From an uncultured Carboxylicivirga sp. (GTDB taxonomy: Bacteria; Bacteroidota; Bacteroidia; Bacteroidales; Marinilabiliaceae), in the NCBI GenBank assembly GCA_947503525.1, contig CANNEA010000002.1, forward strand, positions 1,293,679 through 1,357,678: a stretch of DNA of 64,000 bases, in the 5' to 3' direction. Of the stretch, positions 1 to 64,000 are shown in pieces; the stretch's first letter is position 1, and the number at the start of each line of letters is the position of its first letter. The notes beneath the pieces were generated by a model. It saw nothing but the letters and a program-made list of their open reading frames with translations. It had not been told where the DNA came from and made no database searches. A program made the position numbers and the translations under genes.

Positions 1-615
1 GCCATGGCTAAGAATATGGTATTTCGTGAAAGACTTGACGGTGTGCTACGAGATGACGGATGGAGACATATTATTGGAAGGGTTGAAGGTTCTGAGCCTG
101 GCGATGCATGGGAACATACGCAACGCACAAAATATTATGACAGATTCGATCCCAGATCAAGGTACACTTATGAGGCTTGCACGGTTTCTGAACGTATGGC
201 TTTCGCTAAAAGTGGTTTCGGATTAGGTTATGGAGGAATGTTTCTTGATGTGAATGGTGAACCATTGAAAGGTGATCAGTCTTATGTTATGAGAATTGAG
301 CCTAATCCACCAGTTGAACTATTCTGGGCAATAACTGTCTATGACACCGATACCCGAGGTCTGATCAATACCGATCAGCAAAAAGCGGAGATTGGTTCGG
401 CCCACGAAACAACTCAGGTGAACGAAGATGGTTCCACCTACGTATTTGTTGGCCCTAAAGCGCCTAAAGGATGGGAAAGCAATTGGGTAAAATCGATTCC
501 TAAGCGTGGTTGGTTTCCTTATTTACGCCTCTATTTTCCAACTGAAGCATTTTTCGACCAAAGCTGGAAGATGCCTCAGATTAAACCAGTTGATTTTAAA
601 GATTATGAGAAATAA
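1..615 (+). CDS. DUF1254/DUF1214 family protein, C-terminal part (partial)
   Basis: The frame is open to the left edge, so the visible ATG at 4 is probably internal and the gene is truncated by the window. The visible ~203 residues look like the C-terminal DUF1214 domain: a 'PPVELFWAITVYDTDTRG' stretch, then 'NEDGSTYVFVGP', 'NWVKSIPKRGWFPYLRLYFP' and a terminal 'SWKMPQIKPVDF', the usual order of aromatic-rich strands in this family. Proteins of this family are exported and of uncertain biochemical role. No signal peptide is visible here, as expected for a C-terminal fragment. The stop is 12 bases before the sulfatase start, so the two are probably cotranscribed. I am sure of the family, not of a function. 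Confidence 0.8.
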   Translation, partial: AMAKNMVFRERLDGVLRDDGWRHIIGRVEGSEPGDAWEHTQRTKYYDRFDPRSRYTYEACTVSERMAFAKSGFGLGYGGMFLDVNGEPLKGDQSYVMRIEPNPPVELFWAITVYDTDTRGLINTDQQKAEIGSAHETTQVNEDGSTYVFVGPKAPKGWESNWVKSIPKRGWFPYLRLYFPTEAFFDQSWKMPQIKPVDFKDYEK

Positions 616-627
616 ATTCTAAAAATT

Positions 628-2940
628 ATGAAAAACTATTTCATCTTATTGCTGAGCATATTTTTAGTATATGCTTGCCAGCCGAAGCAAGACGCTTCGC
701 AGGAAGAAGATCCGAGAATGGCCGGATTTAAAGGAAAAATTGCCAAGACCTTTCAGGATTCGGAAGAAGACTGGCCTGTGGAGCCTAGCTTTACAGGTGA
801 GGAACCCAATGTCCTTGTCATTCTTCTTGATGATGTGGGTTATGGGCACCTGGGACCTTATGGCGGTTTAACAGAAACGCCGAACATCGACAAACTGGCT
901 AAGGATGGCTTGTTATATAACAACTTCCATACAACCGCTCTTTGTTCACCATCGCGTGCAGCAATTCTTGCCGGCCGAAATTCGCACTCCATCGGAATGG
1001 GATCTCATGCACTATCAGCCATGGGTTTCCCGGGTTATCGCGGGCGCGTACCATTTGAAGCCCAAGAGGTGACAAGAATTGCTCAGAAAGGCGGATGGAC
1101 TACCTATGCCATTGGAAAATGGGATCATACCCCGGGTTTCCAGGTGCACCAGGTTGGACCATTTGACTACTGGCCTACCAGCGATGGTTTTGACCATACC
1201 TATACCTTTATGGCACCGGATGCCAATAACTTTACACCGGTTATGTTTGCAGGTCACGAACCTGTAGAGCCATCTCGTGGGAATCCTGACTATCACCTTT
1301 CAACAGATTTGTCTGACAAAGCAACGCATTATTTAACCGGGCAGGTGTCTATCGCACCGGACCGTCCTTTCTTTATGTTTTGGGCACCAGGTGGTATGCA
1401 CGCTCCTCATCATGCGCCAAAGGAATACATCGATAAGTACAAGGGTAAGTTTGACATGGGTTGGGACAAGGCTCGTGAGCAAATCCATAAGAATCAGTTG
1501 GAGATGGGCGTTATCCCTGCCGGTTCAGCCCTAACTGAGCGCAATAAAGAAATTCCTGCCTGGGATTCATTGACTGAGGACGAGAAGCGCATGTATGCTC
1601 GCCAGATGGAGGCCTTTGCTGGCCAGCTCGACCACCTTGATATGGAGATTGGCCGCTTGATAGCTACACTGGAACGTATTGGTAAGTTAGATAATACACT
1701 AATCATTCTGACATCAGACAATGGATCAAGTGGAGAAGGTGGACTTTCCGGATCGCATAACGAAATGCTGATTGTTAACAGCCAGCAAACACAGCTTGAG
1801 AATAACCTGGATCGCTACGATGCCTGGGGATCGGAAGCAACAAATAATCACTTCCATGCCGGTTGGGCATTAGCCGGAAACACACCATTCCAATATTTCA
1901 AACAAACGGTGCATAGTGGTGGAATTCAAGATCCAATGATCGTTCACTGGCCTGCCGGAATCAAGGGTAAAGGAGAAATCCGAGATCAATACCACCACAT
2001 CATCGACATTGCACCAACAATCCTCGACGTGCTCGATCTTGAGTTTATGGAAGAGATTGATGGAATCAAGCAGATGCCGATAGACGGTATGAGTTTTGCC
2101 TATTCGTTCAATGATGCCAATGCTCCTGACCAACGTACCCGTCAGTATTACGAGATGTATGGTAACAGGGCCATTTACTTAGACGGCTGGAAAGCGGTGA
2201 CCATTCATGGAAACCGTATGCCATGGGATTTTGCAGGTACTTATAATTTCGATGATGACGTATGGGAGCTGTATCATGTTGACGAAGATTTTACAGAGTC
2301 TAATAACCTGGCCGATAAATATCCTGAGAAGTTAGAAGAGCTGAAAGCAGCTTGGGAAGAGGAAGCCTGGAAGTATAACGTATTTCCGCTGTATGATGAC
2401 CTGGGTGCCAGATTTTCTAATGTGGCCAAACTCTATGCCCCTCAACGTAAAGAATTCGTCTTTTATCCTCCGGGAGCTGTTCGAATCTCTGAGCCTTATT
2501 CTCCGCCGGTGAAAAACAAAAGCCATAGCCTAACGGCCTATGCTGATATCCCTAAGTCAGGTGCAAGTGGAGTGCTTGTGGCAGCAGGTGGTCTTTATGG
2601 TGGTTATTGCCTCTATGTTGAAAATGACCGACTGGTTTACGAATACAATGCCTATAATGAGGATAGATTTATCATTAAATCTAAGTCTAAACTTCCTAAG
2701 GGTGAAGTCGTGATGAAGGCGGTATACGATGTAAATGAGGATAAGACTGCTACAGTAACGCTATTTGTGAATGATAAGCAGGTTGGTCAAGGTGCGGTTA
2801 AGCGTACTCATCCTGGTCAGTTCTCCCTTTCTGAAACCTTTGATGTGGGAGAAGATACGGGTACATCAGTCTCAAAGAACTATACACGTGATAACAAGTT
2901 TACTGGTAATTTAGACAAGCTTGTTGTTAACTTGAAGTAG
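628..2940 (+). CDS. Arylsulfatase (family S1), lipoprotein, 770 aa
   Basis: Hydrolyses sulfate esters. The N-terminus has a lipoprotein signal (lipobox LVYAC, Cys17). The sulfatase fold opens with NVLVILLDDVGYG (metal-binding aspartates 68-69), followed by the active-site motif C106-S-P-S-R110, whose cysteine must be oxidised to formylglycine. A second metal-site motif, ILTSDNGSSGEGG, follows near residue 361. After about residue 630 comes a beta-sandwich-like tail (SHSLTAYADIPKSG to the end) of the kind found in long AtsA-like arylsulfatases. Length fits that long subgroup. No sulfatase-maturating enzyme is in the window, so maturation must come from elsewhere. The substrate cannot be read from the sequence. 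The gene lies in a same-strand cluster with a second sulfatase. Confidence 0.9.
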   Translation: MKNYFILLLSIFLVYACQPKQDASQEEDPRMAGFKGKIAKTFQDSEEDWPVEPSFTGEEPNVLVILLDDVGYGHLGPYGGLTETPNIDKLAKDGLLYNNFHTTALCSPSRAAILAGRNSHSIGMGSHALSAMGFPGYRGRVPFEAQEVTRIAQKGGWTTYAIGKWDHTPGFQVHQVGPFDYWPTSDGFDHTYTFMAPDANNFTPVMFAGHEPVEPSRGNPDYHLSTDLSDKATHYLTGQVSIAPDRPFFMFWAPGGMHAPHHAPKEYIDKYKGKFDMGWDKAREQIHKNQLEMGVIPAGSALTERNKEIPAWDSLTEDEKRMYARQMEAFAGQLDHLDMEIGRLIATLERIGKLDNTLIILTSDNGSSGEGGLSGSHNEMLIVNSQQTQLENNLDRYDAWGSEATNNHFHAGWALAGNTPFQYFKQTVHSGGIQDPMIVHWPAGIKGKGEIRDQYHHIIDIAPTILDVLDLEFMEEIDGIKQMPIDGMSFAYSFNDANAPDQRTRQYYEMYGNRAIYLDGWKAVTIHGNRMPWDFAGTYNFDDDVWELYHVDEDFTESNNLADKYPEKLEELKAAWEEEAWKYNVFPLYDDLGARFSNVAKLYAPQRKEFVFYPPGAVRISEPYSPPVKNKSHSLTAYADIPKSGASGVLVAAGGLYGGYCLYVENDRLVYEYNAYNEDRFIIKSKSKLPKGEVVMKAVYDVNEDKTATVTLFVNDKQVGQGAVKRTHPGQFSLSETFDVGEDTGTSVSKNYTRDNKFTGNLDKLVVNLK

Positions 2941-2947
2941 CATAATA

Positions 2948-2982
2948 CAAATGCAGTTCGCTGAAAATGCGGGCTGCATTTG
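2948..2982 (+). terminator. Intercistronic hairpin after first sulfatase
   Basis: CAAATGCAG (2948-2956) pairs with CTGCATTTG (2974-2982), and the inner TTCGC/GCGGG extends the stem to about 14 bp around a 7-nt loop. There is no T-run, so it is more likely an mRNA-processing or attenuating hairpin than a full terminator. Confidence 0.5.
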
Positions 2983-2996
2983 AAAACCATTAAACT

Positions 2997-4628
2997 ATGA
3001 AAAACCTATCATTATTGATTTGTGCACTATTATTAATGGCATCGTGCACCAATACAGCTAAAAAGCAAGAGAGTGGTCAGGAAGCAACTAAAGAAGTGGC
3101 TTACCAGCTTCCGCCCTATAATCCCTTTTTAATACAAAACAGTCACTACCCCTCGGTGCATTTTAATCCGGCACAAAGCGATGTAAGTGCTTTGCCTTCC
3201 TGGAATATGAGTGGTACCATTAAAGAAGAGAATGTGCAGTGGTTGCCATGGGTCACTTCAATCGGAACCGTGCACCGTCCGTATGCAAATGGTGAAGAGG
3301 CCTTATTTGTATCCGGAACCAATAAGGTAGGTAAAATTAAAATTAGTAATGGTGCCTTTGAATGGGTCGATGAAGTTGTTGTTCCAGGCTTTGAATATGA
3401 GGTGCCTGGAGATGATGAAATCAAGGCTACAGTTGATGAAATGATTGCTGGCGGGACGGATGAAGCTGAATACTTACCTCCTTATGCCAAACATGTGAAA
3501 GCCATCAAACAAAGTTCGGCTAACATTGGCAATGGTATTTACACCATGATGGACAATGAAGGAAACTATTTCTGTGGTTTTGGAACCTCTATTTATAAAG
3601 TTAGTGATAAAACACCTGGCGATATTAATTCGGAAATTGAAATCACCAAGTCTTTTAATGTTAAAGATGGCGTAACACCTGAAGAAGCCAAGCAGATTAG
3701 CCGGATTTTTGCTTTGGGTATGACTTACGATGGGCACATTGCAGTGGCCATGCCAGGTATTATAGCCGTATTAACCCGCGACCTAAGCGATATGCAATAT
3801 GTAATGTTGGATGGTGAAGCGGTAGACAATGGCATTAGCATTGATGATAAGGGTGGCATTTATTGCGTTACCTCAAAGTACATGCGTAAAATTGTTTGGG
3901 ATGGCACTAAGCTTTCCGACAAAGAAGAAGATGGTGCCTGGAAAGCGGCCTACGATCATGTGCCAAATCCGAAAGCTCTATCGCGTGGCTCAGGTAATAC
4001 ACCTGCATTAATGGGGTTTGGGCCTGACGAAGACCACTTGGTATTTGTGGCCGATGCTGGCGATGACATTAGCGCTGTAGCTTTCTGGCGCGATGAAATA
4101 CCTGAAGATTTTAAACAAAAAGAAGGCACCCAATCACGACGCATTGCTGATCAGATTAAGCTAACGATTGATGTGCCGGCTACCATCGAATGGTCGCCAC
4201 ACATTTATGGTAATGGCGTTATGATGATGGCCTCGGCCTGGGAAGATCCCGTATATGATGAAAATGGAAAACTGGCCATTTTCGAAACCGTATTAACTGC
4301 CGGGGTAACACGTAAGCCTCCAGCAGCCGTTGAAAAATGGAGCTGGGACAAAGCCAGTCGATCACTAAAAAGTGATTGGACTAAGCACCGTGGTTTGCAA
4401 TGGGCCTTACATCCTGTGTCATCAACAAGTAATACCGTTACTTTAACGCTAGCTGAAAACGGAATATACTCTTTGGTAAGCTATGACTGGACAACGGGCA
4501 AAGAAGTGTCTAATTTAGTCTTAGGAAATAATCCTATTTTTAATACAGCTGGTGGCTTATTTATACCTGTTGATGAGAACAGAATATACATCACAGGTGT
4601 TATGGGACCAGTAATGATTACTAAATAG
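2997..4628 (+). CDS. Lipoprotein, probable beta-propeller, function unknown, 543 aa
   Basis: The start gives a clear lipoprotein signal (lipobox LMASC, Cys16). The rest has repeated short blade-like strands of the type found in beta-propellers: 'NGIYTMMDNEGNYFCGFG', 'ALGMTYDGHIAVAMPG', 'NGISIDDKGGIYCVTSKYM', 'ENGIYSLVSYDWTTGKE'. These 'xDxxGxxY' turns resemble SMP-30/PQQ-like propellers, but I see no catalytic signature. It sits between two sulfatases with short gaps (56 and 25 bases), so a role with sulfated substrates or their products is plausible but inferred. It could be a binding protein, a lactonase-like enzyme or an envelope scaffold. Confidence 0.6.
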   Translation: MKNLSLLICALLLMASCTNTAKKQESGQEATKEVAYQLPPYNPFLIQNSHYPSVHFNPAQSDVSALPSWNMSGTIKEENVQWLPWVTSIGTVHRPYANGEEALFVSGTNKVGKIKISNGAFEWVDEVVVPGFEYEVPGDDEIKATVDEMIAGGTDEAEYLPPYAKHVKAIKQSSANIGNGIYTMMDNEGNYFCGFGTSIYKVSDKTPGDINSEIEITKSFNVKDGVTPEEAKQISRIFALGMTYDGHIAVAMPGIIAVLTRDLSDMQYVMLDGEAVDNGISIDDKGGIYCVTSKYMRKIVWDGTKLSDKEEDGAWKAAYDHVPNPKALSRGSGNTPALMGFGPDEDHLVFVADAGDDISAVAFWRDEIPEDFKQKEGTQSRRIADQIKLTIDVPATIEWSPHIYGNGVMMMASAWEDPVYDENGKLAIFETVLTAGVTRKPPAAVEKWSWDKASRSLKSDWTKHRGLQWALHPVSSTSNTVTLTLAENGIYSLVSYDWTTGKEVSNLVLGNNPIFNTAGGLFIPVDENRIYITGVMGPVMITK

Positions 4629-4653
4629 TACCAACTTTTAATAAGTTATTAAA

Positions 4654-6183
4654 ATGAAAAAAACACTTTTAACTATTGCAATGGCATTCCTGCTTGTGTT
4701 GGGAATGAGTGCACAGAAAAACAAGAAACCCAATATTGTTGTGATATGGGGTGATGATGTAGGTTGGTTTAATGTAAGCGCCTACAATATGGGTATGATG
4801 GGTTATCGTACACCAAATATCGACCGTATTGGTCAGGAAGGTATTGTATTTACCGATTGTTATGGAGAGAACTCCTGTACGGCAGGTAGAGCCGCTTTTA
4901 TCACTGGTCAAAGTCCTTTCCGTACCGGATTGTTGAAAGTGGGATTACCAGGAGCAAAAGAAGGAATGAGCGAAAAGGATCCAACCTTGGCTGGCCTGCT
5001 TAAAGCGCATGGTTATACTACAGGCCAGTTTGGAAAAAACCACTTGGGTGATCGCGATGAGCATTTGCCAACCAATCATGGTTTTGATGAGTTCTTTGGG
5101 AATTTATATCACCTAAATGCTGAGGAGGAGCCTGAGAATGAGGATTACCCTAAGAATCCGGAATTTAAAGAAAAATTTGGCCCACGCGGTGTAATTCTAT
5201 CTTCAGCTGATGGACCGATTAAAGATACTGGCCCGCTTACCCGTAAGCGCATGGAAACAGTAGATGAAGAATTCTTAGCCGGATCATTGGAATTTATGGA
5301 AAAAGCGCATAAAGAAGAAAAACCGTTCTTTTTGTGGTTTAACTCATCTCGTATGCACATTTGGACGCACCTAAAGGAGGCTTCAAAAGGAGTGACAGGG
5401 CAAGGCGTATATGCCGATGGTATGGCTGAGCATGATGGGCATGTTGGTCAGATTTTAGACAAATTGGCAGAACTAGGTATTGATGAAAATACCATTGTTA
5501 TCTATTCAACCGATAATGGGGCTGAGACTTGTACGTGGCCTGATGGAGGTACCATTCCTTTTTATGGTGAAAAGAATACAACCTGGGAAGGTGGATTCAG
5601 AGTGCCGGCAGTTATGCGTTGGCCAGCTAAAATCAAGCCAGGTCAAATCAGTAATGAATTAATATCGCATCAGGATTGGTTACCAACTCTTATGGCTGCT
5701 GTAGGCGATGATAATATCAAAGAAGACCTTTTAAAAGGTAAAAAAGCCATTGGCCGTGATTACAAGGTACACCTTGACGGTTACAACTTCTTACCTTATA
5801 TGTTGGGTGAAGAGACCAAAGGGCCGCGTAGAGAATTCTTCTATTTCACGGATGATGGTTCAATATCAGCGCTTCGTTATAACGATTGGAAAGTGATGTT
5901 TACGATGCAGGAAGCACACGGTCTTGAGGTGTGGAGTCAGCCATACACTCAGCTGCGTTTACCAATGATTACCAACTTAAAACGCGATCCATTTGAACGT
6001 GCCCATTACGAAGCTGAAGGTTTTGATCGTTGGGGTATAGATCGTCTGTTTGTATTGGTTCCTGCTCAAAGTGTTGTTAAAGACTTTTTAGTGACCTTCC
6101 AGCAGTATCCACCACGTCAGAAGCCGGGAAGTTTCTCATTGGATAGAGTATTGGAATCCTTACAGCAAAACAGTTCGCATTAA
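4654..6183 (+). CDS. Arylsulfatase (family S1), exported, 509 aa
   Basis: Sulfate ester hydrolase with a cleavable signal peptide ending about MSAQ (residue 21). NIVVIWGDDVGWFN carries the first metal-binding aspartates, and the active-site motif is C75-T-A-G-R79, the C-x-A-x-R variant of the sulfatase signature. 'IYSTDNGAETCTWPDGG' provides the second metal site. The C-terminus 'YPPRQKPGSFSLDRVLE' is typical of one subgroup of bacterial arylsulfatases of about 500-550 aa, so it appears full length. Unlike the first sulfatase it is not a lipoprotein, so the pair probably acts in different places (soluble periplasm versus membrane-attached). It depends on an unlinked maturation enzyme. Confidence 0.9.
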   Translation: MKKTLLTIAMAFLLVLGMSAQKNKKPNIVVIWGDDVGWFNVSAYNMGMMGYRTPNIDRIGQEGIVFTDCYGENSCTAGRAAFITGQSPFRTGLLKVGLPGAKEGMSEKDPTLAGLLKAHGYTTGQFGKNHLGDRDEHLPTNHGFDEFFGNLYHLNAEEEPENEDYPKNPEFKEKFGPRGVILSSADGPIKDTGPLTRKRMETVDEEFLAGSLEFMEKAHKEEKPFFLWFNSSRMHIWTHLKEASKGVTGQGVYADGMAEHDGHVGQILDKLAELGIDENTIVIYSTDNGAETCTWPDGGTIPFYGEKNTTWEGGFRVPAVMRWPAKIKPGQISNELISHQDWLPTLMAAVGDDNIKEDLLKGKKAIGRDYKVHLDGYNFLPYMLGEETKGPRREFFYFTDDGSISALRYNDWKVMFTMQEAHGLEVWSQPYTQLRLPMITNLKRDPFERAHYEAEGFDRWGIDRLFVLVPAQSVVKDFLVTFQQYPPRQKPGSFSLDRVLESLQQNSSH

Positions 6184-6208
6184 GAATTTAGTTAAGCTTA
6201 ATTAATAA

Positions 6209-6234
6209 AGCAGGCGGAGTTACTTCCGCCTGCT
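6209..6234 (+). terminator. GC-rich hairpin between sulfatase and porin
   Basis: AGCAGGCGGA (6209-6218) pairs perfectly with TCCGCCTGCT (6225-6234) around a 6-base loop. What follows is ATTAAAAC, not a T-run, so termination may be partial; the downstream genes stay on the same strand. Confidence 0.5.
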
Positions 6235-6246
6235 ATTAAAACAAAA

Positions 6247-7440
6247 ATGAATATTAAAGCCAAATACATCGTGTTTCTGCTTACATGTTTTATGTGCACA
6301 TGTAATGCCTTGGCGGCTATAAATGCCAGCCAGGATGCTAAGGACTTGCCGTATGGAAACAAGGGTTTTATATTCCAACACGAGAGTGGTGATTACTTAA
6401 TGCACATTGAATTCAGAGGTCAATTCAGGTTGGCCTATCCTACCGATGTGGATCCTATCTTAAATACCGACTATCAAAAAGAATCCGTTCACTTGAACAT
6501 TCGTCGGGCTCGCCTTAAAGTAGGGGGACACACTTACAAAACTTGGTTAAAGTATTATCTGGAATACGAGTTGCAATCCACCAGTTTGCTTGATTTTAGA
6601 TTAATGTATGAAAAAAATAAGGCCCTTAAAATAAAAGTGGGGCAGTGGAAAGTACAATATAACCGTGAACGCATTATTTCATCGGGCAAGCAGCAAACCA
6701 TGGAGCGTTCTATCTTAACCCGTGCCTTTACGGTTGACCGTCAACAAGGCTTGTCCATCTTTGGGCATTTAGAAGGGCAGGGAGCTGCTAATTTTAACTA
6801 TTGGGCTTCTGTTTTTATGGGAACCGGTCGTGGTGCCACAGAAAATGATGATGAGCATCTAATGTATATGGGGCGCTTACAGTGGAATCCTAATGGAAAA
6901 GTATTAGCCTTTTCAGGATCAGATATTGAATATCACGAAACTCTGGTCATGTTGTTGGCTATTGGCGGAGTCACAAATCGAAGTCCGTATACCAGATTCT
7001 CGCAAGGTGGAGGAGGGCAGTTGGAAGGCTTCGAAGATGGTGTGTCGGGGCAGTACCGAATAAATCAAATGATGCAGGAGTCGGCCGGAAAGATCAAGGG
7101 TTTCAGCTGGCAACAAGAGTTGCACTATAAGCAAATAAATGATAAATTGAATAAGCACAGAACCGAGATGATGGGGCATTTATTTCAGGCCGGATACGCT
7201 TTTAAGTGTAAGGAAGCAAGTAAAGATAAATTGGAAGTATACGGACGCCAGGCTTTTTATTATCCGACAATTAAGGATAAATCCCAATATAGAAGTGAAT
7301 GGTCCTTGGGCATGAATTATTTTATTGTTGGGCATCGACTGAAAACAACAGGTGAACTGTCCCATATAAATTCACAATTTGAATCGGACGAACTACTCAG
7401 TGGCTGGCGCTATCGCTTGCAATTGGATATTTCGTTTTAA
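6247..7440 (+). CDS. Porin of the phosphate-selective OprO/OprP type, 397 aa
   Basis: Outer-membrane channel. A signal peptide ends near residue 24 (NALAA). The mature part shows the family pattern: 'FRGQFRLAY', 'NIRRARLKVGGHTYKTWLKYYLEYEL', 'KIKVGQWKVQYNRERIISSGKQQTMERS', then alternating aromatic/polar strands up to a final strand ending in 'RLQLDISF', a typical barrel end with terminal Phe. The 'RRARL.G..Y..WLKYYLEYE' and 'G..K..YNRE...SG..Q..ERS' blocks are what I recognise. Whether it carries phosphate, sulfate or another anion is unknown; its place after two sulfatases makes a released sulfate or sulfated product attractive, but that is inference. Confidence 0.75.
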   Translation: MNIKAKYIVFLLTCFMCTCNALAAINASQDAKDLPYGNKGFIFQHESGDYLMHIEFRGQFRLAYPTDVDPILNTDYQKESVHLNIRRARLKVGGHTYKTWLKYYLEYELQSTSLLDFRLMYEKNKALKIKVGQWKVQYNRERIISSGKQQTMERSILTRAFTVDRQQGLSIFGHLEGQGAANFNYWASVFMGTGRGATENDDEHLMYMGRLQWNPNGKVLAFSGSDIEYHETLVMLLAIGGVTNRSPYTRFSQGGGGQLEGFEDGVSGQYRINQMMQESAGKIKGFSWQQELHYKQINDKLNKHRTEMMGHLFQAGYAFKCKEASKDKLEVYGRQAFYYPTIKDKSQYRSEWSLGMNYFIVGHRLKTTGELSHINSQFESDELLSGWRYRLQLDISF

Positions 7441-7451
7441 AACCTAATACT

Positions 7452-8000
7452 ATGAAACATCTAATTGCATTTATTTTGATAGGCTTAAGCTGTTCTTTGC
7501 TGTATGCTCAGGATAGTACTGCTGTGGTTGTTCCCAAACAACAAAAAAGCAGCAAAGACAAAATCTATTACGGGGGTAATATTGGCTTGTCTTTTGGCTC
7601 CTATACCATGATTGCCATCAGACCATTGGTGGCTTACAAGTTTACACCCAAACTATCAGGTGGTGTAAAGCTGTCTTATGAATACATAAGCGATAAACGC
7701 TACTCGAGCACTTATAATTCTTCCAATTATGGAGGAAGTTTATTCGCGCGATATCGTGTTGTACAGCCGCTTTATTTGCATGCCGAATATGCAGCAATGA
7801 ACTATGAATTGTATAATGCCTTGGGAGAATCGCAGCGTGAATGGGTGCCCTTCTTATTAGTAGGAGCGGGTTACAGTCAACGTGTAAGTGCCAACAGTTG
7901 GTTGAACGTGCAGATCCTTTTTGATGTATTGCAAAACGAAAGTTCACCCTATAAAAGTGGAGAGCCATTTTACAGTATAGGGGTTGGTGTTGGATTTTAA
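7452..8000 (+). CDS. Small outer-membrane beta-barrel candidate, 182 aa
   Basis: A signal peptide ends at LLYAQ (residue 20). The remaining ~160 residues alternate hydrophobic and polar positions, with glycine-rich turns and many Tyr/Phe, and end in 'YSIGVGVGF', a terminal-Phe strand typical of outer-membrane barrels. An eight-strand barrel fits the length. No specific family is recognised. It begins 11 bases after the porin stop and is followed 27 bases later by another barrel gene. Confidence 0.6.
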   Translation: MKHLIAFILIGLSCSLLYAQDSTAVVVPKQQKSSKDKIYYGGNIGLSFGSYTMIAIRPLVAYKFTPKLSGGVKLSYEYISDKRYSSTYNSSNYGGSLFARYRVVQPLYLHAEYAAMNYELYNALGESQREWVPFLLVGAGYSQRVSANSWLNVQILFDVLQNESSPYKSGEPFYSIGVGVGF

Positions 8001-8027
8001 TAAGAATAATATATAAACAGAATTACT

Positions 8028-8864
8028 ATGAAAAAGATTTCTTTATTATTGACACTTTTTTTATGTGTAGGATTTGTTTTTGCACAGGAAGAAGAAAGCG
8101 CACAAGCGGCTCAGGATCGTGAGTCGATGGCTGTTGATGCCACGGCTACGCAATGGAGCTTTCAGTTTGCTTATCAAGCTATGCCTGACTATTATGGTGG
8201 AACTATAAGCGATGGTTCAGCAAGGCCCTTAGGTTTAGACGACTATGTTCAATTACGTATTGTTGCACCTATTCCTTTGAAAAAGTTTACCATTTTACCG
8301 CGTTTAACGCTTCGTCATTACGAAAATGCCAATACGGGTAAGAATGGAATGGGAAATACAGAGTTATTTGCCTTAATCGTACCCAAAGCCTGGGACTGGG
8401 GATCTGGTCGTGTTGGTTTAGGTCCATTGGTTACCTTGCCAGGTAATGAGCATGTGGCTAAAGATGAGTGGGGCTATGGATTAGCAGGAGCCTACGTGAA
8501 TAACAAAGGCAAATTCTTTTATGGCTTATTATTAACACAATCCTTCAGAGCCATTGATCCAAATACCTTACCGGCTGGAACATCAGATACAAACCCCCTT
8601 GGTATTGCGCCATTTGTCAATTATCGAATTGATAAAGGTTGGTATGTGCAAACAGCTGATATAGTTGCCCTTTATTCATGGGATAAAAATCAAGTGTATG
8701 TACCAATGGGTGCTCGTATTGGTAAGGTTTGGGTAGGTGAAAAAAGCTCTTGGAACCTCTATGGTGAGTATCGTACCAGTATGGTTTATAAGGGATGGGA
8801 TGGTTCTGCAGTGAAGAACTCTTATCGCATAAACTTATCTTACACGATGCCAATTGGCTTGTAA
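8028..8864 (+). CDS. Outer-membrane protein, transporter-like barrel, 278 aa
   Basis: A signal peptide ends at FVFAQ (residue 20), followed by a short acidic/polar stretch (EEESAQAAQD) and strands such as 'WSFQFAYQAMPDYYGG', 'YVQLRIVAPIPLKKFTILPRLTLRHYEN', 'VGLGPLVTLPG', 'SYRINLSYTMPIGL'. The layout resembles small outer-membrane 'transporter'-type barrels annotated in Bacteroidota and Proteobacteria, but I cannot name a substrate. It belongs to the same presumed transcript as the porin. Confidence 0.55.
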   Translation: MKKISLLLTLFLCVGFVFAQEEESAQAAQDRESMAVDATATQWSFQFAYQAMPDYYGGTISDGSARPLGLDDYVQLRIVAPIPLKKFTILPRLTLRHYENANTGKNGMGNTELFALIVPKAWDWGSGRVGLGPLVTLPGNEHVAKDEWGYGLAGAYVNNKGKFFYGLLLTQSFRAIDPNTLPAGTSDTNPLGIAPFVNYRIDKGWYVQTADIVALYSWDKNQVYVPMGARIGKVWVGEKSSWNLYGEYRTSMVYKGWDGSAVKNSYRINLSYTMPIGL

Positions 8865-8874
8865 GCTTTACTAT

Positions 8875-9438
8875 ATGATTGTAAAGCCAAAAAAACTCCT
8901 AATTTTAGTATTGAGCATTGCGTTTTTCAGCGTAAATGCTCAAACTCATCATGCAGAAGGAGGTGGTCATGAACAGCTACATAAATTTAGCCTTATTACA
9001 GCTAATTCATTAATTCGAAATAGTTTATCGCTGGACGGAAATAACACCCTTATTGTTCCAACCTTTGGGTTTAATTACGATTATTATTTTAATGCAAAAT
9101 GGGGAGCGGGTATTCATTCTGACATTCTACTTCAGCAGTTTAAAGTAGAGACACATAAAACAGACAATATCTTAGTCAGAGATAATCCGGTTGCATTGTG
9201 TGGGATGTTGAATTATAAACCCAGTCATAACTTTGTCCTTATGGGTGGCTTTGGTTATGAGCTTGAGAAGCATGAAACTTTAAATATTTTTCGTTTTGGT
9301 GTAGGTTATGAAATTCCAATTCAAAACAATTGGGAAATTGGTTTTGACCTGGAGTATGATATTAAGATAAATGCATACGGCGCATTAATGTTTGGCGTTG
9401 TTTTTAGTAAAATTTATCCACGATTGAAGAATCATTAG
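8875..9438 (+). CDS. Small outer-membrane beta-barrel candidate, 187 aa
   Basis: I chose the ATG at 8875 because it gives a clean signal peptide (MIVKPKKLLILVLSIAFF, cleavage near NAQ) and a 10-base gap. An in-frame ATG at 8854 would overlap the previous gene and put non-signal residues first. The mature part starts with a His-rich segment (THHAEGGGHEQLH) and continues with barrel-like strands ('FGFNYDYYFNAKWGAGIHSDILLQQF', 'FVLMGGFGYELE', 'WEIGFDLEYDIKI', 'YGALMFGVVFSKIYP'). The His-rich N-terminus could bind metal, but this is only suggestive. Confidence 0.6.
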   Translation: MIVKPKKLLILVLSIAFFSVNAQTHHAEGGGHEQLHKFSLITANSLIRNSLSLDGNNTLIVPTFGFNYDYYFNAKWGAGIHSDILLQQFKVETHKTDNILVRDNPVALCGMLNYKPSHNFVLMGGFGYELEKHETLNIFRFGVGYEIPIQNNWEIGFDLEYDIKINAYGALMFGVVFSKIYPRLKNH

Positions 9439-9474
9439 CAAAGTATTTGATTCTGGCTCTAACACAGCTTAGGC

Positions 9475-10659
9475 ATGATTGATGTAAAAAGGATAAAAAA
9501 TATAGTAAAAGGTAATGGTTTGAAAAGCTTTAGGTTTTATACTTTATTCATAATAATTATTGCAGGCTTTCAATTGAATGCGCAAAAATTTAATGAGTAT
9601 TTTGTAGATTCTACGGATAATAGTTTGGATGTAAGTGGTTTTTTGAATAGCCCAGCAGGGTTTATGCCTGTTCCTTTATTAATAACTGAACCAGCTGTTG
9701 GTATTGGAGGAGGTATGGCTGCAGTTTTTTTCCATAACAAGAAAAACTTCATTAATAGTGGAGGAAAAGGGCAGTTGCCACCAATTATGACTGTGGGAGC
9801 AGCCGCATATACATCAAATGATACCTGGTTTGCGCTTGCTGCACATCAGGGATCTTATAAAAACGATCGATTCAGATATACCGGAGCGGTGGGGTATGCG
9901 AGTGTCAATATGGGTTTTTATGGAGCAGGAATATTGGAAGGAGAATTCAGGTTCGATTTCAACCTTAAGAGCATATTTACCTTTCATGAGTTTTCGTTCA
10001 GGCCAATAAAAAATATCCCGTTATTTACAGGCTTCAACTATTTATATATGGGAAGTGAGGTAAATTTTCTGACTGGAATTGATGTTCCGGAATTGGAGGT
10101 GCTAACCGAAAACACCAATTCAGCCGGAATGAATTTTATAGTAATGTGGGATAGTCGGGATAACAGCTTCACTCCTAGTTCAGGCATATTTACAGCTTTT
10201 GATTTAGGCAGGTATTCTAAGTTGTTTGGAGGAGAGGTGGAGTACTCTAACTTTGCTAATCGTACTTATTTATATATTCCTACTCTGGAGCAGAAACTAG
10301 TTGGAGGGTTCAGACTTTACGCTCAGTATAAATGGGGTGATGTACCTTTCTTCGAACTGCCATTTATTCAATTGCGTGGTATTCAGGCAATGCGTTACCA
10401 GGATAATATGGTTGGTGTTGGTGAAACAGAGTGGCGGTGGAATGTTTTTAATAGATGGAGTTTAATAGGATTTATTGGGGCCGGCTATACATCACCCAAA
10501 TTACATGAAGTTAACTTTAAAGAATTGAAAGCGGCTTCTGGTGGTGGTTTTCGTTACCTTATTGCAAAAGATTATGGGATACATGCTGGTTTAGATATAG
10601 CCAGGGGGCCTGAAGTTTGGGCTTGGTATTTAACCGTAGGTAGTAATTGGTTTAGATAA
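9475..10659 (+). CDS. Surface antigen/D15 (BamA-type) outer-membrane barrel, 394 aa
   Basis: Predicted outer-membrane barrel related to the Omp85 'bacterial surface antigen (D15)' domain, without POTRA repeats. A signal sequence follows a long polar N-terminus and ends about LNAQ (residue 37). 'GFMPVPLLITEPAVGIGGGMAAVFF' is the hallmark start of this subgroup. Also visible are 'WDSRDNSFTPSSGIFTAFDLGRYS' (the D.RD...P..G motif), 'LPFIQLRGIQAMRYQDNMVG' and 'GVGETEWRWNVFNRWSLIGFIGAG'. Such standalone barrels are common in Bacteroidota; their cargo is unknown. Confidence 0.75.
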   Translation: MIDVKRIKNIVKGNGLKSFRFYTLFIIIIAGFQLNAQKFNEYFVDSTDNSLDVSGFLNSPAGFMPVPLLITEPAVGIGGGMAAVFFHNKKNFINSGGKGQLPPIMTVGAAAYTSNDTWFALAAHQGSYKNDRFRYTGAVGYASVNMGFYGAGILEGEFRFDFNLKSIFTFHEFSFRPIKNIPLFTGFNYLYMGSEVNFLTGIDVPELEVLTENTNSAGMNFIVMWDSRDNSFTPSSGIFTAFDLGRYSKLFGGEVEYSNFANRTYLYIPTLEQKLVGGFRLYAQYKWGDVPFFELPFIQLRGIQAMRYQDNMVGVGETEWRWNVFNRWSLIGFIGAGYTSPKLHEVNFKELKAASGGGFRYLIAKDYGIHAGLDIARGPEVWAWYLTVGSNWFR

Positions 10660-10663
10660 TAGC

Positions 10664-10768
10664 ATATGAAACGAACATGTAAATTTTAATCTTAAAAATT
10701 ACACACAGGGTAATGATTAAAATTTCTTGAGAGTTCCATGTGACCATGAAGAAATAAATTTTAGACAC
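10664..10768 (+). promoter_or_regulatory. Repeated structured 5' leader, copy C
   Basis: Contains the box ATATGAAACGAACATG (10664-10679), a stem AAATTTTAATC (10681-10691)/GATTAAAATTT (10715-10725), an inner stem ATTAC (10698-10702)/GTAAT (10710-10714) whose loop and flank hold ACACACA, then GAGAGTTCCATGTG. The GAAACGA box lies 101 nt before the downstream ATG. Two other genes in the window have the same arrangement (19.6 and 30.6 kb). Confidence 0.6.
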
Positions 10769-11752
10769 ATGAAAAGATATACGTATTTAATTATTCTTGT
10801 ATTAATATCAATAAGTCATACAATACTAGGTAAAGATCAAGTTGAACAGGACAGCAGTTCAGTTGTCTATCCATATTTATTTCCAATATGGGGTGATGCA
10901 GCTACAGAACGAGGCTATAAATTACAGTTACCTCATGGCATTATGTCCAACAATTTTTACAATGTGCAGGATTTATTAATTTCTGATCTTCAATTATCCT
11001 TAGATGACAATGCTTTAATGCCTATCGATTTTGTGGAATTTGGTAAGGTCAATGCAAAGGTTATTACAACAAATGTAAGGGTCGATACCTGGGTGCTTCC
11101 ATTTATTAATGTTTATGGGTTTGGTGGGTATTTAAGTGCGCAGATGGAAGTCAACTTAACGAAACCTGTTCCAATAACTACCAATACAACTAACAGAGGT
11201 ACTTATTACGGATTTGGACTTATGGCAGCAGGCAAAGCAGGCCCCTTGTTTATAACCGGTGATGTCAACTTTGCCTGGACAAACCTTGAGTTGTTGAAAA
11301 AGCCAACTTTGGCGCGTATTATGGGGCTTCGGGTTGGTCATCGCTTTAATGTTAGAAATAAACCACAACAAAATATTGCTGTCTGGATAGGGCTTATGAA
11401 TCAACATTTGGGAAGTAATACCGTAGGGAGTATCACTGTGAGTAATGCTTTAGATTTATCCGAAGATGAAATAAAGGAGATTGAAGATTGGTATGATGGA
11501 TTACCAGAAGGGCCTGCCAAGGAAATAGTAGGAGGTATTCTTGAAGATATTGCCAATCCTTCAGACACGAAAATTAATTACAGTATTAAAAAAGATCTTA
11601 AGAGCAAATGGAATGGCTTAGTTGGGGCTCAATGGCAAATAAATGAACATTGGCAGTTACGTTCAGAATTTGGATTTGGCAGTAAGCAACAAACTTTAGT
11701 TTCCCTCAACTATCGTTTTGGAATAAGGGGTAAAAATTTTAAATCAAAATAG
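10769..11752 (+). CDS. Exported barrel-like protein, function unknown, 327 aa
   Basis: The ATG at 10769 gives a signal peptide (MKRYTYLIILVLISISHTILG). An earlier in-frame ATG at 10727 lies inside the structured leader and would add a charged non-signal extension, so it is rejected. The body has alternating strands such as 'VDTWVLPFINVYGFGGYLSAQ', 'GTYYGFGLMAAGKAGPLFITGDVNFAW', 'QNIAVWIGLMNQHLG' and ends 'QTLVSLNYRFGIRGKNFKSK', consistent with an outer-membrane barrel. An acidic helical insert (LSEDEIKEIEDWYDGLPEG) interrupts it near residue 230. No family is recognised. It is the first gene of a sub-operon preceded by the repeated leader, which suggests separate control from the genes upstream. 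Confidence 0.55.
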   Translation: MKRYTYLIILVLISISHTILGKDQVEQDSSSVVYPYLFPIWGDAATERGYKLQLPHGIMSNNFYNVQDLLISDLQLSLDDNALMPIDFVEFGKVNAKVITTNVRVDTWVLPFINVYGFGGYLSAQMEVNLTKPVPITTNTTNRGTYYGFGLMAAGKAGPLFITGDVNFAWTNLELLKKPTLARIMGLRVGHRFNVRNKPQQNIAVWIGLMNQHLGSNTVGSITVSNALDLSEDEIKEIEDWYDGLPEGPAKEIVGGILEDIANPSDTKINYSIKKDLKSKWNGLVGAQWQINEHWQLRSEFGFGSKQQTLVSLNYRFGIRGKNFKSK

Positions 11753-11806
11753 AGGTGTTTCAATAAGTGAGCCTTTATTAATACTAACAATAATAAATAC
11801 CGTATT

Positions 11807-12379
11807 ATGAATAAATTAACAACAATACTACTAGCCTTAGTTTTGGTTTCATGTTCAGGTTTAAAAGTCACAAGTGATATGGATCCTTCAGTAGATTTTA
11901 CACAGTATAAAACCTTTGAATATTATGGTTGGGCTGAAGAAAGTGATCAGGTGATGAATGATTTGGATAAGCGCCGAATTGAACAGGCTTTTGGGAAAGA
12001 GTTTAAGAGTCGCAATATGGATTTGGTTGAATCTGGCGGAGATTTAATTGTGACCTTATTTATTGTGGTGGAAGATAAAACCGAAAAAAGTGCCACAACC
12101 ACGCATATGGGTGGACATGGTGGATACTATGGCGGTTATTATGGCTATGGTCCGGGCTGGGGCTGGGGTCCTAGTTATTCCACAACAACGGTTCAGGAAT
12201 ATGATTATAGCGAAGGTACTTTAGTGGTTGATATTTTTGATGCCAAGGAGAAGAAACTCATTTGGGAGGGTATTGGCCGAAACACCATCGCGGAAGATCC
12301 TCAGGTGAGAGCGAATCATATACCAAAGGCTGCCGCAGCCATTATGAAGGACTTTCCTGTAAAACCAGTTCAGGAATAG
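11807..12379 (+). CDS. DUF4136 domain lipoprotein, 190 aa
   Basis: The lipobox LVSCS places the lipidated Cys at residue 16. The body matches DUF4136: 'SDMDPSVDFTQYKTFEYYGW', 'DKRRIEQAFGKEFKSRNMDLVESGGDLIVTLF', a Gly/Tyr-rich linker (GGYYGGYYGYGPGWGWG) and 'EGTLVVDIFDAKEKKLIWEGIGRNTI'. The family is widespread in Bacteroidota and Proteobacteria envelopes and has no established biochemical role. It is 54 bases after the previous stop and 26 before the next start, so it is probably in the same transcript. Confidence 0.85.
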   Translation: MNKLTTILLALVLVSCSGLKVTSDMDPSVDFTQYKTFEYYGWAEESDQVMNDLDKRRIEQAFGKEFKSRNMDLVESGGDLIVTLFIVVEDKTEKSATTTHMGGHGGYYGGYYGYGPGWGWGPSYSTTTVQEYDYSEGTLVVDIFDAKEKKLIWEGIGRNTIAEDPQVRANHIPKAAAAIMKDFPVKPVQE

Positions 12380-12405
12380 TATTTAAAACTTTAAAATCAT
12401 AGCAT

Positions 12406-13098
12406 ATGCGATTATTCAGAAAGACCATTGAATCAGTAGTTCAGGCTGGGGATTATAGTGAAGCCCAGCTGGAACGTGGTTTTACACAACTCGGAAGATT
12501 AGGGACTATCATTGATGTGCTCTATGCCCTCATGATCTTTCGTGTGTTCTTAATGCTCCCCCGACCTGAGGTGGATAATTTTGGAGCAGATGAATTAGTC
12601 GATGTCTTAAAAGCCAGTTATATGAATTATCTGGCCATGTTTGTAGGATTAGTATTAATACTAATCTATTGGGGGCAGAGTAATCTGATGTTTGGCAATA
12701 TGATTCGAACGGATGGTAAACATTCTGTTTTATCTCTGTTGCAGGCCTTTTGCTTAATGATCTATCTCTATTTTGTAAGGCTTGATGTGCAATTTGATGG
12801 CGCTGTAATAACTTTGCAGGTGGAGAGTGTCTCCTTGGCTTTAGCAGGGTTTTTCTCAATAGCCTCATGGTATTATGCCATTAAAAACAACATGTTAAGT
12901 CCGGCAATTGAATTGGAAGAAAAACAGAATGTGTATCTTAAACTGATGCCTGAACCAATAGTGTCGGTGCTATCCTTTCCATTTGCCTATTTCGGGCCGG
13001 ATATTTGGACCATTTCATGGTTAATGTTAATTCCTGTTGGAATGATACTAAAGCGATTTAGAACTAAATTGGTTAAAGAAGAAGTGACAAACCAGTAA
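12406..13098 (+). CDS. TMEM175-like (DUF1211) integral membrane protein, 230 aa
   Basis: About six hydrophobic segments are visible (roughly residues 34-51, 70-90, 106-124, 138-160, 183-198, 200-215). The first has an Asp and a helix pattern (IDVLYALMIFRVF), similar in placement to the FSDGVFAI motif of TMEM175/DUF1211 potassium channels, and 'IYWGQSNLMFGNMIRTDGKHSVLSLLQAFCLMIYLYF' resembles the family's second half. The key FSD motif is not conserved, so assignment is tentative. It is 6 bases upstream of a potassium-channel gene, which fits a cation-transport role but does not prove it. Confidence 0.4.
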   Translation: MRLFRKTIESVVQAGDYSEAQLERGFTQLGRLGTIIDVLYALMIFRVFLMLPRPEVDNFGADELVDVLKASYMNYLAMFVGLVLILIYWGQSNLMFGNMIRTDGKHSVLSLLQAFCLMIYLYFVRLDVQFDGAVITLQVESVSLALAGFFSIASWYYAIKNNMLSPAIELEEKQNVYLKLMPEPIVSVLSFPFAYFGPDIWTISWLMLIPVGMILKRFRTKLVKEEVTNQ

Positions 13099-13104
13099 GA
13101 GACT

Positions 13105-13770
13105 ATGAAGAAGTTAATTGCCAAATACGATAGTCAGCTTAATGGAGGGTACCTTTTGTTGGTCTTGCTGATCATTCAATTATTTATAGTTGCGGTGCTA
13201 CCCATAAGGATGCACGCACTAATCTATGATATTGTATTAACATTGATTTACCTGAGTTTAACTCTGGTTATTGATCAGAAAAGGACCATTTGGTTTTTTT
13301 ATATCATCGTACTGATTGTAATGGAATGGCTTTTTGAATTACTTGAATTAGCTATACTAAGTCAGATCTCTTATGTTTTAACTCTTTTTTTATTTCCATA
13401 TGTAATCCTGCGTTTTATTGCCATGATCATGCATTCAAAAAAGGTTAATGCATTGGTGCTGTTACAATCCATTAATGCCTATTTGTTACTTGGACTGTTA
13501 AGTAGTATCGCAATCAATTTCATAATCACTTTTAATCCTTCGTCATTTAATTTCCCTGATACAGGTTTATTTGCTGATGGAGTAAGTCGCTTAAGTGAAT
13601 TTCAATATTATGGTTTGGTCACCATCTCCACCCTGGGTTTTGGTGATATAACGCCAGCAACACCTCTTGCACGTTCTGTAAGCACTTTTATTACCATTAT
13701 TGGTCAGCTATACATTGCTATTATTCTGGCCATGTTGGTTGGCAAGTATTCCGGAGAATCTAAAAAGTAA
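13105..13770 (+). CDS. Potassium channel, ion_trans_2 type, 221 aa
   Basis: The pore signature is at residues 174-181, ISTLGFGD, with the usual following ITP and a final transmembrane helix (SVSTFITIIGQLYIAIILAMLVG). GFG in place of GYG is an accepted potassium-selectivity filter. Before it are four hydrophobic segments (about residues 16-32, 40-56, 63-80, 90-108) and a pore-lining helix at 117-142, so the layout is six-helix-like without a recognisable voltage-sensor arginine ladder. No C-terminal RCK or cyclic-nucleotide domain is present; the protein ends just after the last helix. It lies in the inner membrane. The gene follows the TMEM175-like gene by 6 bases and is 4 bases before the next start. 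Confidence 0.8.
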   Translation: MKKLIAKYDSQLNGGYLLLVLLIIQLFIVAVLPIRMHALIYDIVLTLIYLSLTLVIDQKRTIWFFYIIVLIVMEWLFELLELAILSQISYVLTLFLFPYVILRFIAMIMHSKKVNALVLLQSINAYLLLGLLSSIAINFIITFNPSSFNFPDTGLFADGVSRLSEFQYYGLVTISTLGFGDITPATPLARSVSTFITIIGQLYIAIILAMLVGKYSGESKK

Positions 13771-13774
13771 AAAT

Positions 13775-14467
13775 ATGAAACGATTACTCTTATTAGTTTT
13801 TGCATTATCAGGCCTTATCATCTATGGTCAAACAGATAAAAGTCCTTTCCTTTTGGAACGGGAAGCAACTAAGGCCACTACATTTTTTGCAGAAGTATAT
13901 CCTTATAGCTCATGGTCGAGTTTAAATAAGCAAAGTGTAAGTGTATTTGAGATGGCAGGTGGTATTCTCATTCGCAATAAGTTTTATGTGGCTTATTTTA
14001 CGGCCAATTCACCCAGTGTAAACAAAGTAGCTGTTCCTGATCAGGGATCAGAGGAGTATCTTAAGTGGATAGAGGCAGGTGTTGAATTGGAAAAGGTTAG
14101 TGCTGAAACTGAATTTTTATTGGTTAAATTTCACCATTCAGGTTTAAAATTTGGTTATCTTCATAATGCTGATAAAATGGTGTATTGGCGTGCGGGCCTG
14201 AAGTGGGGTTTCTCTGGAGGGTTTCATCTGACTGAAGATAAAACCTTTATGGGTATGTTTGATAATAAGGTGTATAAAAGTAAAATTATGACCTTGGAGC
14301 CTGACCTTGGACTAGGGATTAATCTATTGCCTTGGTGGCGTGCCCATATTGATTTAGGTTACCGCCTGGTGAGTGTAGATGAGCGAATTATTGCCTCGGC
14401 GGATGCAGATAGTTTTACCTTTAGTTTAGGTTTTTCGTTTGGGCGTTTTGGGCCGAAAAAAGATTAA
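13775..14467 (+). CDS. Exported protein of unknown function, 230 aa
   Basis: The ATG at 13775 gives a signal peptide (MKRLLLLVFALSGLIIYGQ). An earlier in-frame start at 13700 would overlap the channel gene by 70 bases and is rejected. The body contains 'FAEVYPYSSWSSLNKQSVSVFEMAGGILIRNKFYVAYF', 'KFGYLHNADKMVYWRAGLKWGFSGGF' and ends in a barrel-like strand 'SFTFSLGFSFGRFGPKKD'. It could be a small outer-membrane barrel. I do not recognise a family. It is sandwiched between a potassium channel and a PAP2 gene. Confidence 0.55.
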   Translation: MKRLLLLVFALSGLIIYGQTDKSPFLLEREATKATTFFAEVYPYSSWSSLNKQSVSVFEMAGGILIRNKFYVAYFTANSPSVNKVAVPDQGSEEYLKWIEAGVELEKVSAETEFLLVKFHHSGLKFGYLHNADKMVYWRAGLKWGFSGGFHLTEDKTFMGMFDNKVYKSKIMTLEPDLGLGINLLPWWRAHIDLGYRLVSVDERIIASADADSFTFSLGFSFGRFGPKKD

Positions 14468-14489
14468 GAAATTAAATAAACCAAATACT

Positions 14490-15998
14490 ATGAAAAAGAA
14501 CAAATATGGATTTATGCTTGTCCTGCTTATAGCCTTACCCTTATTTGCTCATGCAAATCCAACTAACATACAATTAGTTGATGAGGTATTGAATTTAAAG
14601 CTGGAACAGCCTCAGCTAAACTATAAGTCCGCAGGTTATTTAAGTGGTGTTGATTATGCCTTAACACCAATGTACAGTCTTCCACAAGAAACTGTTGAGG
14701 TAGAAAAAGTGAAATGGTACAATACCAGAGCAGCACGTATATCCTATGTGCCTGTTACATTTTTCGCCTTGGGAGCCATATCCTGGCCTTATCGCGAAGA
14801 TGTTAGAGAATGGAGAAATCGATTTATACCGGATTATCACAATGCCTTTGATGATGTTCTTCAATATTTACCAATTATGGCTGTTTATGGTTTAAATTGG
14901 GCCGGAGTAGAAGGTAAACATGGTTTAAAGCGAACAACGGTAACCTGGGCTATGTCTTTAGGTATGATGGGTATTTTAGTGAATGGAATTAAATACACTA
15001 CTAAAGTGATGCGTCCGGACGGATCCTCAGCCAATGCTTTTCCTTCAGGTCATACTGCAATGGCTTTTGTAAGTGCTACCATGTTGCATAAGGAGTTTGG
15101 TCAGTACAGGAGCCCTTTATACTCCTTTTTTGGATATGCCGCTGCCGGTTGGACGGGCACAATGCGTCAGATGAATAACAGGCATTGGGTGTCGGATGTA
15201 TTGGTTGGAGCAGGTATTGGTATATTAACCACCGAAGTTGCCTATATACTGGCTGAACAAATATATGATGAGAAAGAAACCAATCCAATAAAAAAATATG
15301 AACCCAAACCTTTCTCTGATCAAAAACCATCATTTCTATCTGTAAAAATTGGATTTGCCTCACCGATGGGTGATTTGGCCAATTCGGAAGAAGGAGCCTA
15401 TACAACTAATGGATTTACAGCGGGCTTTGAAGGAGCCTACTTCTTTAATCGCAATATTGGTATTGGAGGTGAAATGTCCATTACCTCATTCCCTATAAAT
15501 AGTGACAAAATAGAATTATTGCCTGAAGTTGCACCATATGTTGAATTGTCGTCTACTGGTCAAGGTTATGAATTACTGACAGAGGCAATGGGAGCTGCTT
15601 ATTATGTATTAGGTCCTTACGGCTACGTTGATCTTTCTCAGAAATTTGGCATACTATTTAATGTGGCAGCAGGTTATTCACGCGGCGCCGAAGGGCAAGT
15701 TTTAGCCAAGCTTAGCGAGACTGCTCAAGAAGAGATTGGTCTTGAAGAGCTTGTCATCAGTCGATATGAGCCCGAAGATGCTTTTGCATGGAATACAGGT
15801 GGCCAATTGTGGTATAAGTTAAATGATAAAATAGCTATTGGTGCTTATACACGCTTCATGTTTAATAAACCGAAACTAAATATTTATGATATCGTAGATA
15901 TTGATGATAATGATGAACCCATATTCGAATATACCGAAAGCAGTAAATTTGATTTCTCCCATTGGTCATTGGGTTTTTCGATAAACGCAATTTTATAA
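14490..15998 (+). CDS. PAP2-family phosphatase fused to an outer-membrane-type barrel, 502 aa
   Basis: The ATG at 14490 gives a signal sequence (MKKNKYGFMLVLLIALPLFAHA). Residues about 80-255 are a PAP2 domain with the three phosphatase motifs: K168-x6-R175-P176, P185-S-G-H188 and R226-x5-H232-x3-D236. From about residue 290 the protein changes to barrel-like strands ('SFLSVKIGFASPMGDLA', 'GFTAGFEGAYFFNRNIGIGGEMS', 'YGYVDLSQKFGILFNVAAGYS', 'HWSLGFSINAIL'). PAP2 enzymes remove phosphate from lipids such as undecaprenyl diphosphate or lipid A; here the attached barrel suggests action at the outer membrane (inference). All catalytic residues are present. Confidence 0.8.
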   Translation: MKKNKYGFMLVLLIALPLFAHANPTNIQLVDEVLNLKLEQPQLNYKSAGYLSGVDYALTPMYSLPQETVEVEKVKWYNTRAARISYVPVTFFALGAISWPYREDVREWRNRFIPDYHNAFDDVLQYLPIMAVYGLNWAGVEGKHGLKRTTVTWAMSLGMMGILVNGIKYTTKVMRPDGSSANAFPSGHTAMAFVSATMLHKEFGQYRSPLYSFFGYAAAGWTGTMRQMNNRHWVSDVLVGAGIGILTTEVAYILAEQIYDEKETNPIKKYEPKPFSDQKPSFLSVKIGFASPMGDLANSEEGAYTTNGFTAGFEGAYFFNRNIGIGGEMSITSFPINSDKIELLPEVAPYVELSSTGQGYELLTEAMGAAYYVLGPYGYVDLSQKFGILFNVAAGYSRGAEGQVLAKLSETAQEEIGLEELVISRYEPEDAFAWNTGGQLWYKLNDKIAIGAYTRFMFNKPKLNIYDIVDIDDNDEPIFEYTESSKFDFSHWSLGFSINAIL

Positions 15999-16023
15999 TT
16001 CTTAAATTATTTTGGTATTATAT

Positions 16024-16051
16024 AAGGCTGCCTTGAGGTGGCTTTTTTTTT
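16024..16051 (+). terminator. Rho-independent terminator of the envelope cluster
   Basis: AAGGCTGCC (16024-16032) pairs with GGTGGCTTT (16037-16045), with three G-T pairs, across a TTGA loop and runs into nine Ts. Confidence 0.8.
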
Positions 16052-16102
16052 GCTTTAAAGTCAAGAAAAAGTAGCTTTTGAGGGTATAGGTTTTGCAGAT
16101 GT

Positions 16103-16134
16103 TTTGAGAGCAATTATGAATGTTTCTATATTTG
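16103..16134 (+). promoter_or_regulatory. Bacteroidota-type promoter for the PUL regulator
   Basis: TTTG (16103-16106), 20-base spacer, TATATTTG (16127-16134) match the TTTG / TAnnTTTG consensus. An overlapping second -7 candidate, TATCTTTG, is at 16136-16143. Confidence 0.7.
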
Positions 16135-16384
16135 TTATCTTTGTTTAGGAAAATTGCCCATCGATTTATTGAAGATTAATTGTTGTCAATGACTGAAGAT
16201 TAAAATTACAAACACACACAGAAACTAATATTTCTTCTGACAGAACCCTATTTAATTAACGTTTACGTATTGAAAGATTGCTTGCAAAAGATGATTTAAG
16301 TAAAGTGTCATAAATCATTAAAACAAATTAGCTTGCATGATGCAAGGTATGATAGGAAGAATATTAGTTAAATACTTGAACAAT

Positions 16385-19054
16385 ATGTCATTCATCAAAT
16401 ATATATTAGTAGTTGCACTTTGCAGTATGTCAATTCATACGCTTGCAAAGGACTATATCTACTCCCCTGATATAACAGCTTTTGATAAAAACACCTATGG
16501 TGCTGATAGACAGAACTGGGATATTGAAGTTGATGAAAACAATATTATTTACATAGCAAATAATAGAGGGCTTCTTCGCTATATATATGGCCAATGGGTA
16601 CTTAATGAACTACCTTCTGGCAGATTTTTGCGAACCATCTGTGTTTATGAGAATAAGATATGGTGTGGAGGTGATGGGATAGGTTTTTTTGACATTGACA
16701 ATAGTGGTAATTTATCTTATAAATACCTAACAGATATTGATGGTTATGTTTGGAATGTTGAAGCCAAAGGTGATCATGTTTTTTTTCAATCCAACAATGA
16801 CATTACAGTTTATAATATTCATACAGAGAGCTTGGTTCAGTTCAAGTTTCCTCGAACTTTATCGGGTCTTTGTCTGTGGCAAGATCAATTATGGACCATT
16901 AGTGCAGATAAAGGGCTTGGAACTTTAGATTCTGATGGTTTTAGTTTTGTAAGGTCCTTTCCAAAAGGACAGGAACAAGAAGTGAGAGTCTTGTTTGAGC
17001 ATGACGAAAAGCTTTATGTCCTAATGCTAAGTGGCGAAATATATGCATATGACGGTTCAGACTTTCAAATGATTGACTTACCCAATCAACAGAGTTGTTT
17101 CTCCGCGGTTCATTATGATGAGCATACCTTTTATTTAGGTTCAATTTTGGAAGGAATAATCCCGGTGAAAACTGAAAATGAACAAGTATCTGTTCAACGA
17201 AGCATACAGCAACATCACGGACTTCTGGATAACACCGTACTTTCTATGGCTGTTGATAATGATGGAAACATTTGGGCTGGATTAGATTATGGTATTGCAA
17301 GAGTTAATAAAGAGAGTTCATTGAAATCAATTATTAGAAAGGGTGCAACCTATGATATTTTATTGGGCAATAACACGACTTACGTTGCAACTAACAAAGG
17401 ACTTTATGCTAATTATGAATCAACTGATTTTTCTCTTATATCCGAAACGCAAGGACAAGTATGGGCATTAAATGAATCTCCATCCGGACTATTTGCATGC
17501 CATAATAATGGATTGATTAAACTTAATAATACCTCAGCTGAATTGGTATACGATGAATCTGGTGTTATGGATGTTGCCCAATTTGGCAGTTCACAACATT
17601 ATATTTTTTCAGCCTATATAGGCACCATATGGATGGAGTATGATGGCAGAGGGTTTAATTTTAAGCAAAATTTAGGATTATGGGGAAACCCTAAACTTAG
17701 CTATGATGAGGAGAACGATTGTGTGTGGGCCTATGGAGGTAGTCCTGAATCAAAGATTTATCGTATTCAGATCAATACGGGTGAATGTCAGGTAACGGAA
17801 ACCTCCATGCGCGATGTGTTTGAAACTGAGAATGGATTGTTCTTTTATGATGGAGAGGCTTTGTTCGAATACCTTAATGGGGCTTTTGTGCAAAGCAAAA
17901 TAAACCTGGTTCAATCAATAAAAGGGGAAGGCATAACAGCTTTAGAATTGTCGTTAAATGACAATATTGCGGTTTGTATTCAAAATGAAGAGCTCAAGCT
18001 AATTGAAGAATTAGCAGATGGTTCCACGGTTGTACATGCTAAGTTGTTAAGTGAGCTAAATAATGATATACTTAAACAATTCGAAAGTATTAAGATCCAT
18101 GAACAATTACTTTATATTGGCACGGAACAAGGCGTTAAAGTACTGCCCTTAAAACTTAGAAATAATCGACAAGCATTAAAAGATCCGATTATTTCCAAAA
18201 TTGAGATAACATACACTGACGAGCATAAATCAAAGACTTTATACTATCCGGATACCAGGGAAGATGTTCAGCTAAGTTATCATCAATTTAAAACAGTTAC
18301 TTTATCATTTGCAAGTGGCAAAAAACAGAATATCGAGTATCGCTTTCGACTTTTACCGTATAATAAAGAATGGTCGGATTGGTCTTTTTCTCAAAAACAA
18401 ATTGCCTATGGTGATTTAAAGCCACGAGATTATGTCTTTGAACTTGAGTGTCGTTATAATGGTACTATAGAAAGGCATACTGCAGTGCCTATAGTTTTAG
18501 ACGGAAATGAATATTATTATCTACGCATTGGATTGTTGTTCTTAGCATTTTTTGCATTAAGCCTGCTCGTTTTACAGTTTGGTAAAAATAGGAAGTTAAA
18601 ACTAAAATATAAACATTTCAAAGAAGCTTCGGCTGAGGAGCAAATACAATCAAAAAAGGAACAATTACTGCAGTTTACTGAAATTATCAGGCATAAAAAT
18701 ACCTTTCTACTTGAGGTGAGAAGTGCCTTGGCACAGATGAAAAACAGTGCTGCTTCCCGTTGGGCTAATAAGATTGATCAAGAGATTAATCAGGAGAAGA
18801 AAGATTTTCTATTTCATAAGCTATTTGCAGAAGATCACCAGGATTTTATTCAGCGTATATCCACTGAATTCTCCAACTTGACGCCTCATGATATACGTTT
18901 AATATCCTTTATACGTATAAACGCCAACACAAACGAGATTGCCCAATTTTTAAATATTTCAACCAGTAGTGTTGATACGGCAAGATATCGTTTAAGAAAG
19001 AAACTCAATTTAGAACATGCAGACAACCTTAATAAATTTGTTCGAGAGTATTAA
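16385..19054 (+). CDS. One-piece transmembrane PUL regulator: propeller sensor, Y_Y_Y, LuxR-type HTH, 889 aa
   Basis: The ATG at 16385 gives a signal peptide (MSFIKYILVVALCSMSIHTLA); upstream in-frame ATGs from 16337 add a charged extension. About 600 periplasmic residues carry repeated sensor-propeller blades ('NIIYIANNRGLLRYIYGQW', 'DNDGNIWAGLDYGIARV', 'LLYIGTEQGVKVLPL'). A Y_Y_Y-type beta domain follows (about 602-708, 'YRFRLLPYNKEWSDWS'), then one membrane helix (about 710-733), a coiled-coil linker and a C-terminal helix-turn-helix (about 833-877, 'NEIAQFLNISTSSVDTARYRLRKKL'). There is no kinase or receiver domain, so ligand sensing and DNA binding are in one membrane-anchored chain, as in SusR-like regulators. 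It stands directly upstream of SusC and probably controls it. Confidence 0.85.
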   Translation: MSFIKYILVVALCSMSIHTLAKDYIYSPDITAFDKNTYGADRQNWDIEVDENNIIYIANNRGLLRYIYGQWVLNELPSGRFLRTICVYENKIWCGGDGIGFFDIDNSGNLSYKYLTDIDGYVWNVEAKGDHVFFQSNNDITVYNIHTESLVQFKFPRTLSGLCLWQDQLWTISADKGLGTLDSDGFSFVRSFPKGQEQEVRVLFEHDEKLYVLMLSGEIYAYDGSDFQMIDLPNQQSCFSAVHYDEHTFYLGSILEGIIPVKTENEQVSVQRSIQQHHGLLDNTVLSMAVDNDGNIWAGLDYGIARVNKESSLKSIIRKGATYDILLGNNTTYVATNKGLYANYESTDFSLISETQGQVWALNESPSGLFACHNNGLIKLNNTSAELVYDESGVMDVAQFGSSQHYIFSAYIGTIWMEYDGRGFNFKQNLGLWGNPKLSYDEENDCVWAYGGSPESKIYRIQINTGECQVTETSMRDVFETENGLFFYDGEALFEYLNGAFVQSKINLVQSIKGEGITALELSLNDNIAVCIQNEELKLIEELADGSTVVHAKLLSELNNDILKQFESIKIHEQLLYIGTEQGVKVLPLKLRNNRQALKDPIISKIEITYTDEHKSKTLYYPDTREDVQLSYHQFKTVTLSFASGKKQNIEYRFRLLPYNKEWSDWSFSQKQIAYGDLKPRDYVFELECRYNGTIERHTAVPIVLDGNEYYYLRIGLLFLAFFALSLLVLQFGKNRKLKLKYKHFKEASAEEQIQSKKEQLLQFTEIIRHKNTFLLEVRSALAQMKNSAASRWANKIDQEINQEKKDFLFHKLFAEDHQDFIQRISTEFSNLTPHDIRLISFIRINANTNEIAQFLNISTSSVDTARYRLRKKLNLEHADNLNKFVREY

Positions 19055-19479
19055 CAGATTGAGCTTATCAAATACGATTTACATAAACTGAATTTTATTA
19101 TTCATTAACAATTTCTTTAGTCCAAAAGAACATAAAAGTTCAATGTTTCATCCTATGAATTGCTGAATAATTCATAAGATTTTGGATGCAGATCGACTTC
19201 TTATAACAATTATAGCTCTTCTCAACTACTAACGAGAAGTCAGGCTTTAAGTGATACTCAACTTCCTTTAAAAAAATAATGGGCTTTCATGTTGTCTAAT
19301 ATACAGCTTTTTACACTTGTTTGTCTAGAGAATATCTCTTTCATTTTTCAGCTGTCTACCTTTAATCTATGCGACTTATTAGAGCTTATGCTTTCGCTAA
19401 GCCTACTTTTGGAGAGTGCTCTTTTGGGGAAATGAGCTAATCAATATGGATAAACTAAATCTGTTAAAAAACTAAAATG

Positions 19480-19562
19480 ATATGAAACGAACATGAAAAA
19501 TCTACATTCATTTTTACACACAATAAGGATGAATCGATTTTGCTTGAGCGTGACATATGACA
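19480..19562 (+). promoter_or_regulatory. Repeated structured 5' leader, copy D (tandem)
   Basis: Box ATATGAAACGAACATG (19480-19495). The stem pairs AAAATC (19497-19502) with GATTTT (19536-19541) and ATTCAT (19506-19511) with ATGAAT (19529-19534). ACACACA (19516-19522) is in the loop, and GAGCGTGACATATGACA follows. It stands 98 nt upstream of copy A. Confidence 0.55.
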
Positions 19563-19621
19563 ATAAAAATTACAATCATATGAAACGAGCCATGAGAATT
19601 GCTTCACACACAGAAGCATGA
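19493..19621 (+). CDS. Possible 42-aa leader peptide upstream of SusC
   Basis: An ATG inside the first leader box opens a 42-codon frame that runs through both leader copies and stops at 19621, 62 bases before the SusC start. Its end reads MKRAMRIASHTEA, encoded by the second box and its hairpin. Copy C has a short frame of the same beginning (MKRTCKF). The frame may simply be a consequence of the RNA structure; no codon evidence supports translation. Confidence 0.25.
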   Translation: MKNLHSFLHTIRMNRFCLSVTYDNKNYNHMKRAMRIASHTEA

Positions 19622-19683
19622 TTAATCCCGATAGCTATCGGGAGGCGAGTTCCATTTGGCAATAAAAAACAAAATTTAAACAC
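19578..19683 (+). promoter_or_regulatory. Repeated structured 5' leader, copy A, before SusC
   Basis: Box ATATGAAACGAGCCATG (19578-19594), stem TGCTTC (19600-19605)/GAAGCA (19613-19618) with loop ACACACA, a perfect palindrome, then GCGAGTTCCATTTGGC (19645-19660). The GAAACGA box is 102 nt before the SusC ATG. Confidence 0.6.
19626..19643. repeat. Perfect 18-base palindrome TCCCGATAGCTATCGGGA
   Basis: Self-complementary over all 18 bases. A degenerate version (TCCCGATAGCTTTTTGGGA) is at 30686-30704 inside another leader copy at a different position. Palindromes of this form are dispersed in other Bacteroidota genomes as far as I recall, so it is probably an independent mobile or structural repeat. 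Confidence 0.65.
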
Positions 19684-22600
19684 ATGAAAAAACTAAAACT
19701 ATTTCTTGTTGCAATGCTAATGTTTAGCGCGGCAAGTTTATTTGCTCAAACCTTATCCATCTCCGGTACGGTTACAGATAAACTTGGAAGCCCAATACCG
19801 GGAGTTAACATTACAATTAAGGGAACTGCGATAGGTGTGATTTCTGATATTAATGGTAGCTATAATATCGAAAATGTATCTCAGGGTGCTACTCTGGTAT
19901 ACTCATTCATTGGGATGCAAACTCAGGAGATTCAAATGGCCAACAGAACAACAACAGGGCCTTTAAATATAATTTTAGAGCAGAGTTTTATTGGACTTGA
20001 CGAGGTGGTAGCAGTAGGTTATGGAACAAGAAAGAAGAGTTCATTAACAGCAGCTATTTCTTCAGTTGGAGAAAAAGATATTGAGAAAACACAAAACTTA
20101 AGAGTGGAACAGGCTTTACAAGGACGTACTGCAGGTGTTACAGTAACAAGTAGTTCTGCTCAACCAGGAGCCGGCATGTCAGTACGTATTCGCGGGGCCG
20201 GAACAAATGGTAATTCCGATCCGCTTTATATAGTTGATGGATTACCGGTTGGAGGCATTGATTATCTGAATCCTAGTGATATCGCAAGTATAGAAATATT
20301 AAAAGATGCCGCATCATCTTCTATTTATGGAGCACGTGGTGCCAATGGAGTTGTGCTTATTTCTACTAAAAAAGGGAAAGAGCAAGAGTTCACGGTTACC
20401 TACGATGGTTTCCACAGTATTCAGAATCCGGAACGTAAGTTATCCTTGATGAATGCCGATCAGTATACTTTATACTATAATGAAGCTGAATTAAATGATG
20501 GTGTAAGACCAACAGCTTTTAATCGTCGCGCTGATACGGATTGGCAAAATGAAATATACAACAGAAATGCGCCAATGATGAATCATAGCGTAACGCTTAA
20601 CGGAGGAAACGAAAGAGCGAAGATTTCAACCGGTATATCTTATTTTGGCCAGGAAGGATTGGTAGCACCTAATAACTCCAACTATAATCGTATAACGGCC
20701 CGTGTAAATGCCGACACAAAAAGTCATAATGGGAAACTGCGCACGGGTACATCGTTCTACTATTCCAATATTAAAAGTAGTGGAATAGATGTAAATAATA
20801 TATACGGAGGACCTTTGGCTTCGGCCTATAATCTGGATCCATTGACTCCTGTGTATGACGAAAATGGCGAATATGGTGTGTCGGACTATGTGTCTCAGGG
20901 TATTACCAATCCGATCGGGAAAATGGAATATCTTCATTCACAAACCAGAACGGACAAGTTTGTAGGTAATATGTTCCTGGAATACAGTATTCTGAAAAAT
21001 CTGAAATTCAAAAGTTCATATGGTATTGACATGGCTTATGTGACATGGGAGAATTATAACCCTGTATACAAGCTGAGTCCTTCAGATTATAATTTGATTG
21101 ATGACGTACAAAAAAGCATGACCCGTTATTTTAATTATAACTGGGAGAATGTATTTACTTACGATCTTGACATTAAAGAACACAGTATTGATGTAGTAGC
21201 AGGTACAACCATATTAGAAGAAACATCCCATAACCTCTGGGGTAAAGGTGTTGATATTACAAAAACACCTAAGGGAAGTGACTATGCCTACATTGATAAT
21301 ACATTAAATGATAAAGAAACACGTGAATCAAGCGGAGGAATGGGGATTCCTAACAGATTACTTTCCTTCTTTTCACGTGTTAATTACGACTATAATGAGA
21401 AGTACTTTGTGTCGGCTACTTTCAGAGCCGATGGATCGTCAAGGTTTGGCCCGGATAATAAATTCGGTTATTTCCCTTCTTTCTCAGGAGGATGGGTAAT
21501 AACGAATGAAAATTTTGCTGCCCCACTTAAAAACATTAGCAACTTTATTAAATTAAGAGCCAGTTGGGGCCAAAACGGAAGTAACCACATCGGCAATTTT
21601 GTATATGTTTCAAATATAACGGATGCAGGTAGATATGTAACAGGTAATCCTATTACAGGTGGTTTATCGCAACAGGGTTTAGCACCAAACACTATACCCA
21701 CGCCTGATATTCGCTGGGAAACATCGGAGCAAACAGACATAGGTGTCGACGCTCACTTCCTGAATAGTAAATTTAGATTTACCTTCGACTTTTACAACAA
21801 GCTAACAAAGGACCTGTTGTTAGAGGTTAAAATCCCGGGGCATTACGGAAGTAACTCTCCAATTGATAATGCAGCTGAAGTTCAAAACAGAGGATATGAA
21901 TTTGAATTGGGCTACAACGATAAAGCGGGAGACTTTTCCTGGGGTGCCAATGCAAATATTTCCTTTAACGAGAATAAAGTAACCTACATCGGTAATGATG
22001 AAAAAGTACTGGGTGGTGCTGTAGTTCAAACCTATGGGCTAGTAACCAGAGCTGAAGAAGGCGAACCTATTGGTTATTTCTGGGGATATGAAACGGATGG
22101 CTTATTCCAGAATCAAAGTGATATTGACAACATGCCGGTATCGGTAAATGATAATGGTGATATTGTAAGAATGTTACCTAATGCACAGCCTGGTGATGTA
22201 CGATATGTTGATCAAAATGGCGATGGGATATTGGATGATAATGATAAAATCAACCTGGGTAATGCCAATCCTGAGTATTTTTATGGATTATCCTTGTTTG
22301 CTGATTGGAAGGGATTTGATGCTTCTATATTTATGCAAGGAGCAGGAGGTCACCAGATCGCAAATCTATCAAGACGTTTAGATGCCGGACTAACCAACCT
22401 GCCAACCACAGTACTTGAACGTTGGACTGGTGAAAATACCACAAATAGTGAGCCTCGAGCATCCATAGATGATCCAAACAGAAACTACAGCCTGTTTTCT
22501 GACAGATATGTAATTGATGGAGACTACTTAAGGATTAAGAATATTCAGTTAGGCTATACTTTCAATAGCAAAACTCTATCAAAATTGAGAATTCAGAATC

Positions 22601-22755
22601 TTAAGCTTTATGTGGCTGCACAAAATGTATACACATTCACCAAGTATCCGGGTGTAGATGTAGAATTTGGTTCAGGAACCATCAATTCAGGAGTTGATAC
22701 CGGAACATATCCACAAGCCAGAACATTCACGGTTGGTATGAACCTGAGATTTTAA
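19684..22755 (+). CDS. SusC/RagA-family TonB-linked outer-membrane transporter, 1023 aa
   Basis: Imports oligosaccharides across the outer membrane together with SusD. A signal peptide ends at LFAQ (residue 22). Residues about 23-100 form the carboxypeptidase-like regulatory domain ('SISGTVTDKLGSPIPGVNITIKGT...DINGSYNI'). Then come the TonB-box region and plug ('DEVVAVGYGTRKK', 'VRIRGAGTNGNSDPLYIVDGLPVGG', 'IEILKDAASSSIYGARGANGVVLISTKKG'). A long barrel follows, ending 'TFTVGMNLRF' with terminal Phe. Length and motifs are standard for the family. It is followed by SusD with a 65-base gap and preceded by the tandem structured leader. Confidence 0.96.
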   Translation: MKKLKLFLVAMLMFSAASLFAQTLSISGTVTDKLGSPIPGVNITIKGTAIGVISDINGSYNIENVSQGATLVYSFIGMQTQEIQMANRTTTGPLNIILEQSFIGLDEVVAVGYGTRKKSSLTAAISSVGEKDIEKTQNLRVEQALQGRTAGVTVTSSSAQPGAGMSVRIRGAGTNGNSDPLYIVDGLPVGGIDYLNPSDIASIEILKDAASSSIYGARGANGVVLISTKKGKEQEFTVTYDGFHSIQNPERKLSLMNADQYTLYYNEAELNDGVRPTAFNRRADTDWQNEIYNRNAPMMNHSVTLNGGNERAKISTGISYFGQEGLVAPNNSNYNRITARVNADTKSHNGKLRTGTSFYYSNIKSSGIDVNNIYGGPLASAYNLDPLTPVYDENGEYGVSDYVSQGITNPIGKMEYLHSQTRTDKFVGNMFLEYSILKNLKFKSSYGIDMAYVTWENYNPVYKLSPSDYNLIDDVQKSMTRYFNYNWENVFTYDLDIKEHSIDVVAGTTILEETSHNLWGKGVDITKTPKGSDYAYIDNTLNDKETRESSGGMGIPNRLLSFFSRVNYDYNEKYFVSATFRADGSSRFGPDNKFGYFPSFSGGWVITNENFAAPLKNISNFIKLRASWGQNGSNHIGNFVYVSNITDAGRYVTGNPITGGLSQQGLAPNTIPTPDIRWETSEQTDIGVDAHFLNSKFRFTFDFYNKLTKDLLLEVKIPGHYGSNSPIDNAAEVQNRGYEFELGYNDKAGDFSWGANANISFNENKVTYIGNDEKVLGGAVVQTYGLVTRAEEGEPIGYFWGYETDGLFQNQSDIDNMPVSVNDNGDIVRMLPNAQPGDVRYVDQNGDGILDDNDKINLGNANPEYFYGLSLFADWKGFDASIFMQGAGGHQIANLSRRLDAGLTNLPTTVLERWTGENTTNSEPRASIDDPNRNYSLFSDRYVIDGDYLRIKNIQLGYTFNSKTLSKLRIQNLKLYVAAQNVYTFTKYPGVDVEFGSGTINSGVDTGTYPQARTFTVGMNLRF

Positions 22756-22820
22756 TCATAAAAAAAATGAAGCATTACGCATTTACAATAATGCTAATGA
22801 ATACAAATAGTCTATACGTT

Positions 22821-24350
22821 ATGAAGAAATATATAATATACATAGCAATCGTAGTACTCGGAGTAGGCTCTACTGCATGTAGCGATTGGCTGGAGATTGA
22901 TAATCACACAGCAACTACTGAGGATAACTTCTATCAAACCGAAGAAGATGCCTATGCAGCACTTTATGCCGCATATGCTGCCACTACTGAGGATAGAGGT
23001 GGAACGAATGAATTTGAATTTTTCCTTAATATGTGCTCTGACGAGATGTTTACAGGTGGGGCTAATTCGGCCGATGGTACTGATATCAGGCGCTTTGAAA
23101 AACACAAAATGTTGGCTACAGACTGGCAGCACGATCAGTTTTGGTGGAGAGGCTATGTGGGCATTTACCGTACTAATATTGCGCTTCAAAAGATACCTCA
23201 AATAGAATTTGCTGATGAAACGGAGAAAGCAAGAATAATAGCGGAGCTTAAATTTATACGGGCACATATCTACTCAAATCTTGTGCGCATGTACGAAAAT
23301 ATACCATTAATTACGGAGCCTATCACTTTAGCAGATGCTGATGTGGGGCAAGCTGATCCGGATGAAGTTTATGCACAGATTGCCAAAGACTATCTTGAGG
23401 CGATAGAGGATTTACCAGTCTTGATAACAGAAAAAGAACAAGGACGTGTAACAAAATATGCAGCGCAAGCGCTTTTAGCCCGTTTGTATTTGTTTTACAC
23501 TGGTTATTACTCACAGTCTGAAATGCCGGGAGGAGTTACACTTAACACCATTAGTGCTTTAGTAGATAATATTATTGAAGAGAGTGATCATGGCTTAGTG
23601 GATAACTTCGCCGATTTATGGTTGGTATCCGGTTCTGACGAAGCCTACTACAGCAAGGAACACGTTTATCAAATCCCTTATTCGTTTAATGGTAAGGCTA
23701 ATGGGCGTGGAGATGTTCAGTATTATGGACTTAGAGATATTTCAAACACAGACACCTATGCTGCAGGATGGGGTTTTGGAACCATTCATCCTGATGTTTA
23801 CAATATTTTTGACCCTGCAGATACAAGACGTAATGCAACCATCTTAGATGCTAATAGTGAGGTAGGCGAAGATGAGTATACTGCCAGCTATCAGCATACT
23901 GGTTACTATTTTAAGAAACATACGCCTTTAAGTCAATATGTTGATGATCCTACTTTTAGTGGACACCCTGACGGACGTGCTGTAGTGAGATATGCCGATG
24001 TATTATTGATGGCAGCGGAACTTTCTCTCAACGGAGGTTCATTCACCAGAAGTGCACAGAGTTATTACGAAGAAGTAAGAGCACGCGCAGGATTTAGTGC
24101 GCATCCTCCGGTAAGTACGGATAGGATTTTTGAAGAACGAAGAAAAGAATTCTTCGGTGAAGGTTTACGCTACTGGGACTTATTGAGACAAGGCTTAGAT
24201 GTGGCTGATGCAGCTATAAGCAATAATTATGCAGCTCCATTTGATGTAACATTCAATAAGTCAACACGAGGTTTATGGCCAATAGCCGATGTGCAGGTGC
24301 AGCTTTCGAGCTCCAGTTCAAAGCCATTAAGACAGAATGACGGTTATTAA
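22821..24350 (+). CDS. SusD/RagB-family glycan-binding lipoprotein, 509 aa
   Basis: Surface lid of the SusC transporter. The ATG at 22821 gives a lipoprotein signal (MKKYIIYIAIVVLGVGSTAC, lipidated Cys20, then SDWLEI). The in-frame ATG at 22767 would put 18 unrelated residues first. Family features include 'YQTEEDAYAALYAAYAA', 'WWRGYVGIYRTNIALQKIPQIEF', 'AELKFIRAHIYSNLVRMYENIPLITEPI', 'VTKYAAQALLARLYLFYTGYY' (TPR-like helices) and the C-terminal 'FEERRKEFFGEGLRYWDLLRQG'. It appears complete and is cotranscribed with SusC. Substrate specificity cannot be read from sequence alone. Confidence 0.95.
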   Translation: MKKYIIYIAIVVLGVGSTACSDWLEIDNHTATTEDNFYQTEEDAYAALYAAYAATTEDRGGTNEFEFFLNMCSDEMFTGGANSADGTDIRRFEKHKMLATDWQHDQFWWRGYVGIYRTNIALQKIPQIEFADETEKARIIAELKFIRAHIYSNLVRMYENIPLITEPITLADADVGQADPDEVYAQIAKDYLEAIEDLPVLITEKEQGRVTKYAAQALLARLYLFYTGYYSQSEMPGGVTLNTISALVDNIIEESDHGLVDNFADLWLVSGSDEAYYSKEHVYQIPYSFNGKANGRGDVQYYGLRDISNTDTYAAGWGFGTIHPDVYNIFDPADTRRNATILDANSEVGEDEYTASYQHTGYYFKKHTPLSQYVDDPTFSGHPDGRAVVRYADVLLMAAELSLNGGSFTRSAQSYYEEVRARAGFSAHPPVSTDRIFEERRKEFFGEGLRYWDLLRQGLDVADAAISNNYAAPFDVTFNKSTRGLWPIADVQVQLSSSSSKPLRQNDGY

Positions 24351-24372
24351 GCAAATAAAAAAATATAATACT

Positions 24373-25356
24373 ATGAAATATTTATCACGACTACTGCTAA
24401 TCGTAGTATCCATCAGTTTATGGAATTGTGAACCAACCTTAGTGGGTGTTGTCGAAGACTATAAAAAACAGAATCCGGAGGGTTTGGAAGCCCTTGCCAG
24501 GCAAATTGAAGTTAATTATACTGAATTAGCACCACAGATTTACGAAGTTGAGTATGTGCGAGGTGCCGGGGGTGAAGGTGACAATGCCATTAATTTCATT
24601 ACCTGGGATTTTGGCGACGGTCAAACCAGTGAGCAGGATAAAGATACGGTTTATTATAACTACCCGGGAGATTATCAGATTACCTTCAATGCCTATACTT
24701 ACGATGGTGAATTGGCCAAAGAAGTGACTGCAGTTACGGCTAGCGATACCTTATGGTGCAATATTGGCAGGCGCGTTTTAATGGACAATTTTGATGATAA
24801 TGCTAGCTATGCCGGATCGTGGGTGCAAAAACATCCTAGCGATGTGGAGTTATTTAAAGATTATCATGTTGATGGCGATGCTCCTTATCAGTTTCCTGAA
24901 GACAATAATGTATTGTTAATCGGTAAAGCCGGTGGCTGGTGGACAGAAGTTGCCTATGATTTCGGCGATGACGTCTTTGATTTTTCATCAAACGGTATGT
25001 GGCGCAAAGTAGCTCTACGTTTTTATATCCCTAGCACGTTCGATGTACCCGAAGGCAATTTCGACTTTAATATTCCAGAGTCTTACTTAAATCTAAAAAT
25101 AGGATTAAACGACGGTTCTGGTCGTCAGGAGATTGACTATGAAATTAAATACAGCCAATTAGATCAGTGGATAGAAGTTGAATATGACTTTACAGAAAGT
25201 GCCTTTGACCAGATTGATCCTAGCAAAGTGGAAAGCATTTGGGTGATGTTTACACACAATTGGGATAATGACCGCGGAGCTGGACGAGATGGAACAGGAG
25301 TGATAATGGTTGATGATATTGAGTTAATCCAAAAAGTGCCTGGTTGCATGCAATAG
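24373..25356 (+). CDS. PKD-domain surface lipoprotein, glycan-binding candidate, 327 aa
   Basis: The ATG at 24373 gives a lipoprotein signal (lipobox LWNC, Cys18); the upstream in-frame ATG at 24337 overlaps SusD. A PKD domain is visible about residues 65-125, with the core 'NFITWDFGDGQTSEQD'. From residue 135 to the end a beta-sandwich region begins 'RRVLMDNFDDNASYAGSWVQ' and includes 'NVLLIGKAGGWWTEVAYDFGDD', 'VALRFYIPS' and 'VESIWVMFTHNW...VIMVDDIELI'. The next gene repeats this C-terminal region. Its position after SusD suggests a surface glycan-binding protein (SusE-position). Binding is inferred, not shown. Confidence 0.8.
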   Translation: MKYLSRLLLIVVSISLWNCEPTLVGVVEDYKKQNPEGLEALARQIEVNYTELAPQIYEVEYVRGAGGEGDNAINFITWDFGDGQTSEQDKDTVYYNYPGDYQITFNAYTYDGELAKEVTAVTASDTLWCNIGRRVLMDNFDDNASYAGSWVQKHPSDVELFKDYHVDGDAPYQFPEDNNVLLIGKAGGWWTEVAYDFGDDVFDFSSNGMWRKVALRFYIPSTFDVPEGNFDFNIPESYLNLKIGLNDGSGRQEIDYEIKYSQLDQWIEVEYDFTESAFDQIDPSKVESIWVMFTHNWDNDRGAGRDGTGVIMVDDIELIQKVPGCMQ

Positions 25357-25386
25357 CTTGCTTAATAAATCTAAAAAAGGATTGAA

Positions 25387-26562
25387 ATGAAAAAAATACT
25401 ATATACAATCGCTACTGTTTTAATGATTTTTGCGGTAGCCTGCGAAAAAGAAAACACACCCAAAAACTGGGATGAGAATTTAATTGATCTCGATGTGTCT
25501 TTCACTGACGTATCAAGCCAGATAGGTATTGCCAATAGCTATGAGTTTGTTAATAATACGCCTGAACTGAGTTATATCGAGTGGGATTTTGGTAACGGAA
25601 CAACACTTCGACAGGAGTCTGGTATTATTATTTACACAGTTGATGGAACTTATCAACCAAAAGTAACTGCAGTTTATGGAAATAGAGTAAACGAAAAAAC
25701 TTTCGATGAAATATCAGTTACGGCAGAAGAGCTAATTATGGTTAGTCATGTCTCTACTCCGGGAGAAGCGGGAGAAGAAAATTTAAGACAACTGAAGATA
25801 AATGCAGATGCATCAACCGTCTTTACAGAAAGTCGTTGGGATTTTGGTAGTGGTACCTGGGTAAATTCTACAACCACCGATACAGTTGTACGCTATCTGG
25901 ATGCCGGTACATACACTGTTAAGTATGAAGCCAGGGTTCAGGAAGCAATATTAAGCGCAGAGGCCACTATTACAATTGCAGATGGTAATATCCAAAAAGA
26001 AAGTGTATTGTTTAACAATTTTGATGATTCCCCTGCCTATCCGGGCTCATGGCTAGAGGCGAATGGTGATACAAAGTTGTTTAACGACTATAATCCGGGA
26101 ACCAACCCGTATGAATTTGACGGAAGCAATGTGCTACTGATGGGTAAAACCGGAGGTTGGTGGACCGAAGGTCGCTATGAATTGTCTAATGGTGCACTTA
26201 ATTTTTCTGACGAATATACAGAAGTTGCACTTCGTGTTTATTTAGAAGGTAGTACTGTAAACATTGGAGGAGCAGATTACAACTTTGATATGCCAGAAAA
26301 TGAAAGGTTATTAAAGATTGGCCTTACAACTATTGACTCCTGGGATGGGCGTGTTGAAGTAGAAGAAACCATTAGCGCAACAGATGCATGGGTAGATATC
26401 TCATTTGATTTCACAGACAAAGATTTTTCGCATGGTAACATTAATCCGTCAGACATTAAATATCTATGGGTAATGCTAAGTCATGGTAAGGGAACACATG
26501 GCGTGATCTATGTGGATGATATCGTTCTAAAGAAAGAATATCCGGGAATTAAAAAGCCATAG
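25387..26562 (+). CDS. PKD-domain surface lipoprotein, paralogue of the preceding protein, 391 aa
   Basis: The lipobox AVAC puts the lipidated Cys at residue 19. Two PKD-like units are visible ('SYIEWDFGNGTTLRQESG' near residue 59 and 'SRWDFGSGTWVNSTTTD' near 155). The C-terminal beta-sandwich is homologous to the neighbour's ('FNNFDDSPAYPGSWLEANGDTKLF', 'NVLLMGKTGGWWTEGRYELS', 'IKYLWVMLSHGKGTHGVIYVDDIVL'). A tandem duplication with an added PKD unit is the simplest explanation. It is likely a second surface glycan-binding lipoprotein of the locus, 30 bases downstream of the first. Confidence 0.8.
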   Translation: MKKILYTIATVLMIFAVACEKENTPKNWDENLIDLDVSFTDVSSQIGIANSYEFVNNTPELSYIEWDFGNGTTLRQESGIIIYTVDGTYQPKVTAVYGNRVNEKTFDEISVTAEELIMVSHVSTPGEAGEENLRQLKINADASTVFTESRWDFGSGTWVNSTTTDTVVRYLDAGTYTVKYEARVQEAILSAEATITIADGNIQKESVLFNNFDDSPAYPGSWLEANGDTKLFNDYNPGTNPYEFDGSNVLLMGKTGGWWTEGRYELSNGALNFSDEYTEVALRVYLEGSTVNIGGADYNFDMPENERLLKIGLTTIDSWDGRVEVEETISATDAWVDISFDFTDKDFSHGNINPSDIKYLWVMLSHGKGTHGVIYVDDIVLKKEYPGIKKP

Positions 26563-26580
26563 TTACTTGTATTGGAAAAT

Positions 26581-26612
26581 GCAGAAAGGTGATAATCTAA
26601 ACATCTTTCTGC
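26581..26612 (+). terminator. Intercistronic hairpin before GH5 gene
   Basis: GCAGAAAGGTG (26581-26591) pairs with CATCTTTCTGC (26602-26612), with one G-T pair, over a 10-base loop. What follows is TTACTCTC, not a T-run, so it may tune expression between the binding-protein and enzyme genes. Confidence 0.5.
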
Positions 26613-26643
26613 TTACTCTCAAAAATTAAAACCAGCAAATAAG

Positions 26644-29600
26644 ATGCGATATACATTCCTTTTTATAGCAATAACATTAAGCCTTTTTGCAGTCCATGCT
26701 CAAACACTGACCACAGATGGTATGCTTATAAAAGATGACCAGGGGCAAAAGGTTATCTTACGGGGTATTGGCACCGGTAACTGGGTGTTGATGGAAGGCT
26801 ATATGATGAAAACTGCTGGTGTAGCAGGCACACAGCACGAGTTTCGTGAAAAACTAACAGAGGCTATTGGTGAGGCCGCTACTGATGAATTCTTCGAACT
26901 CTGGTGGAATAACCATATGACCAAAGCGGATGTTGATTCCATGGCCAAGTGGGGGTTTAACAGTTTGCGTATAGCAATGCACTACAATCAGTTTACACCT
27001 CCGATTGAAGAAGAAAGTGCTTCTGATCTGAGCTCGAAAAACTATACCTGGTACCAAAGTGGTTTCGATAGGGTGGATGATGTATTGAGTTGGTGCGAAG
27101 CCAACAATATGTACCTGATTCTGGACTTACATGCTGCACCGGGAGGACAAGGCCGTAATGCTGATATCTGTGATTACGATCCCGACAAGCCTTCTTTATG
27201 GGAAGATGTAAACAACCGCCATAAAATGGTGGCCTTATGGAGTAAGTTGGCCGAAAGGTATAAAGATGAGCCGTGGATTGGTGGCTATGATCTATTGAAC
27301 GAAACCAACTGGGATGAATTAAAGGACAATGGTAATGAAATGTTATGGAGCCTACTCGAAGAGTGCACGGATGCAATAAGAGCGACAGGTGACGATCATA
27401 TTATTTATCTGGAAGGCAACGACTGGGCCAATAACTACGACGGTTTACCAGATCCTTTGTGGGATGACAATATGGTGATTAGTTTCCATAAATACTGGAA
27501 TAATGTAGATGCCAACTCACTGGATTGGATTATCGAAAAAGGGGAACACTACAATGTGCCTCTATGGCTCGGCGAAAGCGGTGAGAATTCAAACGTTTGG
27601 TACACCCATCTTATTGAACTGTGTGAAAGTAAGAACATAGGATGGTCGTGGTGGCCGGTTAAAAAGAACGGTATCAACAACGTGATGTTTGTGGAGGAGC
27701 CAGCTGCTTATAAGCAATTGATTGATGGATGGAGAAGCAGTGAAACATCTGATGACCTTACCGGACAAGCTGCAATTGATGCAGTTACAGAATGGGCCAA
27801 CATGCATAAGATTGAAAATGTAACCGTTATGCATGATGTTATTGATGCCATGATACGTCAGCCTCACACTTATGATACAAAGCCATATAAGAAACATAGC
27901 GTAGGTGATTTAACATGGTTTGCCGACTATGATATGGGACGCAATGGATATGCCTATTGGGATACTGATACGGCAAACCTAAGTCAGGTGACTGAATATA
28001 CAGATTGGAATGCAGGCTGGGCTTATCGTAGCGATGGTGTTGATATACAACATACCTCAGACAAAAATCAAGATGGTTCCTTTGTTGGTGCGCCTTATAA
28101 TGTAGGCTGGACAGCTGATAATGAATGGATGCAATACACCATTAACAATCCTGCAGAACAAGCTTACACACTAAACATTCGCCATTCAGGTAATGCCTCA
28201 AAGTTTAGGTTAATGGCCAATGGTGTGGATATAACATCGGTATTGGAGGTACCTTCTACTGCCAACTATGACAACTGGGCAACAACGCCGTTTGAAAATA
28301 TCATTTTGCCCGCAGGAGAGCTTAAAGTTGTGTTTTATATAGAGCAAGGCGGTTCGAACTTTAACTATTTCGAATTTACTGATCCTAAAGCAATTGATAA
28401 TGTAGAGTTTAAAGCCTTTTCTTCTGAAATCAGTACCGCCGGGGATAAGTTATTTCTCACACTCAATAAAGCCGTAAGTTCTGGTGGAGAATTGCAAATA
28501 AACGATTTTACATTATCGGGTAATACAAGTAATGGGGTGGAACTAAATGCCGTAAAAGTAAATGCTGAAAACGCGAAGATATTAGAGTTCTCACTTAATA
28601 ATACCTTTACTTACTTTGATGAGGTGGCATTGAGCTACGCAGGCACCAGTGTTAAATCAGGCGCACAGGCATTGACAAATTTTTCTAATCTGGCGGTGGC
28701 CAATACTTTACCATTGCGCCATGCATTACCGGGCAAAATACAAGCCGAAGATTTCCATGTTAATTATGGATTTACTTTTGAAAACACCTCAGATGAGGGA
28801 GGTGGCCAAAATTCATCTCATGCACGTGACGGGTATTACCTGGACTACTTGATAACAGTTCAGAACACAGCCTATTACGATTTAAGCTTACGCATAGCCA
28901 CCGAACACAATGCTCCAAAGCTATCCATGTGGTTAAGTGATGATGAGGGGCTAACATTTAACTCTGTTGCCGAATTTAAATTAAGCAGCACAGGTGGTTG
29001 GGGCACATGGGAAACCCAATCCGGCCCAACACTCTTGTTAAATAAAGGAAACTATCATCTTCGTCTAAAGGTGGAACAGCAGGAGCATAACCTCAATTGG
29101 TTCGAATTTAAACAGGCAAGCGAAACCATTTCAGATGATCCGGATGAGATTTATTCAGCAAGCAATTTTAATATAGCATATGAATCTCCATCCTGTTACC
29201 AATTGGATAATGGCAGTATTACTATTCTAAGTAAAGTTGCTCCAATAAATGTGATCTTAAACGATGGGAGTACACATCCCATCAGTCAGAACATCGAGTA
29301 TACAATAAACGATCTGGCTGCAGGAGAATATTCTCTTGTAGCCACATCCATTAATAACTATGAAAGTTACCATACAGTAATATTAAAGGAAGCAGAAGCA
29401 TTAAAAAGTAAAGCTACTGTAGAAGGAAGCAGTGTTTCATTTACCATTGAAGGAGGCGAAGCACCGTATACTTTGAATGTAAACGGACAAACACATACCT
29501 CCAACACCACCTTATTTACTCTAAAAAACTTATCGCCGGGAAAGTATTCAGCAAGCATACAAGACAATAATCAATGCTCTGAAAACTCAGACTTGTTATT

Positions 29601-29856
29601 TACAATCCGATCCATAGAATTATATCCCAATCCGGTCAACAATGGAATATTATATGTCAATTGTCCAGTCTCAATGGAAGAGCAAAAGTATTTGGTTGAG
29701 ATTTATTCCATTAATGGCCAGTTGATTTCATCGAAACTATATGAGGCCGTAAATAGCCAAATCACACTCAATGTAAGCCGATTGACAAAAGGAACTTATC
29801 TATTAAAACTATCTAATGATAGCCAGGTAGAAACCAACAGCTTTATAGTGCTATAG
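26644..29856 (+). CDS. GH5-family glycoside hydrolase with two CBM-like domains and a T9SS sorting domain, 1070 aa
   Basis: Secreted glycanase. A signal peptide ends at VHAQ (residue 20). Residues ~25-365 form a GH5 barrel: 'RGIGTGNWVLMEGYMM', 'FNSLRIAMHYNQF', 'LILDLHAAPGGQ', acid/base E220 in 'DLLNETNW', 'VISFHKYWNN' and nucleophile E311 in 'LWLGESGENS'. CBM6-like jelly rolls follow at about 440-580 ('WTADNEWMQYTI...NFNYFEF') and 695-822 ('KIQAEDFHVNYG...NLNWFEF'), then an SprB-repeat-like stretch and a T9SS type A sorting domain (990-1070, 'ELYPNPVNNGILYVNC...GTYLLKL'). Probably acts on beta-glucan at or outside the cell surface; the subfamily cannot be fixed by eye. Confidence 0.88.
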   Translation: MRYTFLFIAITLSLFAVHAQTLTTDGMLIKDDQGQKVILRGIGTGNWVLMEGYMMKTAGVAGTQHEFREKLTEAIGEAATDEFFELWWNNHMTKADVDSMAKWGFNSLRIAMHYNQFTPPIEEESASDLSSKNYTWYQSGFDRVDDVLSWCEANNMYLILDLHAAPGGQGRNADICDYDPDKPSLWEDVNNRHKMVALWSKLAERYKDEPWIGGYDLLNETNWDELKDNGNEMLWSLLEECTDAIRATGDDHIIYLEGNDWANNYDGLPDPLWDDNMVISFHKYWNNVDANSLDWIIEKGEHYNVPLWLGESGENSNVWYTHLIELCESKNIGWSWWPVKKNGINNVMFVEEPAAYKQLIDGWRSSETSDDLTGQAAIDAVTEWANMHKIENVTVMHDVIDAMIRQPHTYDTKPYKKHSVGDLTWFADYDMGRNGYAYWDTDTANLSQVTEYTDWNAGWAYRSDGVDIQHTSDKNQDGSFVGAPYNVGWTADNEWMQYTINNPAEQAYTLNIRHSGNASKFRLMANGVDITSVLEVPSTANYDNWATTPFENIILPAGELKVVFYIEQGGSNFNYFEFTDPKAIDNVEFKAFSSEISTAGDKLFLTLNKAVSSGGELQINDFTLSGNTSNGVELNAVKVNAENAKILEFSLNNTFTYFDEVALSYAGTSVKSGAQALTNFSNLAVANTLPLRHALPGKIQAEDFHVNYGFTFENTSDEGGGQNSSHARDGYYLDYLITVQNTAYYDLSLRIATEHNAPKLSMWLSDDEGLTFNSVAEFKLSSTGGWGTWETQSGPTLLLNKGNYHLRLKVEQQEHNLNWFEFKQASETISDDPDEIYSASNFNIAYESPSCYQLDNGSITILSKVAPINVILNDGSTHPISQNIEYTINDLAAGEYSLVATSINNYESYHTVILKEAEALKSKATVEGSSVSFTIEGGEAPYTLNVNGQTHTSNTTLFTLKNLSPGKYSASIQDNNQCSENSDLLFTIRSIELYPNPVNNGILYVNCPVSMEEQKYLVEIYSINGQLISSKLYEAVNSQITLNVSRLTKGTYLLKLSNDSQVETNSFIVL

Positions 29857-29877
29857 AGCTCATTAATACAAAGAAAT

Positions 29878-30537
29878 ATGCGAACACAGATAATAATTTT
29901 AAGTTTAATGGTGGTTTTAATGGGATGTGGAAAATCTGAGGAGGTCAACCTTCCACCAACACAGCCAACATTGCTTTCTCCTGCGGATGGAACAAGTTGT
30001 GAATCATTAAAGCCTTCTTTCACATGGGAAGCAAGTGATCCGGAAAAAGATGAAATAACATATACCTTCTGGTTAGGAACTAGTGAAACAGATCTTAGCA
30101 TTGCAAAGGATGGCTTACAAAATGCACGCTACATTCCGACAAACAAGCTATTAATGTCAACCGTGTATTATTGGCAGGTTGAAGCCCACGATGGTACGTC
30201 AGGAACCTTAAGTGAAGTCATGTCATTTAGCACCACTGGTGAAGGAGAAAGCGGTGATCTTCCATCTCGACCAGTCATTGTAGCTCCCACAAATGATGTG
30301 GCATCAGGTAATATTACCTTTAGTTGGCAAGCCTCAAGCAAAGGCGAAGGAAGCATAGTATATGATCTGTACATCAAACATGGTGCTGCCTCTGATTTTT
30401 CGGTGCTTGAAGAAGGAACAAGTAATACATCGCATACGGCCGATTTAGCAGCGGGTACACTTAGCTGGTATGTGGCGGCCAGAGATAGCAGGGGCCAGAT
30501 GGCTCAGAGTACAACCATAAATATCACACTTAATTAA
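29878..30537 (+). CDS. Lipoprotein with two FN3-like domains, 219 aa
   Basis: The lipobox LMGC lipidates Cys17. Two repeated fibronectin-type-III-like units follow: 'PTQPTLLSPADGTSCESLKPSFTWEASDPEKDEITYTFWLG...STVYYWQVEAHDG' and 'PSRPVIVAPTNDVASGNITFSWQASSKGEGSIVYDLYIKHG...LSWYVAARDSRG'. These are common extracellular spacer or binding domains. There is no catalytic signature. Between GH5 and GH3 on the same strand, it may help bind glycan or position the enzymes at the surface (inference). Confidence 0.75.
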   Translation: MRTQIIILSLMVVLMGCGKSEEVNLPPTQPTLLSPADGTSCESLKPSFTWEASDPEKDEITYTFWLGTSETDLSIAKDGLQNARYIPTNKLLMSTVYYWQVEAHDGTSGTLSEVMSFSTTGEGESGDLPSRPVIVAPTNDVASGNITFSWQASSKGEGSIVYDLYIKHGAASDFSVLEEGTSNTSHTADLAAGTLSWYVAARDSRGQMAQSTTINITLN

Positions 30538-30628
30538 ACAGACCTTAAGTATTGACCAACAGTAGACCAATGAAGCCTTTTTATTACACCCATAAAAGAT
30601 GGCATTCGACATAAACAACTAAACAAAA

Positions 30629-30729
30629 GAAACGAGCCATGCGAAAGGATTCAGTTAAAAGCTGATTTTTTCGAGGTGAGTTCTATCCCGATAGCTTTTT
30701 GGGAGACCATTGTAAGTAAATACAGACAC
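30629..30729 (+). promoter_or_regulatory. Repeated structured 5' leader, copy B, before GH3
   Basis: Box GAAACGAGCCATG (30629-30641), stem CGAAA (30642-30646)/TTTCG (30669-30673) with ATTCAG/CTGAT inside, GTGAGTTC (30676-30683), then the degenerate palindrome TCCCGATAGCTTTTTGGGA (30686-30704). The ACACACA loop is absent, so this is the most diverged copy. The box is still 101 nt from the GH3 ATG. Confidence 0.5.
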
Positions 30730-33051
30730 ATGAAAAATACATTCGCCATAGTTGCAGTTTTACTATTAGCATTCTCTTTTTCCTCATGCAAAAAAGAAAA
30801 TAACAACTCCCCATATGAACTTGAGATTGAGAGTTTGTTGGCTAAAATGTCCATTGAAGAAAAGGTAGGTCAAACGGCACAGTTTACCTTGGATGTAATC
30901 GGTGAAGGAGAGAATATCTACTCTAGTCATTTCCCATTTAAACTGGATGAAATGATGCTTAAAGATGTTATAGAGAATAGAAAGACCGGCTCTATTCTTA
31001 ATACTGCATCTAACACTCCGCTTTCTTTAGCTGAGTGGCACGGTGTTGTTAGTCGAATACAGGAATTAGCAATTGAAACCACCGGTATACCGGTAATCTA
31101 TGGTATTGATGCCATACATGGAACAACGTATACTCAGGGGGCTACATTTTTTCCTCAACAAATAGGACAAGCAGCTACTTTCAATAGAGATCTGGTGCGT
31201 AGAGGGGCTGAAATAACAGCCTATGAAACCCGTGCATCCAATCTACCCTGGAATTTTTCTCCGGTATTGGATTTAGGAAGAAATGCGGCCTGGCCAAGAA
31301 TTTGGGAAACCTATGGTGAAGATGTCTTCCTGATTTCGGAAATGGGACAGGAAGTGATTAAAGGATATCAAGGTAATGACAGGAATAATGTTGACAAACA
31401 ACATGTGGCAGCGTGTTTAAAACATTATATGGGCTATGGTACACCAGTGAATGGAAAGGATAGAACGCCTGCCAATATTCCACAGACGGATTTGATTGAG
31501 AAGCATTACGAGCCTTTTGTAAGAGCTGTTGAGGCTGGTGCACTCTCAGTTATGGTAAATTCCGGAATTGTCAACGGAGAGTCAGTACATGCCAGTTATA
31601 ATTTCATCACAAAAATGCTTAAGCAGGATTTAAATTTTGATGGTGTGGTGGTAAGCGACTGGCAAGATGTCAACAACCTATATGAGCGGGACAGAATAGC
31701 TAAAAGCGATAAGGAAGCTGTTAAAATTGCATTTAATGCAGGCATAGACATGGCCATGGTTCCTTATGATATTGACTATACCGATTACTTAATTGAATTA
31801 GTTAATGAAGGAGAAGTGTCCATGTCCAGATTGGATGATGCGGTACGACGTGTCTTGCGTTTAAAATTTCGCTTAGGATTATTTGATAAACCGGTTTTTG
31901 AATGTGCAGAATATGATCAGTTTGCAAGCAATGAAAGTAAGGCTGCAGCACGAATGACTGCCGAAGAATCAATTACTCTATTAAAAAATACGGAAAACCT
32001 GCTTCCTCTTTCTGCCAATAAGCGTGTTTTGCTTACTGGACCTAATGCTCACTCACTACGCACCTTACAAGGGGGATGGACACTCTCGTGGCAAGGCGAA
32101 AAGGTGGAGCGCTTTATAGATAATAGAAACACTTTTCTGACATCAATACAAAAACATGCACAGGATGTGGTTTATGCACCTGGTGTATCTTATAAAAAAG
32201 ATGCCTATTGGAAAGAGGAAAATGTTAATATAGATGAAGCTGTTCAGGCGGCGCGAAATGTGGATGTCATCATTGCCTGTGTTGGTGAAAATACTTATAC
32301 CGAGAAACCGGGAGACCTGAACGACCTTTCATTGTCGCAAAATCAGCAAGACCTGGTTAAGGCTCTAGCTAAAACTGGTAAGCCTATTGTTTTGGTGCTT
32401 AATTCTGGTCGCCCACGAACGATAGCTAACATTGAAGCTCTGACTCAGGCCATTGTTCAAACCTACCTTCCAGGCACATTTGGTGGAGAAGTCACTGCAG
32501 ATATCTTATATGGGATAACAAATCCGTCGGGTAAGCTACCCTATACTTATCCGAAATACCCTAATTCATTATTTAATTACGATTACAAACCGGCAGAGAA
32601 CCGAACGGAAATGGAAGGTGCTTACGACTATGGAGCCGTGCAGGATTTACAATATGGTTTTGGTCATGGGCTTAGCTATACATCCTTTGAGTACAGTAAT
32701 TTAAAAGTTGATAAAAACGAATTTTTGCCGAGCGACAAACTGATATTCTCAGTAGATGTACGTAATGCAGGAGATAGAGCCGGGAAAGAAACAGTCTTGC
32801 TGTTTACATCTGATTTGTATGCCTCTATAACACCGGATAATCGTCGATTAAAGGGTTTTGAGAAAGTTGACTTACAGCCAGGTGAAACAAAAACGGTGCA
32901 GATTGAAGTGAAGGCCTCTGACCTTGCCTTTGTCAACCTGGCGGGTGAATGGGTACTTGAAGAAGGAGAATTTAAAGTTCAGGTAGAAAAAGAGGTGTTG
33001 TGTATTAATGCCATCCAAAGCAGCAAATGGACAAATGCTTTTAGGCGCTAA
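30730..33051 (+). CDS. GH3-family beta-glucosidase-like lipoprotein, 773 aa
   Basis: The ATG at 30730 gives a lipoprotein signal (lipobox FSSC, Cys20); the in-frame ATG at 30676 lies inside the repeated leader and is rejected. Domain 1 (about 30-370) is a TIM barrel with 'GIPVIYGIDAIHGTTY', 'TRASNLPWNFSPVLDLGRN', 'AACLKHYMGYG' and the nucleophile D310 in 'VVVSDWQDV'. A beta-alpha sandwich ('ESITLLKNTENLLPLS...NKRVLLTGPNA') and a C-terminal FN3-like domain ('FSVDVRNAGDRAGKETVLLF') complete a BglX-like arrangement. It probably releases glucose from oligosaccharides at the periplasmic side or cell surface. It fits with GH5 in the same locus. Confidence 0.93.
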   Translation: MKNTFAIVAVLLLAFSFSSCKKENNNSPYELEIESLLAKMSIEEKVGQTAQFTLDVIGEGENIYSSHFPFKLDEMMLKDVIENRKTGSILNTASNTPLSLAEWHGVVSRIQELAIETTGIPVIYGIDAIHGTTYTQGATFFPQQIGQAATFNRDLVRRGAEITAYETRASNLPWNFSPVLDLGRNAAWPRIWETYGEDVFLISEMGQEVIKGYQGNDRNNVDKQHVAACLKHYMGYGTPVNGKDRTPANIPQTDLIEKHYEPFVRAVEAGALSVMVNSGIVNGESVHASYNFITKMLKQDLNFDGVVVSDWQDVNNLYERDRIAKSDKEAVKIAFNAGIDMAMVPYDIDYTDYLIELVNEGEVSMSRLDDAVRRVLRLKFRLGLFDKPVFECAEYDQFASNESKAAARMTAEESITLLKNTENLLPLSANKRVLLTGPNAHSLRTLQGGWTLSWQGEKVERFIDNRNTFLTSIQKHAQDVVYAPGVSYKKDAYWKEENVNIDEAVQAARNVDVIIACVGENTYTEKPGDLNDLSLSQNQQDLVKALAKTGKPIVLVLNSGRPRTIANIEALTQAIVQTYLPGTFGGEVTADILYGITNPSGKLPYTYPKYPNSLFNYDYKPAENRTEMEGAYDYGAVQDLQYGFGHGLSYTSFEYSNLKVDKNEFLPSDKLIFSVDVRNAGDRAGKETVLLFTSDLYASITPDNRRLKGFEKVDLQPGETKTVQIEVKASDLAFVNLAGEWVLEEGEFKVQVEKEVLCINAIQSSKWTNAFRR

Positions 33052-33184
33052 GATGAAGTGTTTGAAAGAATGATAAATACTTGATCAGCCAATGCTGAAC
33101 TAACTATTAAACCCTTAAATATTGCCTTATAATCAATTCCAAAAGTGGAATCAAATCAGTTAATAAAATCTTAAATCAAGTGTT

Positions 33185-34771
33185 ATGAAAAAAAACTTTA
33201 CAAATTTATTACTTGCGTTTTTTTTAGTTGGATTTACTTCAACTAATATGAGTGCTCAAAATGTATTTGCTGATTACGAAACTGTTACTCCTGATGGGGT
33301 TGGAACTTTCGGAGGTTCAGTATATAGTGTGGTCGGAAATCCTGACAAAACCGATCCAAATACCAGTGATAATGTCGGTAAGTTTGTAACTGCTGGTGAA
33401 ACATGGGAAGGCATCTTCTGGACGCCTGGTGGGAATATTGATTTTACAGGGACTAAAGTTTTTACAATGCACGTTAAAGCTCCTGTAAATGGCGATATTA
33501 TCTTTAAACTCGAAAAAGCAGATGATGCGAATACAAATGTTGAAGTAACCAGCCAATATACCGGCTCAGGAAGTTGGCAAGAAGTATCTTTTGATTTTAC
33601 TTCACAAAGTCCGGTTAATGATCTATATGGAAAAATAGTAATTTTTATGGATTATGGTGGAACTGATGTAAATGACTGGTTATTTGATAATTTAACAGGG
33701 CCAGCATTGCTCTCTGATGGTTTAGTTGATTTAACTTTTCAAGTTACGGATAAATTAAATTCAACTTCTATGTCTGTTGATTTTGATGGTGCAAATACTG
33801 TATTAACAAATGATGAGGGTATTTGGTCAGCTACAGTAACAAATGTAGCATTGGGTAATTATACCTGGGATTTAAATGTGGATGGAAGTTCATATAAAAC
33901 AGGTATTGTTTGTGAAATTCCTTTAGATATAGATGCTGTTACAACAAAATATAAAGTTGCAAATACAGATTTAGTTATTGGTAAAGTAGCTAGTGCTCCT
34001 TTAATTGATGGTGTGATTGATGGCATGTGGGATAATGTTGTCGCTACTGATATGAGCAATGTCTTTAATGGTGGTTTTGATGATGCTGCTGATCATTCGG
34101 CCAACTTCAAAGCAGTATGGGATGCCACGAATTTGTATGTACTTATTGAAATAACTGATCAAACATTATATAGTGAATCAGGAAATGAATGGGACTTGGA
34201 TTGTGCTGAAGTATTGATTGATATTGATAATGCTGGTGGCAACGGTTATGATAACGATTATCAAGTTCGTTATGTATGGAATCAAGCTAATTCTGGTAAA
34301 GGTACAAGCGCACAAGCTAATGTTCTTGGCGGTTGGCTTATTGAGATAGCTCTCCCTTGGACTTATTTCGATGAAAATTATACAGCTCTTGAAGGAGCCT
34401 TAATAGGTATGGACGTGTCATCGACTGATAATGATGGTAGCGGCAGAGATGGAACACATGCCTGGATGGCTACTGAAGATAATGGGTGGTGGAATCCAGC
34501 TGTTTTTGGTCAGGTTGAGCTTGGCACATTGGTTTCTACCGATATTTTGGAAAATAAGGTAGTACAGCTTCAAATATACCCAAATCCAGCAAGCGATGTA
34601 TTAAATATTCAGGGTCTTGAAGAAGGAACTTTAGTTGAAATTTACGGTGCAGCTGGTAGCTTGCTTAAGAAGGTTCAACTTTCTGGAGGAACTGTAAATG
34701 TATCCGATCTTGCCAAAGGTGTATACTTTGTATCTGCCAATGGAGCAACATCTAAGATCATTAAGAAATAA
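33185..34771 (+). CDS. Secreted CBM9-like domain protein with T9SS sorting domain, 528 aa
   Basis: A signal peptide ends at MSAQ (residue 25). Residues about 26-185 form a beta-sandwich like carbohydrate-binding domains ('WEGIFWTPGGNIDFTGTKVF', 'WLFDNLTGP'). The middle has a short strand-rich domain, and about 265-440 matches a CBM9/sugar-binding-like domain ('APLIDGVIDGMWDNV', 'KAVWDATNLYVLIEITDQ', 'WDLDCAEVLIDIDN', 'WLIEIALPW'). The C-terminus is a T9SS type A domain ('LQIYPNPASDVLNIQGLEEG...AKGVYFVSANG'). No hydrolase motif is seen, so it is probably a secreted binding protein of the same polysaccharide locus. The gene looks more A+T-rich than its neighbours. Confidence 0.75.
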   Translation: MKKNFTNLLLAFFLVGFTSTNMSAQNVFADYETVTPDGVGTFGGSVYSVVGNPDKTDPNTSDNVGKFVTAGETWEGIFWTPGGNIDFTGTKVFTMHVKAPVNGDIIFKLEKADDANTNVEVTSQYTGSGSWQEVSFDFTSQSPVNDLYGKIVIFMDYGGTDVNDWLFDNLTGPALLSDGLVDLTFQVTDKLNSTSMSVDFDGANTVLTNDEGIWSATVTNVALGNYTWDLNVDGSSYKTGIVCEIPLDIDAVTTKYKVANTDLVIGKVASAPLIDGVIDGMWDNVVATDMSNVFNGGFDDAADHSANFKAVWDATNLYVLIEITDQTLYSESGNEWDLDCAEVLIDIDNAGGNGYDNDYQVRYVWNQANSGKGTSAQANVLGGWLIEIALPWTYFDENYTALEGALIGMDVSSTDNDGSGRDGTHAWMATEDNGWWNPAVFGQVELGTLVSTDILENKVVQLQIYPNPASDVLNIQGLEEGTLVEIYGAAGSLLKKVQLSGGTVNVSDLAKGVYFVSANGATSKIIKK

Positions 34772-34815
34772 GAATAAGCCTTTATTCTGCAAAATACCTT
34801 ATTAGTATTGCAATT

Positions 34816-34854
34816 GAAGTGGAGATGGTTGAAAGATGGTCTCCACTTCTTTTT
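34816..34854 (+). terminator. Rho-independent terminator of the polysaccharide locus
   Basis: GAAGTGGAGA (34816-34825) pairs perfectly with TCTCCACTTC (34840-34849) and is followed by five Ts. Confidence 0.8.
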
Positions 34855-34876
34855 GATTGCAATTATGCAAATGAAT

Positions 34877-34903
34877 AAGGCTGTGGATATGCTCCACAGC
34901 CTT
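34877..34903 (-). terminator. Terminator hairpin facing the minus-strand gene
   Basis: AAGGCTGTGGA (34877-34887) pairs with TCCACAGCCTT (34893-34903) around a 5-base loop. Read on the minus strand it lies 27 bases after the stop of the 34931-35671 gene and is followed by a TTATTCATTT tract. Confidence 0.65.
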
Positions 34904-34930
34904 TCTGCCCTTTATTCACCCGGTTAATGA

Positions 34931-35671
34931 TTACTTGCTTTCAGCCTCCGTTGAGGTCTCTTCTTCATTTTGATTGTGCTTACGAGTATTAGTTGCTTTA
35001 ACCGATGTCATGGTATTTCCAATCAATTCATTGATATCGGCAACTAATTTTTCGTTCTCGTCAGTAGGATCCGACTCCAAAATTAATTGAGTCATATTGA
35101 GTAAAGAGCGTAAGGACTTGATTAAATCAGGTCGTAGTTCACTTAAGCTAGGTCCTTCAGGCTGTTTGATGCTTTCCTGAGTAACCGCCTCAAAATTACG
35201 TTGTGTCTGTTCAGCTTCCTCCAGCCACATTGAGGCCTGTAAGGCATCTATGCTATCTGTATAATTGTTTCGAATATCTGCAAACATGGTCGAATGTACT
35301 GCAGTCTGACGCTTATAGCCTTTGCTCCACGCCGACCATCCATGTTTTTTTATGACCCGTAGAATAGTATCAGCATGCCTGCGACTATTATCATCCAAAC
35401 GATGACTACAGGCTTCAATATACGTTCTAAAGGCCAGGTAAGTCTCATCCCGTTCATCATCCTTTTCAGCTTTGAGTGCCGTATATGGATCAGCTCCATT
35501 ATTCTCAAAGGCTTTTGAAAAGGCATCAAACGTTCTGGTAGTTTTATCAATAAATGGCTTTGCACTTGACGTTTCCGGTGCACTTATTAAACCAAATAAT
35601 GCCAATAATCTTTTCACAAAGGTAAAGAGCAGATGATTGCTCAACCTTGCGTAATTGAGAGTTTTTATCAT
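34931..35671 (-). CDS. DUF6261-like protein, function unknown, 246 aa
   Basis: An all-helical, charged cytoplasmic protein; it starts 'MIKTLNYARLSNHLLFTFVKRLLALFG' with no cleavable signal and ends in a low-complexity acidic tail (NEEETSTEAESK). Regular spacing of helices ('YTALKAEKDDERDETYLAFRTYIEACS', 'ADTILRVIKKHGWSAW', 'LIKSLRSLLNMTQLILE') and the opening residues resemble the DUF6261 family of Bacteroidota, which has no known function. It is a single gene on the minus strand with its own terminator and no partner genes. Confidence 0.55.
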   Translation of the reverse strand: MIKTLNYARLSNHLLFTFVKRLLALFGLISAPETSSAKPFIDKTTRTFDAFSKAFENNGADPYTALKAEKDDERDETYLAFRTYIEACSHRLDDNSRRHADTILRVIKKHGWSAWSKGYKRQTAVHSTMFADIRNNYTDSIDALQASMWLEEAEQTQRNFEAVTQESIKQPEGPSLSELRPDLIKSLRSLLNMTQLILESDPTDENEKLVADINELIGNTMTSVKATNTRKHNQNEEETSTEAESK

Positions 35672-35725
35672 TGCTATTTGTATTAGGGGTGAATAAAGTT
35701 GTATTAAAAATGCAGGTTTAATACT

Positions 35726-35784
35726 ATCTGACTGGCGGCAGATAATTACTCATTGGGTAAAAAGCCGCCTGAATCCAGTCAGAT
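35726..35784. repeat. Inverted repeat with ten-base perfect outer arms
   Basis: ATCTGACTGG (35726-35735) pairs with CCAGTCAGAT (35775-35784), and GGCGGC (35734-35739) pairs with GCCGCC (35764-35769), with a TGAAT bulge on the right side. Confidence 0.6.
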
Positions 35785-36012
35785 CGATTTTTATTGAATC
35801 AAAAGCAGGCTATTCCCGGAACTGATAATAACAGACTTAAAAAGTAGGGACCATTATCCAGGCGGATGATTATTTTTTGAGTTATTAACGATCCGTCCGC
35901 ATAAAGGCAAATAATACTCGCTATGTTGGTTTCTGACTCCTGTCAAGCTGAAAATTTGAGAAAAAGTAATGAGCCCTTGAGAAACCAGCTGCTGCTTTTT
36001 GACTAATTTTTA

Positions 36013-36030
36013 ATCCGTCCGCAGACGGAT
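36013..36030. repeat. Short perfect hairpin ATCCGTC/GACGGAT
   Basis: ATCCGTC (36013-36019) and GACGGAT (36024-36030) flank a CGCA loop. A related fragment GATCCGTCCGC is found about 130 bases upstream. Confidence 0.55.
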
Positions 36031-36130
36031 ACTTACTTTCCTGGTCCCTGGTGATAAAGGGCTTGAAGAGGAACCTTGCTTTGAAAAATAAGGTATGGAA
36101 TGAACGAGCTGATGACTACCATGTGTAACA

Positions 36131-36179
36131 TAAGCTTTGTGTTTAGTATTGTTTATATAGGTTAATAACACAAAGCTTA
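36131..36179. repeat. 13-bp inverted repeat with 23-base loop
   Basis: TAAGCTTTGTGTT (36131-36143) is perfectly complementary to AACACAAAGCTTA (36167-36179). There is no T-run after either arm and no adjacent gene end, so it is not an obvious terminator. Confidence 0.6.
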
Positions 36180-36333
36180 AATCGTAACACTATTTCGACG
36201 GGTGAATTGATAAACAGTCACATACTGTAGATAAATAAATGATTTTTGGTGATGAATTGATTGTGTTCTCTTTTGATGGTTCTACTAAACCTGAAAGCAA
36301 TTGTTTGTTTGCGATTAATGAAAGAGTATAAAC

Positions 36334-36365
36334 ACAAAAAAAGCGACCTTTAATAAGATCGCTTT
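36334..36365 (-). terminator. Terminator of tRNA-Lys
   Basis: On the minus strand AAAGCGATCTT, loop ATTA, then AAGGTCGCTTT is followed by a run of Ts. Eleven paired positions include one G-T pair. It starts 5 bases past the CCA end of the tRNA. Confidence 0.85.
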
Positions 36366-36369
36366 TCGA

Positions 36370-36445
36370 TGGTGACTCAGCAGGGATTCGAACCCTGGAC
36401 CCACGCCTTAAAAGGGCGTTGCTCTACCAGCTGAGCTACTGAGTC
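36370..36445 (-). tRNA. tRNA-Lys (anticodon UUU)
   Basis: The cloverleaf can be folded completely: acceptor GACTCAG/CTGAGTC, D arm GCTC...GAGC, anticodon stem ACGCC/GGCGT with loop CTTTTAA (anticodon TTT), T stem CAGGG/CCCTG with loop TTCGAAT, discriminator A and an encoded CCA. Length is 76 with CCA. It has its own promoter and terminator and so is a single-gene unit. Confidence 0.97.
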
Positions 36446-36470
36446 ATCCTTGTTTTTCTCAATTGCGGTG

Positions 36471-36501
36471 CAAAGATAAAGGCTTTTCTTTTTAATGCAA
36501 A
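36471..36501 (-). promoter_or_regulatory. Promoter of tRNA-Lys
   Basis: On the minus strand TTTG (36498-36501), 19-base spacer, TATCTTTG (36471-36478), an exact match to the Bacteroidota housekeeping consensus TTTG / TAnnTTTG. It lies 25 bases before the tRNA 5' end. Confidence 0.88.
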
Positions 36502-36760
36502 TTTATGCTTGAAAAAAGTTGATTTTTTTTCTCGATTTTATAATTCTTACTTGCTGAATAAATTAGCAAAATTATTAATTGTATGGAAATCAATTGGATT
36601 GGAATGCTTTAAGAGGTAAGTGTTTCTACGTGGGCTATTTCAGTCCCTTTTATCATGTGCAAGTAGGAGATATAACCAGGAAGAGGCGGAAGTGATTCTG
36701 ACCTGGCAGGAGCGGAACTCAATATTGAAATAAAATAGGCTAAGTATTGAATATAATTGT

Positions 36761-36790
36761 AAAGGCAAGATATCAATCTTGCCTTTTTTT
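36761..36790 (+). terminator. Orphan rho-independent terminator
   Basis: AAAGGCAAGAT (36761-36771) pairs perfectly with ATCTTGCCTTT (36776-36786) around ATCA and is followed by four more Ts. No plus-strand gene precedes it, so it may end an unannotated small RNA or protect the downstream region. Confidence 0.75.
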
Positions 36791-37002
36791 GTTCTTATTT
36801 AAACAGTGAGTTAACGTTTTGTGTAATTATTAACAGCTGTAGCCTTTATTTCAATCTGTTGTTGTATTTTTTTTGGTTTCTGATCTTATCGATTCAAACT
36901 TGAATTAATAGTTGGATTTGAATTTGAAAGTAAAACTTAAACATATGTGTTTTGATTGTAAGCAAATAATGATTTCTTAATCTTAGTGCCTGATAAGCAT
37001 GC

Positions 37003-37031
37003 TTGTATATCTTGTAAATACTCTATTTTTG
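37003..37031 (+). promoter_or_regulatory. Promoter of the hydratase-like gene
   Basis: TTG (37003-37005), 18-base spacer, TATTTTTG (37024-37031). It overlaps the first in-frame ATG at 36999, so the transcript would begin downstream of that ATG; this supports the start at 37053. Confidence 0.6.
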
Positions 37032-37052
37032 TGGGCTTATAGAGTGTGTAAA

Positions 37053-38147
37053 ATGCAAGGATACATTAAACCCAATAGAAAAGTTAACTACGGTCTTGAT
37101 TTGAATCAGGTTCAGGTCGGGCAAGAGATAGTTAGCCATTTTAGTATAACTGTAGATGAGTCTATTCATAGTTCGTGGAGTGGATTTATGCCTACTTCGT
37201 CTTATCCTGAGAATAGCAGACAATTTGCTGGTATTTTAGGCTTTCATGAGATGTTTTTGCCTTATGGCTTTTTACTAAATCTGACACTTAGTTTAGGGGT
37301 CGAGAATTTTGCGCATTCGAGTCTCTTACATCTGGAGATCCGCAATGCCTTGTATTTAAATCCCGCTTTTGCAGGCGATACACTCACCTGTGCAATTCGT
37401 ATTAAGGCAGTAGAGGCCACATCTAATAATAAATATTCAACGGTAGTATCCGAGCATGTTTTGTCCAATCAAAAAGGAGAACCGGTGTTCTCTTTGGACA
37501 GAGTGACCTTATTCCCATACATTGCCAATTGCAATGATGAGAAAGCCAATGGCAACGGCAACTTAAAAAACCATCGTTTTAAGGAAAAGATTCTGGCCCG
37601 TGCACGTGGGATTGATATCAAAAATAAGATCAATGACTTTCAGGCTGAAGACTTGATGCTTCACCCTTTTGTGCGTCCGGTTGGGAAAAGTGAAAATTTA
37701 TATTGGGCCACCTATTTTAAGAACACGCATCCCATTCATTTTAATTACCAGCGCTATAATCCGGGTGAAATAGTCATTTCTGGAGGGATTGTGATTTCCA
37801 TGGTGCTGGGTATATCCGGTCGCGAATTTCGACAGTTATTGTTGCCTCAGGTGGAGCGTGCTTTTCATGTGGTGCCGGTGGTAGCAGAAGATCGGATTGG
37901 AGCCTTTAGTTTTGTAAAAGGGGTTAATCAACTGATGCCTGGCTTTGAAGAAATCCATGTGCTGACCTTTGGCCTGCGTAATGTAGATACAGAGTTGGAA
38001 TTGGGAGATCTGGAATTCCCTGTGGAGCTTTTTGCAGATGTTCAACGTCCATCTGAGGTAGAAGAAATTTTAGCAGAAAAGTGTCCTTCCTTATCAGGTA
38101 AAATTTGTTGTGTGGCTGAATGGAAAGCCCTAAGAAAGGTGGAGTAA
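37053..38147 (+). CDS. MaoC/hot-dog family hydratase-like protein, 364 aa
   Basis: A double hot-dog layout: first half 'LDLNQVQVGQEIVSHFSITVDESIHSSWSGF' with 'LHLEIRNALYLNPAFAGDTLTCAIRI', a GDTL motif typical of MaoC-type dehydratases/hydratases; second half 'EDLMLHPFVRPVGKSENLYWATYFKNTHPIHFN' and 'IVISGGIVISMVLGISGREF'. The length fits the double hot-dog mesaconyl/methylmalyl-CoA hydratase group better than single-domain MaoC. A CoA-ester substrate is likely but not certain. I use the ATG at 37053 because the promoter overlaps the ATG at 36999. It stands alone, with no metabolic partner gene nearby. Confidence 0.65.
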   Translation: MQGYIKPNRKVNYGLDLNQVQVGQEIVSHFSITVDESIHSSWSGFMPTSSYPENSRQFAGILGFHEMFLPYGFLLNLTLSLGVENFAHSSLLHLEIRNALYLNPAFAGDTLTCAIRIKAVEATSNNKYSTVVSEHVLSNQKGEPVFSLDRVTLFPYIANCNDEKANGNGNLKNHRFKEKILARARGIDIKNKINDFQAEDLMLHPFVRPVGKSENLYWATYFKNTHPIHFNYQRYNPGEIVISGGIVISMVLGISGREFRQLLLPQVERAFHVVPVVAEDRIGAFSFVKGVNQLMPGFEEIHVLTFGLRNVDTELELGDLEFPVELFADVQRPSEVEEILAEKCPSLSGKICCVAEWKALRKVE

Positions 38148-38481
38148 GGAAGTGCAATTACCAGGTTACTGTGATTCCCATTTGAAAACCTAATTCGATT
38201 TGATATTCTTATAATAGGATAGATGAAATTGATTGTTCATCTCAACTGAAATCAGTATTGTAAGACTATTTTTAAAGAGAGCAATTTAGGTTTTAGTGCG
38301 GTTTAGGTCTTGGAGTATTAGTTTGTCTTTTTTCCAATCTTATAAATGCTTGTTCGTCAAAAACACTCAAACGTTATTGTTTGAAATTGTACATTTGCAC
38401 ATGTTTTTAATCTAAACAGCGTAACATTATGTCTGTTTTAGGGTATAAATGCAGATATTATTGGCCAATAATAAAAAACGA
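38148..38481. other. Upstream region of the 2,711-aa giant gene
   Basis: A 334-base gap. It holds a -7-like TACATTTG (38390-38397) without a good -33 partner, and a perfect palindrome (38456-38473) just before the start codon. No coding region is seen. Confidence 0.45.
38456..38473. repeat. Perfect palindrome TATTATTGGCCAATAATA
   Basis: All 18 bases are self-complementary. It ends 8 bases before the chosen ATG at 38482, so it could be an operator or a hairpin that hides the start codon. Confidence 0.6.
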
Positions 38482-41400
38482 ATGAATAGAATTATACTAT
38501 TAGTGATTGGGTTTCTTATGCTCAACCTAGCATTTTTGAGTGCACAGCAAACCTGGTATAGCCTGGCAAGTGGGGATTGGAATGATCCAGATATCTGGAC
38601 CTTAGATCCTGCTGGAGCAGTACCCGTTAACCCAAGCTCTGCTTATCCGCAGTTAGCTACTGATAATGTGGTCATCAAAACCGGTAAGGTTGTGGTTATG
38701 CATGCAGCCAGTTTAACCGTTGGTACGGTTAAAGTTGAAGGAAGTCTGGATTTGAATACCACATCAGGACATACCTTTGATAAGTTAAGAGGTAGCGGAA
38801 AAATTTTCCTTCAAGGCGATGCTTATCCGACCATTACTACTGATGACTCACATTTTGTGACTTTGGGTAAAGGAGCCGGAACCGTTGTTTTTGAGGGGAA
38901 CTCCTTTTCATTTGGTGCAAGTTCGGCCTACACTTTCTGTAATGTTGAGGTTAATATGAACCCTGGTCAGATTTTGACTCTTATTAATGATATCACAACC
39001 AATGGCAATCTTGTTGTTCGAAGTGGGACTTTACGAGTGGGTGATAATACAATTCGTCAGCTGCATGTTGAAGGAGATATCACTGTTGAGAATGGAACTT
39101 CGCTTACAGCTGGAGGAAGTGCAGTTCATAATATAAACTGTGCCGGAAATGTTACCAATAACGGAACCATTAACCTTGATGCTACAGGGGATGCCTCTTT
39201 TACGATGACAGGCAATTCACACAATAGTTTTGTGTGTAATAATATAACAACTTTATATCAGCTTGTAATCGATAAGGGAAGTGACCAATATTATGCATTA
39301 ACCTTAAATTCCAGTGATGTAAGTTATTTTAATTTGAGCGGTAGCGTAAGTGGGCCTGATGCCGCAAAGGCACTCTATCTAAAAAACGGTAGTTTAAAAC
39401 TCGAAGGAGCAGTTTCTATACCTGAGCTTACTAGCGGGAATGCGTTCAGCATTGCAAACAGCGCTCAGCTTTGGTTAAATAGTTCAGGTGTTTCGTTAAC
39501 TATATCCGGTGATTCTCAATCCTTATCATTAAGTGGACGCCTTAGGGTGTCTGCAGGCCAAATTACAGGTAATGGTCTGAATTTTGCGGATGGCAGTACA
39601 TCCATGCTTTATGTTGAAGGAGGAACAGTTAATTTATCAGATATCTCAACAGGTTCAGGAGCGAATGATAGTTATGCCTATTATCAATCTGCAGGAACGG
39701 TTAACATTAATGCAGGAGATTTTAACATGAGCGATGATGCTTCCGGATTTCTTATGAAAGGTGGTAGCCTTAATCTTAGTGCAGGAAGCCTGTTAATTGG
39801 AGCTCTCGAAGGTAACTACAACGTTACAGGAGGTGTGCTTACTATGACCGGATCATCTTCTGCAATTAGCTCAACTTCCAATCTGTGGGATTTAACCATT
39901 GATGCCACTAATAGTTTAAGTGCTGATTTAATCGTAAGTAATGATATGACGATTAATGCGGGCGCCACTCTTGATGCTACAGGAGATATATTATCAATTG
40001 GTGGAAATTTCACCAACAATGGTACATATACAAGTAATCAAACCACTTTATTTATTGGATCCGCTAATTCGCTGGTTAGTGGAGATCTAACTTTTGGACA
40101 TCTTGAAATAGATAAAGATGATGAGCTAAATACTCTTAGCTTGGGTACGGGATCTGTTTCAATAGGTACAGCAGGATCAGCCGGTAATCTTACCATAACC
40201 AAAGGAACATTGGATCTGGGATCTGATGGAATTAATTATAATGTTTCCGGAGATATTTACATTGCTTATGGTAGTATTTCAGGAAATGATGCCTTAGTTC
40301 TGAATAGTTCATCAAGTCAACAAACCCTTCAAGGTAAGGTTGGCCAAAATCCTAGCTTTGGTCATCTGATTATGAACAATACCAATGGTATTGGACTGCT
40401 TAGCAATGTGGACGTTGAGTCTTTTGGCTTTTCGACTAATGGGATTGTTGATTTAGGAGCGTATAATATGGATATTTCAACAAGTACCTATACCTCTGGA
40501 GGCAGTTGGGGAACCAGTAGAATGTTTGCTACCGATGGAACGGCATCGAATGGAGGCTTGACTTTACCGGTTGTTCTTTCAGGTACTTATAACGATGATG
40601 AGGTACAGTTTTACCCACTCGGGTATTTAGATCCCAATGATAGTGATGCTCCATATTTTAGAGAAGTATATGTATATGCAGATAATACCACCACAGATAT
40701 TGGAAAGATAACCATCTCTTTTAATGACGGTAATCATCCAACAGTTGATGATCCTTCGGGTGTTGAAGACTTTTATTGGAGAGTAGATACAACACTTTTT
40801 ACTTCCTTGGATGATAATGATTTAAGATATGTTTTCTCTCAGGATAATTCATTGTCAACTGGAGGAAGTCGAAGAGGAATGGTTTTTCAGAATGATAATA
40901 CATGGTTTAGTGGAAATGCATCACTTCAGAATAGTAATCGCGATATAAGTTTTGATTATGATACGCCCTTGCAAAAAGAATATTCGTGGGGTAGAAATAA
41001 TGCGTTTAACAATGTGAAAACGCTGTATAGTAAAGCTTCAGGAAACTTTAGTAGTGCAACTACCTGGACGGAAAGCGACACACACAGTGGGGCCAATGCA
41101 AGCCCTCAGGATTATTATATGTACGTAATTGGAGGATCAGGAGGCGTTAACCATACCGTTACCCTGGGCACAGATGATGAAGCTTCCCAGATTTATATTA
41201 AAGGTAAATCGGAAACAGGTATATCTGCAGGAGATGCGCCAACTCTTGAGTTTTCTTCAAATGTTGAACCATACGATGTATTTGGTGGAGGTAACCTGAT
41301 TTACGAGATTAAAGGTAATGGTAGAATTATTACTTATGATGCGGCAGATATGCCAACGGCAGATTTTACAGAATTTGTTAGTAGTTCAGAAGCCATTTTT

Positions 41401-44400
41401 GAATATGCCGGTACCGGCAGTTATACCTTGCCGGATTATAGCTATTATACTTTCTTTGGATTTATTTATATACCTTTTTATCAACTGAATGAATATCCTA
41501 ACCTTTATTTAAGCGGGTCAGGAACCAAAACAGGAGCTAATCAGGATATTTTGGTGACACAGAAGTTGTATGTTGATGATGCCACGTTTAATGTTAGTAC
41601 TTCAACCAATGGGGATATTGTTGTTTTCGGGGATGTTGATATTAATACGGGAACATTAAATCTACCAGCTAATGCAACACGCACTTTAGACATTGATGGA
41701 GATATTACTTTCTCAGGCACAGGAGATTTTAATGTAACGACGGGTGGTTCAGCCAGAGAACATCAGGTAAATATTAATGGTAATATCATTCAGGGAGACG
41801 GTAATATCGATTTATCTGCAACGGCTTATGCGGCAGTTAATTTTATCGGAGAAAACTCAGTTAGTGTTACCCGAACGGGAACAGGAACTGCGAACTTTCA
41901 CAATATCCAGATCGATAAGCCGCTTGGACAGAAAGTCCATTTTACAGGCGATTTTAATTTGTTAGGTGATAAAACAGGTTTTCCTAAGGCTTTGGATTTA
42001 CAATCGGGTGAATGCCATATCGATAATACAGATATAAGTATTGATTTAACTACCGGCGGCAGTGATTTTGAAATTCCTGCTGAATCTATTCTACGAGTAA
42101 GTAATGGAACAGTTAATACAAGTGGAATTAATACAGGTATACGTTTGGATGGTTCTCTAATACTGGAAGGGAATGGTATAGCACAACTGGATGGTGGCTC
42201 AGGCACAAATGCCAATTATATTGAATATACAGCATCAGGTAATTCTTACTTGGAAGCATCTGGTGCTAGTCAACTTATTGTTGGATCTCAAATTCGTCGT
42301 TCAACATTGTTTGATGAAGGCATATTGGATTTCGTTCAGGATGGAGGTTCGATTACTATAGGCACGCATGCGTCAAGTGGTAATTATGCCTCTAATCGAG
42401 GAGTGCTTGAATTATTAAGTGCAGGTAGCTCTTTTACTCAGGCTGCCGGTAATGTGATAAGTTTCTCTAATAGTAACGGTAGTCTCTCTGTACCTTCTTT
42501 GTATTTTAGTCCTGAAACTCTTACTCTTGGGTCAGGATCTGGCTTTGTAATTAATACAGGTAATACCTTTGGAATATTTGCAGAACAGAATCTTGAAGAT
42601 ATTTCGGTTTCTGGAGCTGGAACAACAGCACAGTTGTTTAATTTGCCAATCTCTGTGAACGGGGATCTATCCATCAATTCAGGAACTTTTGATTCTAATG
42701 ATTTAGATGTTACATTAAATGGTGATCTCATTAATAATGGAACCTTTACTTCTACAAATAACACATGTTATTTTAGTGGGGCAAGTGCTCAAAGTATTTC
42801 AGGTTCAGGTATAAATGCTTTCTGGAATGCACAATTAAGTTCAGGTAATTCGCTGGCCTTGGGTTCTGATATTACGGTCAATAATAATTTTGACCTTCTG
42901 TCAGGAACATTAGATACCCAGAATAGCCTCGCTAATATTAAAGGAAACTTACAGAATGATGGAACAACACAGACGACTTCAGGTAGTGGGGTAATTTTAA
43001 ATGGTCTGTTGGATCAACAGGAGGTTTCCGGTACAGGTGTATTTGCGCGATTGACCATTGATAATACAAATGGTGTTGTAATGCCAACCCAATCAGCCTC
43101 TATCAGAATTATTGATCAATTAACGCTGGAAGATGGGGTGTTTGATATAGGTCGAAATCTTATGGTTTTGGAATCAGGTGCCTCATTTGACCCTGGGACT
43201 ACTTATAGTGGTGACTACACTACTTCTAATATGGTTCAAACCAATTTATCATTTACCGATGCAGGTATAGAAAAATATTTTCCGGTCATATCATCTTCTA
43301 CTGCCTTTACCTATCCGATTGGATCATTAGGCAAATACACACCGATTGTGTTTGATATAACTGAGAATGGAAATGGTAGTGGGTCTATTCGAGTTAAAGC
43401 TGCTGATGAACCACATATTTCAGTTCCATTAGCTGACCAGGGCAATGTTTTACAATATAACTGGACATTGGATGCTGATGGTATTGCTGCTTTTTCAGGC
43501 ACTGCCATGATGTACTCTTATGATGGTGATGCAGTTGGCGATACGGCTTCATATTTTACTGGTAGAATCTTACTTGGTAGTTTAGATTGGAATCACTATA
43601 GTACAGATGACTTTAACGGTAGGGCAGATGATACAGATGTATCTGTTTTTAAATTTGGTAAAGAAGTAGAAGGTAGTATGGATGGAACAGATGATGCAGG
43701 TATTGATGGCGATTATACTGCTGGAGCTGCACTCCCGGTAAGTGTTCAGGCATTTGTTACCGTTACTGATGGCCCTTGGACAACTACAACAACATGGGCG
43801 ACATATGATCCGGATACAGGGGGAATTGGTGACCCTGGCGTTGGAGTTCCTGCTGGAACAGGGCCACGAGGAGCAGTAGTATATGTAAATGATAATCTCT
43901 CCATTCCTGGTAATTTTGTGTCTGCGTATCGAACAGTTGTAAACTCAACTGGATCTATGTCAACAGGTAGTACTTTTGGGCATCGATTAGGTGATGTTAG
44001 TGGTGCCGGAGAAATAATACTCGAAAGTGGCGATCTCCCTGCTGGTGTATATGATGAGTTTTTTGGTAGTTCAGGTGGAACATTGAACTTTTCAGGAGAT
44101 AAAACGCCGGGTGGATATGATATTTTAAGTGAAATTACAACTGTGAATAATTTAGTGCTTAGCGGCACTGGGGTTCGTAATTTTGCTAATTTGGATTTAC
44201 AGTTATTAGGTGACTTATCCATACAAGGTTCGGTAGGAGTCGTCAACGAATATGATAAAAACATCTCAGTTCACGGAGATATTAGTTTTAATGGAGGTAC
44301 GTTTGATGCACGTTATGGTAAGCTAATAATGAACGGATCTGTTCTTCAAAGTATTTCTGGTACTGAGAATTTCTCATCATCCAATGCACTTTACGATTTT

Positions 44401-46617
44401 GAAGTGAATTGTGCAGTTGGTGTTCAGATCGAAAATGATATAGAAGTTGATAATGTGTTAAAGCTCACCCAAGGTGTAGCTTATACCGATGCAGGAGGTA
44501 GTCTTACCATAATGAAGAGCACGGCTGATGCCTTTGAAGGAGGTGGAAATACGGCCTATGTTCAAGGTCCGCTAAGAAAATACATTACAGGTGGAGATAG
44601 CTTTACTTTTCCTTTGGGTGATGCTACCCGATATGGTGAGCTAGTCCTAGCTCCAGATGCCTCATCAACGGATATATGGGAGGCGCAATATTACAATCAG
44701 AATCCATTGAATAATGCTATACGTCCTATGGATCCTGATGATGATGGAACCGTTGCTTTTGTTAGTCATAACGAATATTGGAGGGCTAAAGCAGATGATG
44801 GTTCCGGCGGAGCTGATTTGACTCTTCGTTGGGATAATGCAAGTGGTGTACAGGCGAATAATGAACTAAGAATTGTGCAATGGACTTCAGCAGATGCTGC
44901 ATGGAGAGAAGTGAGTGGAAGTGGGTATACGGTGGATGGTAATACTGGTACTGCAACACGTACATTTAGTTTAAATGAATTTACTTCCGAAGGGAATTAT
45001 CTTACTTTTGGTGCAATAACAATTCCTTCTTTTACATGGCTTGGAACAACTGCCGATTGGTTTACAACTACGAATTGGGCTGGTGGAAATCTGCCGGCTG
45101 CCGGCACAAATATTTCCATTAATGCCTCGAGCAATGATCCGGAAATTAATACCAGTGATGTGGCACAGGTTAATGACTTAACCATCAGCTCTGGCGCTTC
45201 TTTAACTTTATTGGCTGGAGCACATATGACGATTAATGGTGATTTAACAACCAACGATGATAATTTAGTAATTCAAAACTCAAGTACATCGCCATCATCA
45301 TTGATTACACATGGTGCAGTAAGCGATGCTACTGATAATACAAGTGGTAATGTTAAAGTAAATTGGACTTACGAAGCGCGTCGATACTGGTATATTGGAC
45401 ATTCAATCTCCAATCCGAACATTTCAAGCTATGAACAACTAGTGACAGATGGTAATGCCTATGTTTTATATGATTATCCGGCTGGTAGCTGGAATAATAT
45501 AACCGGTGCAGGGGATGGCTTCCCGGATCCACTGAAGGGCTATTCTTTAAACCTGAGAGACAATACCAACAATACGGTCTCACATGTTGGACTATTAAAT
45601 ACCCTTGCTGTGTATTCAACACCTCTGACTGGAGGATGGCAGTTAGTAGCTAATCCGTATCCGTCATATTATCAATTGCCAAAACAAGATGCTTCGGGTG
45701 CCGATTTCGAGCATACAACTGGTTCGGTTTATGTACGAACAGGTTCTGATGCTGATAATCGATCCTTAGCGACTTTCAATACTTTAAACGGAATTGCCAC
45801 ACCTGAGGATTTTAATGGGGTGGTTGCGCCAGGTCAAAGTTTCTGGGTGAAAAAAGATACGGATGGTAATGTTGCTATGAGATCCGCAAATCGCTTACAC
45901 GATACCAATCGTTCGTCCTTAAAATCGACCAAAAATGGTGAACTGGATGTTTTACGTATTAGCTTAAAAAATGAGCTCGCTATAGATGAAACGGTGCTAG
46001 CGCTGCGAGATAATGGAATCGAGGACTTTAGCCGTATGGATTCTGAACAACGATTTGAGTCAGCGAATGCCATCTCCTATATTTATTCGCAAAAATCGGA
46101 TAAAAATGCAGTGATTAATGTATTGCCAAATGGTAGGAGTGAATATGAGGTTATACTTGGTATAAAAGCGCAGGAAGGAAATCATCAATTGAGTATTAAA
46201 GGTATTGATGGTTTAAGTCAGGGCTATAATGTTTCTATTGAAGATAAGTTCTTGGGCACCTTAACGCCAATGACTGAATTATCAACTTATGAGTTTAGTA
46301 GTGTAGTGGGATCTGATAATGACCGATTTGTTTTGCATTTGAATCATGTCGCCACAGATATTGAAGATGGAGAATATGATGCTGCAAACAAGAAAGTTTC
46401 TGTCATTCTTAGGAATGAAAGTATCCTTGAGATAGAATGTGACTGGGAGGAAGATAGTAAATCGGTTGAACTATACTCTTTGTCAGGTGCAAAATTGATG
46501 AACGAGGAAATGAAAGGTAAAAAGTTTACCAAGGAATTAAACCTTCAAACTGGCATATATTTAATAAAGGTGTATAGCAAGAATAATAGCTATCAAACTA
46601 AAGTATTTATTGAATAA
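38482..46617 (+). CDS. Giant T9SS-secreted repeat protein, 2,711 aa
   Basis: The ATG at 38482 gives a signal peptide ending LSAQ (residue 22); the in-frame ATG at 38449 adds an unlikely extension. Almost all of the protein is a solenoid of short strands ('GNLVVRSGTLRVGD', 'GDITVENGTSLTAGG', 'LLVSNDMTINAGATLDATGD'-like units) with Asn/Gly/Thr/Ser turns, as in right-handed beta-helix adhesins. G8-like openings of the form W-N..NW..G are seen near residues 25, 860, 1760 and 2185. The last ~520 residues match the 5,285-aa neighbour ('RRYWYIGHSI', 'GWQLVANPYPSY') and end in a T9SS type A sorting domain ('SVELYSLSGAKL...LQTGIYLIKVYSK'). Probably a surface adhesin or structural protein; no enzyme motif. 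Confidence 0.85.
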   Translation: MNRIILLVIGFLMLNLAFLSAQQTWYSLASGDWNDPDIWTLDPAGAVPVNPSSAYPQLATDNVVIKTGKVVVMHAASLTVGTVKVEGSLDLNTTSGHTFDKLRGSGKIFLQGDAYPTITTDDSHFVTLGKGAGTVVFEGNSFSFGASSAYTFCNVEVNMNPGQILTLINDITTNGNLVVRSGTLRVGDNTIRQLHVEGDITVENGTSLTAGGSAVHNINCAGNVTNNGTINLDATGDASFTMTGNSHNSFVCNNITTLYQLVIDKGSDQYYALTLNSSDVSYFNLSGSVSGPDAAKALYLKNGSLKLEGAVSIPELTSGNAFSIANSAQLWLNSSGVSLTISGDSQSLSLSGRLRVSAGQITGNGLNFADGSTSMLYVEGGTVNLSDISTGSGANDSYAYYQSAGTVNINAGDFNMSDDASGFLMKGGSLNLSAGSLLIGALEGNYNVTGGVLTMTGSSSAISSTSNLWDLTIDATNSLSADLIVSNDMTINAGATLDATGDILSIGGNFTNNGTYTSNQTTLFIGSANSLVSGDLTFGHLEIDKDDELNTLSLGTGSVSIGTAGSAGNLTITKGTLDLGSDGINYNVSGDIYIAYGSISGNDALVLNSSSSQQTLQGKVGQNPSFGHLIMNNTNGIGLLSNVDVESFGFSTNGIVDLGAYNMDISTSTYTSGGSWGTSRMFATDGTASNGGLTLPVVLSGTYNDDEVQFYPLGYLDPNDSDAPYFREVYVYADNTTTDIGKITISFNDGNHPTVDDPSGVEDFYWRVDTTLFTSLDDNDLRYVFSQDNSLSTGGSRRGMVFQNDNTWFSGNASLQNSNRDISFDYDTPLQKEYSWGRNNAFNNVKTLYSKASGNFSSATTWTESDTHSGANASPQDYYMYVIGGSGGVNHTVTLGTDDEASQIYIKGKSETGISAGDAPTLEFSSNVEPYDVFGGGNLIYEIKGNGRIITYDAADMPTADFTEFVSSSEAIFEYAGTGSYTLPDYSYYTFFGFIYIPFYQLNEYPNLYLSGSGTKTGANQDILVTQKLYVDDATFNVSTSTNGDIVVFGDVDINTGTLNLPANATRTLDIDGDITFSGTGDFNVTTGGSAREHQVNINGNIIQGDGNIDLSATAYAAVNFIGENSVSVTRTGTGTANFHNIQIDKPLGQKVHFTGDFNLLGDKTGFPKALDLQSGECHIDNTDISIDLTTGGSDFEIPAESILRVSNGTVNTSGINTGIRLDGSLILEGNGIAQLDGGSGTNANYIEYTASGNSYLEASGASQLIVGSQIRRSTLFDEGILDFVQDGGSITIGTHASSGNYASNRGVLELLSAGSSFTQAAGNVISFSNSNGSLSVPSLYFSPETLTLGSGSGFVINTGNTFGIFAEQNLEDISVSGAGTTAQLFNLPISVNGDLSINSGTFDSNDLDVTLNGDLINNGTFTSTNNTCYFSGASAQSISGSGINAFWNAQLSSGNSLALGSDITVNNNFDLLSGTLDTQNSLANIKGNLQNDGTTQTTSGSGVILNGLLDQQEVSGTGVFARLTIDNTNGVVMPTQSASIRIIDQLTLEDGVFDIGRNLMVLESGASFDPGTTYSGDYTTSNMVQTNLSFTDAGIEKYFPVISSSTAFTYPIGSLGKYTPIVFDITENGNGSGSIRVKAADEPHISVPLADQGNVLQYNWTLDADGIAAFSGTAMMYSYDGDAVGDTASYFTGRILLGSLDWNHYSTDDFNGRADDTDVSVFKFGKEVEGSMDGTDDAGIDGDYTAGAALPVSVQAFVTVTDGPWTTTTTWATYDPDTGGIGDPGVGVPAGTGPRGAVVYVNDNLSIPGNFVSAYRTVVNSTGSMSTGSTFGHRLGDVSGAGEIILESGDLPAGVYDEFFGSSGGTLNFSGDKTPGGYDILSEITTVNNLVLSGTGVRNFANLDLQLLGDLSIQGSVGVVNEYDKNISVHGDISFNGGTFDARYGKLIMNGSVLQSISGTENFSSSNALYDFEVNCAVGVQIENDIEVDNVLKLTQGVAYTDAGGSLTIMKSTADAFEGGGNTAYVQGPLRKYITGGDSFTFPLGDATRYGELVLAPDASSTDIWEAQYYNQNPLNNAIRPMDPDDDGTVAFVSHNEYWRAKADDGSGGADLTLRWDNASGVQANNELRIVQWTSADAAWREVSGSGYTVDGNTGTATRTFSLNEFTSEGNYLTFGAITIPSFTWLGTTADWFTTTNWAGGNLPAAGTNISINASSNDPEINTSDVAQVNDLTISSGASLTLLAGAHMTINGDLTTNDDNLVIQNSSTSPSSLITHGAVSDATDNTSGNVKVNWTYEARRYWYIGHSISNPNISSYEQLVTDGNAYVLYDYPAGSWNNITGAGDGFPDPLKGYSLNLRDNTNNTVSHVGLLNTLAVYSTPLTGGWQLVANPYPSYYQLPKQDASGADFEHTTGSVYVRTGSDADNRSLATFNTLNGIATPEDFNGVVAPGQSFWVKKDTDGNVAMRSANRLHDTNRSSLKSTKNGELDVLRISLKNELAIDETVLALRDNGIEDFSRMDSEQRFESANAISYIYSQKSDKNAVINVLPNGRSEYEVILGIKAQEGNHQLSIKGIDGLSQGYNVSIEDKFLGTLTPMTELSTYEFSSVVGSDNDRFVLHLNHVATDIEDGEYDAANKKVSVILRNESILEIECDWEEDSKSVELYSLSGAKLMNEEMKGKKFTKELNLQTGIYLIKVYSKNNSYQTKVFIE

Positions 46618-46637
46618 TCGTACTTAGATATAAAAGT

Positions 46638-46675
46638 AAAAGGCCTTCGCTTATTGAACGAAGGCCTTTTCTTTT
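46638..46675. terminator. Bidirectional terminator between the giant gene and the response regulator
   Basis: AAAAGGCCTTCG (46638-46649) pairs perfectly with CGAAGGCCTTTT (46659-46670) around a 9-base loop. T-rich tract CTTTTT follows on the plus strand, and AAAAG precedes it, giving a T-tract on the minus strand too. The two convergent genes share it. Confidence 0.85.
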
Positions 46676-47028
46676 TATATAATATCTTGCATTACCTTTG
46701 ATAGTTCATCAAGTGCAACCGGTTTTTGAAGTACGGCTTTTGCGCCAAGATATGAACAGGTTTGCAGCATATCCTCATCTTCATCGCCTGTTACTATAAC
46801 GACAGGAACTCCCAGCCATTCTTCCTGAATTTCTTCCAATATGGTGATGCCATCTTTCTGTGGCATATGAATATCCAGGAGTACCAAATCTGGATGATTT
46901 TTTACGATCTTCTGCCAACCGTCTTTGCCATCAGTTGCTTCAGTAATATTAACATCAAAGTTTAGCAGCATTGATTTTAAGGCTTGTCGTGTATCTACTG
47001 CATCATCTACGATTAGAATGTTTTTCAT
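46675..47028 (-). CDS. Single-domain response regulator (CheY-like), 117 aa
   Basis: A complete receiver domain and nothing else: acidic pair D8-D9 ('ILIVDDAVDTR'), phospho-acceptor D52 ('LVLLDIHMP'), T80 ('VVIVTGDED') and K102 ('AVLQKPVALDE'). No output domain is attached, so it must act by protein contact or as a phosphorelay step. An upstream in-frame ATG at 47085 would add 19 non-receiver residues and is rejected. No histidine kinase is adjacent. It is divergent from the 5,285-aa giant gene and convergent with the 2,711-aa one; a link to either is not shown. Confidence 0.93.
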   Translation of the reverse strand: MKNILIVDDAVDTRQALKSMLLNFDVNITEATDGKDGWQKIVKNHPDLVLLDIHMPQKDGITILEEIQEEWLGVPVVIVTGDEDEDMLQTCSYLGAKAVLQKPVALDELSKVMQDII

Positions 47029-47355
47029 ATTTATTACATTATATATATGGATAATGTGTTGCGTTGGTTGTATGAAGATCAGCATTATTTATAAACAATA
47101 CAAGAGGCGGATTGCGTATCTACTATAATGGTAGCTTTTAATTGACCAATGATATTTTTACTTTCATCAGTGACTAATTGTCATTCGTAAAAGAGAATGT
47201 CCTCTCTGGTAGATCTAGTAAACTAAAGGCAGTGTCTTGCGTAAAAATGTTAATATTGCACAAATTTTTGTTTTTTAAACATTGTGCAAGTCAGTTTCGA
47301 CAGTGCATACAGTTCTGTGGACCTAGATATTTATGAAATTAGAAAATCGCAACAT
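47029..47355. other. Divergent spacer between response regulator and giant gene
   Basis: A 327-base gap serving two divergent genes. It contains TTGCACAA (47256-47263) and its complement TTGTGCAA (47282-47289), separated by 18 bases. TAATATTG (47251-47258) is a near match to the -7 element. No gene is seen. A GTG at 47284 opens the giant frame earlier, but the ATG at 47356 gives the proper signal peptide. Confidence 0.5.
47256..47289. repeat. Inverted repeat TTGCACAA / TTGTGCAA
   Basis: Eight-base perfect arms with an 18-base A/T-rich loop, about 67 bases before the giant gene's ATG. It could be an operator for a dimeric regulator or an RNA hairpin. Confidence 0.5.
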
Positions 47356-50300
47356 ATGATTAAGTTTTACTCTGTTTTGGGGAATAAAGTAAAAAGTATT
47401 TCAAAAGTTTTATCAGTTATTTTGTTTTGTTCGTTAATGTCATTTAGTTCAGCATTAGCACAAAAAACTTTTAACGGTAGTACAAATAACAATTGGAATG
47501 TTGATGCCAACTGGACCCCTTCAGGCGTACCGATTGCAACAGATGATGTTATTATTCCGGATGGAGCTAATGTGATCTTAGATTTGGCATCGACAAGTAT
47601 TGCAAGTTTAAGCTTTGCTGATGGTGGTTCAAGTCCTACTAGTATAAGTCTTGGTCTAAATGCTCTGATTGTATCCGGAGATATTACTTTGGGTATTCCT
47701 GCTGCAGATGCTGGTGATCAATATTTAAATGTTGATGATGGAACATTAACAGCTACTAATATTACCTTACCTAATACAGGGGATGATACTTTTGATACTG
47801 AAGTTACAATAAAGGATGGAACAATTACTGTTTCAGGTGATATAGTAATGAATGATGGGGATCGGAATAGGGTTAGTTCAACAGGAATAGGTACAATTAA
47901 TATAGGAGGTATTTTCACTGGTGGAGCATTTGCGCGTGGCTCTTCAACTGTTAACTATAATGGTGCAGGAGATCAAACGGTAAGAAACTATAGCTATCAT
48001 AATTTGACTGTCTCTAATAGTGGGATTAAAACTATGAGTAATAGTTTTAGTGTTTATGGCACCTTAACGGTTGGTGCTTTGCTGGATGTTGCTAACAGGC
48101 AGCTGAGAATTCGCAATAATGGAACCATTGAGCCGGAAACTTCTTATGGCCCCAATGCTATGATCGATTTATCCGGTACAGGTTACATACGTATGGACGC
48201 TAATACAGAACCAGAGTGGGCTATAACTTACCCCGTTGGTGCCAATGGTGATTATACTCCTTTTAATTTAACATCCATAAGTGGAACAGATATTAACGGA
48301 ACTTTATATATACGTTTAAATACAGTAAGACATCCTTTAACTGTAGGAGCTAATAACACCTTAACAAAGTATTGGAACATCAGAGAAAGTGGTTTAAATA
48401 TTACTTCTGCATCAGGTGACTTTATATATTCGGATAATGATGCTCAGGCTCCTATCAATGAAATTAACCTGACAAAGGTGGGGTGGTTTGATGGAAGTAC
48501 TTGGGTTGATCTTTCAGCTAGTTCTTCAATTAATCACGGATCTAATACCTTTAGCTTTACAAATGTGGCTGGTTTGGGTAATGATTGGACGATTGGAGAA
48601 GCAACTGGTTGTTTTGATGGCTTACCAAGTGGACGCTATACTGTTCAGGATGGAGCATGGCAAAGTGCTTCTACCTGGAATGGGAATACCGTATTGTTAG
48701 ATGATGGAACAGAAGATATAACCATTTTCCATAGCGTAACTCCTGGTGATTCATATACAACTGCTAATGTTAATAGTTTAAAAGTTGAAGAGGATGGATA
48801 TCTTAATGTTCATCGAACGAACTTTACTGTTATTGGAGATTTTGATATAGATGGAGATGTAAGAGACTCTAGAACCGAAGGAGGAGCCCTCAATGTTGGA
48901 GGTAATTTAAACATTGGAGTTACTGGAACTTATAATGCGGAATATAGTAATCCTGTTATAACTGGAGCCGTAAATATAGCTGGTGCATTTAGAGCCAATC
49001 AAACACGTACATTTAGTATAGGAACGGATTTAAATGTGCTTGCAGGTGGAACATGTAATTTGGAATCCAGTCAAATGACTATTACTGGAAATGTTAATGT
49101 TGATGGAAATATCAACGATAGCAATACCAATGGTTTTTTAAATGTTGGAGGTAGTGTGATTGTTAATTCTACCGGAACATTTGACTTGCAAAATGTCACA
49201 GTTGATATAACAGGCACTACGACTGTAGATGGATTGTTAACTGACATGGATGGGGATGGAAGTACAGTATTTAATGGTTTGCTAACTATTAATGCCTCAG
49301 GGACTTTTAGTTCAAATAATTATGATTTCACCTATTTAGGAGGTTTGGAGAATAATGGAACCTTTACTAACTCATCCAACTACATTTTTGATCATGATGT
49401 TACCATCTCTGGTAATTCAGAATTGCAGTTTACCAATGATTTATACATTGCTGATAATGTAACGCTGACAAATCAGAATACTGGTGGTTTAAGTGTTATT
49501 GATGTTATCGATGGTCAGGGAGCCAATGCTACCCTAATTAATAGTGGAGTAATAAACTATAATGATTATGCTCGAATTCCAATGTTAACTGGGTTATTAG
49601 ATTGTTCCAGTTTTCCGAATACCTTCAATTACAATAGTAGTAATCGTCAATATATTAAAGCCATCTCATATTATAACCTGAATTGTGCCAATAATGATGA
49701 TAAAGAACTTCAGGGCACAACAACCGTACTCAATAGTTTAGGCACATTTGGGACGGCAGATTTTGAGTGTAATGGGAATGATCTTATAATAAGTGGAACG
49801 GTTGCTCATGCATCAACAGGTGTATTTACAACAGGAGCAAATATTGTAACTTATAATGGAGCGTTAGATCAAAGTATACTACCAATAAGCTATGCAGGCA
49901 ATTTGATAACAGAAGGATCTGGTATCAAATCAATACAGGGCGCTACCTCAGTAACAGGCTCTGTAACTGTTCAAGGAACATCTACCTTATCACTTAATTC
50001 AAATACATTTACACCGGCAAATTCAGTATCCGTAAGTAATGGAGCAACATTAAATGTTGGTGATAACTCTACTTTGGAATTGGCTGATGCGGCAACACTA
50101 ACCAATAATGGTACTCTTCAAATCGTAGGTAGCGCGGGTAACCCGGCTACCATTACCACATCAGGCAGTGGAGGCTATTTGATTAATCAGTCAAGTGCTG
50201 GCGCTGAAATTCATGCCAACTATGCGGTGTTTGATGCAACTGGCGGTATTACTATTTCTGATGGTATAGTTGATGCCACCAATAACTTTAGCAATACAAC

Positions 50301-53300
50301 ATTTACAAATGGTACAGGTCAGGAATATTTAAAGTTGAGTAATTTAGACCCAATTGGTGGATTAAACAATATTCAAAGTACGGTATTTGAAGCCGGACCA
50401 AGCTATAATGTCTCGCGTACTGCCGGTACGGCAACTGTTAACTTCTATCAGGCAACAGGAGCTTTAGCTGGTGAAAACTACGATAATGATAATGGTAATC
50501 CGGGTACATTGATTGAATGGCTTGATCCAACATCGGTATATTATTCAACGGGTAATGTTTCGGCCGGGTTAACAGCCAGTTGGACACGTAATCCGGATGG
50601 TTCCGGGGGTAACCCTTCAAGTCTTACAGACGGGACTGCTACTTTAATCGTTCAGGATGGACATACTGTAACTCTTGATAACAACGGTGATTTAGATATC
50701 AACAAACTGATTGTTGGAGAAGGAACTTCCGGGATATTCCAAATTGGAGGTGATGCCACTCAAAAGATTCTAATCATTAAGGAATTACTGGAAGTTCAGT
50801 CAGGAGCTCAACTTATTCCATCTTCAGATGGCTCACCTGCTCATATTTTACGTTTGTATGGTAATATGGTTAATAATGGAACCGTTGATTTACGCGCCTC
50901 ATTTACTTCGGTGGTTAATACTGAGTTGTATGGCAATATGGAGATACAAGGTAGCAATACGCCATCATTTAACGATATTACTTTTGCAGCCGGGAGTTCA
51001 GTCTTAACAGGAGTGGCACTTGATATTAAGCGTAATGTATACCTCGAAACAGGAGCTGTGTTTAATGATGGGGGATTAAATCATACCATTACTTATAACT
51101 GGATTAATAATGGCGGAACTTATACTTCCTCAGGCTCATTAGAGTTTATTGGAACAACTTCTCAAATCATTCAAACAGGTTTTCCAACCACATTTAATAA
51201 TGTGCTATTTAGCAGTGGAGGCTTAAATGCTATAAAAGAATCTATCACGGCTACGGGTAATTTTGATGTGACCAATGGAACACGAATTTCCGCTGGTGAT
51301 GTTGTCGTAACGATAGACGGGAATTTTAATATAGAAGCCGGTACAGAATATATACAAGCTCAAAACACCACAAGTTTTAATGGTACCAATGCTCAAGCAA
51401 TCACCTTGGCTGGAACAACCGCTTTTAATAATATATACTTTAATAATGGGGGAGCCAATAAAAAGACTGTAACAGGAAATATAAATGCGTCAAACCTTCT
51501 TCGTATTTACCCTGGAGCAACAGTTGACGGAACAGGTGACCATGTGATTAATAATGGTGTTAGAGTTGATGGAACTTGTGAGTTCTCAGGTATTATAACC
51601 ATGCGTGGCGGATACTTACAATCGAATAATGCAACACCAGCCGTATTTACACTTGGTACTGCACAACTAAACATTGAAGGAGCAGTTACTTTACGCCATA
51701 CTTCAGGTGGGGTAAACCAATTGGCGGTAACGGTAATGGAAGATGTATTGATTCAAAATGGAGGTTATCTGGTTCTTGGTGAAGGAGCGGAATTAATTGG
51801 ACAAGCGACAAAGCAGCTATCGATTGCACCGGGCCGATCATTATATATTCGAGGTGCCGATAACTTCCCAGGTGGCTTTGGGACCTATAATTTTGATCCT
51901 ACTGCTTGGGTGCGCTATGATGGCGGTATTGATCAAGTCATAAGAGGTGGTTTCACTTATGGTCAGTTGCAATTAAGCTCAAATACGAAAACTGCAGATG
52001 GCCCGATTACAATTACTGGTGAGTTAGAATTAAGAAATTCAGTAGTATTTAATTTGGGTGGATTTAATCATATGTTTTCAGGAACCCGAATTGATAATGG
52101 CACCGGAGCCAATGGTACAATTGATGGTGTAGGTTCTACTTTGACTATTGGGGGTACTGATGCGAATCAAACCATTGAAGCTTCTGGTAGTGGATATTAT
52201 TTATTCGAAAATCTAATTGTAGAGCAAAGTGCAGCTACTCAAACTCGCACCAAAACTTTTGATTCAGGTGTTGATCTTCGTATCAATAATGACTTTACCA
52301 TCCAAAATACTGGAGGTACAGCTGCAATAGGACTGATTGTTAGAATGAATGATGTCAACATCAATAATAGCACGGCTAATTCAGCCAATGATTTTAGTCT
52401 GGGTGCCTATTGTGAGTTGCAGACCACTAATGAATATTTTGGTGCGAATGTGATAGATGCTTTCACCAACACAAAAACATTTGACTTAAATAGTACGGTT
52501 TATTACAACTTAAACGGGGAGCAATATTTAGCCGATGGTATAAGCTACGGTAATGTTAAACTTTATGCTGGTGATAAACGTGCAGAAGGTAACCTGGTGA
52601 TCAAAGGCAACTTCTTGCAAAATGGAAGTAATGCATATGTTTTTTACGATGGAGGCTTTATGCACACCATATCTGGTGATTGGTTACTTAACCGGGCTGC
52701 GGGATATGACGCCGTATCCGCAACGGGAACCATCATATTTGACGGTGTTGATCAGGATATTGACGGGGATAATTTTTACAATATTGAAATAGCCAATTCA
52801 GGATCAGCCAATTTGTATCGCTCGTTGGTGATATATAATGATTTAACGGTACGCAATGGAAGTACTTTTGTGCCAGCCACTCTTAATATGACAATAGGTG
52901 GTGGTTTTACAGTAGAAGAGGGTGGAGTATATACGCAGTCTACAGGTACAACAACTTTTAATGGATTAGCAGATCAAACTATTAATGTAAGTTCAGCCAG
53001 TACAATTGGTAACTTTATTATTAATAAGCCAAATCCTGGAGGACATACCTTAACGGTTGCATCTACTAATGCTGAGTTACATATTAATGGTAATACAGAT
53101 ATTTATTCGCAAGCGGGTATATTAGATGTTACAAATCAAACCGTTTACCTGGGAGGTAGATTCTATGTTTATGATTTTCCCGCTACAACGAATTTTATTT
53201 CTACCGGTAGTAAGTTAATTTTTAATGGATCCAGTAATCAGAGGGTAAGAACGTATCATGATCAGCGATTGCTTTTTAATGATGTTGAATTCAGTGGTAC

Positions 53301-56300
53301 AGGTGGTGCAATATTTGATTATTCAAATCCAAATCCGGAACTAGCACTTAATGAATATGAGTTTTTAGGTGATTTTGAAATTAATGGATCGGTAGTTAAT
53401 GCCTATAATATCAATTTATATGTCCAAGGTGATTGGATAAATAATGGGACCTTCCAACATGCCAGAACAGTTTATTTCGATGGTGTTGATCAGGATATTA
53501 GTTCCTCATCATTTAATATTGTTAATTTTAGAGGAGCCGTTGCTGGAACGAAAACCTTATCCGGAGGATTAACTGTTAATTATGATTTAACCATTGATGA
53601 AGCAGCAACACTTTCTGCCGGAATAAATAATATTTCTGTGGGCCGAACCTGGCGAAATGAATCTGCAAGTGGAGTCTTCAATCCTGGAACTGGGAAGGTT
53701 GTTTTTGATGCCAGTCATACGGCCCGATTCTATACCGGTACAACAACTGGAAGCCAGGCTGGTAAAATATTTAATGCAATTGATATTAACAAGTCAGGAA
53801 CCATTACACTTGATGGCGATTTGATTGTGGCTAACGATTTTAATATCAATTCCGGAACATTTTCAACAAGTGATAAAGATCTATGGGTAGGCGGTGATTT
53901 TGTAAATGCTTCTACCTATTCGGTTGGTACAGGAAGTGCCTTAACATTAAATGCAAGTGGTGGCACGCATATTTTTAACCCAGGTGGAGCAATAGTACGC
54001 GAACTGATAATTAATGCCCCGGCTGCTGTATATGAGCAACAAGGCGATTTCACTATTCGAACTGTTGATATGCAAATCAATGCCGGTGAGTTGAAAATGA
54101 ACGACAATAAAATCAGAATAAATGATAACGGTCGTTCCATTAATATAAATGGTGGGATATTAAGAATGGCTGCTGGTGCTGAACTTGAGTTTTCTTATAC
54201 CCAGAGTCTTAATATGAGTTCAGGAGAACTGCACATGGTAGGTGTTGACGGTAATGAAGCCAAGTTAGTAAATGTGGATGGTTCTCGTCTTTTCTCAGTT
54301 AATGTAACAGGAGGTACTGTATACGCCCAATACTATAGAATACAACAAGGTAATTTAACAATAGGTGCCGGAGCATCATTGGATGCAACAAATAATTTAA
54401 GTAATGCTACCTATACCAATGGATCTGGTTCTGGAGCTTATTTGACATTAACTGATTTGGATCTTGGTGCAGGTTTGGCAGTTAATAATGTGATATTCCA
54501 AGCTGGACCAGCAATTAATATTTCACGAACGTCAGGTAACGGAACCATAACTGTTCAGGATGCATCTGGTGGTCTGGCTGGAGAGCTTTACGAGGAAGAT
54601 AATGGATCACCTGGGACATTAATTGACTGGACTTTCCCGGCAGGTTTCTTCTGGGATGGAGAGGCTGCAAATGGCTTATGGCATTCAGCGGCCAACTGGT
54701 CTGGAAATACAGTTCCGGGAACAGATGATATCGTTTATCTCGATCATCAATATGTAGCAGGCCCTTATGCAATAAGTATAGATGGAAATGCAGATTGTAA
54801 TCGTTTAAACCTTAATGGTACAGGTTTATCAGTTACCGTTGAAAGTATTCGTACGCTTAATGTAGCCCAACATGTAAATATTGGTGTTGGTAATACCTTG
54901 ACTCAGGCTGACAATACAACGATGATTAATGTTGGTCAGAACTGGACTAACCTGGGAACATATAATCATGGCAATTCAACCTTGACATTTAATGGTACTG
55001 GAGGTAGTTTCAACTTTTATAGTGGTGGAACTGGCGCTGGAAAGACGTTCTATGATTTAGTAATAAATGCTGATGCATCAGTATATGCCTTAGATTTACC
55101 AATTCTGGTGGAGAATGATTTAACCATTAGTAAGGGAACATTGGATTTAGCATCTCAAAATAATGATATCATTGTTCAGGGCGACTGGTTATTAGATCAA
55201 GCCAATGGTGGGGTATTTATACCTTCATCTGCTGATGTTACATTTAATGGAGTTGATCAAAGTATTACAAATGGTACATTCTACAACCTAATAATAAATG
55301 GAAGCGGAACAACTAGTTTAAATAGTAATATTGCCGTTGACCATGATGTTACGCTTCAGGCGTCTTCAATTTTTGATGCGCAGTTCTACAATTTATTCGT
55401 AAGGGAAGATTGGGTGAATAATGGCGGTACATTTACTCAAACAGGATTAGGTACTGTTGTGTTTGATGGAACAGCAACACAATTAATCGAAAATGGAACA
55501 GCTTCTACCACATTTAATAATTTGACCTTCTCCAATGGGGGTGGGAAGTTTTTAAATGGTGACATACTTGTCAATAGTGATGTGCTCATAAATAATACCA
55601 GTGGTACGGTTAATCTAAGAGATAATACCATTACGGGTGTTGGTGCAAGTAATACCTTTACCAACAACCGTTACATGCAGATAGAGGGAGCCGATAACTT
55701 CCCTTCAACATTTGAAACGCTTAACCTACCAGCAAGTAGTAGGGTTTATTATTTCTCTGATATCGATCAGAATATATACCCAACAACATATGGAACGGTT
55801 TATTTACGACGTTTAACGGACGGTATGTCCACAAAAACGGCTACGGGAGATTTTGCAGTGCTTGGAAGTTTAAATATCGATCAGGCTACTCGAAATATTA
55901 CATTAGATATGGCAACTAACGACGCCAACCTAAGCTTAACCGGTAACCTTGGTTTTGTGGCAGGAAATGTTATTGATTGGGGTACTGGAAATTCGACACT
56001 TGAGCATGTTGGTGGAGGATGGAATATTGATGCTGATATTCCAAATTTCAATAATTTGATTTTATCCGGAACGGGAGATAAATATACCTATGGTGATTTA
56101 TTGATAACTGGCGACTTGACAGTTAAAACTGGTATTGATCTGATGCTGTACGCTAATAACAGGGATAATTTCAGAATCCTTACTGGAGCAGCAGGAGGTA
56201 CAATGACCATGGAGACTGGCGCCAGAACCTTGGTAACTCGTCCTGCAAGTAGTGGTGTGGCCTTCCCTGAAGGTTTTGGTACCTATGATTTTAATGCCAA

Positions 56301-59300
56301 TAGTACCTTCCAGCTGAATAGTAATAATAATGTGCCTCAGACGGTTTATACCGGAGGTGGAATTACTTATGGTAATCTAACGTTCAGTTATACCAAGCTT
56401 GTAGAATCAGATGGTACGGCCACATTGGATGTGGATGGTAACTTCGATATGGGATCTTGTACTTATAATGATAATGGTCAGAATATGGCTGTTGCAGGAG
56501 CCAATGTATATATAACAAGATACACGCCTACGGATCCTTCTATTACACTTACGCTTGATGGGCAAAGAGATCAGAGGGTTGATGATGATGTGGATAATAC
56601 CTTGGATTTACCAACAGTTGTTTGTTCTGGATCTGGTGTAAAGACAATTGGCTGGGGTAATGAGCCTGTAACCATCAGCGGTAATATGATTATAAACTCT
56701 GGTCTTACAGCTACTTCAGCAAGGAATATTACTTTCACAGGAGCTAATTGGTTAAACTCAGGGATTTATACTCAAACGGGTGGTAGTTTAACATTTAGTG
56801 GAGCTCAGGATCAGGTGATTGATGCAGGAGCTTCTGACCCATTGAACTATTTTAGAGACCTGTATTTTACGGGAGCATTTAATCGTACTTTCGTAATTGA
56901 AGGAGCAGACATTAATGGTTCAATATCAATTACTGATGCAACGGTTGATTTAGGAACATATGATTATACTATTTCCGGTCATATTAATAATGTAAGTGGT
57001 GGTACTTTATTAAGTGCAAATGCTAATATTACTTTGGATGGTGGAACCCAGGATATTTACAGCACTGACTTTAGTGCGAATGATATCTTCATGACAGGAT
57101 CAGGTGATAAACGAATGAGATCCAACTGGATGGTTGGCCGTCATCTTGAAATTGACGCAGGAGTTCGTTTACATGCCCGACCATCATCCACATCATGGAA
57201 TATTAATCTGGGAGGTAACTGGACAAATAATGGAACATTCCTTGATTATACTTCAACGGTAACATTTGATGGTACAATTCCTGTTATTCTTGTTCAAAGT
57301 GGTGGATCAGATTTCTATAATGTGGAATTTTCTCCCGCTTCAACTGTTGAATATCGATTAATGAGTGCAAGCACCAGGTTTGCCAATGTAATGAATGTGA
57401 ATACAGACGCAAATTTAAATTTAAACGGACAAACATTATATATTGGTAGAAATGGAGCCAGTGAGAGAATACATACCGTAGATGGTACATTATCGATCAA
57501 TGCCGATGCATTCCTATATGTGAATAACGATGCACAATCGACCATTAATGTCAATGGAAGATTGAACGTAGTAGGTTCAAGCACATCAAATGTGGCAAGC
57601 CTATCAAGCGAAACCACATCTACAAATAGAAACAAAACCTTAATTAACGTAACGGCAGGTGCAACCTTTGCCGCTCGCTACTACTTAATAGAGTACATTG
57701 CTGATTCAGGTATTAACCTAATGGAAAATTCATTGATTGATCCAGTCAATAACCTTTCGGATGGAACATGGATGAATTTACGCGATCAGAATGGAGCGAG
57801 GTATCTGACATTAGAATCGGATTACAATGGTACAATCAATAATATTTCGTTTAACTACTCAGGTGTACCAACGCAAGGTCGTCATTATAATGTGCAGCGA
57901 AAGCTGGCAAGTGATGCGATTACCTTTGCAAATGTAACCGGAGCCATTGGCTCATTCCGATTTGAAGATGATGTTAATCCACCTTCAGATGTGGATGGTC
58001 TACTTAGATGGCCTCCTATTACCGAATCTTATTGGACAGGTGCCTTAGATCAGGATTGGCATAAGGATGGTAACTGGGATAACGGTGTACCTTCAGCGAC
58101 CATTGATGCTATCATTCCTGATGTGAGTGCGGGAAGTGGTAATAGTCCAATAATCTTCACAAGTGATGCGGATATACGAAATCTTAATATAACAGATGGG
58201 TTGCTTGAACTGGAGAGCAATCGTAATATCGTTACTGCTGGTGATGTGTCCATTTCTGACGGATTCTTAGCAGTGAAGAATGCAGCTAGTAAAATCACAG
58301 TAGGTGGTGACTGGCTTATTGGTACACAAGGTAACTTTGATCATGGAGACGGAACAGTTGAGTTTAATTCAGCTAACGGATCTATTTCTATTGTTCCGGG
58401 AAGTTCTAATTTCTATAACCTTAGTATCAATAATGCCTTGTCCTCATTTGAAACAGTTGGATCAACTTTAAACATTGAAGGTGATCTTCAGATACTAAAT
58501 GGTGTATTTGCCCCAGCTACGAATAACTATACCATCAATTTGTATGGTGACTATACAATAACCAACGGAAGTTATAATACGTCCAATGCAAGTGGTGGAA
58601 CAATAGAACTATTAGCTGCAGGCAACCAATCTATTTCAGAAGGTGTATTCCCTAACATGATTGTTGGGGGTACCGGAGATAAGTTATTCTCTGGTAATGT
58701 TGAAGTTAAAGGTAATACAACCATCAATTCTGCATTGAGGGCGCAAGCCGGATCAACAATTGTATTTGAAGGAAATATGCAAATTAATGCCTCGGGTACA
58801 TTTGATGATGGCGGTGAAACGCATGAATTCAAAGGGGTTAATTGGTATGGTGATGGAGCCTATGAAGGAAATGGTACAATAAGCTTTACAAGAACCAGCA
58901 GTGATCAGAATGTTTATGCTTCTACATTTAATAATGTAGATGTTAACTGTTCAACTGAGCGCTTTATTCTACAAGAGAATGTAACTGTAAATGGCGATTT
59001 GATCATACGTACAGGAATTGATCGAGTAGATTTACAAACTAATACCATTACAGGTGCCGGTACAATGACAGCTGAGAGTGGGGTTAATATCTATGTTTAT
59101 GGAAATGATAATTTCCCTAAAGGATTTGCTAGTTATGATTTAGCAACGACAAGTACAACGCGCTACGAAGGTTCTTCGGATCAGTTAATTGAAGGGGTAT
59201 CCTATGGTAATCTAACTTTAGTTAATGCGAATACCAAGACCTTGAATGGAGATACAGAGGTTAAGCGTCAGTTAACTTTTAATGCAGCAACGCTTGATGT

Positions 59301-62300
59301 TAGTGCAAGTAACTATAGTTTAACGGTTGGAGCTTATTGGGAAAACAGGAGCACAGGTACTTTTATCTGTAGAAGTGGTGAAGTTATTTTTAACGGATCG
59401 GCAAATCAATACATTCGCTTCGAAGGTGGTAATTTAAATGAATTTTATGACCTGACTGTTAGCGGATCAGCATCTGTTATTGCCAATAATAATACTTCCA
59501 ATGACTTTATTGTCAAAAATAACCTAAATGTGACTAGTGGTTTTTTCCATGCAGCAGGCAGAACCATTTATGTTGGTGGTGATTTCTTGGCAACCGCTTC
59601 AGGTCGATTTACGAATGATCAAGGAACAATCTATCTAAACAGGGCGAGTGGAACTGCCAATGTAGGACTAAATGGTTCACGTCTTCTTAATCTGACCATT
59701 AATTCAGGAGCATTCTATTCAATGCAGGATGAGATAAACTTGATTGGTAGCTTTAACTTATTGTCCGGAACATTTAATGGTAATGGTCAAACTGTTAATA
59801 TGGGTAATGGAAGTGGCGATGCTATTAATATTGAAGATTTATATATTGTAGGTCCTAGTGGTGTATTAGGTATTGGTAACACAACAACCTTAAATGTATC
59901 GGCAACAGGTCGTCTTGAGGTTGTAGGTAATGGTACCGGTATTGCCCGGGTAACAAATAACTCATCAGGAGGTAGATACAATTTCACAGTTGATGGTGAA
60001 ATTGCAGCTCAAAATTATTTGTTTGAGTACATGTCTAATACAGGTATTTATTTATCACCGAGTTCAACTATTGATGCCACTTATCACTTTAGTGAAGGAA
60101 CTTTCTCGAATGGAACTACTACAGGTCCATTATTCAGAATCGAGAATACGCAATCCTTTACAGGAGCTAGTCGAATAGAGAATGTTTCTTTCCCGAATAA
60201 TCCGGGTGGAAGTTCTAATAATGTAGCTAAGTATAGCGCTGTAAGTGGAGACCTTGAGTTTTACAATGCCACTGGTGTTTTTGCAGGAGAGACCTTCGAT
60301 AATGATCCGAATAATTTAATTACATGGACTGGGCCGGTACAATTAACATGGAATGGTTCTGTAGGATCGGATTGGAACAATGCCAATAACTGGACACCAA
60401 GTTCAGGTGGACCAATTGTTCCAAGTTCTGCGAATAATGTAATTATAGCGAGTGGAGGAAGTATTGTTAACTTCCCTATCCTTACCATTTCGGGTCAGGA
60501 AACTGGCAACTTAACAGTTAATAGTGGAGCATCAATATTATTGAATACCGATGCAGATGCTGGAGCTGTTGATTTAGATGTGCAAGGTGACTTTATCATA
60601 AATGGAGCTTTAAGTTCAACAACAGTTGATGATTATATAAGTGTAACTGGAAACTGGACGAATACAGGTACTGTTGACATGAAAGGAAATGTTACATTTA
60701 ATGGTACAGGTGGAGCCAAAGTAATTAATAACAACAACTACGATTTTTACAGTATAACGATTGCTGGAACAAGTCAGTATCAGTTAGGTCGTAATACAAC
60801 TGTTAATAATAATGTTGTCATTGCATCAGGAGCAACTTTTGATGTTGGCCCTGCTGATTATACATTAACGATTCTGGGAGATTTTACAAATGCTGGTAGT
60901 TTCAATGCTCAGGCAGGTACTGTTAAATTCATATCTTCTAGTGGTCCGGTTTCAATAAGTTCAGGAGGTTCACCATTCTATCGAATGGAAGCAGATGGAG
61001 TAGGTGTTAGCTTTAACATGCTGGATGATATATGGGCGCAGCGCGAACTTAAGATTACCAATGGTACATTTGATTTGGGAGTCAATACTTTAAGAATAGG
61101 AAATGGAATCACTGGTGATAATGTTTTAGTTTCCGGATTACTTAAGGTAAACGCCGGAGCTACTCTCGATATGGGTAATAACTCAAAACTTGATGTTAAT
61201 CCGGGTGGCGAAATAGAGCTCTTAGGTACTGATGATGCCAATAGAGCAACATTAACAAGTAGCACCTCAGGTCGTTATTCGTTTGATGTTAACTCAGGTG
61301 CCTCTATTAAAGCAGGATTTTATCAGGTAGAATATACCGATGCGGATGGATTGTATATGCATCCTGGCGCAAACATTGATGCAACATATAATTTATCAGA
61401 TGGAATATTCTCTAACGGATTCCCTGGATCAGGTAGTTATATGACCTTATTACATGAAATGGGAGCAAGTGAAACATTAAGGAATCTTGTATTTAATGCT
61501 GGTCCTTCTTATAATGTTACACGTACTTCGGGAACAACCATATTCCATTTTGAGGATGCAAGTGGTGACTTGGGAAGTTATTTAAATGAGAAAGATGAAG
61601 AGGCTGTGCCAAGTCCATCATCCGGATTGTTAAGATGGCCATTTGTTCAACTATATACCTGGGAAGGAGATACGGACAGTGATTGGTTTACTGCATCTAA
61701 CTGGTTTAATGATCAGTTACCCGTTTTAACATCCGATGTTACCATTCCATCTACAGCTAATGATCCCGTTATTGATGATCGTACTGAGGTTTCAATACAT
61801 GGTATCACAATTGAAGCTGGCGCTACTTTAACATTACAAAGTGGGTCAAGAGCTGTTATTGAAGGTGATATTTCAACATCTGATGGTCTGATTCTGGAAA
61901 ATACTGATGTCAAGCCGTCGTCCTTTATTCATAATGGTGTGATGACTGGTAATACTCAGGTGAAATGGACCTATCCAATGCGAAGATACTGGTATGTTGG
62001 ACATTCTATTACGGGTGTAACGATGGCAGAATACGATGTGGCTTATACATCGCCAAATGATTATGTGATGTATAGATATACTAGTGATTGGGTAAGTATC
62101 GGTAAAACGGCATATACATTCTCTGATCCTTTGGAGGGTTATTCATTAAATACCAAAGATGGAGGCGAGGTAACAACAACAGGAGTTCTTAATAATGGAA
62201 ATTATACAAGGGGTATTAACAACGGATGGTCATTAATGGCTAATCCATATCCTTCGTACATTGATATTAGCAATACGGGAGAATGGGATTTAGCATCTGC

Positions 62301-63213
62301 TGATCAATCCATTTATATTAATACGGATATATCGCCAGGAGTAAGAGGTTTTACGACTTATAATATTCTTACAGGCTTAAGTTCTCCATCCAGTCCGGAT
62401 GCTAAATTCATAGCACCTGGGCAATCATTCTGGGTAAGAGGTCGTGTAGATGCAGAAACATTCCGTTTATACAATGGCGCTCGTACAAATAGTACATCTT
62501 CTGTTCTTAAGGTTGCGGGAAGTGAACCGGATGTTATTCGTCTTACTCTAAATAATAAGAATGCTTCAGATGAATTGGTAATTGCACTTCGTAATTATGG
62601 TGGTGAATCAATTTCGAAATATGATTCTCATAAAAAGCTAAGTAGAAATAAAAATTTGGCTGAGATCTATTCCATAAAAGATGATTCTCCGGTAGTTATT
62701 GATGTGCGAAGCAATGTTTCTGAACAATTAAGTATCCCTGTAGGAATAGTTGTTGGGGAAAATGCAACTGAGGAGCTATCAGTTGAAGTAGCCAATATTG
62801 ATCAGTTTATCCCTCAAACAGATATTATGCTGGAAGATAAGGTGACTGGCGAACTTCATGATTTACGTTCTTTGAATAAAGTTAATTTTACTTCATCAGC
62901 AACAACTGGAGTTGAGCGTTTCGTATTGCATATTAATAGCGTTACAACAGGAGACCATGAACAATTGGCTAAAGACCTTTATGGCATTTCTACATTGATT
63001 CGTGAAAAGTCCATTTTAGAAATAGACTGTAAACTAAGGTCGAATCAGGAAAGAATGGTTAGAGTTTTTGCTTTGAGTGGTGAATTAATCACTAAAGATT
63101 CTTTCCTAGGAGACTTCTATACTAAACCATTGCCATTTAAAACCGGAGTGTATTTAGTTCAGGTGATTTGCGGTAATGAAAGGTATGAAAAGAAGGTAGT
63201 GATAAGTCAATAG
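47356..63213 (+). CDS. Giant T9SS-secreted modular repeat protein, 5,285 aa
   Basis: One uninterrupted 15.9-kb frame. The ATG at 47356 gives a signal peptide ending ALAQ (about residue 36). The body alternates long beta-solenoid stretches ('GNFDVTNGT', 'GDFTNAGSF', 'NNGTFTNS'-like strands) with a repeated ~110-residue module carrying 'AGPSYNVSRTSG' and 'GELYEEDNGSPGTLIDW'. Five copies are seen, at about residues 949-1057, 2319-2427, 3435-3555, 4215-4325 and 4650-4762. Each is followed by a new W-x-G...W...NW opening like the one near residue 45. The C-terminal ~520 residues match the 2,711-aa protein and end in a T9SS type A domain ('VRVFALSGELI...FKTGVYLVQVICG'). Probably a very large surface adhesin or matrix protein; no catalytic motif was found. 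Confidence 0.85.
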   Translation: MIKFYSVLGNKVKSISKVLSVILFCSLMSFSSALAQKTFNGSTNNNWNVDANWTPSGVPIATDDVIIPDGANVILDLASTSIASLSFADGGSSPTSISLGLNALIVSGDITLGIPAADAGDQYLNVDDGTLTATNITLPNTGDDTFDTEVTIKDGTITVSGDIVMNDGDRNRVSSTGIGTINIGGIFTGGAFARGSSTVNYNGAGDQTVRNYSYHNLTVSNSGIKTMSNSFSVYGTLTVGALLDVANRQLRIRNNGTIEPETSYGPNAMIDLSGTGYIRMDANTEPEWAITYPVGANGDYTPFNLTSISGTDINGTLYIRLNTVRHPLTVGANNTLTKYWNIRESGLNITSASGDFIYSDNDAQAPINEINLTKVGWFDGSTWVDLSASSSINHGSNTFSFTNVAGLGNDWTIGEATGCFDGLPSGRYTVQDGAWQSASTWNGNTVLLDDGTEDITIFHSVTPGDSYTTANVNSLKVEEDGYLNVHRTNFTVIGDFDIDGDVRDSRTEGGALNVGGNLNIGVTGTYNAEYSNPVITGAVNIAGAFRANQTRTFSIGTDLNVLAGGTCNLESSQMTITGNVNVDGNINDSNTNGFLNVGGSVIVNSTGTFDLQNVTVDITGTTTVDGLLTDMDGDGSTVFNGLLTINASGTFSSNNYDFTYLGGLENNGTFTNSSNYIFDHDVTISGNSELQFTNDLYIADNVTLTNQNTGGLSVIDVIDGQGANATLINSGVINYNDYARIPMLTGLLDCSSFPNTFNYNSSNRQYIKAISYYNLNCANNDDKELQGTTTVLNSLGTFGTADFECNGNDLIISGTVAHASTGVFTTGANIVTYNGALDQSILPISYAGNLITEGSGIKSIQGATSVTGSVTVQGTSTLSLNSNTFTPANSVSVSNGATLNVGDNSTLELADAATLTNNGTLQIVGSAGNPATITTSGSGGYLINQSSAGAEIHANYAVFDATGGITISDGIVDATNNFSNTTFTNGTGQEYLKLSNLDPIGGLNNIQSTVFEAGPSYNVSRTAGTATVNFYQATGALAGENYDNDNGNPGTLIEWLDPTSVYYSTGNVSAGLTASWTRNPDGSGGNPSSLTDGTATLIVQDGHTVTLDNNGDLDINKLIVGEGTSGIFQIGGDATQKILIIKELLEVQSGAQLIPSSDGSPAHILRLYGNMVNNGTVDLRASFTSVVNTELYGNMEIQGSNTPSFNDITFAAGSSVLTGVALDIKRNVYLETGAVFNDGGLNHTITYNWINNGGTYTSSGSLEFIGTTSQIIQTGFPTTFNNVLFSSGGLNAIKESITATGNFDVTNGTRISAGDVVVTIDGNFNIEAGTEYIQAQNTTSFNGTNAQAITLAGTTAFNNIYFNNGGANKKTVTGNINASNLLRIYPGATVDGTGDHVINNGVRVDGTCEFSGIITMRGGYLQSNNATPAVFTLGTAQLNIEGAVTLRHTSGGVNQLAVTVMEDVLIQNGGYLVLGEGAELIGQATKQLSIAPGRSLYIRGADNFPGGFGTYNFDPTAWVRYDGGIDQVIRGGFTYGQLQLSSNTKTADGPITITGELELRNSVVFNLGGFNHMFSGTRIDNGTGANGTIDGVGSTLTIGGTDANQTIEASGSGYYLFENLIVEQSAATQTRTKTFDSGVDLRINNDFTIQNTGGTAAIGLIVRMNDVNINNSTANSANDFSLGAYCELQTTNEYFGANVIDAFTNTKTFDLNSTVYYNLNGEQYLADGISYGNVKLYAGDKRAEGNLVIKGNFLQNGSNAYVFYDGGFMHTISGDWLLNRAAGYDAVSATGTIIFDGVDQDIDGDNFYNIEIANSGSANLYRSLVIYNDLTVRNGSTFVPATLNMTIGGGFTVEEGGVYTQSTGTTTFNGLADQTINVSSASTIGNFIINKPNPGGHTLTVASTNAELHINGNTDIYSQAGILDVTNQTVYLGGRFYVYDFPATTNFISTGSKLIFNGSSNQRVRTYHDQRLLFNDVEFSGTGGAIFDYSNPNPELALNEYEFLGDFEINGSVVNAYNINLYVQGDWINNGTFQHARTVYFDGVDQDISSSSFNIVNFRGAVAGTKTLSGGLTVNYDLTIDEAATLSAGINNISVGRTWRNESASGVFNPGTGKVVFDASHTARFYTGTTTGSQAGKIFNAIDINKSGTITLDGDLIVANDFNINSGTFSTSDKDLWVGGDFVNASTYSVGTGSALTLNASGGTHIFNPGGAIVRELIINAPAAVYEQQGDFTIRTVDMQINAGELKMNDNKIRINDNGRSININGGILRMAAGAELEFSYTQSLNMSSGELHMVGVDGNEAKLVNVDGSRLFSVNVTGGTVYAQYYRIQQGNLTIGAGASLDATNNLSNATYTNGSGSGAYLTLTDLDLGAGLAVNNVIFQAGPAINISRTSGNGTITVQDASGGLAGELYEEDNGSPGTLIDWTFPAGFFWDGEAANGLWHSAANWSGNTVPGTDDIVYLDHQYVAGPYAISIDGNADCNRLNLNGTGLSVTVESIRTLNVAQHVNIGVGNTLTQADNTTMINVGQNWTNLGTYNHGNSTLTFNGTGGSFNFYSGGTGAGKTFYDLVINADASVYALDLPILVENDLTISKGTLDLASQNNDIIVQGDWLLDQANGGVFIPSSADVTFNGVDQSITNGTFYNLIINGSGTTSLNSNIAVDHDVTLQASSIFDAQFYNLFVREDWVNNGGTFTQTGLGTVVFDGTATQLIENGTASTTFNNLTFSNGGGKFLNGDILVNSDVLINNTSGTVNLRDNTITGVGASNTFTNNRYMQIEGADNFPSTFETLNLPASSRVYYFSDIDQNIYPTTYGTVYLRRLTDGMSTKTATGDFAVLGSLNIDQATRNITLDMATNDANLSLTGNLGFVAGNVIDWGTGNSTLEHVGGGWNIDADIPNFNNLILSGTGDKYTYGDLLITGDLTVKTGIDLMLYANNRDNFRILTGAAGGTMTMETGARTLVTRPASSGVAFPEGFGTYDFNANSTFQLNSNNNVPQTVYTGGGITYGNLTFSYTKLVESDGTATLDVDGNFDMGSCTYNDNGQNMAVAGANVYITRYTPTDPSITLTLDGQRDQRVDDDVDNTLDLPTVVCSGSGVKTIGWGNEPVTISGNMIINSGLTATSARNITFTGANWLNSGIYTQTGGSLTFSGAQDQVIDAGASDPLNYFRDLYFTGAFNRTFVIEGADINGSISITDATVDLGTYDYTISGHINNVSGGTLLSANANITLDGGTQDIYSTDFSANDIFMTGSGDKRMRSNWMVGRHLEIDAGVRLHARPSSTSWNINLGGNWTNNGTFLDYTSTVTFDGTIPVILVQSGGSDFYNVEFSPASTVEYRLMSASTRFANVMNVNTDANLNLNGQTLYIGRNGASERIHTVDGTLSINADAFLYVNNDAQSTINVNGRLNVVGSSTSNVASLSSETTSTNRNKTLINVTAGATFAARYYLIEYIADSGINLMENSLIDPVNNLSDGTWMNLRDQNGARYLTLESDYNGTINNISFNYSGVPTQGRHYNVQRKLASDAITFANVTGAIGSFRFEDDVNPPSDVDGLLRWPPITESYWTGALDQDWHKDGNWDNGVPSATIDAIIPDVSAGSGNSPIIFTSDADIRNLNITDGLLELESNRNIVTAGDVSISDGFLAVKNAASKITVGGDWLIGTQGNFDHGDGTVEFNSANGSISIVPGSSNFYNLSINNALSSFETVGSTLNIEGDLQILNGVFAPATNNYTINLYGDYTITNGSYNTSNASGGTIELLAAGNQSISEGVFPNMIVGGTGDKLFSGNVEVKGNTTINSALRAQAGSTIVFEGNMQINASGTFDDGGETHEFKGVNWYGDGAYEGNGTISFTRTSSDQNVYASTFNNVDVNCSTERFILQENVTVNGDLIIRTGIDRVDLQTNTITGAGTMTAESGVNIYVYGNDNFPKGFASYDLATTSTTRYEGSSDQLIEGVSYGNLTLVNANTKTLNGDTEVKRQLTFNAATLDVSASNYSLTVGAYWENRSTGTFICRSGEVIFNGSANQYIRFEGGNLNEFYDLTVSGSASVIANNNTSNDFIVKNNLNVTSGFFHAAGRTIYVGGDFLATASGRFTNDQGTIYLNRASGTANVGLNGSRLLNLTINSGAFYSMQDEINLIGSFNLLSGTFNGNGQTVNMGNGSGDAINIEDLYIVGPSGVLGIGNTTTLNVSATGRLEVVGNGTGIARVTNNSSGGRYNFTVDGEIAAQNYLFEYMSNTGIYLSPSSTIDATYHFSEGTFSNGTTTGPLFRIENTQSFTGASRIENVSFPNNPGGSSNNVAKYSAVSGDLEFYNATGVFAGETFDNDPNNLITWTGPVQLTWNGSVGSDWNNANNWTPSSGGPIVPSSANNVIIASGGSIVNFPILTISGQETGNLTVNSGASILLNTDADAGAVDLDVQGDFIINGALSSTTVDDYISVTGNWTNTGTVDMKGNVTFNGTGGAKVINNNNYDFYSITIAGTSQYQLGRNTTVNNNVVIASGATFDVGPADYTLTILGDFTNAGSFNAQAGTVKFISSSGPVSISSGGSPFYRMEADGVGVSFNMLDDIWAQRELKITNGTFDLGVNTLRIGNGITGDNVLVSGLLKVNAGATLDMGNNSKLDVNPGGEIELLGTDDANRATLTSSTSGRYSFDVNSGASIKAGFYQVEYTDADGLYMHPGANIDATYNLSDGIFSNGFPGSGSYMTLLHEMGASETLRNLVFNAGPSYNVTRTSGTTIFHFEDASGDLGSYLNEKDEEAVPSPSSGLLRWPFVQLYTWEGDTDSDWFTASNWFNDQLPVLTSDVTIPSTANDPVIDDRTEVSIHGITIEAGATLTLQSGSRAVIEGDISTSDGLILENTDVKPSSFIHNGVMTGNTQVKWTYPMRRYWYVGHSITGVTMAEYDVAYTSPNDYVMYRYTSDWVSIGKTAYTFSDPLEGYSLNTKDGGEVTTTGVLNNGNYTRGINNGWSLMANPYPSYIDISNTGEWDLASADQSIYINTDISPGVRGFTTYNILTGLSSPSSPDAKFIAPGQSFWVRGRVDAETFRLYNGARTNSTSSVLKVAGSEPDVIRLTLNNKNASDELVIALRNYGGESISKYDSHKKLSRNKNLAEIYSIKDDSPVVIDVRSNVSEQLSIPVGIVVGENATEELSVEVANIDQFIPQTDIMLEDKVTGELHDLRSLNKVNFTSSATTGVERFVLHINSVTTGDHEQLAKDLYGISTLIREKSILEIDCKLRSNQERMVRVFALSGELITKDSFLGDFYTKPLPFKTGVYLVQVICGNERYEKKVVISQ
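50200..50525 (+). repeat. AGPSYN module, copy 1 (of 5) in the giant gene
   Basis: Encodes '...NFSNTTFTNGTGQEYLKL', 'FEAGPSYNVSRTAGTATV' and 'DNGNPGTLIEW'. Divergent at DNA level, so it is a protein-level repeat. Confidence 0.75.
54310..54635 (+). repeat. AGPSYN module, copy 2 in the giant gene
   Basis: Encodes 'NLSNATYTNGSGSGAYLTL', 'FQAGPAINISRTSGNGTI' and 'DNGSPGTLIDW', followed by a 'WDGEAANGLWHSAANW' opening. Confidence 0.75.
57660..58020 (+). repeat. AGPSYN module, copy 3 in the giant gene (diverged)
   Basis: Encodes 'NLSDGTWMNLRDQNGARYLTL', a weakened core 'PTQGRHYNVQRKL' and 'VDGLLRWPP', followed by 'YWTGALDQDWHKDGNW'. Confidence 0.6.
60000..60330 (+). repeat. AGPSYN module, copy 4 in the giant gene (diverged)
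   Basis: Encodes 'HFSEGTFSNGTTTGPLF', 'GGSSNNVAKYSAVSGDLEF' and 'DPNNLITWTG', followed by 'WNGSVGSDWNNANNW'. Confidence 0.6.
61305..61640 (+). repeat. AGPSYN module, copy 5 in the giant gene
   Basis: Encodes 'NLSDGIFSNGFPGSGSYMTL', 'FNAGPSYNVTRTSGTTIF' and 'SSGLLRWPF', followed by the 'YTWEGDTDSDWFTASNW' opening of the conserved C-terminal region. Confidence 0.75.
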
Positions 63214-63233
63214 ATAAAGATAGATTTTTATGG

Positions 63234-63267
63234 AAATGGCTGCTTCAGTATTGAGGCAGCCATTTTT
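63234..63267 (+). terminator. Terminator of the 5,285-aa giant gene
   Basis: AAATGGCTGCTTCA (63234-63247) pairs with TGAGGCAGCCATTT (63252-63265), with one G-T pair, around a 4-base loop, and continues into TT. Confidence 0.8.
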
Positions 63268-63297
63268 ATCTTAGGAGACCATTAAATTGTTTTATAG

Positions 63298-63531
63298 TTA
63301 GTAGTTAAACTTGAAAACATTCCTATTATCACAATAGATAAAAATCTATTAAGGGAATCAGGTACTGATGCGGTAATATCAATTTATACTCTAACAAATG
63401 AGTCAATCAAGCAACTTTCTGTTGAAAATGAACGATCAGAAATACGCTTACCGGAATCCACTGGGATCTATTTGATCAACGTTCTGGTTGGAGAACAAAG
63501 TAAATCAAAAAAGATGTTGACCGAAATTTAA
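63298..63531 (+). pseudogene. Remnant of a T9SS type A sorting domain
   Basis: A 77-codon frame without any start codon follows a TAG at 63295-63297. Its translation is a sorting domain: 'VISIYTLTNESIKQLSV', 'EIRLPESTGIYLINVLVGEQ', 'SKSKKMLTEI', stop at 63531. The order (strand, turn, 'GIYLINV', basic C-terminus) is the same as at the ends of the two giant proteins. No upstream coding body is left, so this is a relic of a third secreted protein or the result of a recombination. It keeps a terminator at 63553-63583. Confidence 0.7.
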
Positions 63532-63552
63532 GCTTATATCCATATAACTTAT

Positions 63553-63583
63553 AAGCCGAAGAATAGATTTTCTTTGGCTTTTT
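63553..63583 (+). terminator. Terminator after the sorting-domain remnant
   Basis: AAGCCGAAGAA (63553-63563) pairs with TTCTTTGGCTT (63570-63580), with one G-T pair, followed by TTT. Confidence 0.7.
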
Positions 63584-63657
63584 CATTTTCTAACACCCAT
63601 GTATAAAGCAAGTTTGCTGTGGGACTAAAAATAACTTCAAAAAACATTGAGTTTGCA

Positions 63658-63689
63658 TTTGCAATTAAGAAATAAAGTTCTTTAATTTG
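63658..63689 (+). promoter_or_regulatory. Upstream rrn-type promoter P1
   Basis: TTTG (63658-63661), 20-base spacer, TTAATTTG (63682-63689), a 7/8 match to TAnnTTTG. The segment AAGTTCTT before the -7 element recurs in the next promoter. Confidence 0.6.
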
Positions 63690-63861
63690 CACCCGCTTTG
63701 AGAGAAACGGATGGTGTTTTTCGGGAACTAAAGACGAGAGTTTACAGGGGGAAGCGGATTTTTTGAGGCCAGAGTTTAGGGTTAGATTACGGAGTTAGGG
63801 AAGCTGTATTAAATAGCAATTTCCGGCTCGGATAAAAACTTTAAAAAAAGGTGAAAAAACA

Positions 63862-63894
63862 TTTGGAAAGGAGCTTAAAAAGTTCTTACCTTTG
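63862..63894 (+). promoter_or_regulatory. Downstream rrn-type promoter P2
   Basis: TTTG (63862-63865), 21-base spacer, TACCTTTG (63887-63894), an exact -7 match, with AAAAAGTTCT directly before it and a G/C-rich discriminator (TCGCCGC) after it. Confidence 0.75.
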
Positions 63895-64000
63895 TCGCCG
63901 CTTCAAACGGAAGCAAGCGAGAGAATATCAGATATAATGGTTTTAAAGTCAGTTCGATTCTGGCGGTATCGCATTAAGCGTTTAGCTTAAAAAGATCTTT

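What the first reader, a model, noticed from the sequence alone, without database searches (positions are those of the whole stretch)
10664..30729. Four copies of a structured 5' leader with compensating stem changes, three at fixed distance from a start codon
Seen: a GAAACGA(A/G)C(C)ATG box occurs at 10668, 19484, 19582 and 30629. It is followed by a hairpin whose arm sequences differ between copies but still pair (AAATTTTAATC/GATTAAAATTT; AAAATC+ATTCAT/ATGAAT+GATTTT; TGCTTC/GAAGCA; CGAAA/TTTCG), and three copies keep ACACACA in or next to the loop. A GAGTTCCAT-like box follows. In the three copies next to a gene the GAAACGA box is 101, 102 and 101 nt from the ATG, and the start context is A(A/G)ACACATGAAA. 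The fourth copy is in tandem 98 nt upstream of the SusC copy. Changed but paired stems argue for RNA function. The downstream genes are an envelope barrel, SusC and a GH3. Inference: a regulatory RNA element, not one I can match to a named motif.
Basis: partly seen in the sequence, partly recalled or inferred. Interest (0 to 1): 0.78.

Follow-up and report, generated by a model that had tools for sequence, protein, structure and literature searches.

The report
Tiny mobile repeat at start codons
The four look-alike leaders are copies of a roughly 90-letter DNA repeat, found in hundreds of copies across Bacteroidota, that mostly sits at the start codons of unrelated genes and shows a conserved, predicted knotted fold; it has likely jumped there as a mobile element, so each gene would now start from the element's own start codon.

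Summary
Observation confirmed. The box occurs exactly at 10668, 19484, 19582 and 30629 (0.03 expected); this genome holds 29 exact copies (reversed control 0), 48 by covariance model. It is not a leader of co-regulated genes but a dispersed, protein-less ~90-nt repeat: 14 of 14 genus genomes (4 to 146 or more copies), 45 of 71 family genomes, at least 11 of 395 sampled phylum genomes, before unrelated genes. Orthologous loci show its absence: cobA and trmH lack it in 13 of 13 relatives each, and the cobA relatives' leaders match the DNA in front of the element. It sits at AT|GAA: the 5' ATG takes the old start position, and the 3' ATG starts an ORF of at least 60 aa in 135 of 178 non-tandem copies against a 23% site baseline. 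Covariation: 16 of 22 pairs change on both sides, 0 of 500 shuffles reach the observed scores, pseudoknot included. No Rfam match. Mobility at start codons is well supported; the mobilising enzyme is unknown (a Y1 transposase fits the anatomy but not the gene census); regulation is untested.

The parts
10668..10770 (+). Copy 1 (subclass B): unit from the G of the 5' ATG to the T of the 3' ATG. 5' ATG 10666-10668; GAGTTCCAT 10731-10739; guide CATGTG 10737-10742 can pair with CACATG 10766-10771, which holds the start codon
10769..11752 (+). Gene after copy 1, start codon at the element's 3' ATG (327 aa, no Pfam hit)
19484..19581 (+). Copy 2 (subclass B), upstream member of a head-to-tail pair; guide CATATG 19554-19559 can pair with CATATG 19577-19582; its 3' ATG (19580-19582) is the 5' ATG of copy 3
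19582..19685 (+). Copy 3 (subclass A): hairpin TGCTTC/GAAGCA with loop ACACACA; GGCGAGTTCCAT; guide CATTTG 19653-19658 against CACATG 19681-19686 (one mismatch)
19626..19643 (+). Palindrome TCCCGATAGCTATCGGGA inside copy 3, an extra insert absent from most copies
19684..22755 (+). SusC/TonB-dependent receptor gene (1023 aa), start codon at the element's 3' ATG
   Evidence: Plug, CarbopepD_reg_2
30629..30731 (+). Copy 4 (subclass A), degenerate: the bases before GAAACG read AAAA instead of ..AT; guide region split by a palindrome-like insert
30686..30704 (+). Palindrome-like insert TCCCGATAGCTTTTTGGGA inside copy 4
30730..33051 (+). GH3 glycoside hydrolase gene (773 aa), start codon at the element's 3' ATG

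Best explanation
Each copy is a ~90-nt repeat with no room for a transposase gene that has likely inserted, always in the same orientation, at the AT|GAA of a start codon, so that the old ATG would now open a short non-conserved reading frame and the gene would start at the element's own 3' ATG; it most likely moves as folded single-stranded DNA handled in trans by a HUH (Y1) transposase. Shown: repeat nature, wide copy-number differences, empty orthologous sites, the AT|GAA junctions, and covariation that fits a pseudoknotted fold. P1 is GAAAC-GA-GCC with GGC-GA-GTTCC and holds tandem G-A oppositions. P2 is a variable hairpin next to CACACA. P4 is TTAT with ATAA, a pseudoknot. P3 pairs an internal CATNTG with CAN'ATG at the 3' end. 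Inferred: the internal segment GTTCCATNTG is a guide. It can pair with the 3' junction (CAN'AT|GAAA) and, in the same register, with the 5' junction (AT|GAAAC), and would thereby choose ATGAA targets. Untested: the enzyme, and any effect on translation. Pairing of the start codon in P3, and the A-rich stretch before it, would be expected to tune initiation in bacteria that make little use of Shine-Dalgarno sites.
For: Dispersal: 29 exact and 48 model copies in this genome. 14 of 14 genus genomes, 4 to 146 copies with 150 candidates scored per genome. 45 of 71 family genomes. Near-identical copies between unrelated flanks: 14 copies within 4 mismatches of one 90-nt unit among 20 loci of one genome. 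Head-to-tail copies share one ATG; 18 of 196 distinct copies are followed directly by another. Insertion: cobA has the element in this genome and in none of 13 congeners; all 13 congeners' 90-nt leaders score higher against the DNA before the element than against the element, five by a small margin. trmH: 13 of 13 congeners lack it directly before the gene. An AI-2E-like gene of G046 (named by eye) is empty in the three relatives read. Target: 5' flank ends in AT in 198 of 212 copies; codon 2 is AAA in 172 of 184 against 149 of 471 background starts, or 172 of 183 against 149 of 223 among AAN codons, p about 3e-12. The 3' ATG opens an ORF of at least 60 aa in 135 of 178 copies against 256 of 1113 ATGAA sites at starts, p about 3e-42. 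Fold: guide base and 3' partner are A-T 77, G-C 63, C-G 30, other 9 of 179. All helices: 90.6% of cells paired against at most 39.3% in slid controls, 0 of 500 shuffles. IS608 precedent for an element-borne guide pairing with both cleavage sites, insertion 3' of a short target and ISDra2's preference for the next base: passages of PMC5934647.
Against: No mobilising gene was found. Y1 transposases (PF01797) give no match in 6 of 45 element-bearing family genomes, including G033 (27 copies, 98% complete), and in G046, with near-identical copies, only fragments or weak RAYT-like matches exist. In 24 Y1 loci R1 gives 3 matches, one strong, which is no clear linkage. The 5' half of the guide-to-junction pairing is nearly invariant, so it cannot be tested by covariation, and it contains a conserved A-C opposition (105 of 112). 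The third base of the 5' flank does not follow the guide. Wobble evidence on the folded strand is mixed. No autonomous, transposase-bearing version appeared in 1.44 Mb of held loci, which were mostly chosen for holding complete copies. No intermediate or transposition event has been observed. 43 of 178 copies are not followed by a long ORF. The 212 copies were collected with a pattern that fixes GAAACGA, GAGTTCC and a 3' ATGA, so those letters are conserved by construction; likewise most rows of the covariation alignment came from a pattern that fixes both strands of P1.
Confidence: 0.6

Rival explanations
1. A cis-regulatory RNA (riboswitch-like or translation switch) that controls its downstream genes and whose copying between genes is secondary. 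The internal CAT would pair with either the first AUG or the gene's AUG and thereby switch initiation.
For: Strong covariation that includes the start codon stem and a pseudoknot. A few matches per genome persist in some distant genomes, several before frames that look like conserved genes. Wobble changes favour the sense strand at one P4 pair (48-87: 19 G-T against 1 A-C) and at the base of P2 (17-32, 18-31), though other P4 pairs lean the other way. Initiation in Flavobacterium is tuned by structure and upstream adenines (passages of PMC6847099).
Against: Downstream genes are mostly unrelated. Copy number within a genus varies from 4 to at least 146. Orthologues lack it. P3 is short. No ligand or regulator is suggested.
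Confidence: 0.2
2. The element is mobilised by an RNA-guided recombinase such as an IS110-type DEDD recombinase, with the GTTCCATNTG segment acting in an RNA like a miniature bridge RNA.
For: One internal segment can pair with both junctions; structured fold. Bridge RNAs are known for IS110 (PMC11208160, search listing only).
Against: Not tested: no search for IS110 recombinases was made. The guide pairs with the same strand at both ends, unlike the two-loop bridge RNA as I recall it.
Confidence: 0.12
3. The element is a tiny self-splicing or reverse-splicing intron, spread through RNA and a reverse transcriptase; splicing would restore the native AUG.
For: Taking out the unit at AT|GAA leaves the native leader and start, and in two intragenic copies the frame reads on. 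One segment pairs with both junctions, like an internal guide sequence. Reverse transcriptase matches are commoner in element-bearing genomes (28 of 45 against 8 of 26).
Against: If splicing were efficient, most copies should lie inside genes; only two clear cases were seen by eye (L097, L311), at or near 3' ends of frames. 17 of 45 element-bearing genomes have no reverse transcriptase match at E up to 1e-10, among them G010 with at least 146 copies. 90 nt is far below known introns (recalled).
Confidence: 0.06
4. Chance similarity or assembly artefact.
For: Several copies lie at contig ends in G010.
Against: The reversed-pattern control gives 0 matches beside 29. Many copies lie inside a 5.9-Mb contig of G046. 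Covariation beats all controls. Contig ends are what dispersed repeats cause.
Confidence: 0.01

Closest known systems
IS200/IS605 family and its non-autonomous derivatives (single-strand, HUH Y1 transposase)
   Same: Insertion in one orientation at a short fixed target with no visible target duplication beyond the shared ATGAA; element-borne segment able to pair with the cleavage-like junctions; hairpin near an end; head-to-tail copies; strong preference for the base after the target, as ISDra2 shows for TTGAT|G (passages of PMC5934647)
   Different: About 90 nt in all; one shared guide for both ends instead of separate left and right guides at the 5' foot of each hairpin; a pseudoknot; target is mostly the start codon; no transposase linked and some copy-rich genomes without any Y1 match
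REP / REPIN repeats moved by RAYT (TnpA-REP)
   Same: Short, protein-less, high-copy, structured repeats (abstract and headings of PMC8266576; listing of PMC3116915)
   Different: Not a simple palindrome with a GTAG motif (motif named in headings of PMC8266576); sits at start codons; the CCCGATAGCTATCGGG palindromes found inside some copies look more like REPs than the element itself
Bacterial MITEs and small mobile sequences (RUP, BOX, Correia, ERIC; recalled)
   Same: Small non-autonomous repeats that can alter expression of neighbouring genes (recalled)
   Different: No terminal inverted repeats and no target-site duplication of the usual kind; supplies a start codon; covarying pseudoknot
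Bacteroidota candidate RNAs of Weinberg et al. 2010 (Bacteroidales-1, Flavo-1, Bacteroid-trp and others)
   Same: Structured candidates in Bacteroidota
   Different: The window and seven copy-bearing loci gave no match to any Rfam 15 family at the thresholds used; motifs without an Rfam entry in that table (Bacteroides-2, GUCCY-hairpin) were not compared. Table read as passages of PMC2864571. The 2017 list of 224 motifs could not be read

Membership tests
IS200/IS605-type element | Precise insertion at a short fixed target without target duplication | tested here: inconclusive
   Empty sites and AT|GAA junctions; the junction cannot be placed inside ATGAA because both ends repeat it
IS200/IS605-type element | Guide sequences in the element pair with left and right cleavage sites | tested here: inconclusive
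   3' end: 170 of 179 copies keep a Watson-Crick pair of three kinds. 5' end: nearly invariant, with an A-C opposition
IS200/IS605-type element | Linked or resident Y1 (HUH) transposase | tested here: not met
   6 of 45 element-bearing family genomes have no PF01797 match; no clear linkage in 24 loci; no transposase-bearing copy in held loci. Not filed as a member
REP/RAYT | Palindrome preceded by GTAG, RAYT in the genome | tested here: not met
   Consensus shows no such motif; RAYT-like frames in G046 look truncated (RAYT recognised from recall)
MITE | Terminal inverted repeats and target-site duplication | tested here: not met
   Ends are GAAACGA... and ...CANAT, not inverted repeats
Rfam RNA family | Match to a curated covariance model | tested here: not met
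   Window: none at gathering score but a tRNA elsewhere; none at E up to 1 for 7 loci; only a chance-level hit for the stretch with copies 2 and 3 (HtrA thermometer, E 1.8, 16.2 bits against a cut-off of 52)
Riboswitch | Association with genes of one pathway | tested here: not met
   Mostly unrelated Pfam families downstream; 19 related pairs among 141 downstream proteins at E up to 1e-8
HEARO / IscB-type element (ATGA sites, recalled) | HEARO RNA | tested here: inconclusive
   0 of 71 family genomes, but the control genomes rang in none either
Self-splicing intron | Tolerated inside coding sequence | tested here: not met
   135 of 178 copies at starts; two clear intragenic copies, at or near frame ends
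IS110 / bridge RNA | DEDD recombinase and two-loop guide RNA | not tested

The most novel reading that the evidence does not exclude
A nucleic-acid-guided start-codon transposon: a ~90-nt pseudoknotted molecule whose single internal guide (GTTCCATNTG) grips both of its own ends and the ATGAA of its next target, so that it rewrites where translation of a gene begins. It would be a mobile, replaceable translation start that has spread through Bacteroidota in hundreds of copies and can be kept as a start-codon switch.
Probability: 0.3. Interest if true: 0.9.

Novelty: new variant of a known kind. Interest (0 to 1): 0.74.

Why it matters
Small non-autonomous repeats are known, but one that lands mostly on start codons, hands the gene a new start, and could hold both ends with one covarying guide inside a conserved pseudoknot is, as far as my searches of an open-licence library reached, not described. 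If right, it adds a source of leader turnover in Bacteroidota, could explain some mis-annotated starts and assembly breaks in Marinilabiliales genomes, and offers a very small guide-addressed insertion system whose enzyme can be hunted.

Tried and rejected
Regulatory leader of a gene set: rejected as the primary reading because downstream genes are mostly unrelated. Leader peptide: the frame opened by the 5' ATG reads MKRAMRxxSHTxx in about half of the own copies, but unit length is not kept in phase (76, 64 and 58 of 198 for length mod 3) and the frame length varies. Y1 transposase and RAYT linkage: no support. Reverse transcriptase: no match in 17 of 45 element-bearing genomes. HEARO: uninformative. 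Phage and plasmid records: no match to one query copy; the first viral-contig pattern found 0, a looser one found 3. Autonomous version: none among held loci, which were mostly chosen for holding complete copies. Paper searches found no description; the library lacks most subscription papers, and I could not read the 2017 list of 224 candidate RNAs.
Full report
WHAT WAS CHECKED. The window lies in G000, a 6.56-Mb genome in 39 contigs. I infer a Carboxylicivirga relative (Marinilabiliales): a congener, G010, has contig lengths equal to those of Carboxylicivirga sp. M1479. The same pattern has 29 exact matches in the genome and none when read backwards. A covariance model R1, built from 18 of the 29 own copies, finds 48 places at E up to 0.1, 150 candidates scored.

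ANATOMY. A unit runs from the G of a 5' ATG to the T of a 3' ATG. From ATG to ATG the median is 90 nt among 198 copies with a 5' ATG; the range seen there, 83-122, is bounded by the collecting pattern, and own copies reach 137 nt from box to ATG. Consensus: AT|GAAACGAGCC ATGAGA-loop-TTCTCA CACACA GGAGGATGATTAT ... GGCGAGTTCCATNTG[AG]C - A-rich - AATTATAAACAN'AT|GAAA-gene. Own copies fall into subclass A (GAGCC...GGCGAGTTCC) and subclass B (GA[AG]CATG, longer AT-rich stem, TTGAGAGTTCC). Some copies hold an extra CCCGATAGCTATCGGG-like palindrome.

STRUCTURE. R1 gave 112 matches in 100 loci from many genera. Mutual information over their 99 well-filled columns put first 66-93 (P3), 15-54 (P1), 46-89 (P4), 10-59 (P1) and 68-91 (P3); 67-92 (P3) was seventh, and two further P4 pairs, 47-88 and 49-86, were 16th and 22nd among pairs that make no helix. 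P4 makes a pseudoknot and was not in the model. Counting the named structure of 22 pairs on 111 distinct rows: 90.6% of cells paired (shuffles 82.5%, slid versions 27-39%), 16 pairs with changes on both sides, 171 such cells (shuffles 56.8), covariation score 0.214 (0.092); 0 of 500 shuffles reached any of the five measures. Limits: relatedness can inflate the shuffle test (the slid control keeps relatedness and is also far lower). 78 of the 100 loci came from a pattern that fixes GAAACGARCCATG and GGCGAGTTCC, so P1's 97.4% is partly by construction. The alignment was fitted to R1, which contains P1 and P3. P2 (81.7% paired) and P4 (84.0%) are fixed by neither the pattern nor the model's structure, and P3's variable pair is not fixed by the pattern. 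Folding energy is below shuffles on average (mean z -2.41, 78 of 112 below -2). Which strand folds is not settled: G-T against A-C is 19 to 1 at 48-87 (P4), 5 to 1 and 7 to 1 at 17-32 and 18-31 (P2), favouring the sense strand, but 0 to 4 and 1 to 6 at 46-89 and 47-88 (P4), and 10 to 13 in P1 outside pair 7-62, which is A-C in 105 of 112. I lean to the sense strand, as RNA or DNA.

THE TWO ENDS. The guide base N and the 3' base N' are A-T 77, G-C 63, C-G 30, other 9 of 179 copies with CATNTG. The base at -3 of the 5' flank shows no such match, as expected if only the 3' base is carried by the element. The 5' flank ends in AT in 198 of 212. 217 copies were collected by a pattern, and 5 were dropped for lack of a 3' ATGA. 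Because pattern and filter fix GAAACGA (first A or G), GAGTTCC and ATGA, I do not count their conservation. The sixth base is not fixed: codon 2 is AAA in 172, AAT 8, AAG 2, AAC 1 and one ATGATC, of 184 non-tandem copies with at least 200 bases downstream; among background AAN starts it is AAA in 149 of 223.

INSERTION. Cobalamin adenosyltransferase (cobA-like): all 14 genus genomes have the gene. Among these 14 loci R1 finds the element only in G000. The 13 relatives run from leader straight to ATGAA[AG]ATATA. For all 13, the 90 nt before the gene score higher against the own DNA before the element than against the 90 nt before the own gene, though for five (L154, L155, L156, L158, L159) by a small margin. 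TrmH-like methylase: R1 finds no element directly before it in the 13 relatives; G002 has one about 530 nt upstream, and G010 a weak match (E 0.47) elsewhere in the locus. Ten relatives were read by eye; three did not match my reading pattern. AI-2E-like gene (named by eye): G046 has the element, G048, G049 and G044 do not; a fourth locus, L327 from G047, was not resolved. The old start position is thus taken by the element's 5' ATG.

WHERE IT SITS. Among 196 distinct copies with enough flank, 18 are followed by another copy, 135 by an ORF of at least 60 aa starting exactly at the 3' ATG, 13 by a shorter frame (20-59 aa) and 30 by less than 20 aa. A crude baseline from contigs of at least 7 kb gives 256 ATGAA at called starts and 857 in uncalled DNA, so 76% against 23% (p about 3e-42). 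Some uncalled DNA is unrecognised coding sequence and the copies are not independent, so the p value is only a guide. Two copies lie inside frames: L097, near the last codons of a frame that looks hemerythrin-like, and L311 in a frame that looks HEPN-like (by eye, not searched). The rarity of intragenic copies speaks against efficient RNA splicing and for loss of harmful insertions, or for start-site preference.

DISTRIBUTION. Genus 14 of 14, counts at E up to 0.01: 47, 5, 52, 4, 12, 28, 21, 15, 19, 6, 146, 36, 66, 6, with at most 150 candidates scored per genome. Phylum sample 11 of 395 genomes, 8 of 171 genera, own included, 10 scored each, hence a lower bound; two lie outside the own class. 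There the same design precedes frames that look by eye like dnaN, murI, rdgB and others. Phage and plasmid records: none for one query copy. Viral contigs: 0 with the strict pattern, 3 with a looser one.

WHAT MOVES IT. The anatomy recalls IS200/IS605 elements, in which cleavage sites pair with guides inside the element and insertion follows a 4-5 nt target (passages of PMC5934647). The census does not settle it: Y1 matches in 39 of 45 element-bearing and 14 of 26 element-free family genomes (p 0.004, not corrected for phylogeny or genome size), but six element-bearing genomes have none. Reverse transcriptase: 28 of 45 against 8 of 26 (p 0.014), with 17 element-bearing genomes lacking a match. 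So I hold mobility at start codons at about 0.85, and the Y1 single-strand route at about 0.35, as the best of several.

WHAT IT DOES TO THE GENE. Inferred: transcription from the native promoter, whose likely TTGTTT box lies in the leader that aligns before the element at cobA (promoter role recalled), continues through the element; the 5' ATG opens a frame that stops before or at the 3' ATG in 176 of 198 copies, while 22 run past it, 8 of them in frame with the gene; the gene is initiated at the 3' ATG behind an A-rich stretch. In Flavobacterium, initiation depends on upstream adenines and on mRNA structure (passages of PMC6847099); the element's base at -3 is C, not the favoured A. P3 can pair with this ATG, so an effect on initiation is plausible, untested.

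VERDICT. Real, wide-spread, structured, dispersed, very likely mobile and mostly start-codon-seated. New as far as my searches went. Mobiliser and function open.

Noticed in passing
19626-19643 and 30686-30704; also L001, L013, L016, L021, L025; L134, L258, L277: TCCCGATAGCTATCGGGA or CCCGATAAATCGGGACAAGTAG-like palindromes sit inside some copies, at two preferred places; they look like REP repeats nested in this element.
   Followed up: partly
L126, about 1299-1320 of the reverse strand (G010): A 12-nt remnant (GAAACGAGCCAT) stands between two ATGAA at a gene start, as if only the first part of an element were inserted or left.
   Followed up: no
L069, L279, L290: Copies from three different taxa precede the same gene (MKKFKVAITIEAETPETVQ...), with similar 5' flanks: an old retained insertion or a transfer between genera.
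   Followed up: no
L106, L124, L187, L192 (G046): Fragments that look like a RAYT-type transposase gene lie beside some copies in G046; in a copy-rich genome this may be chance.
   Followed up: partly
L361, L362, L363 (viral contigs): Three contigs of the viral collection carry a copy before an ORF; whether these are true phages was not checked.
   Followed up: partly
L222, L229, L219, L265, L278: Copies in MAGs labelled Prevotella, Syntrophomonadaceae and Chitinophaga pinensis; mis-binning is possible.
   Followed up: no
window 38449-46617 and 47284-63213: Two giant open reading frames of 2722 and 5309 codons, unrelated to the finding.
   Followed up: no
G046: 26 reverse transcriptase matches in one genome, the most of the 71 family genomes searched.
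   Followed up: no
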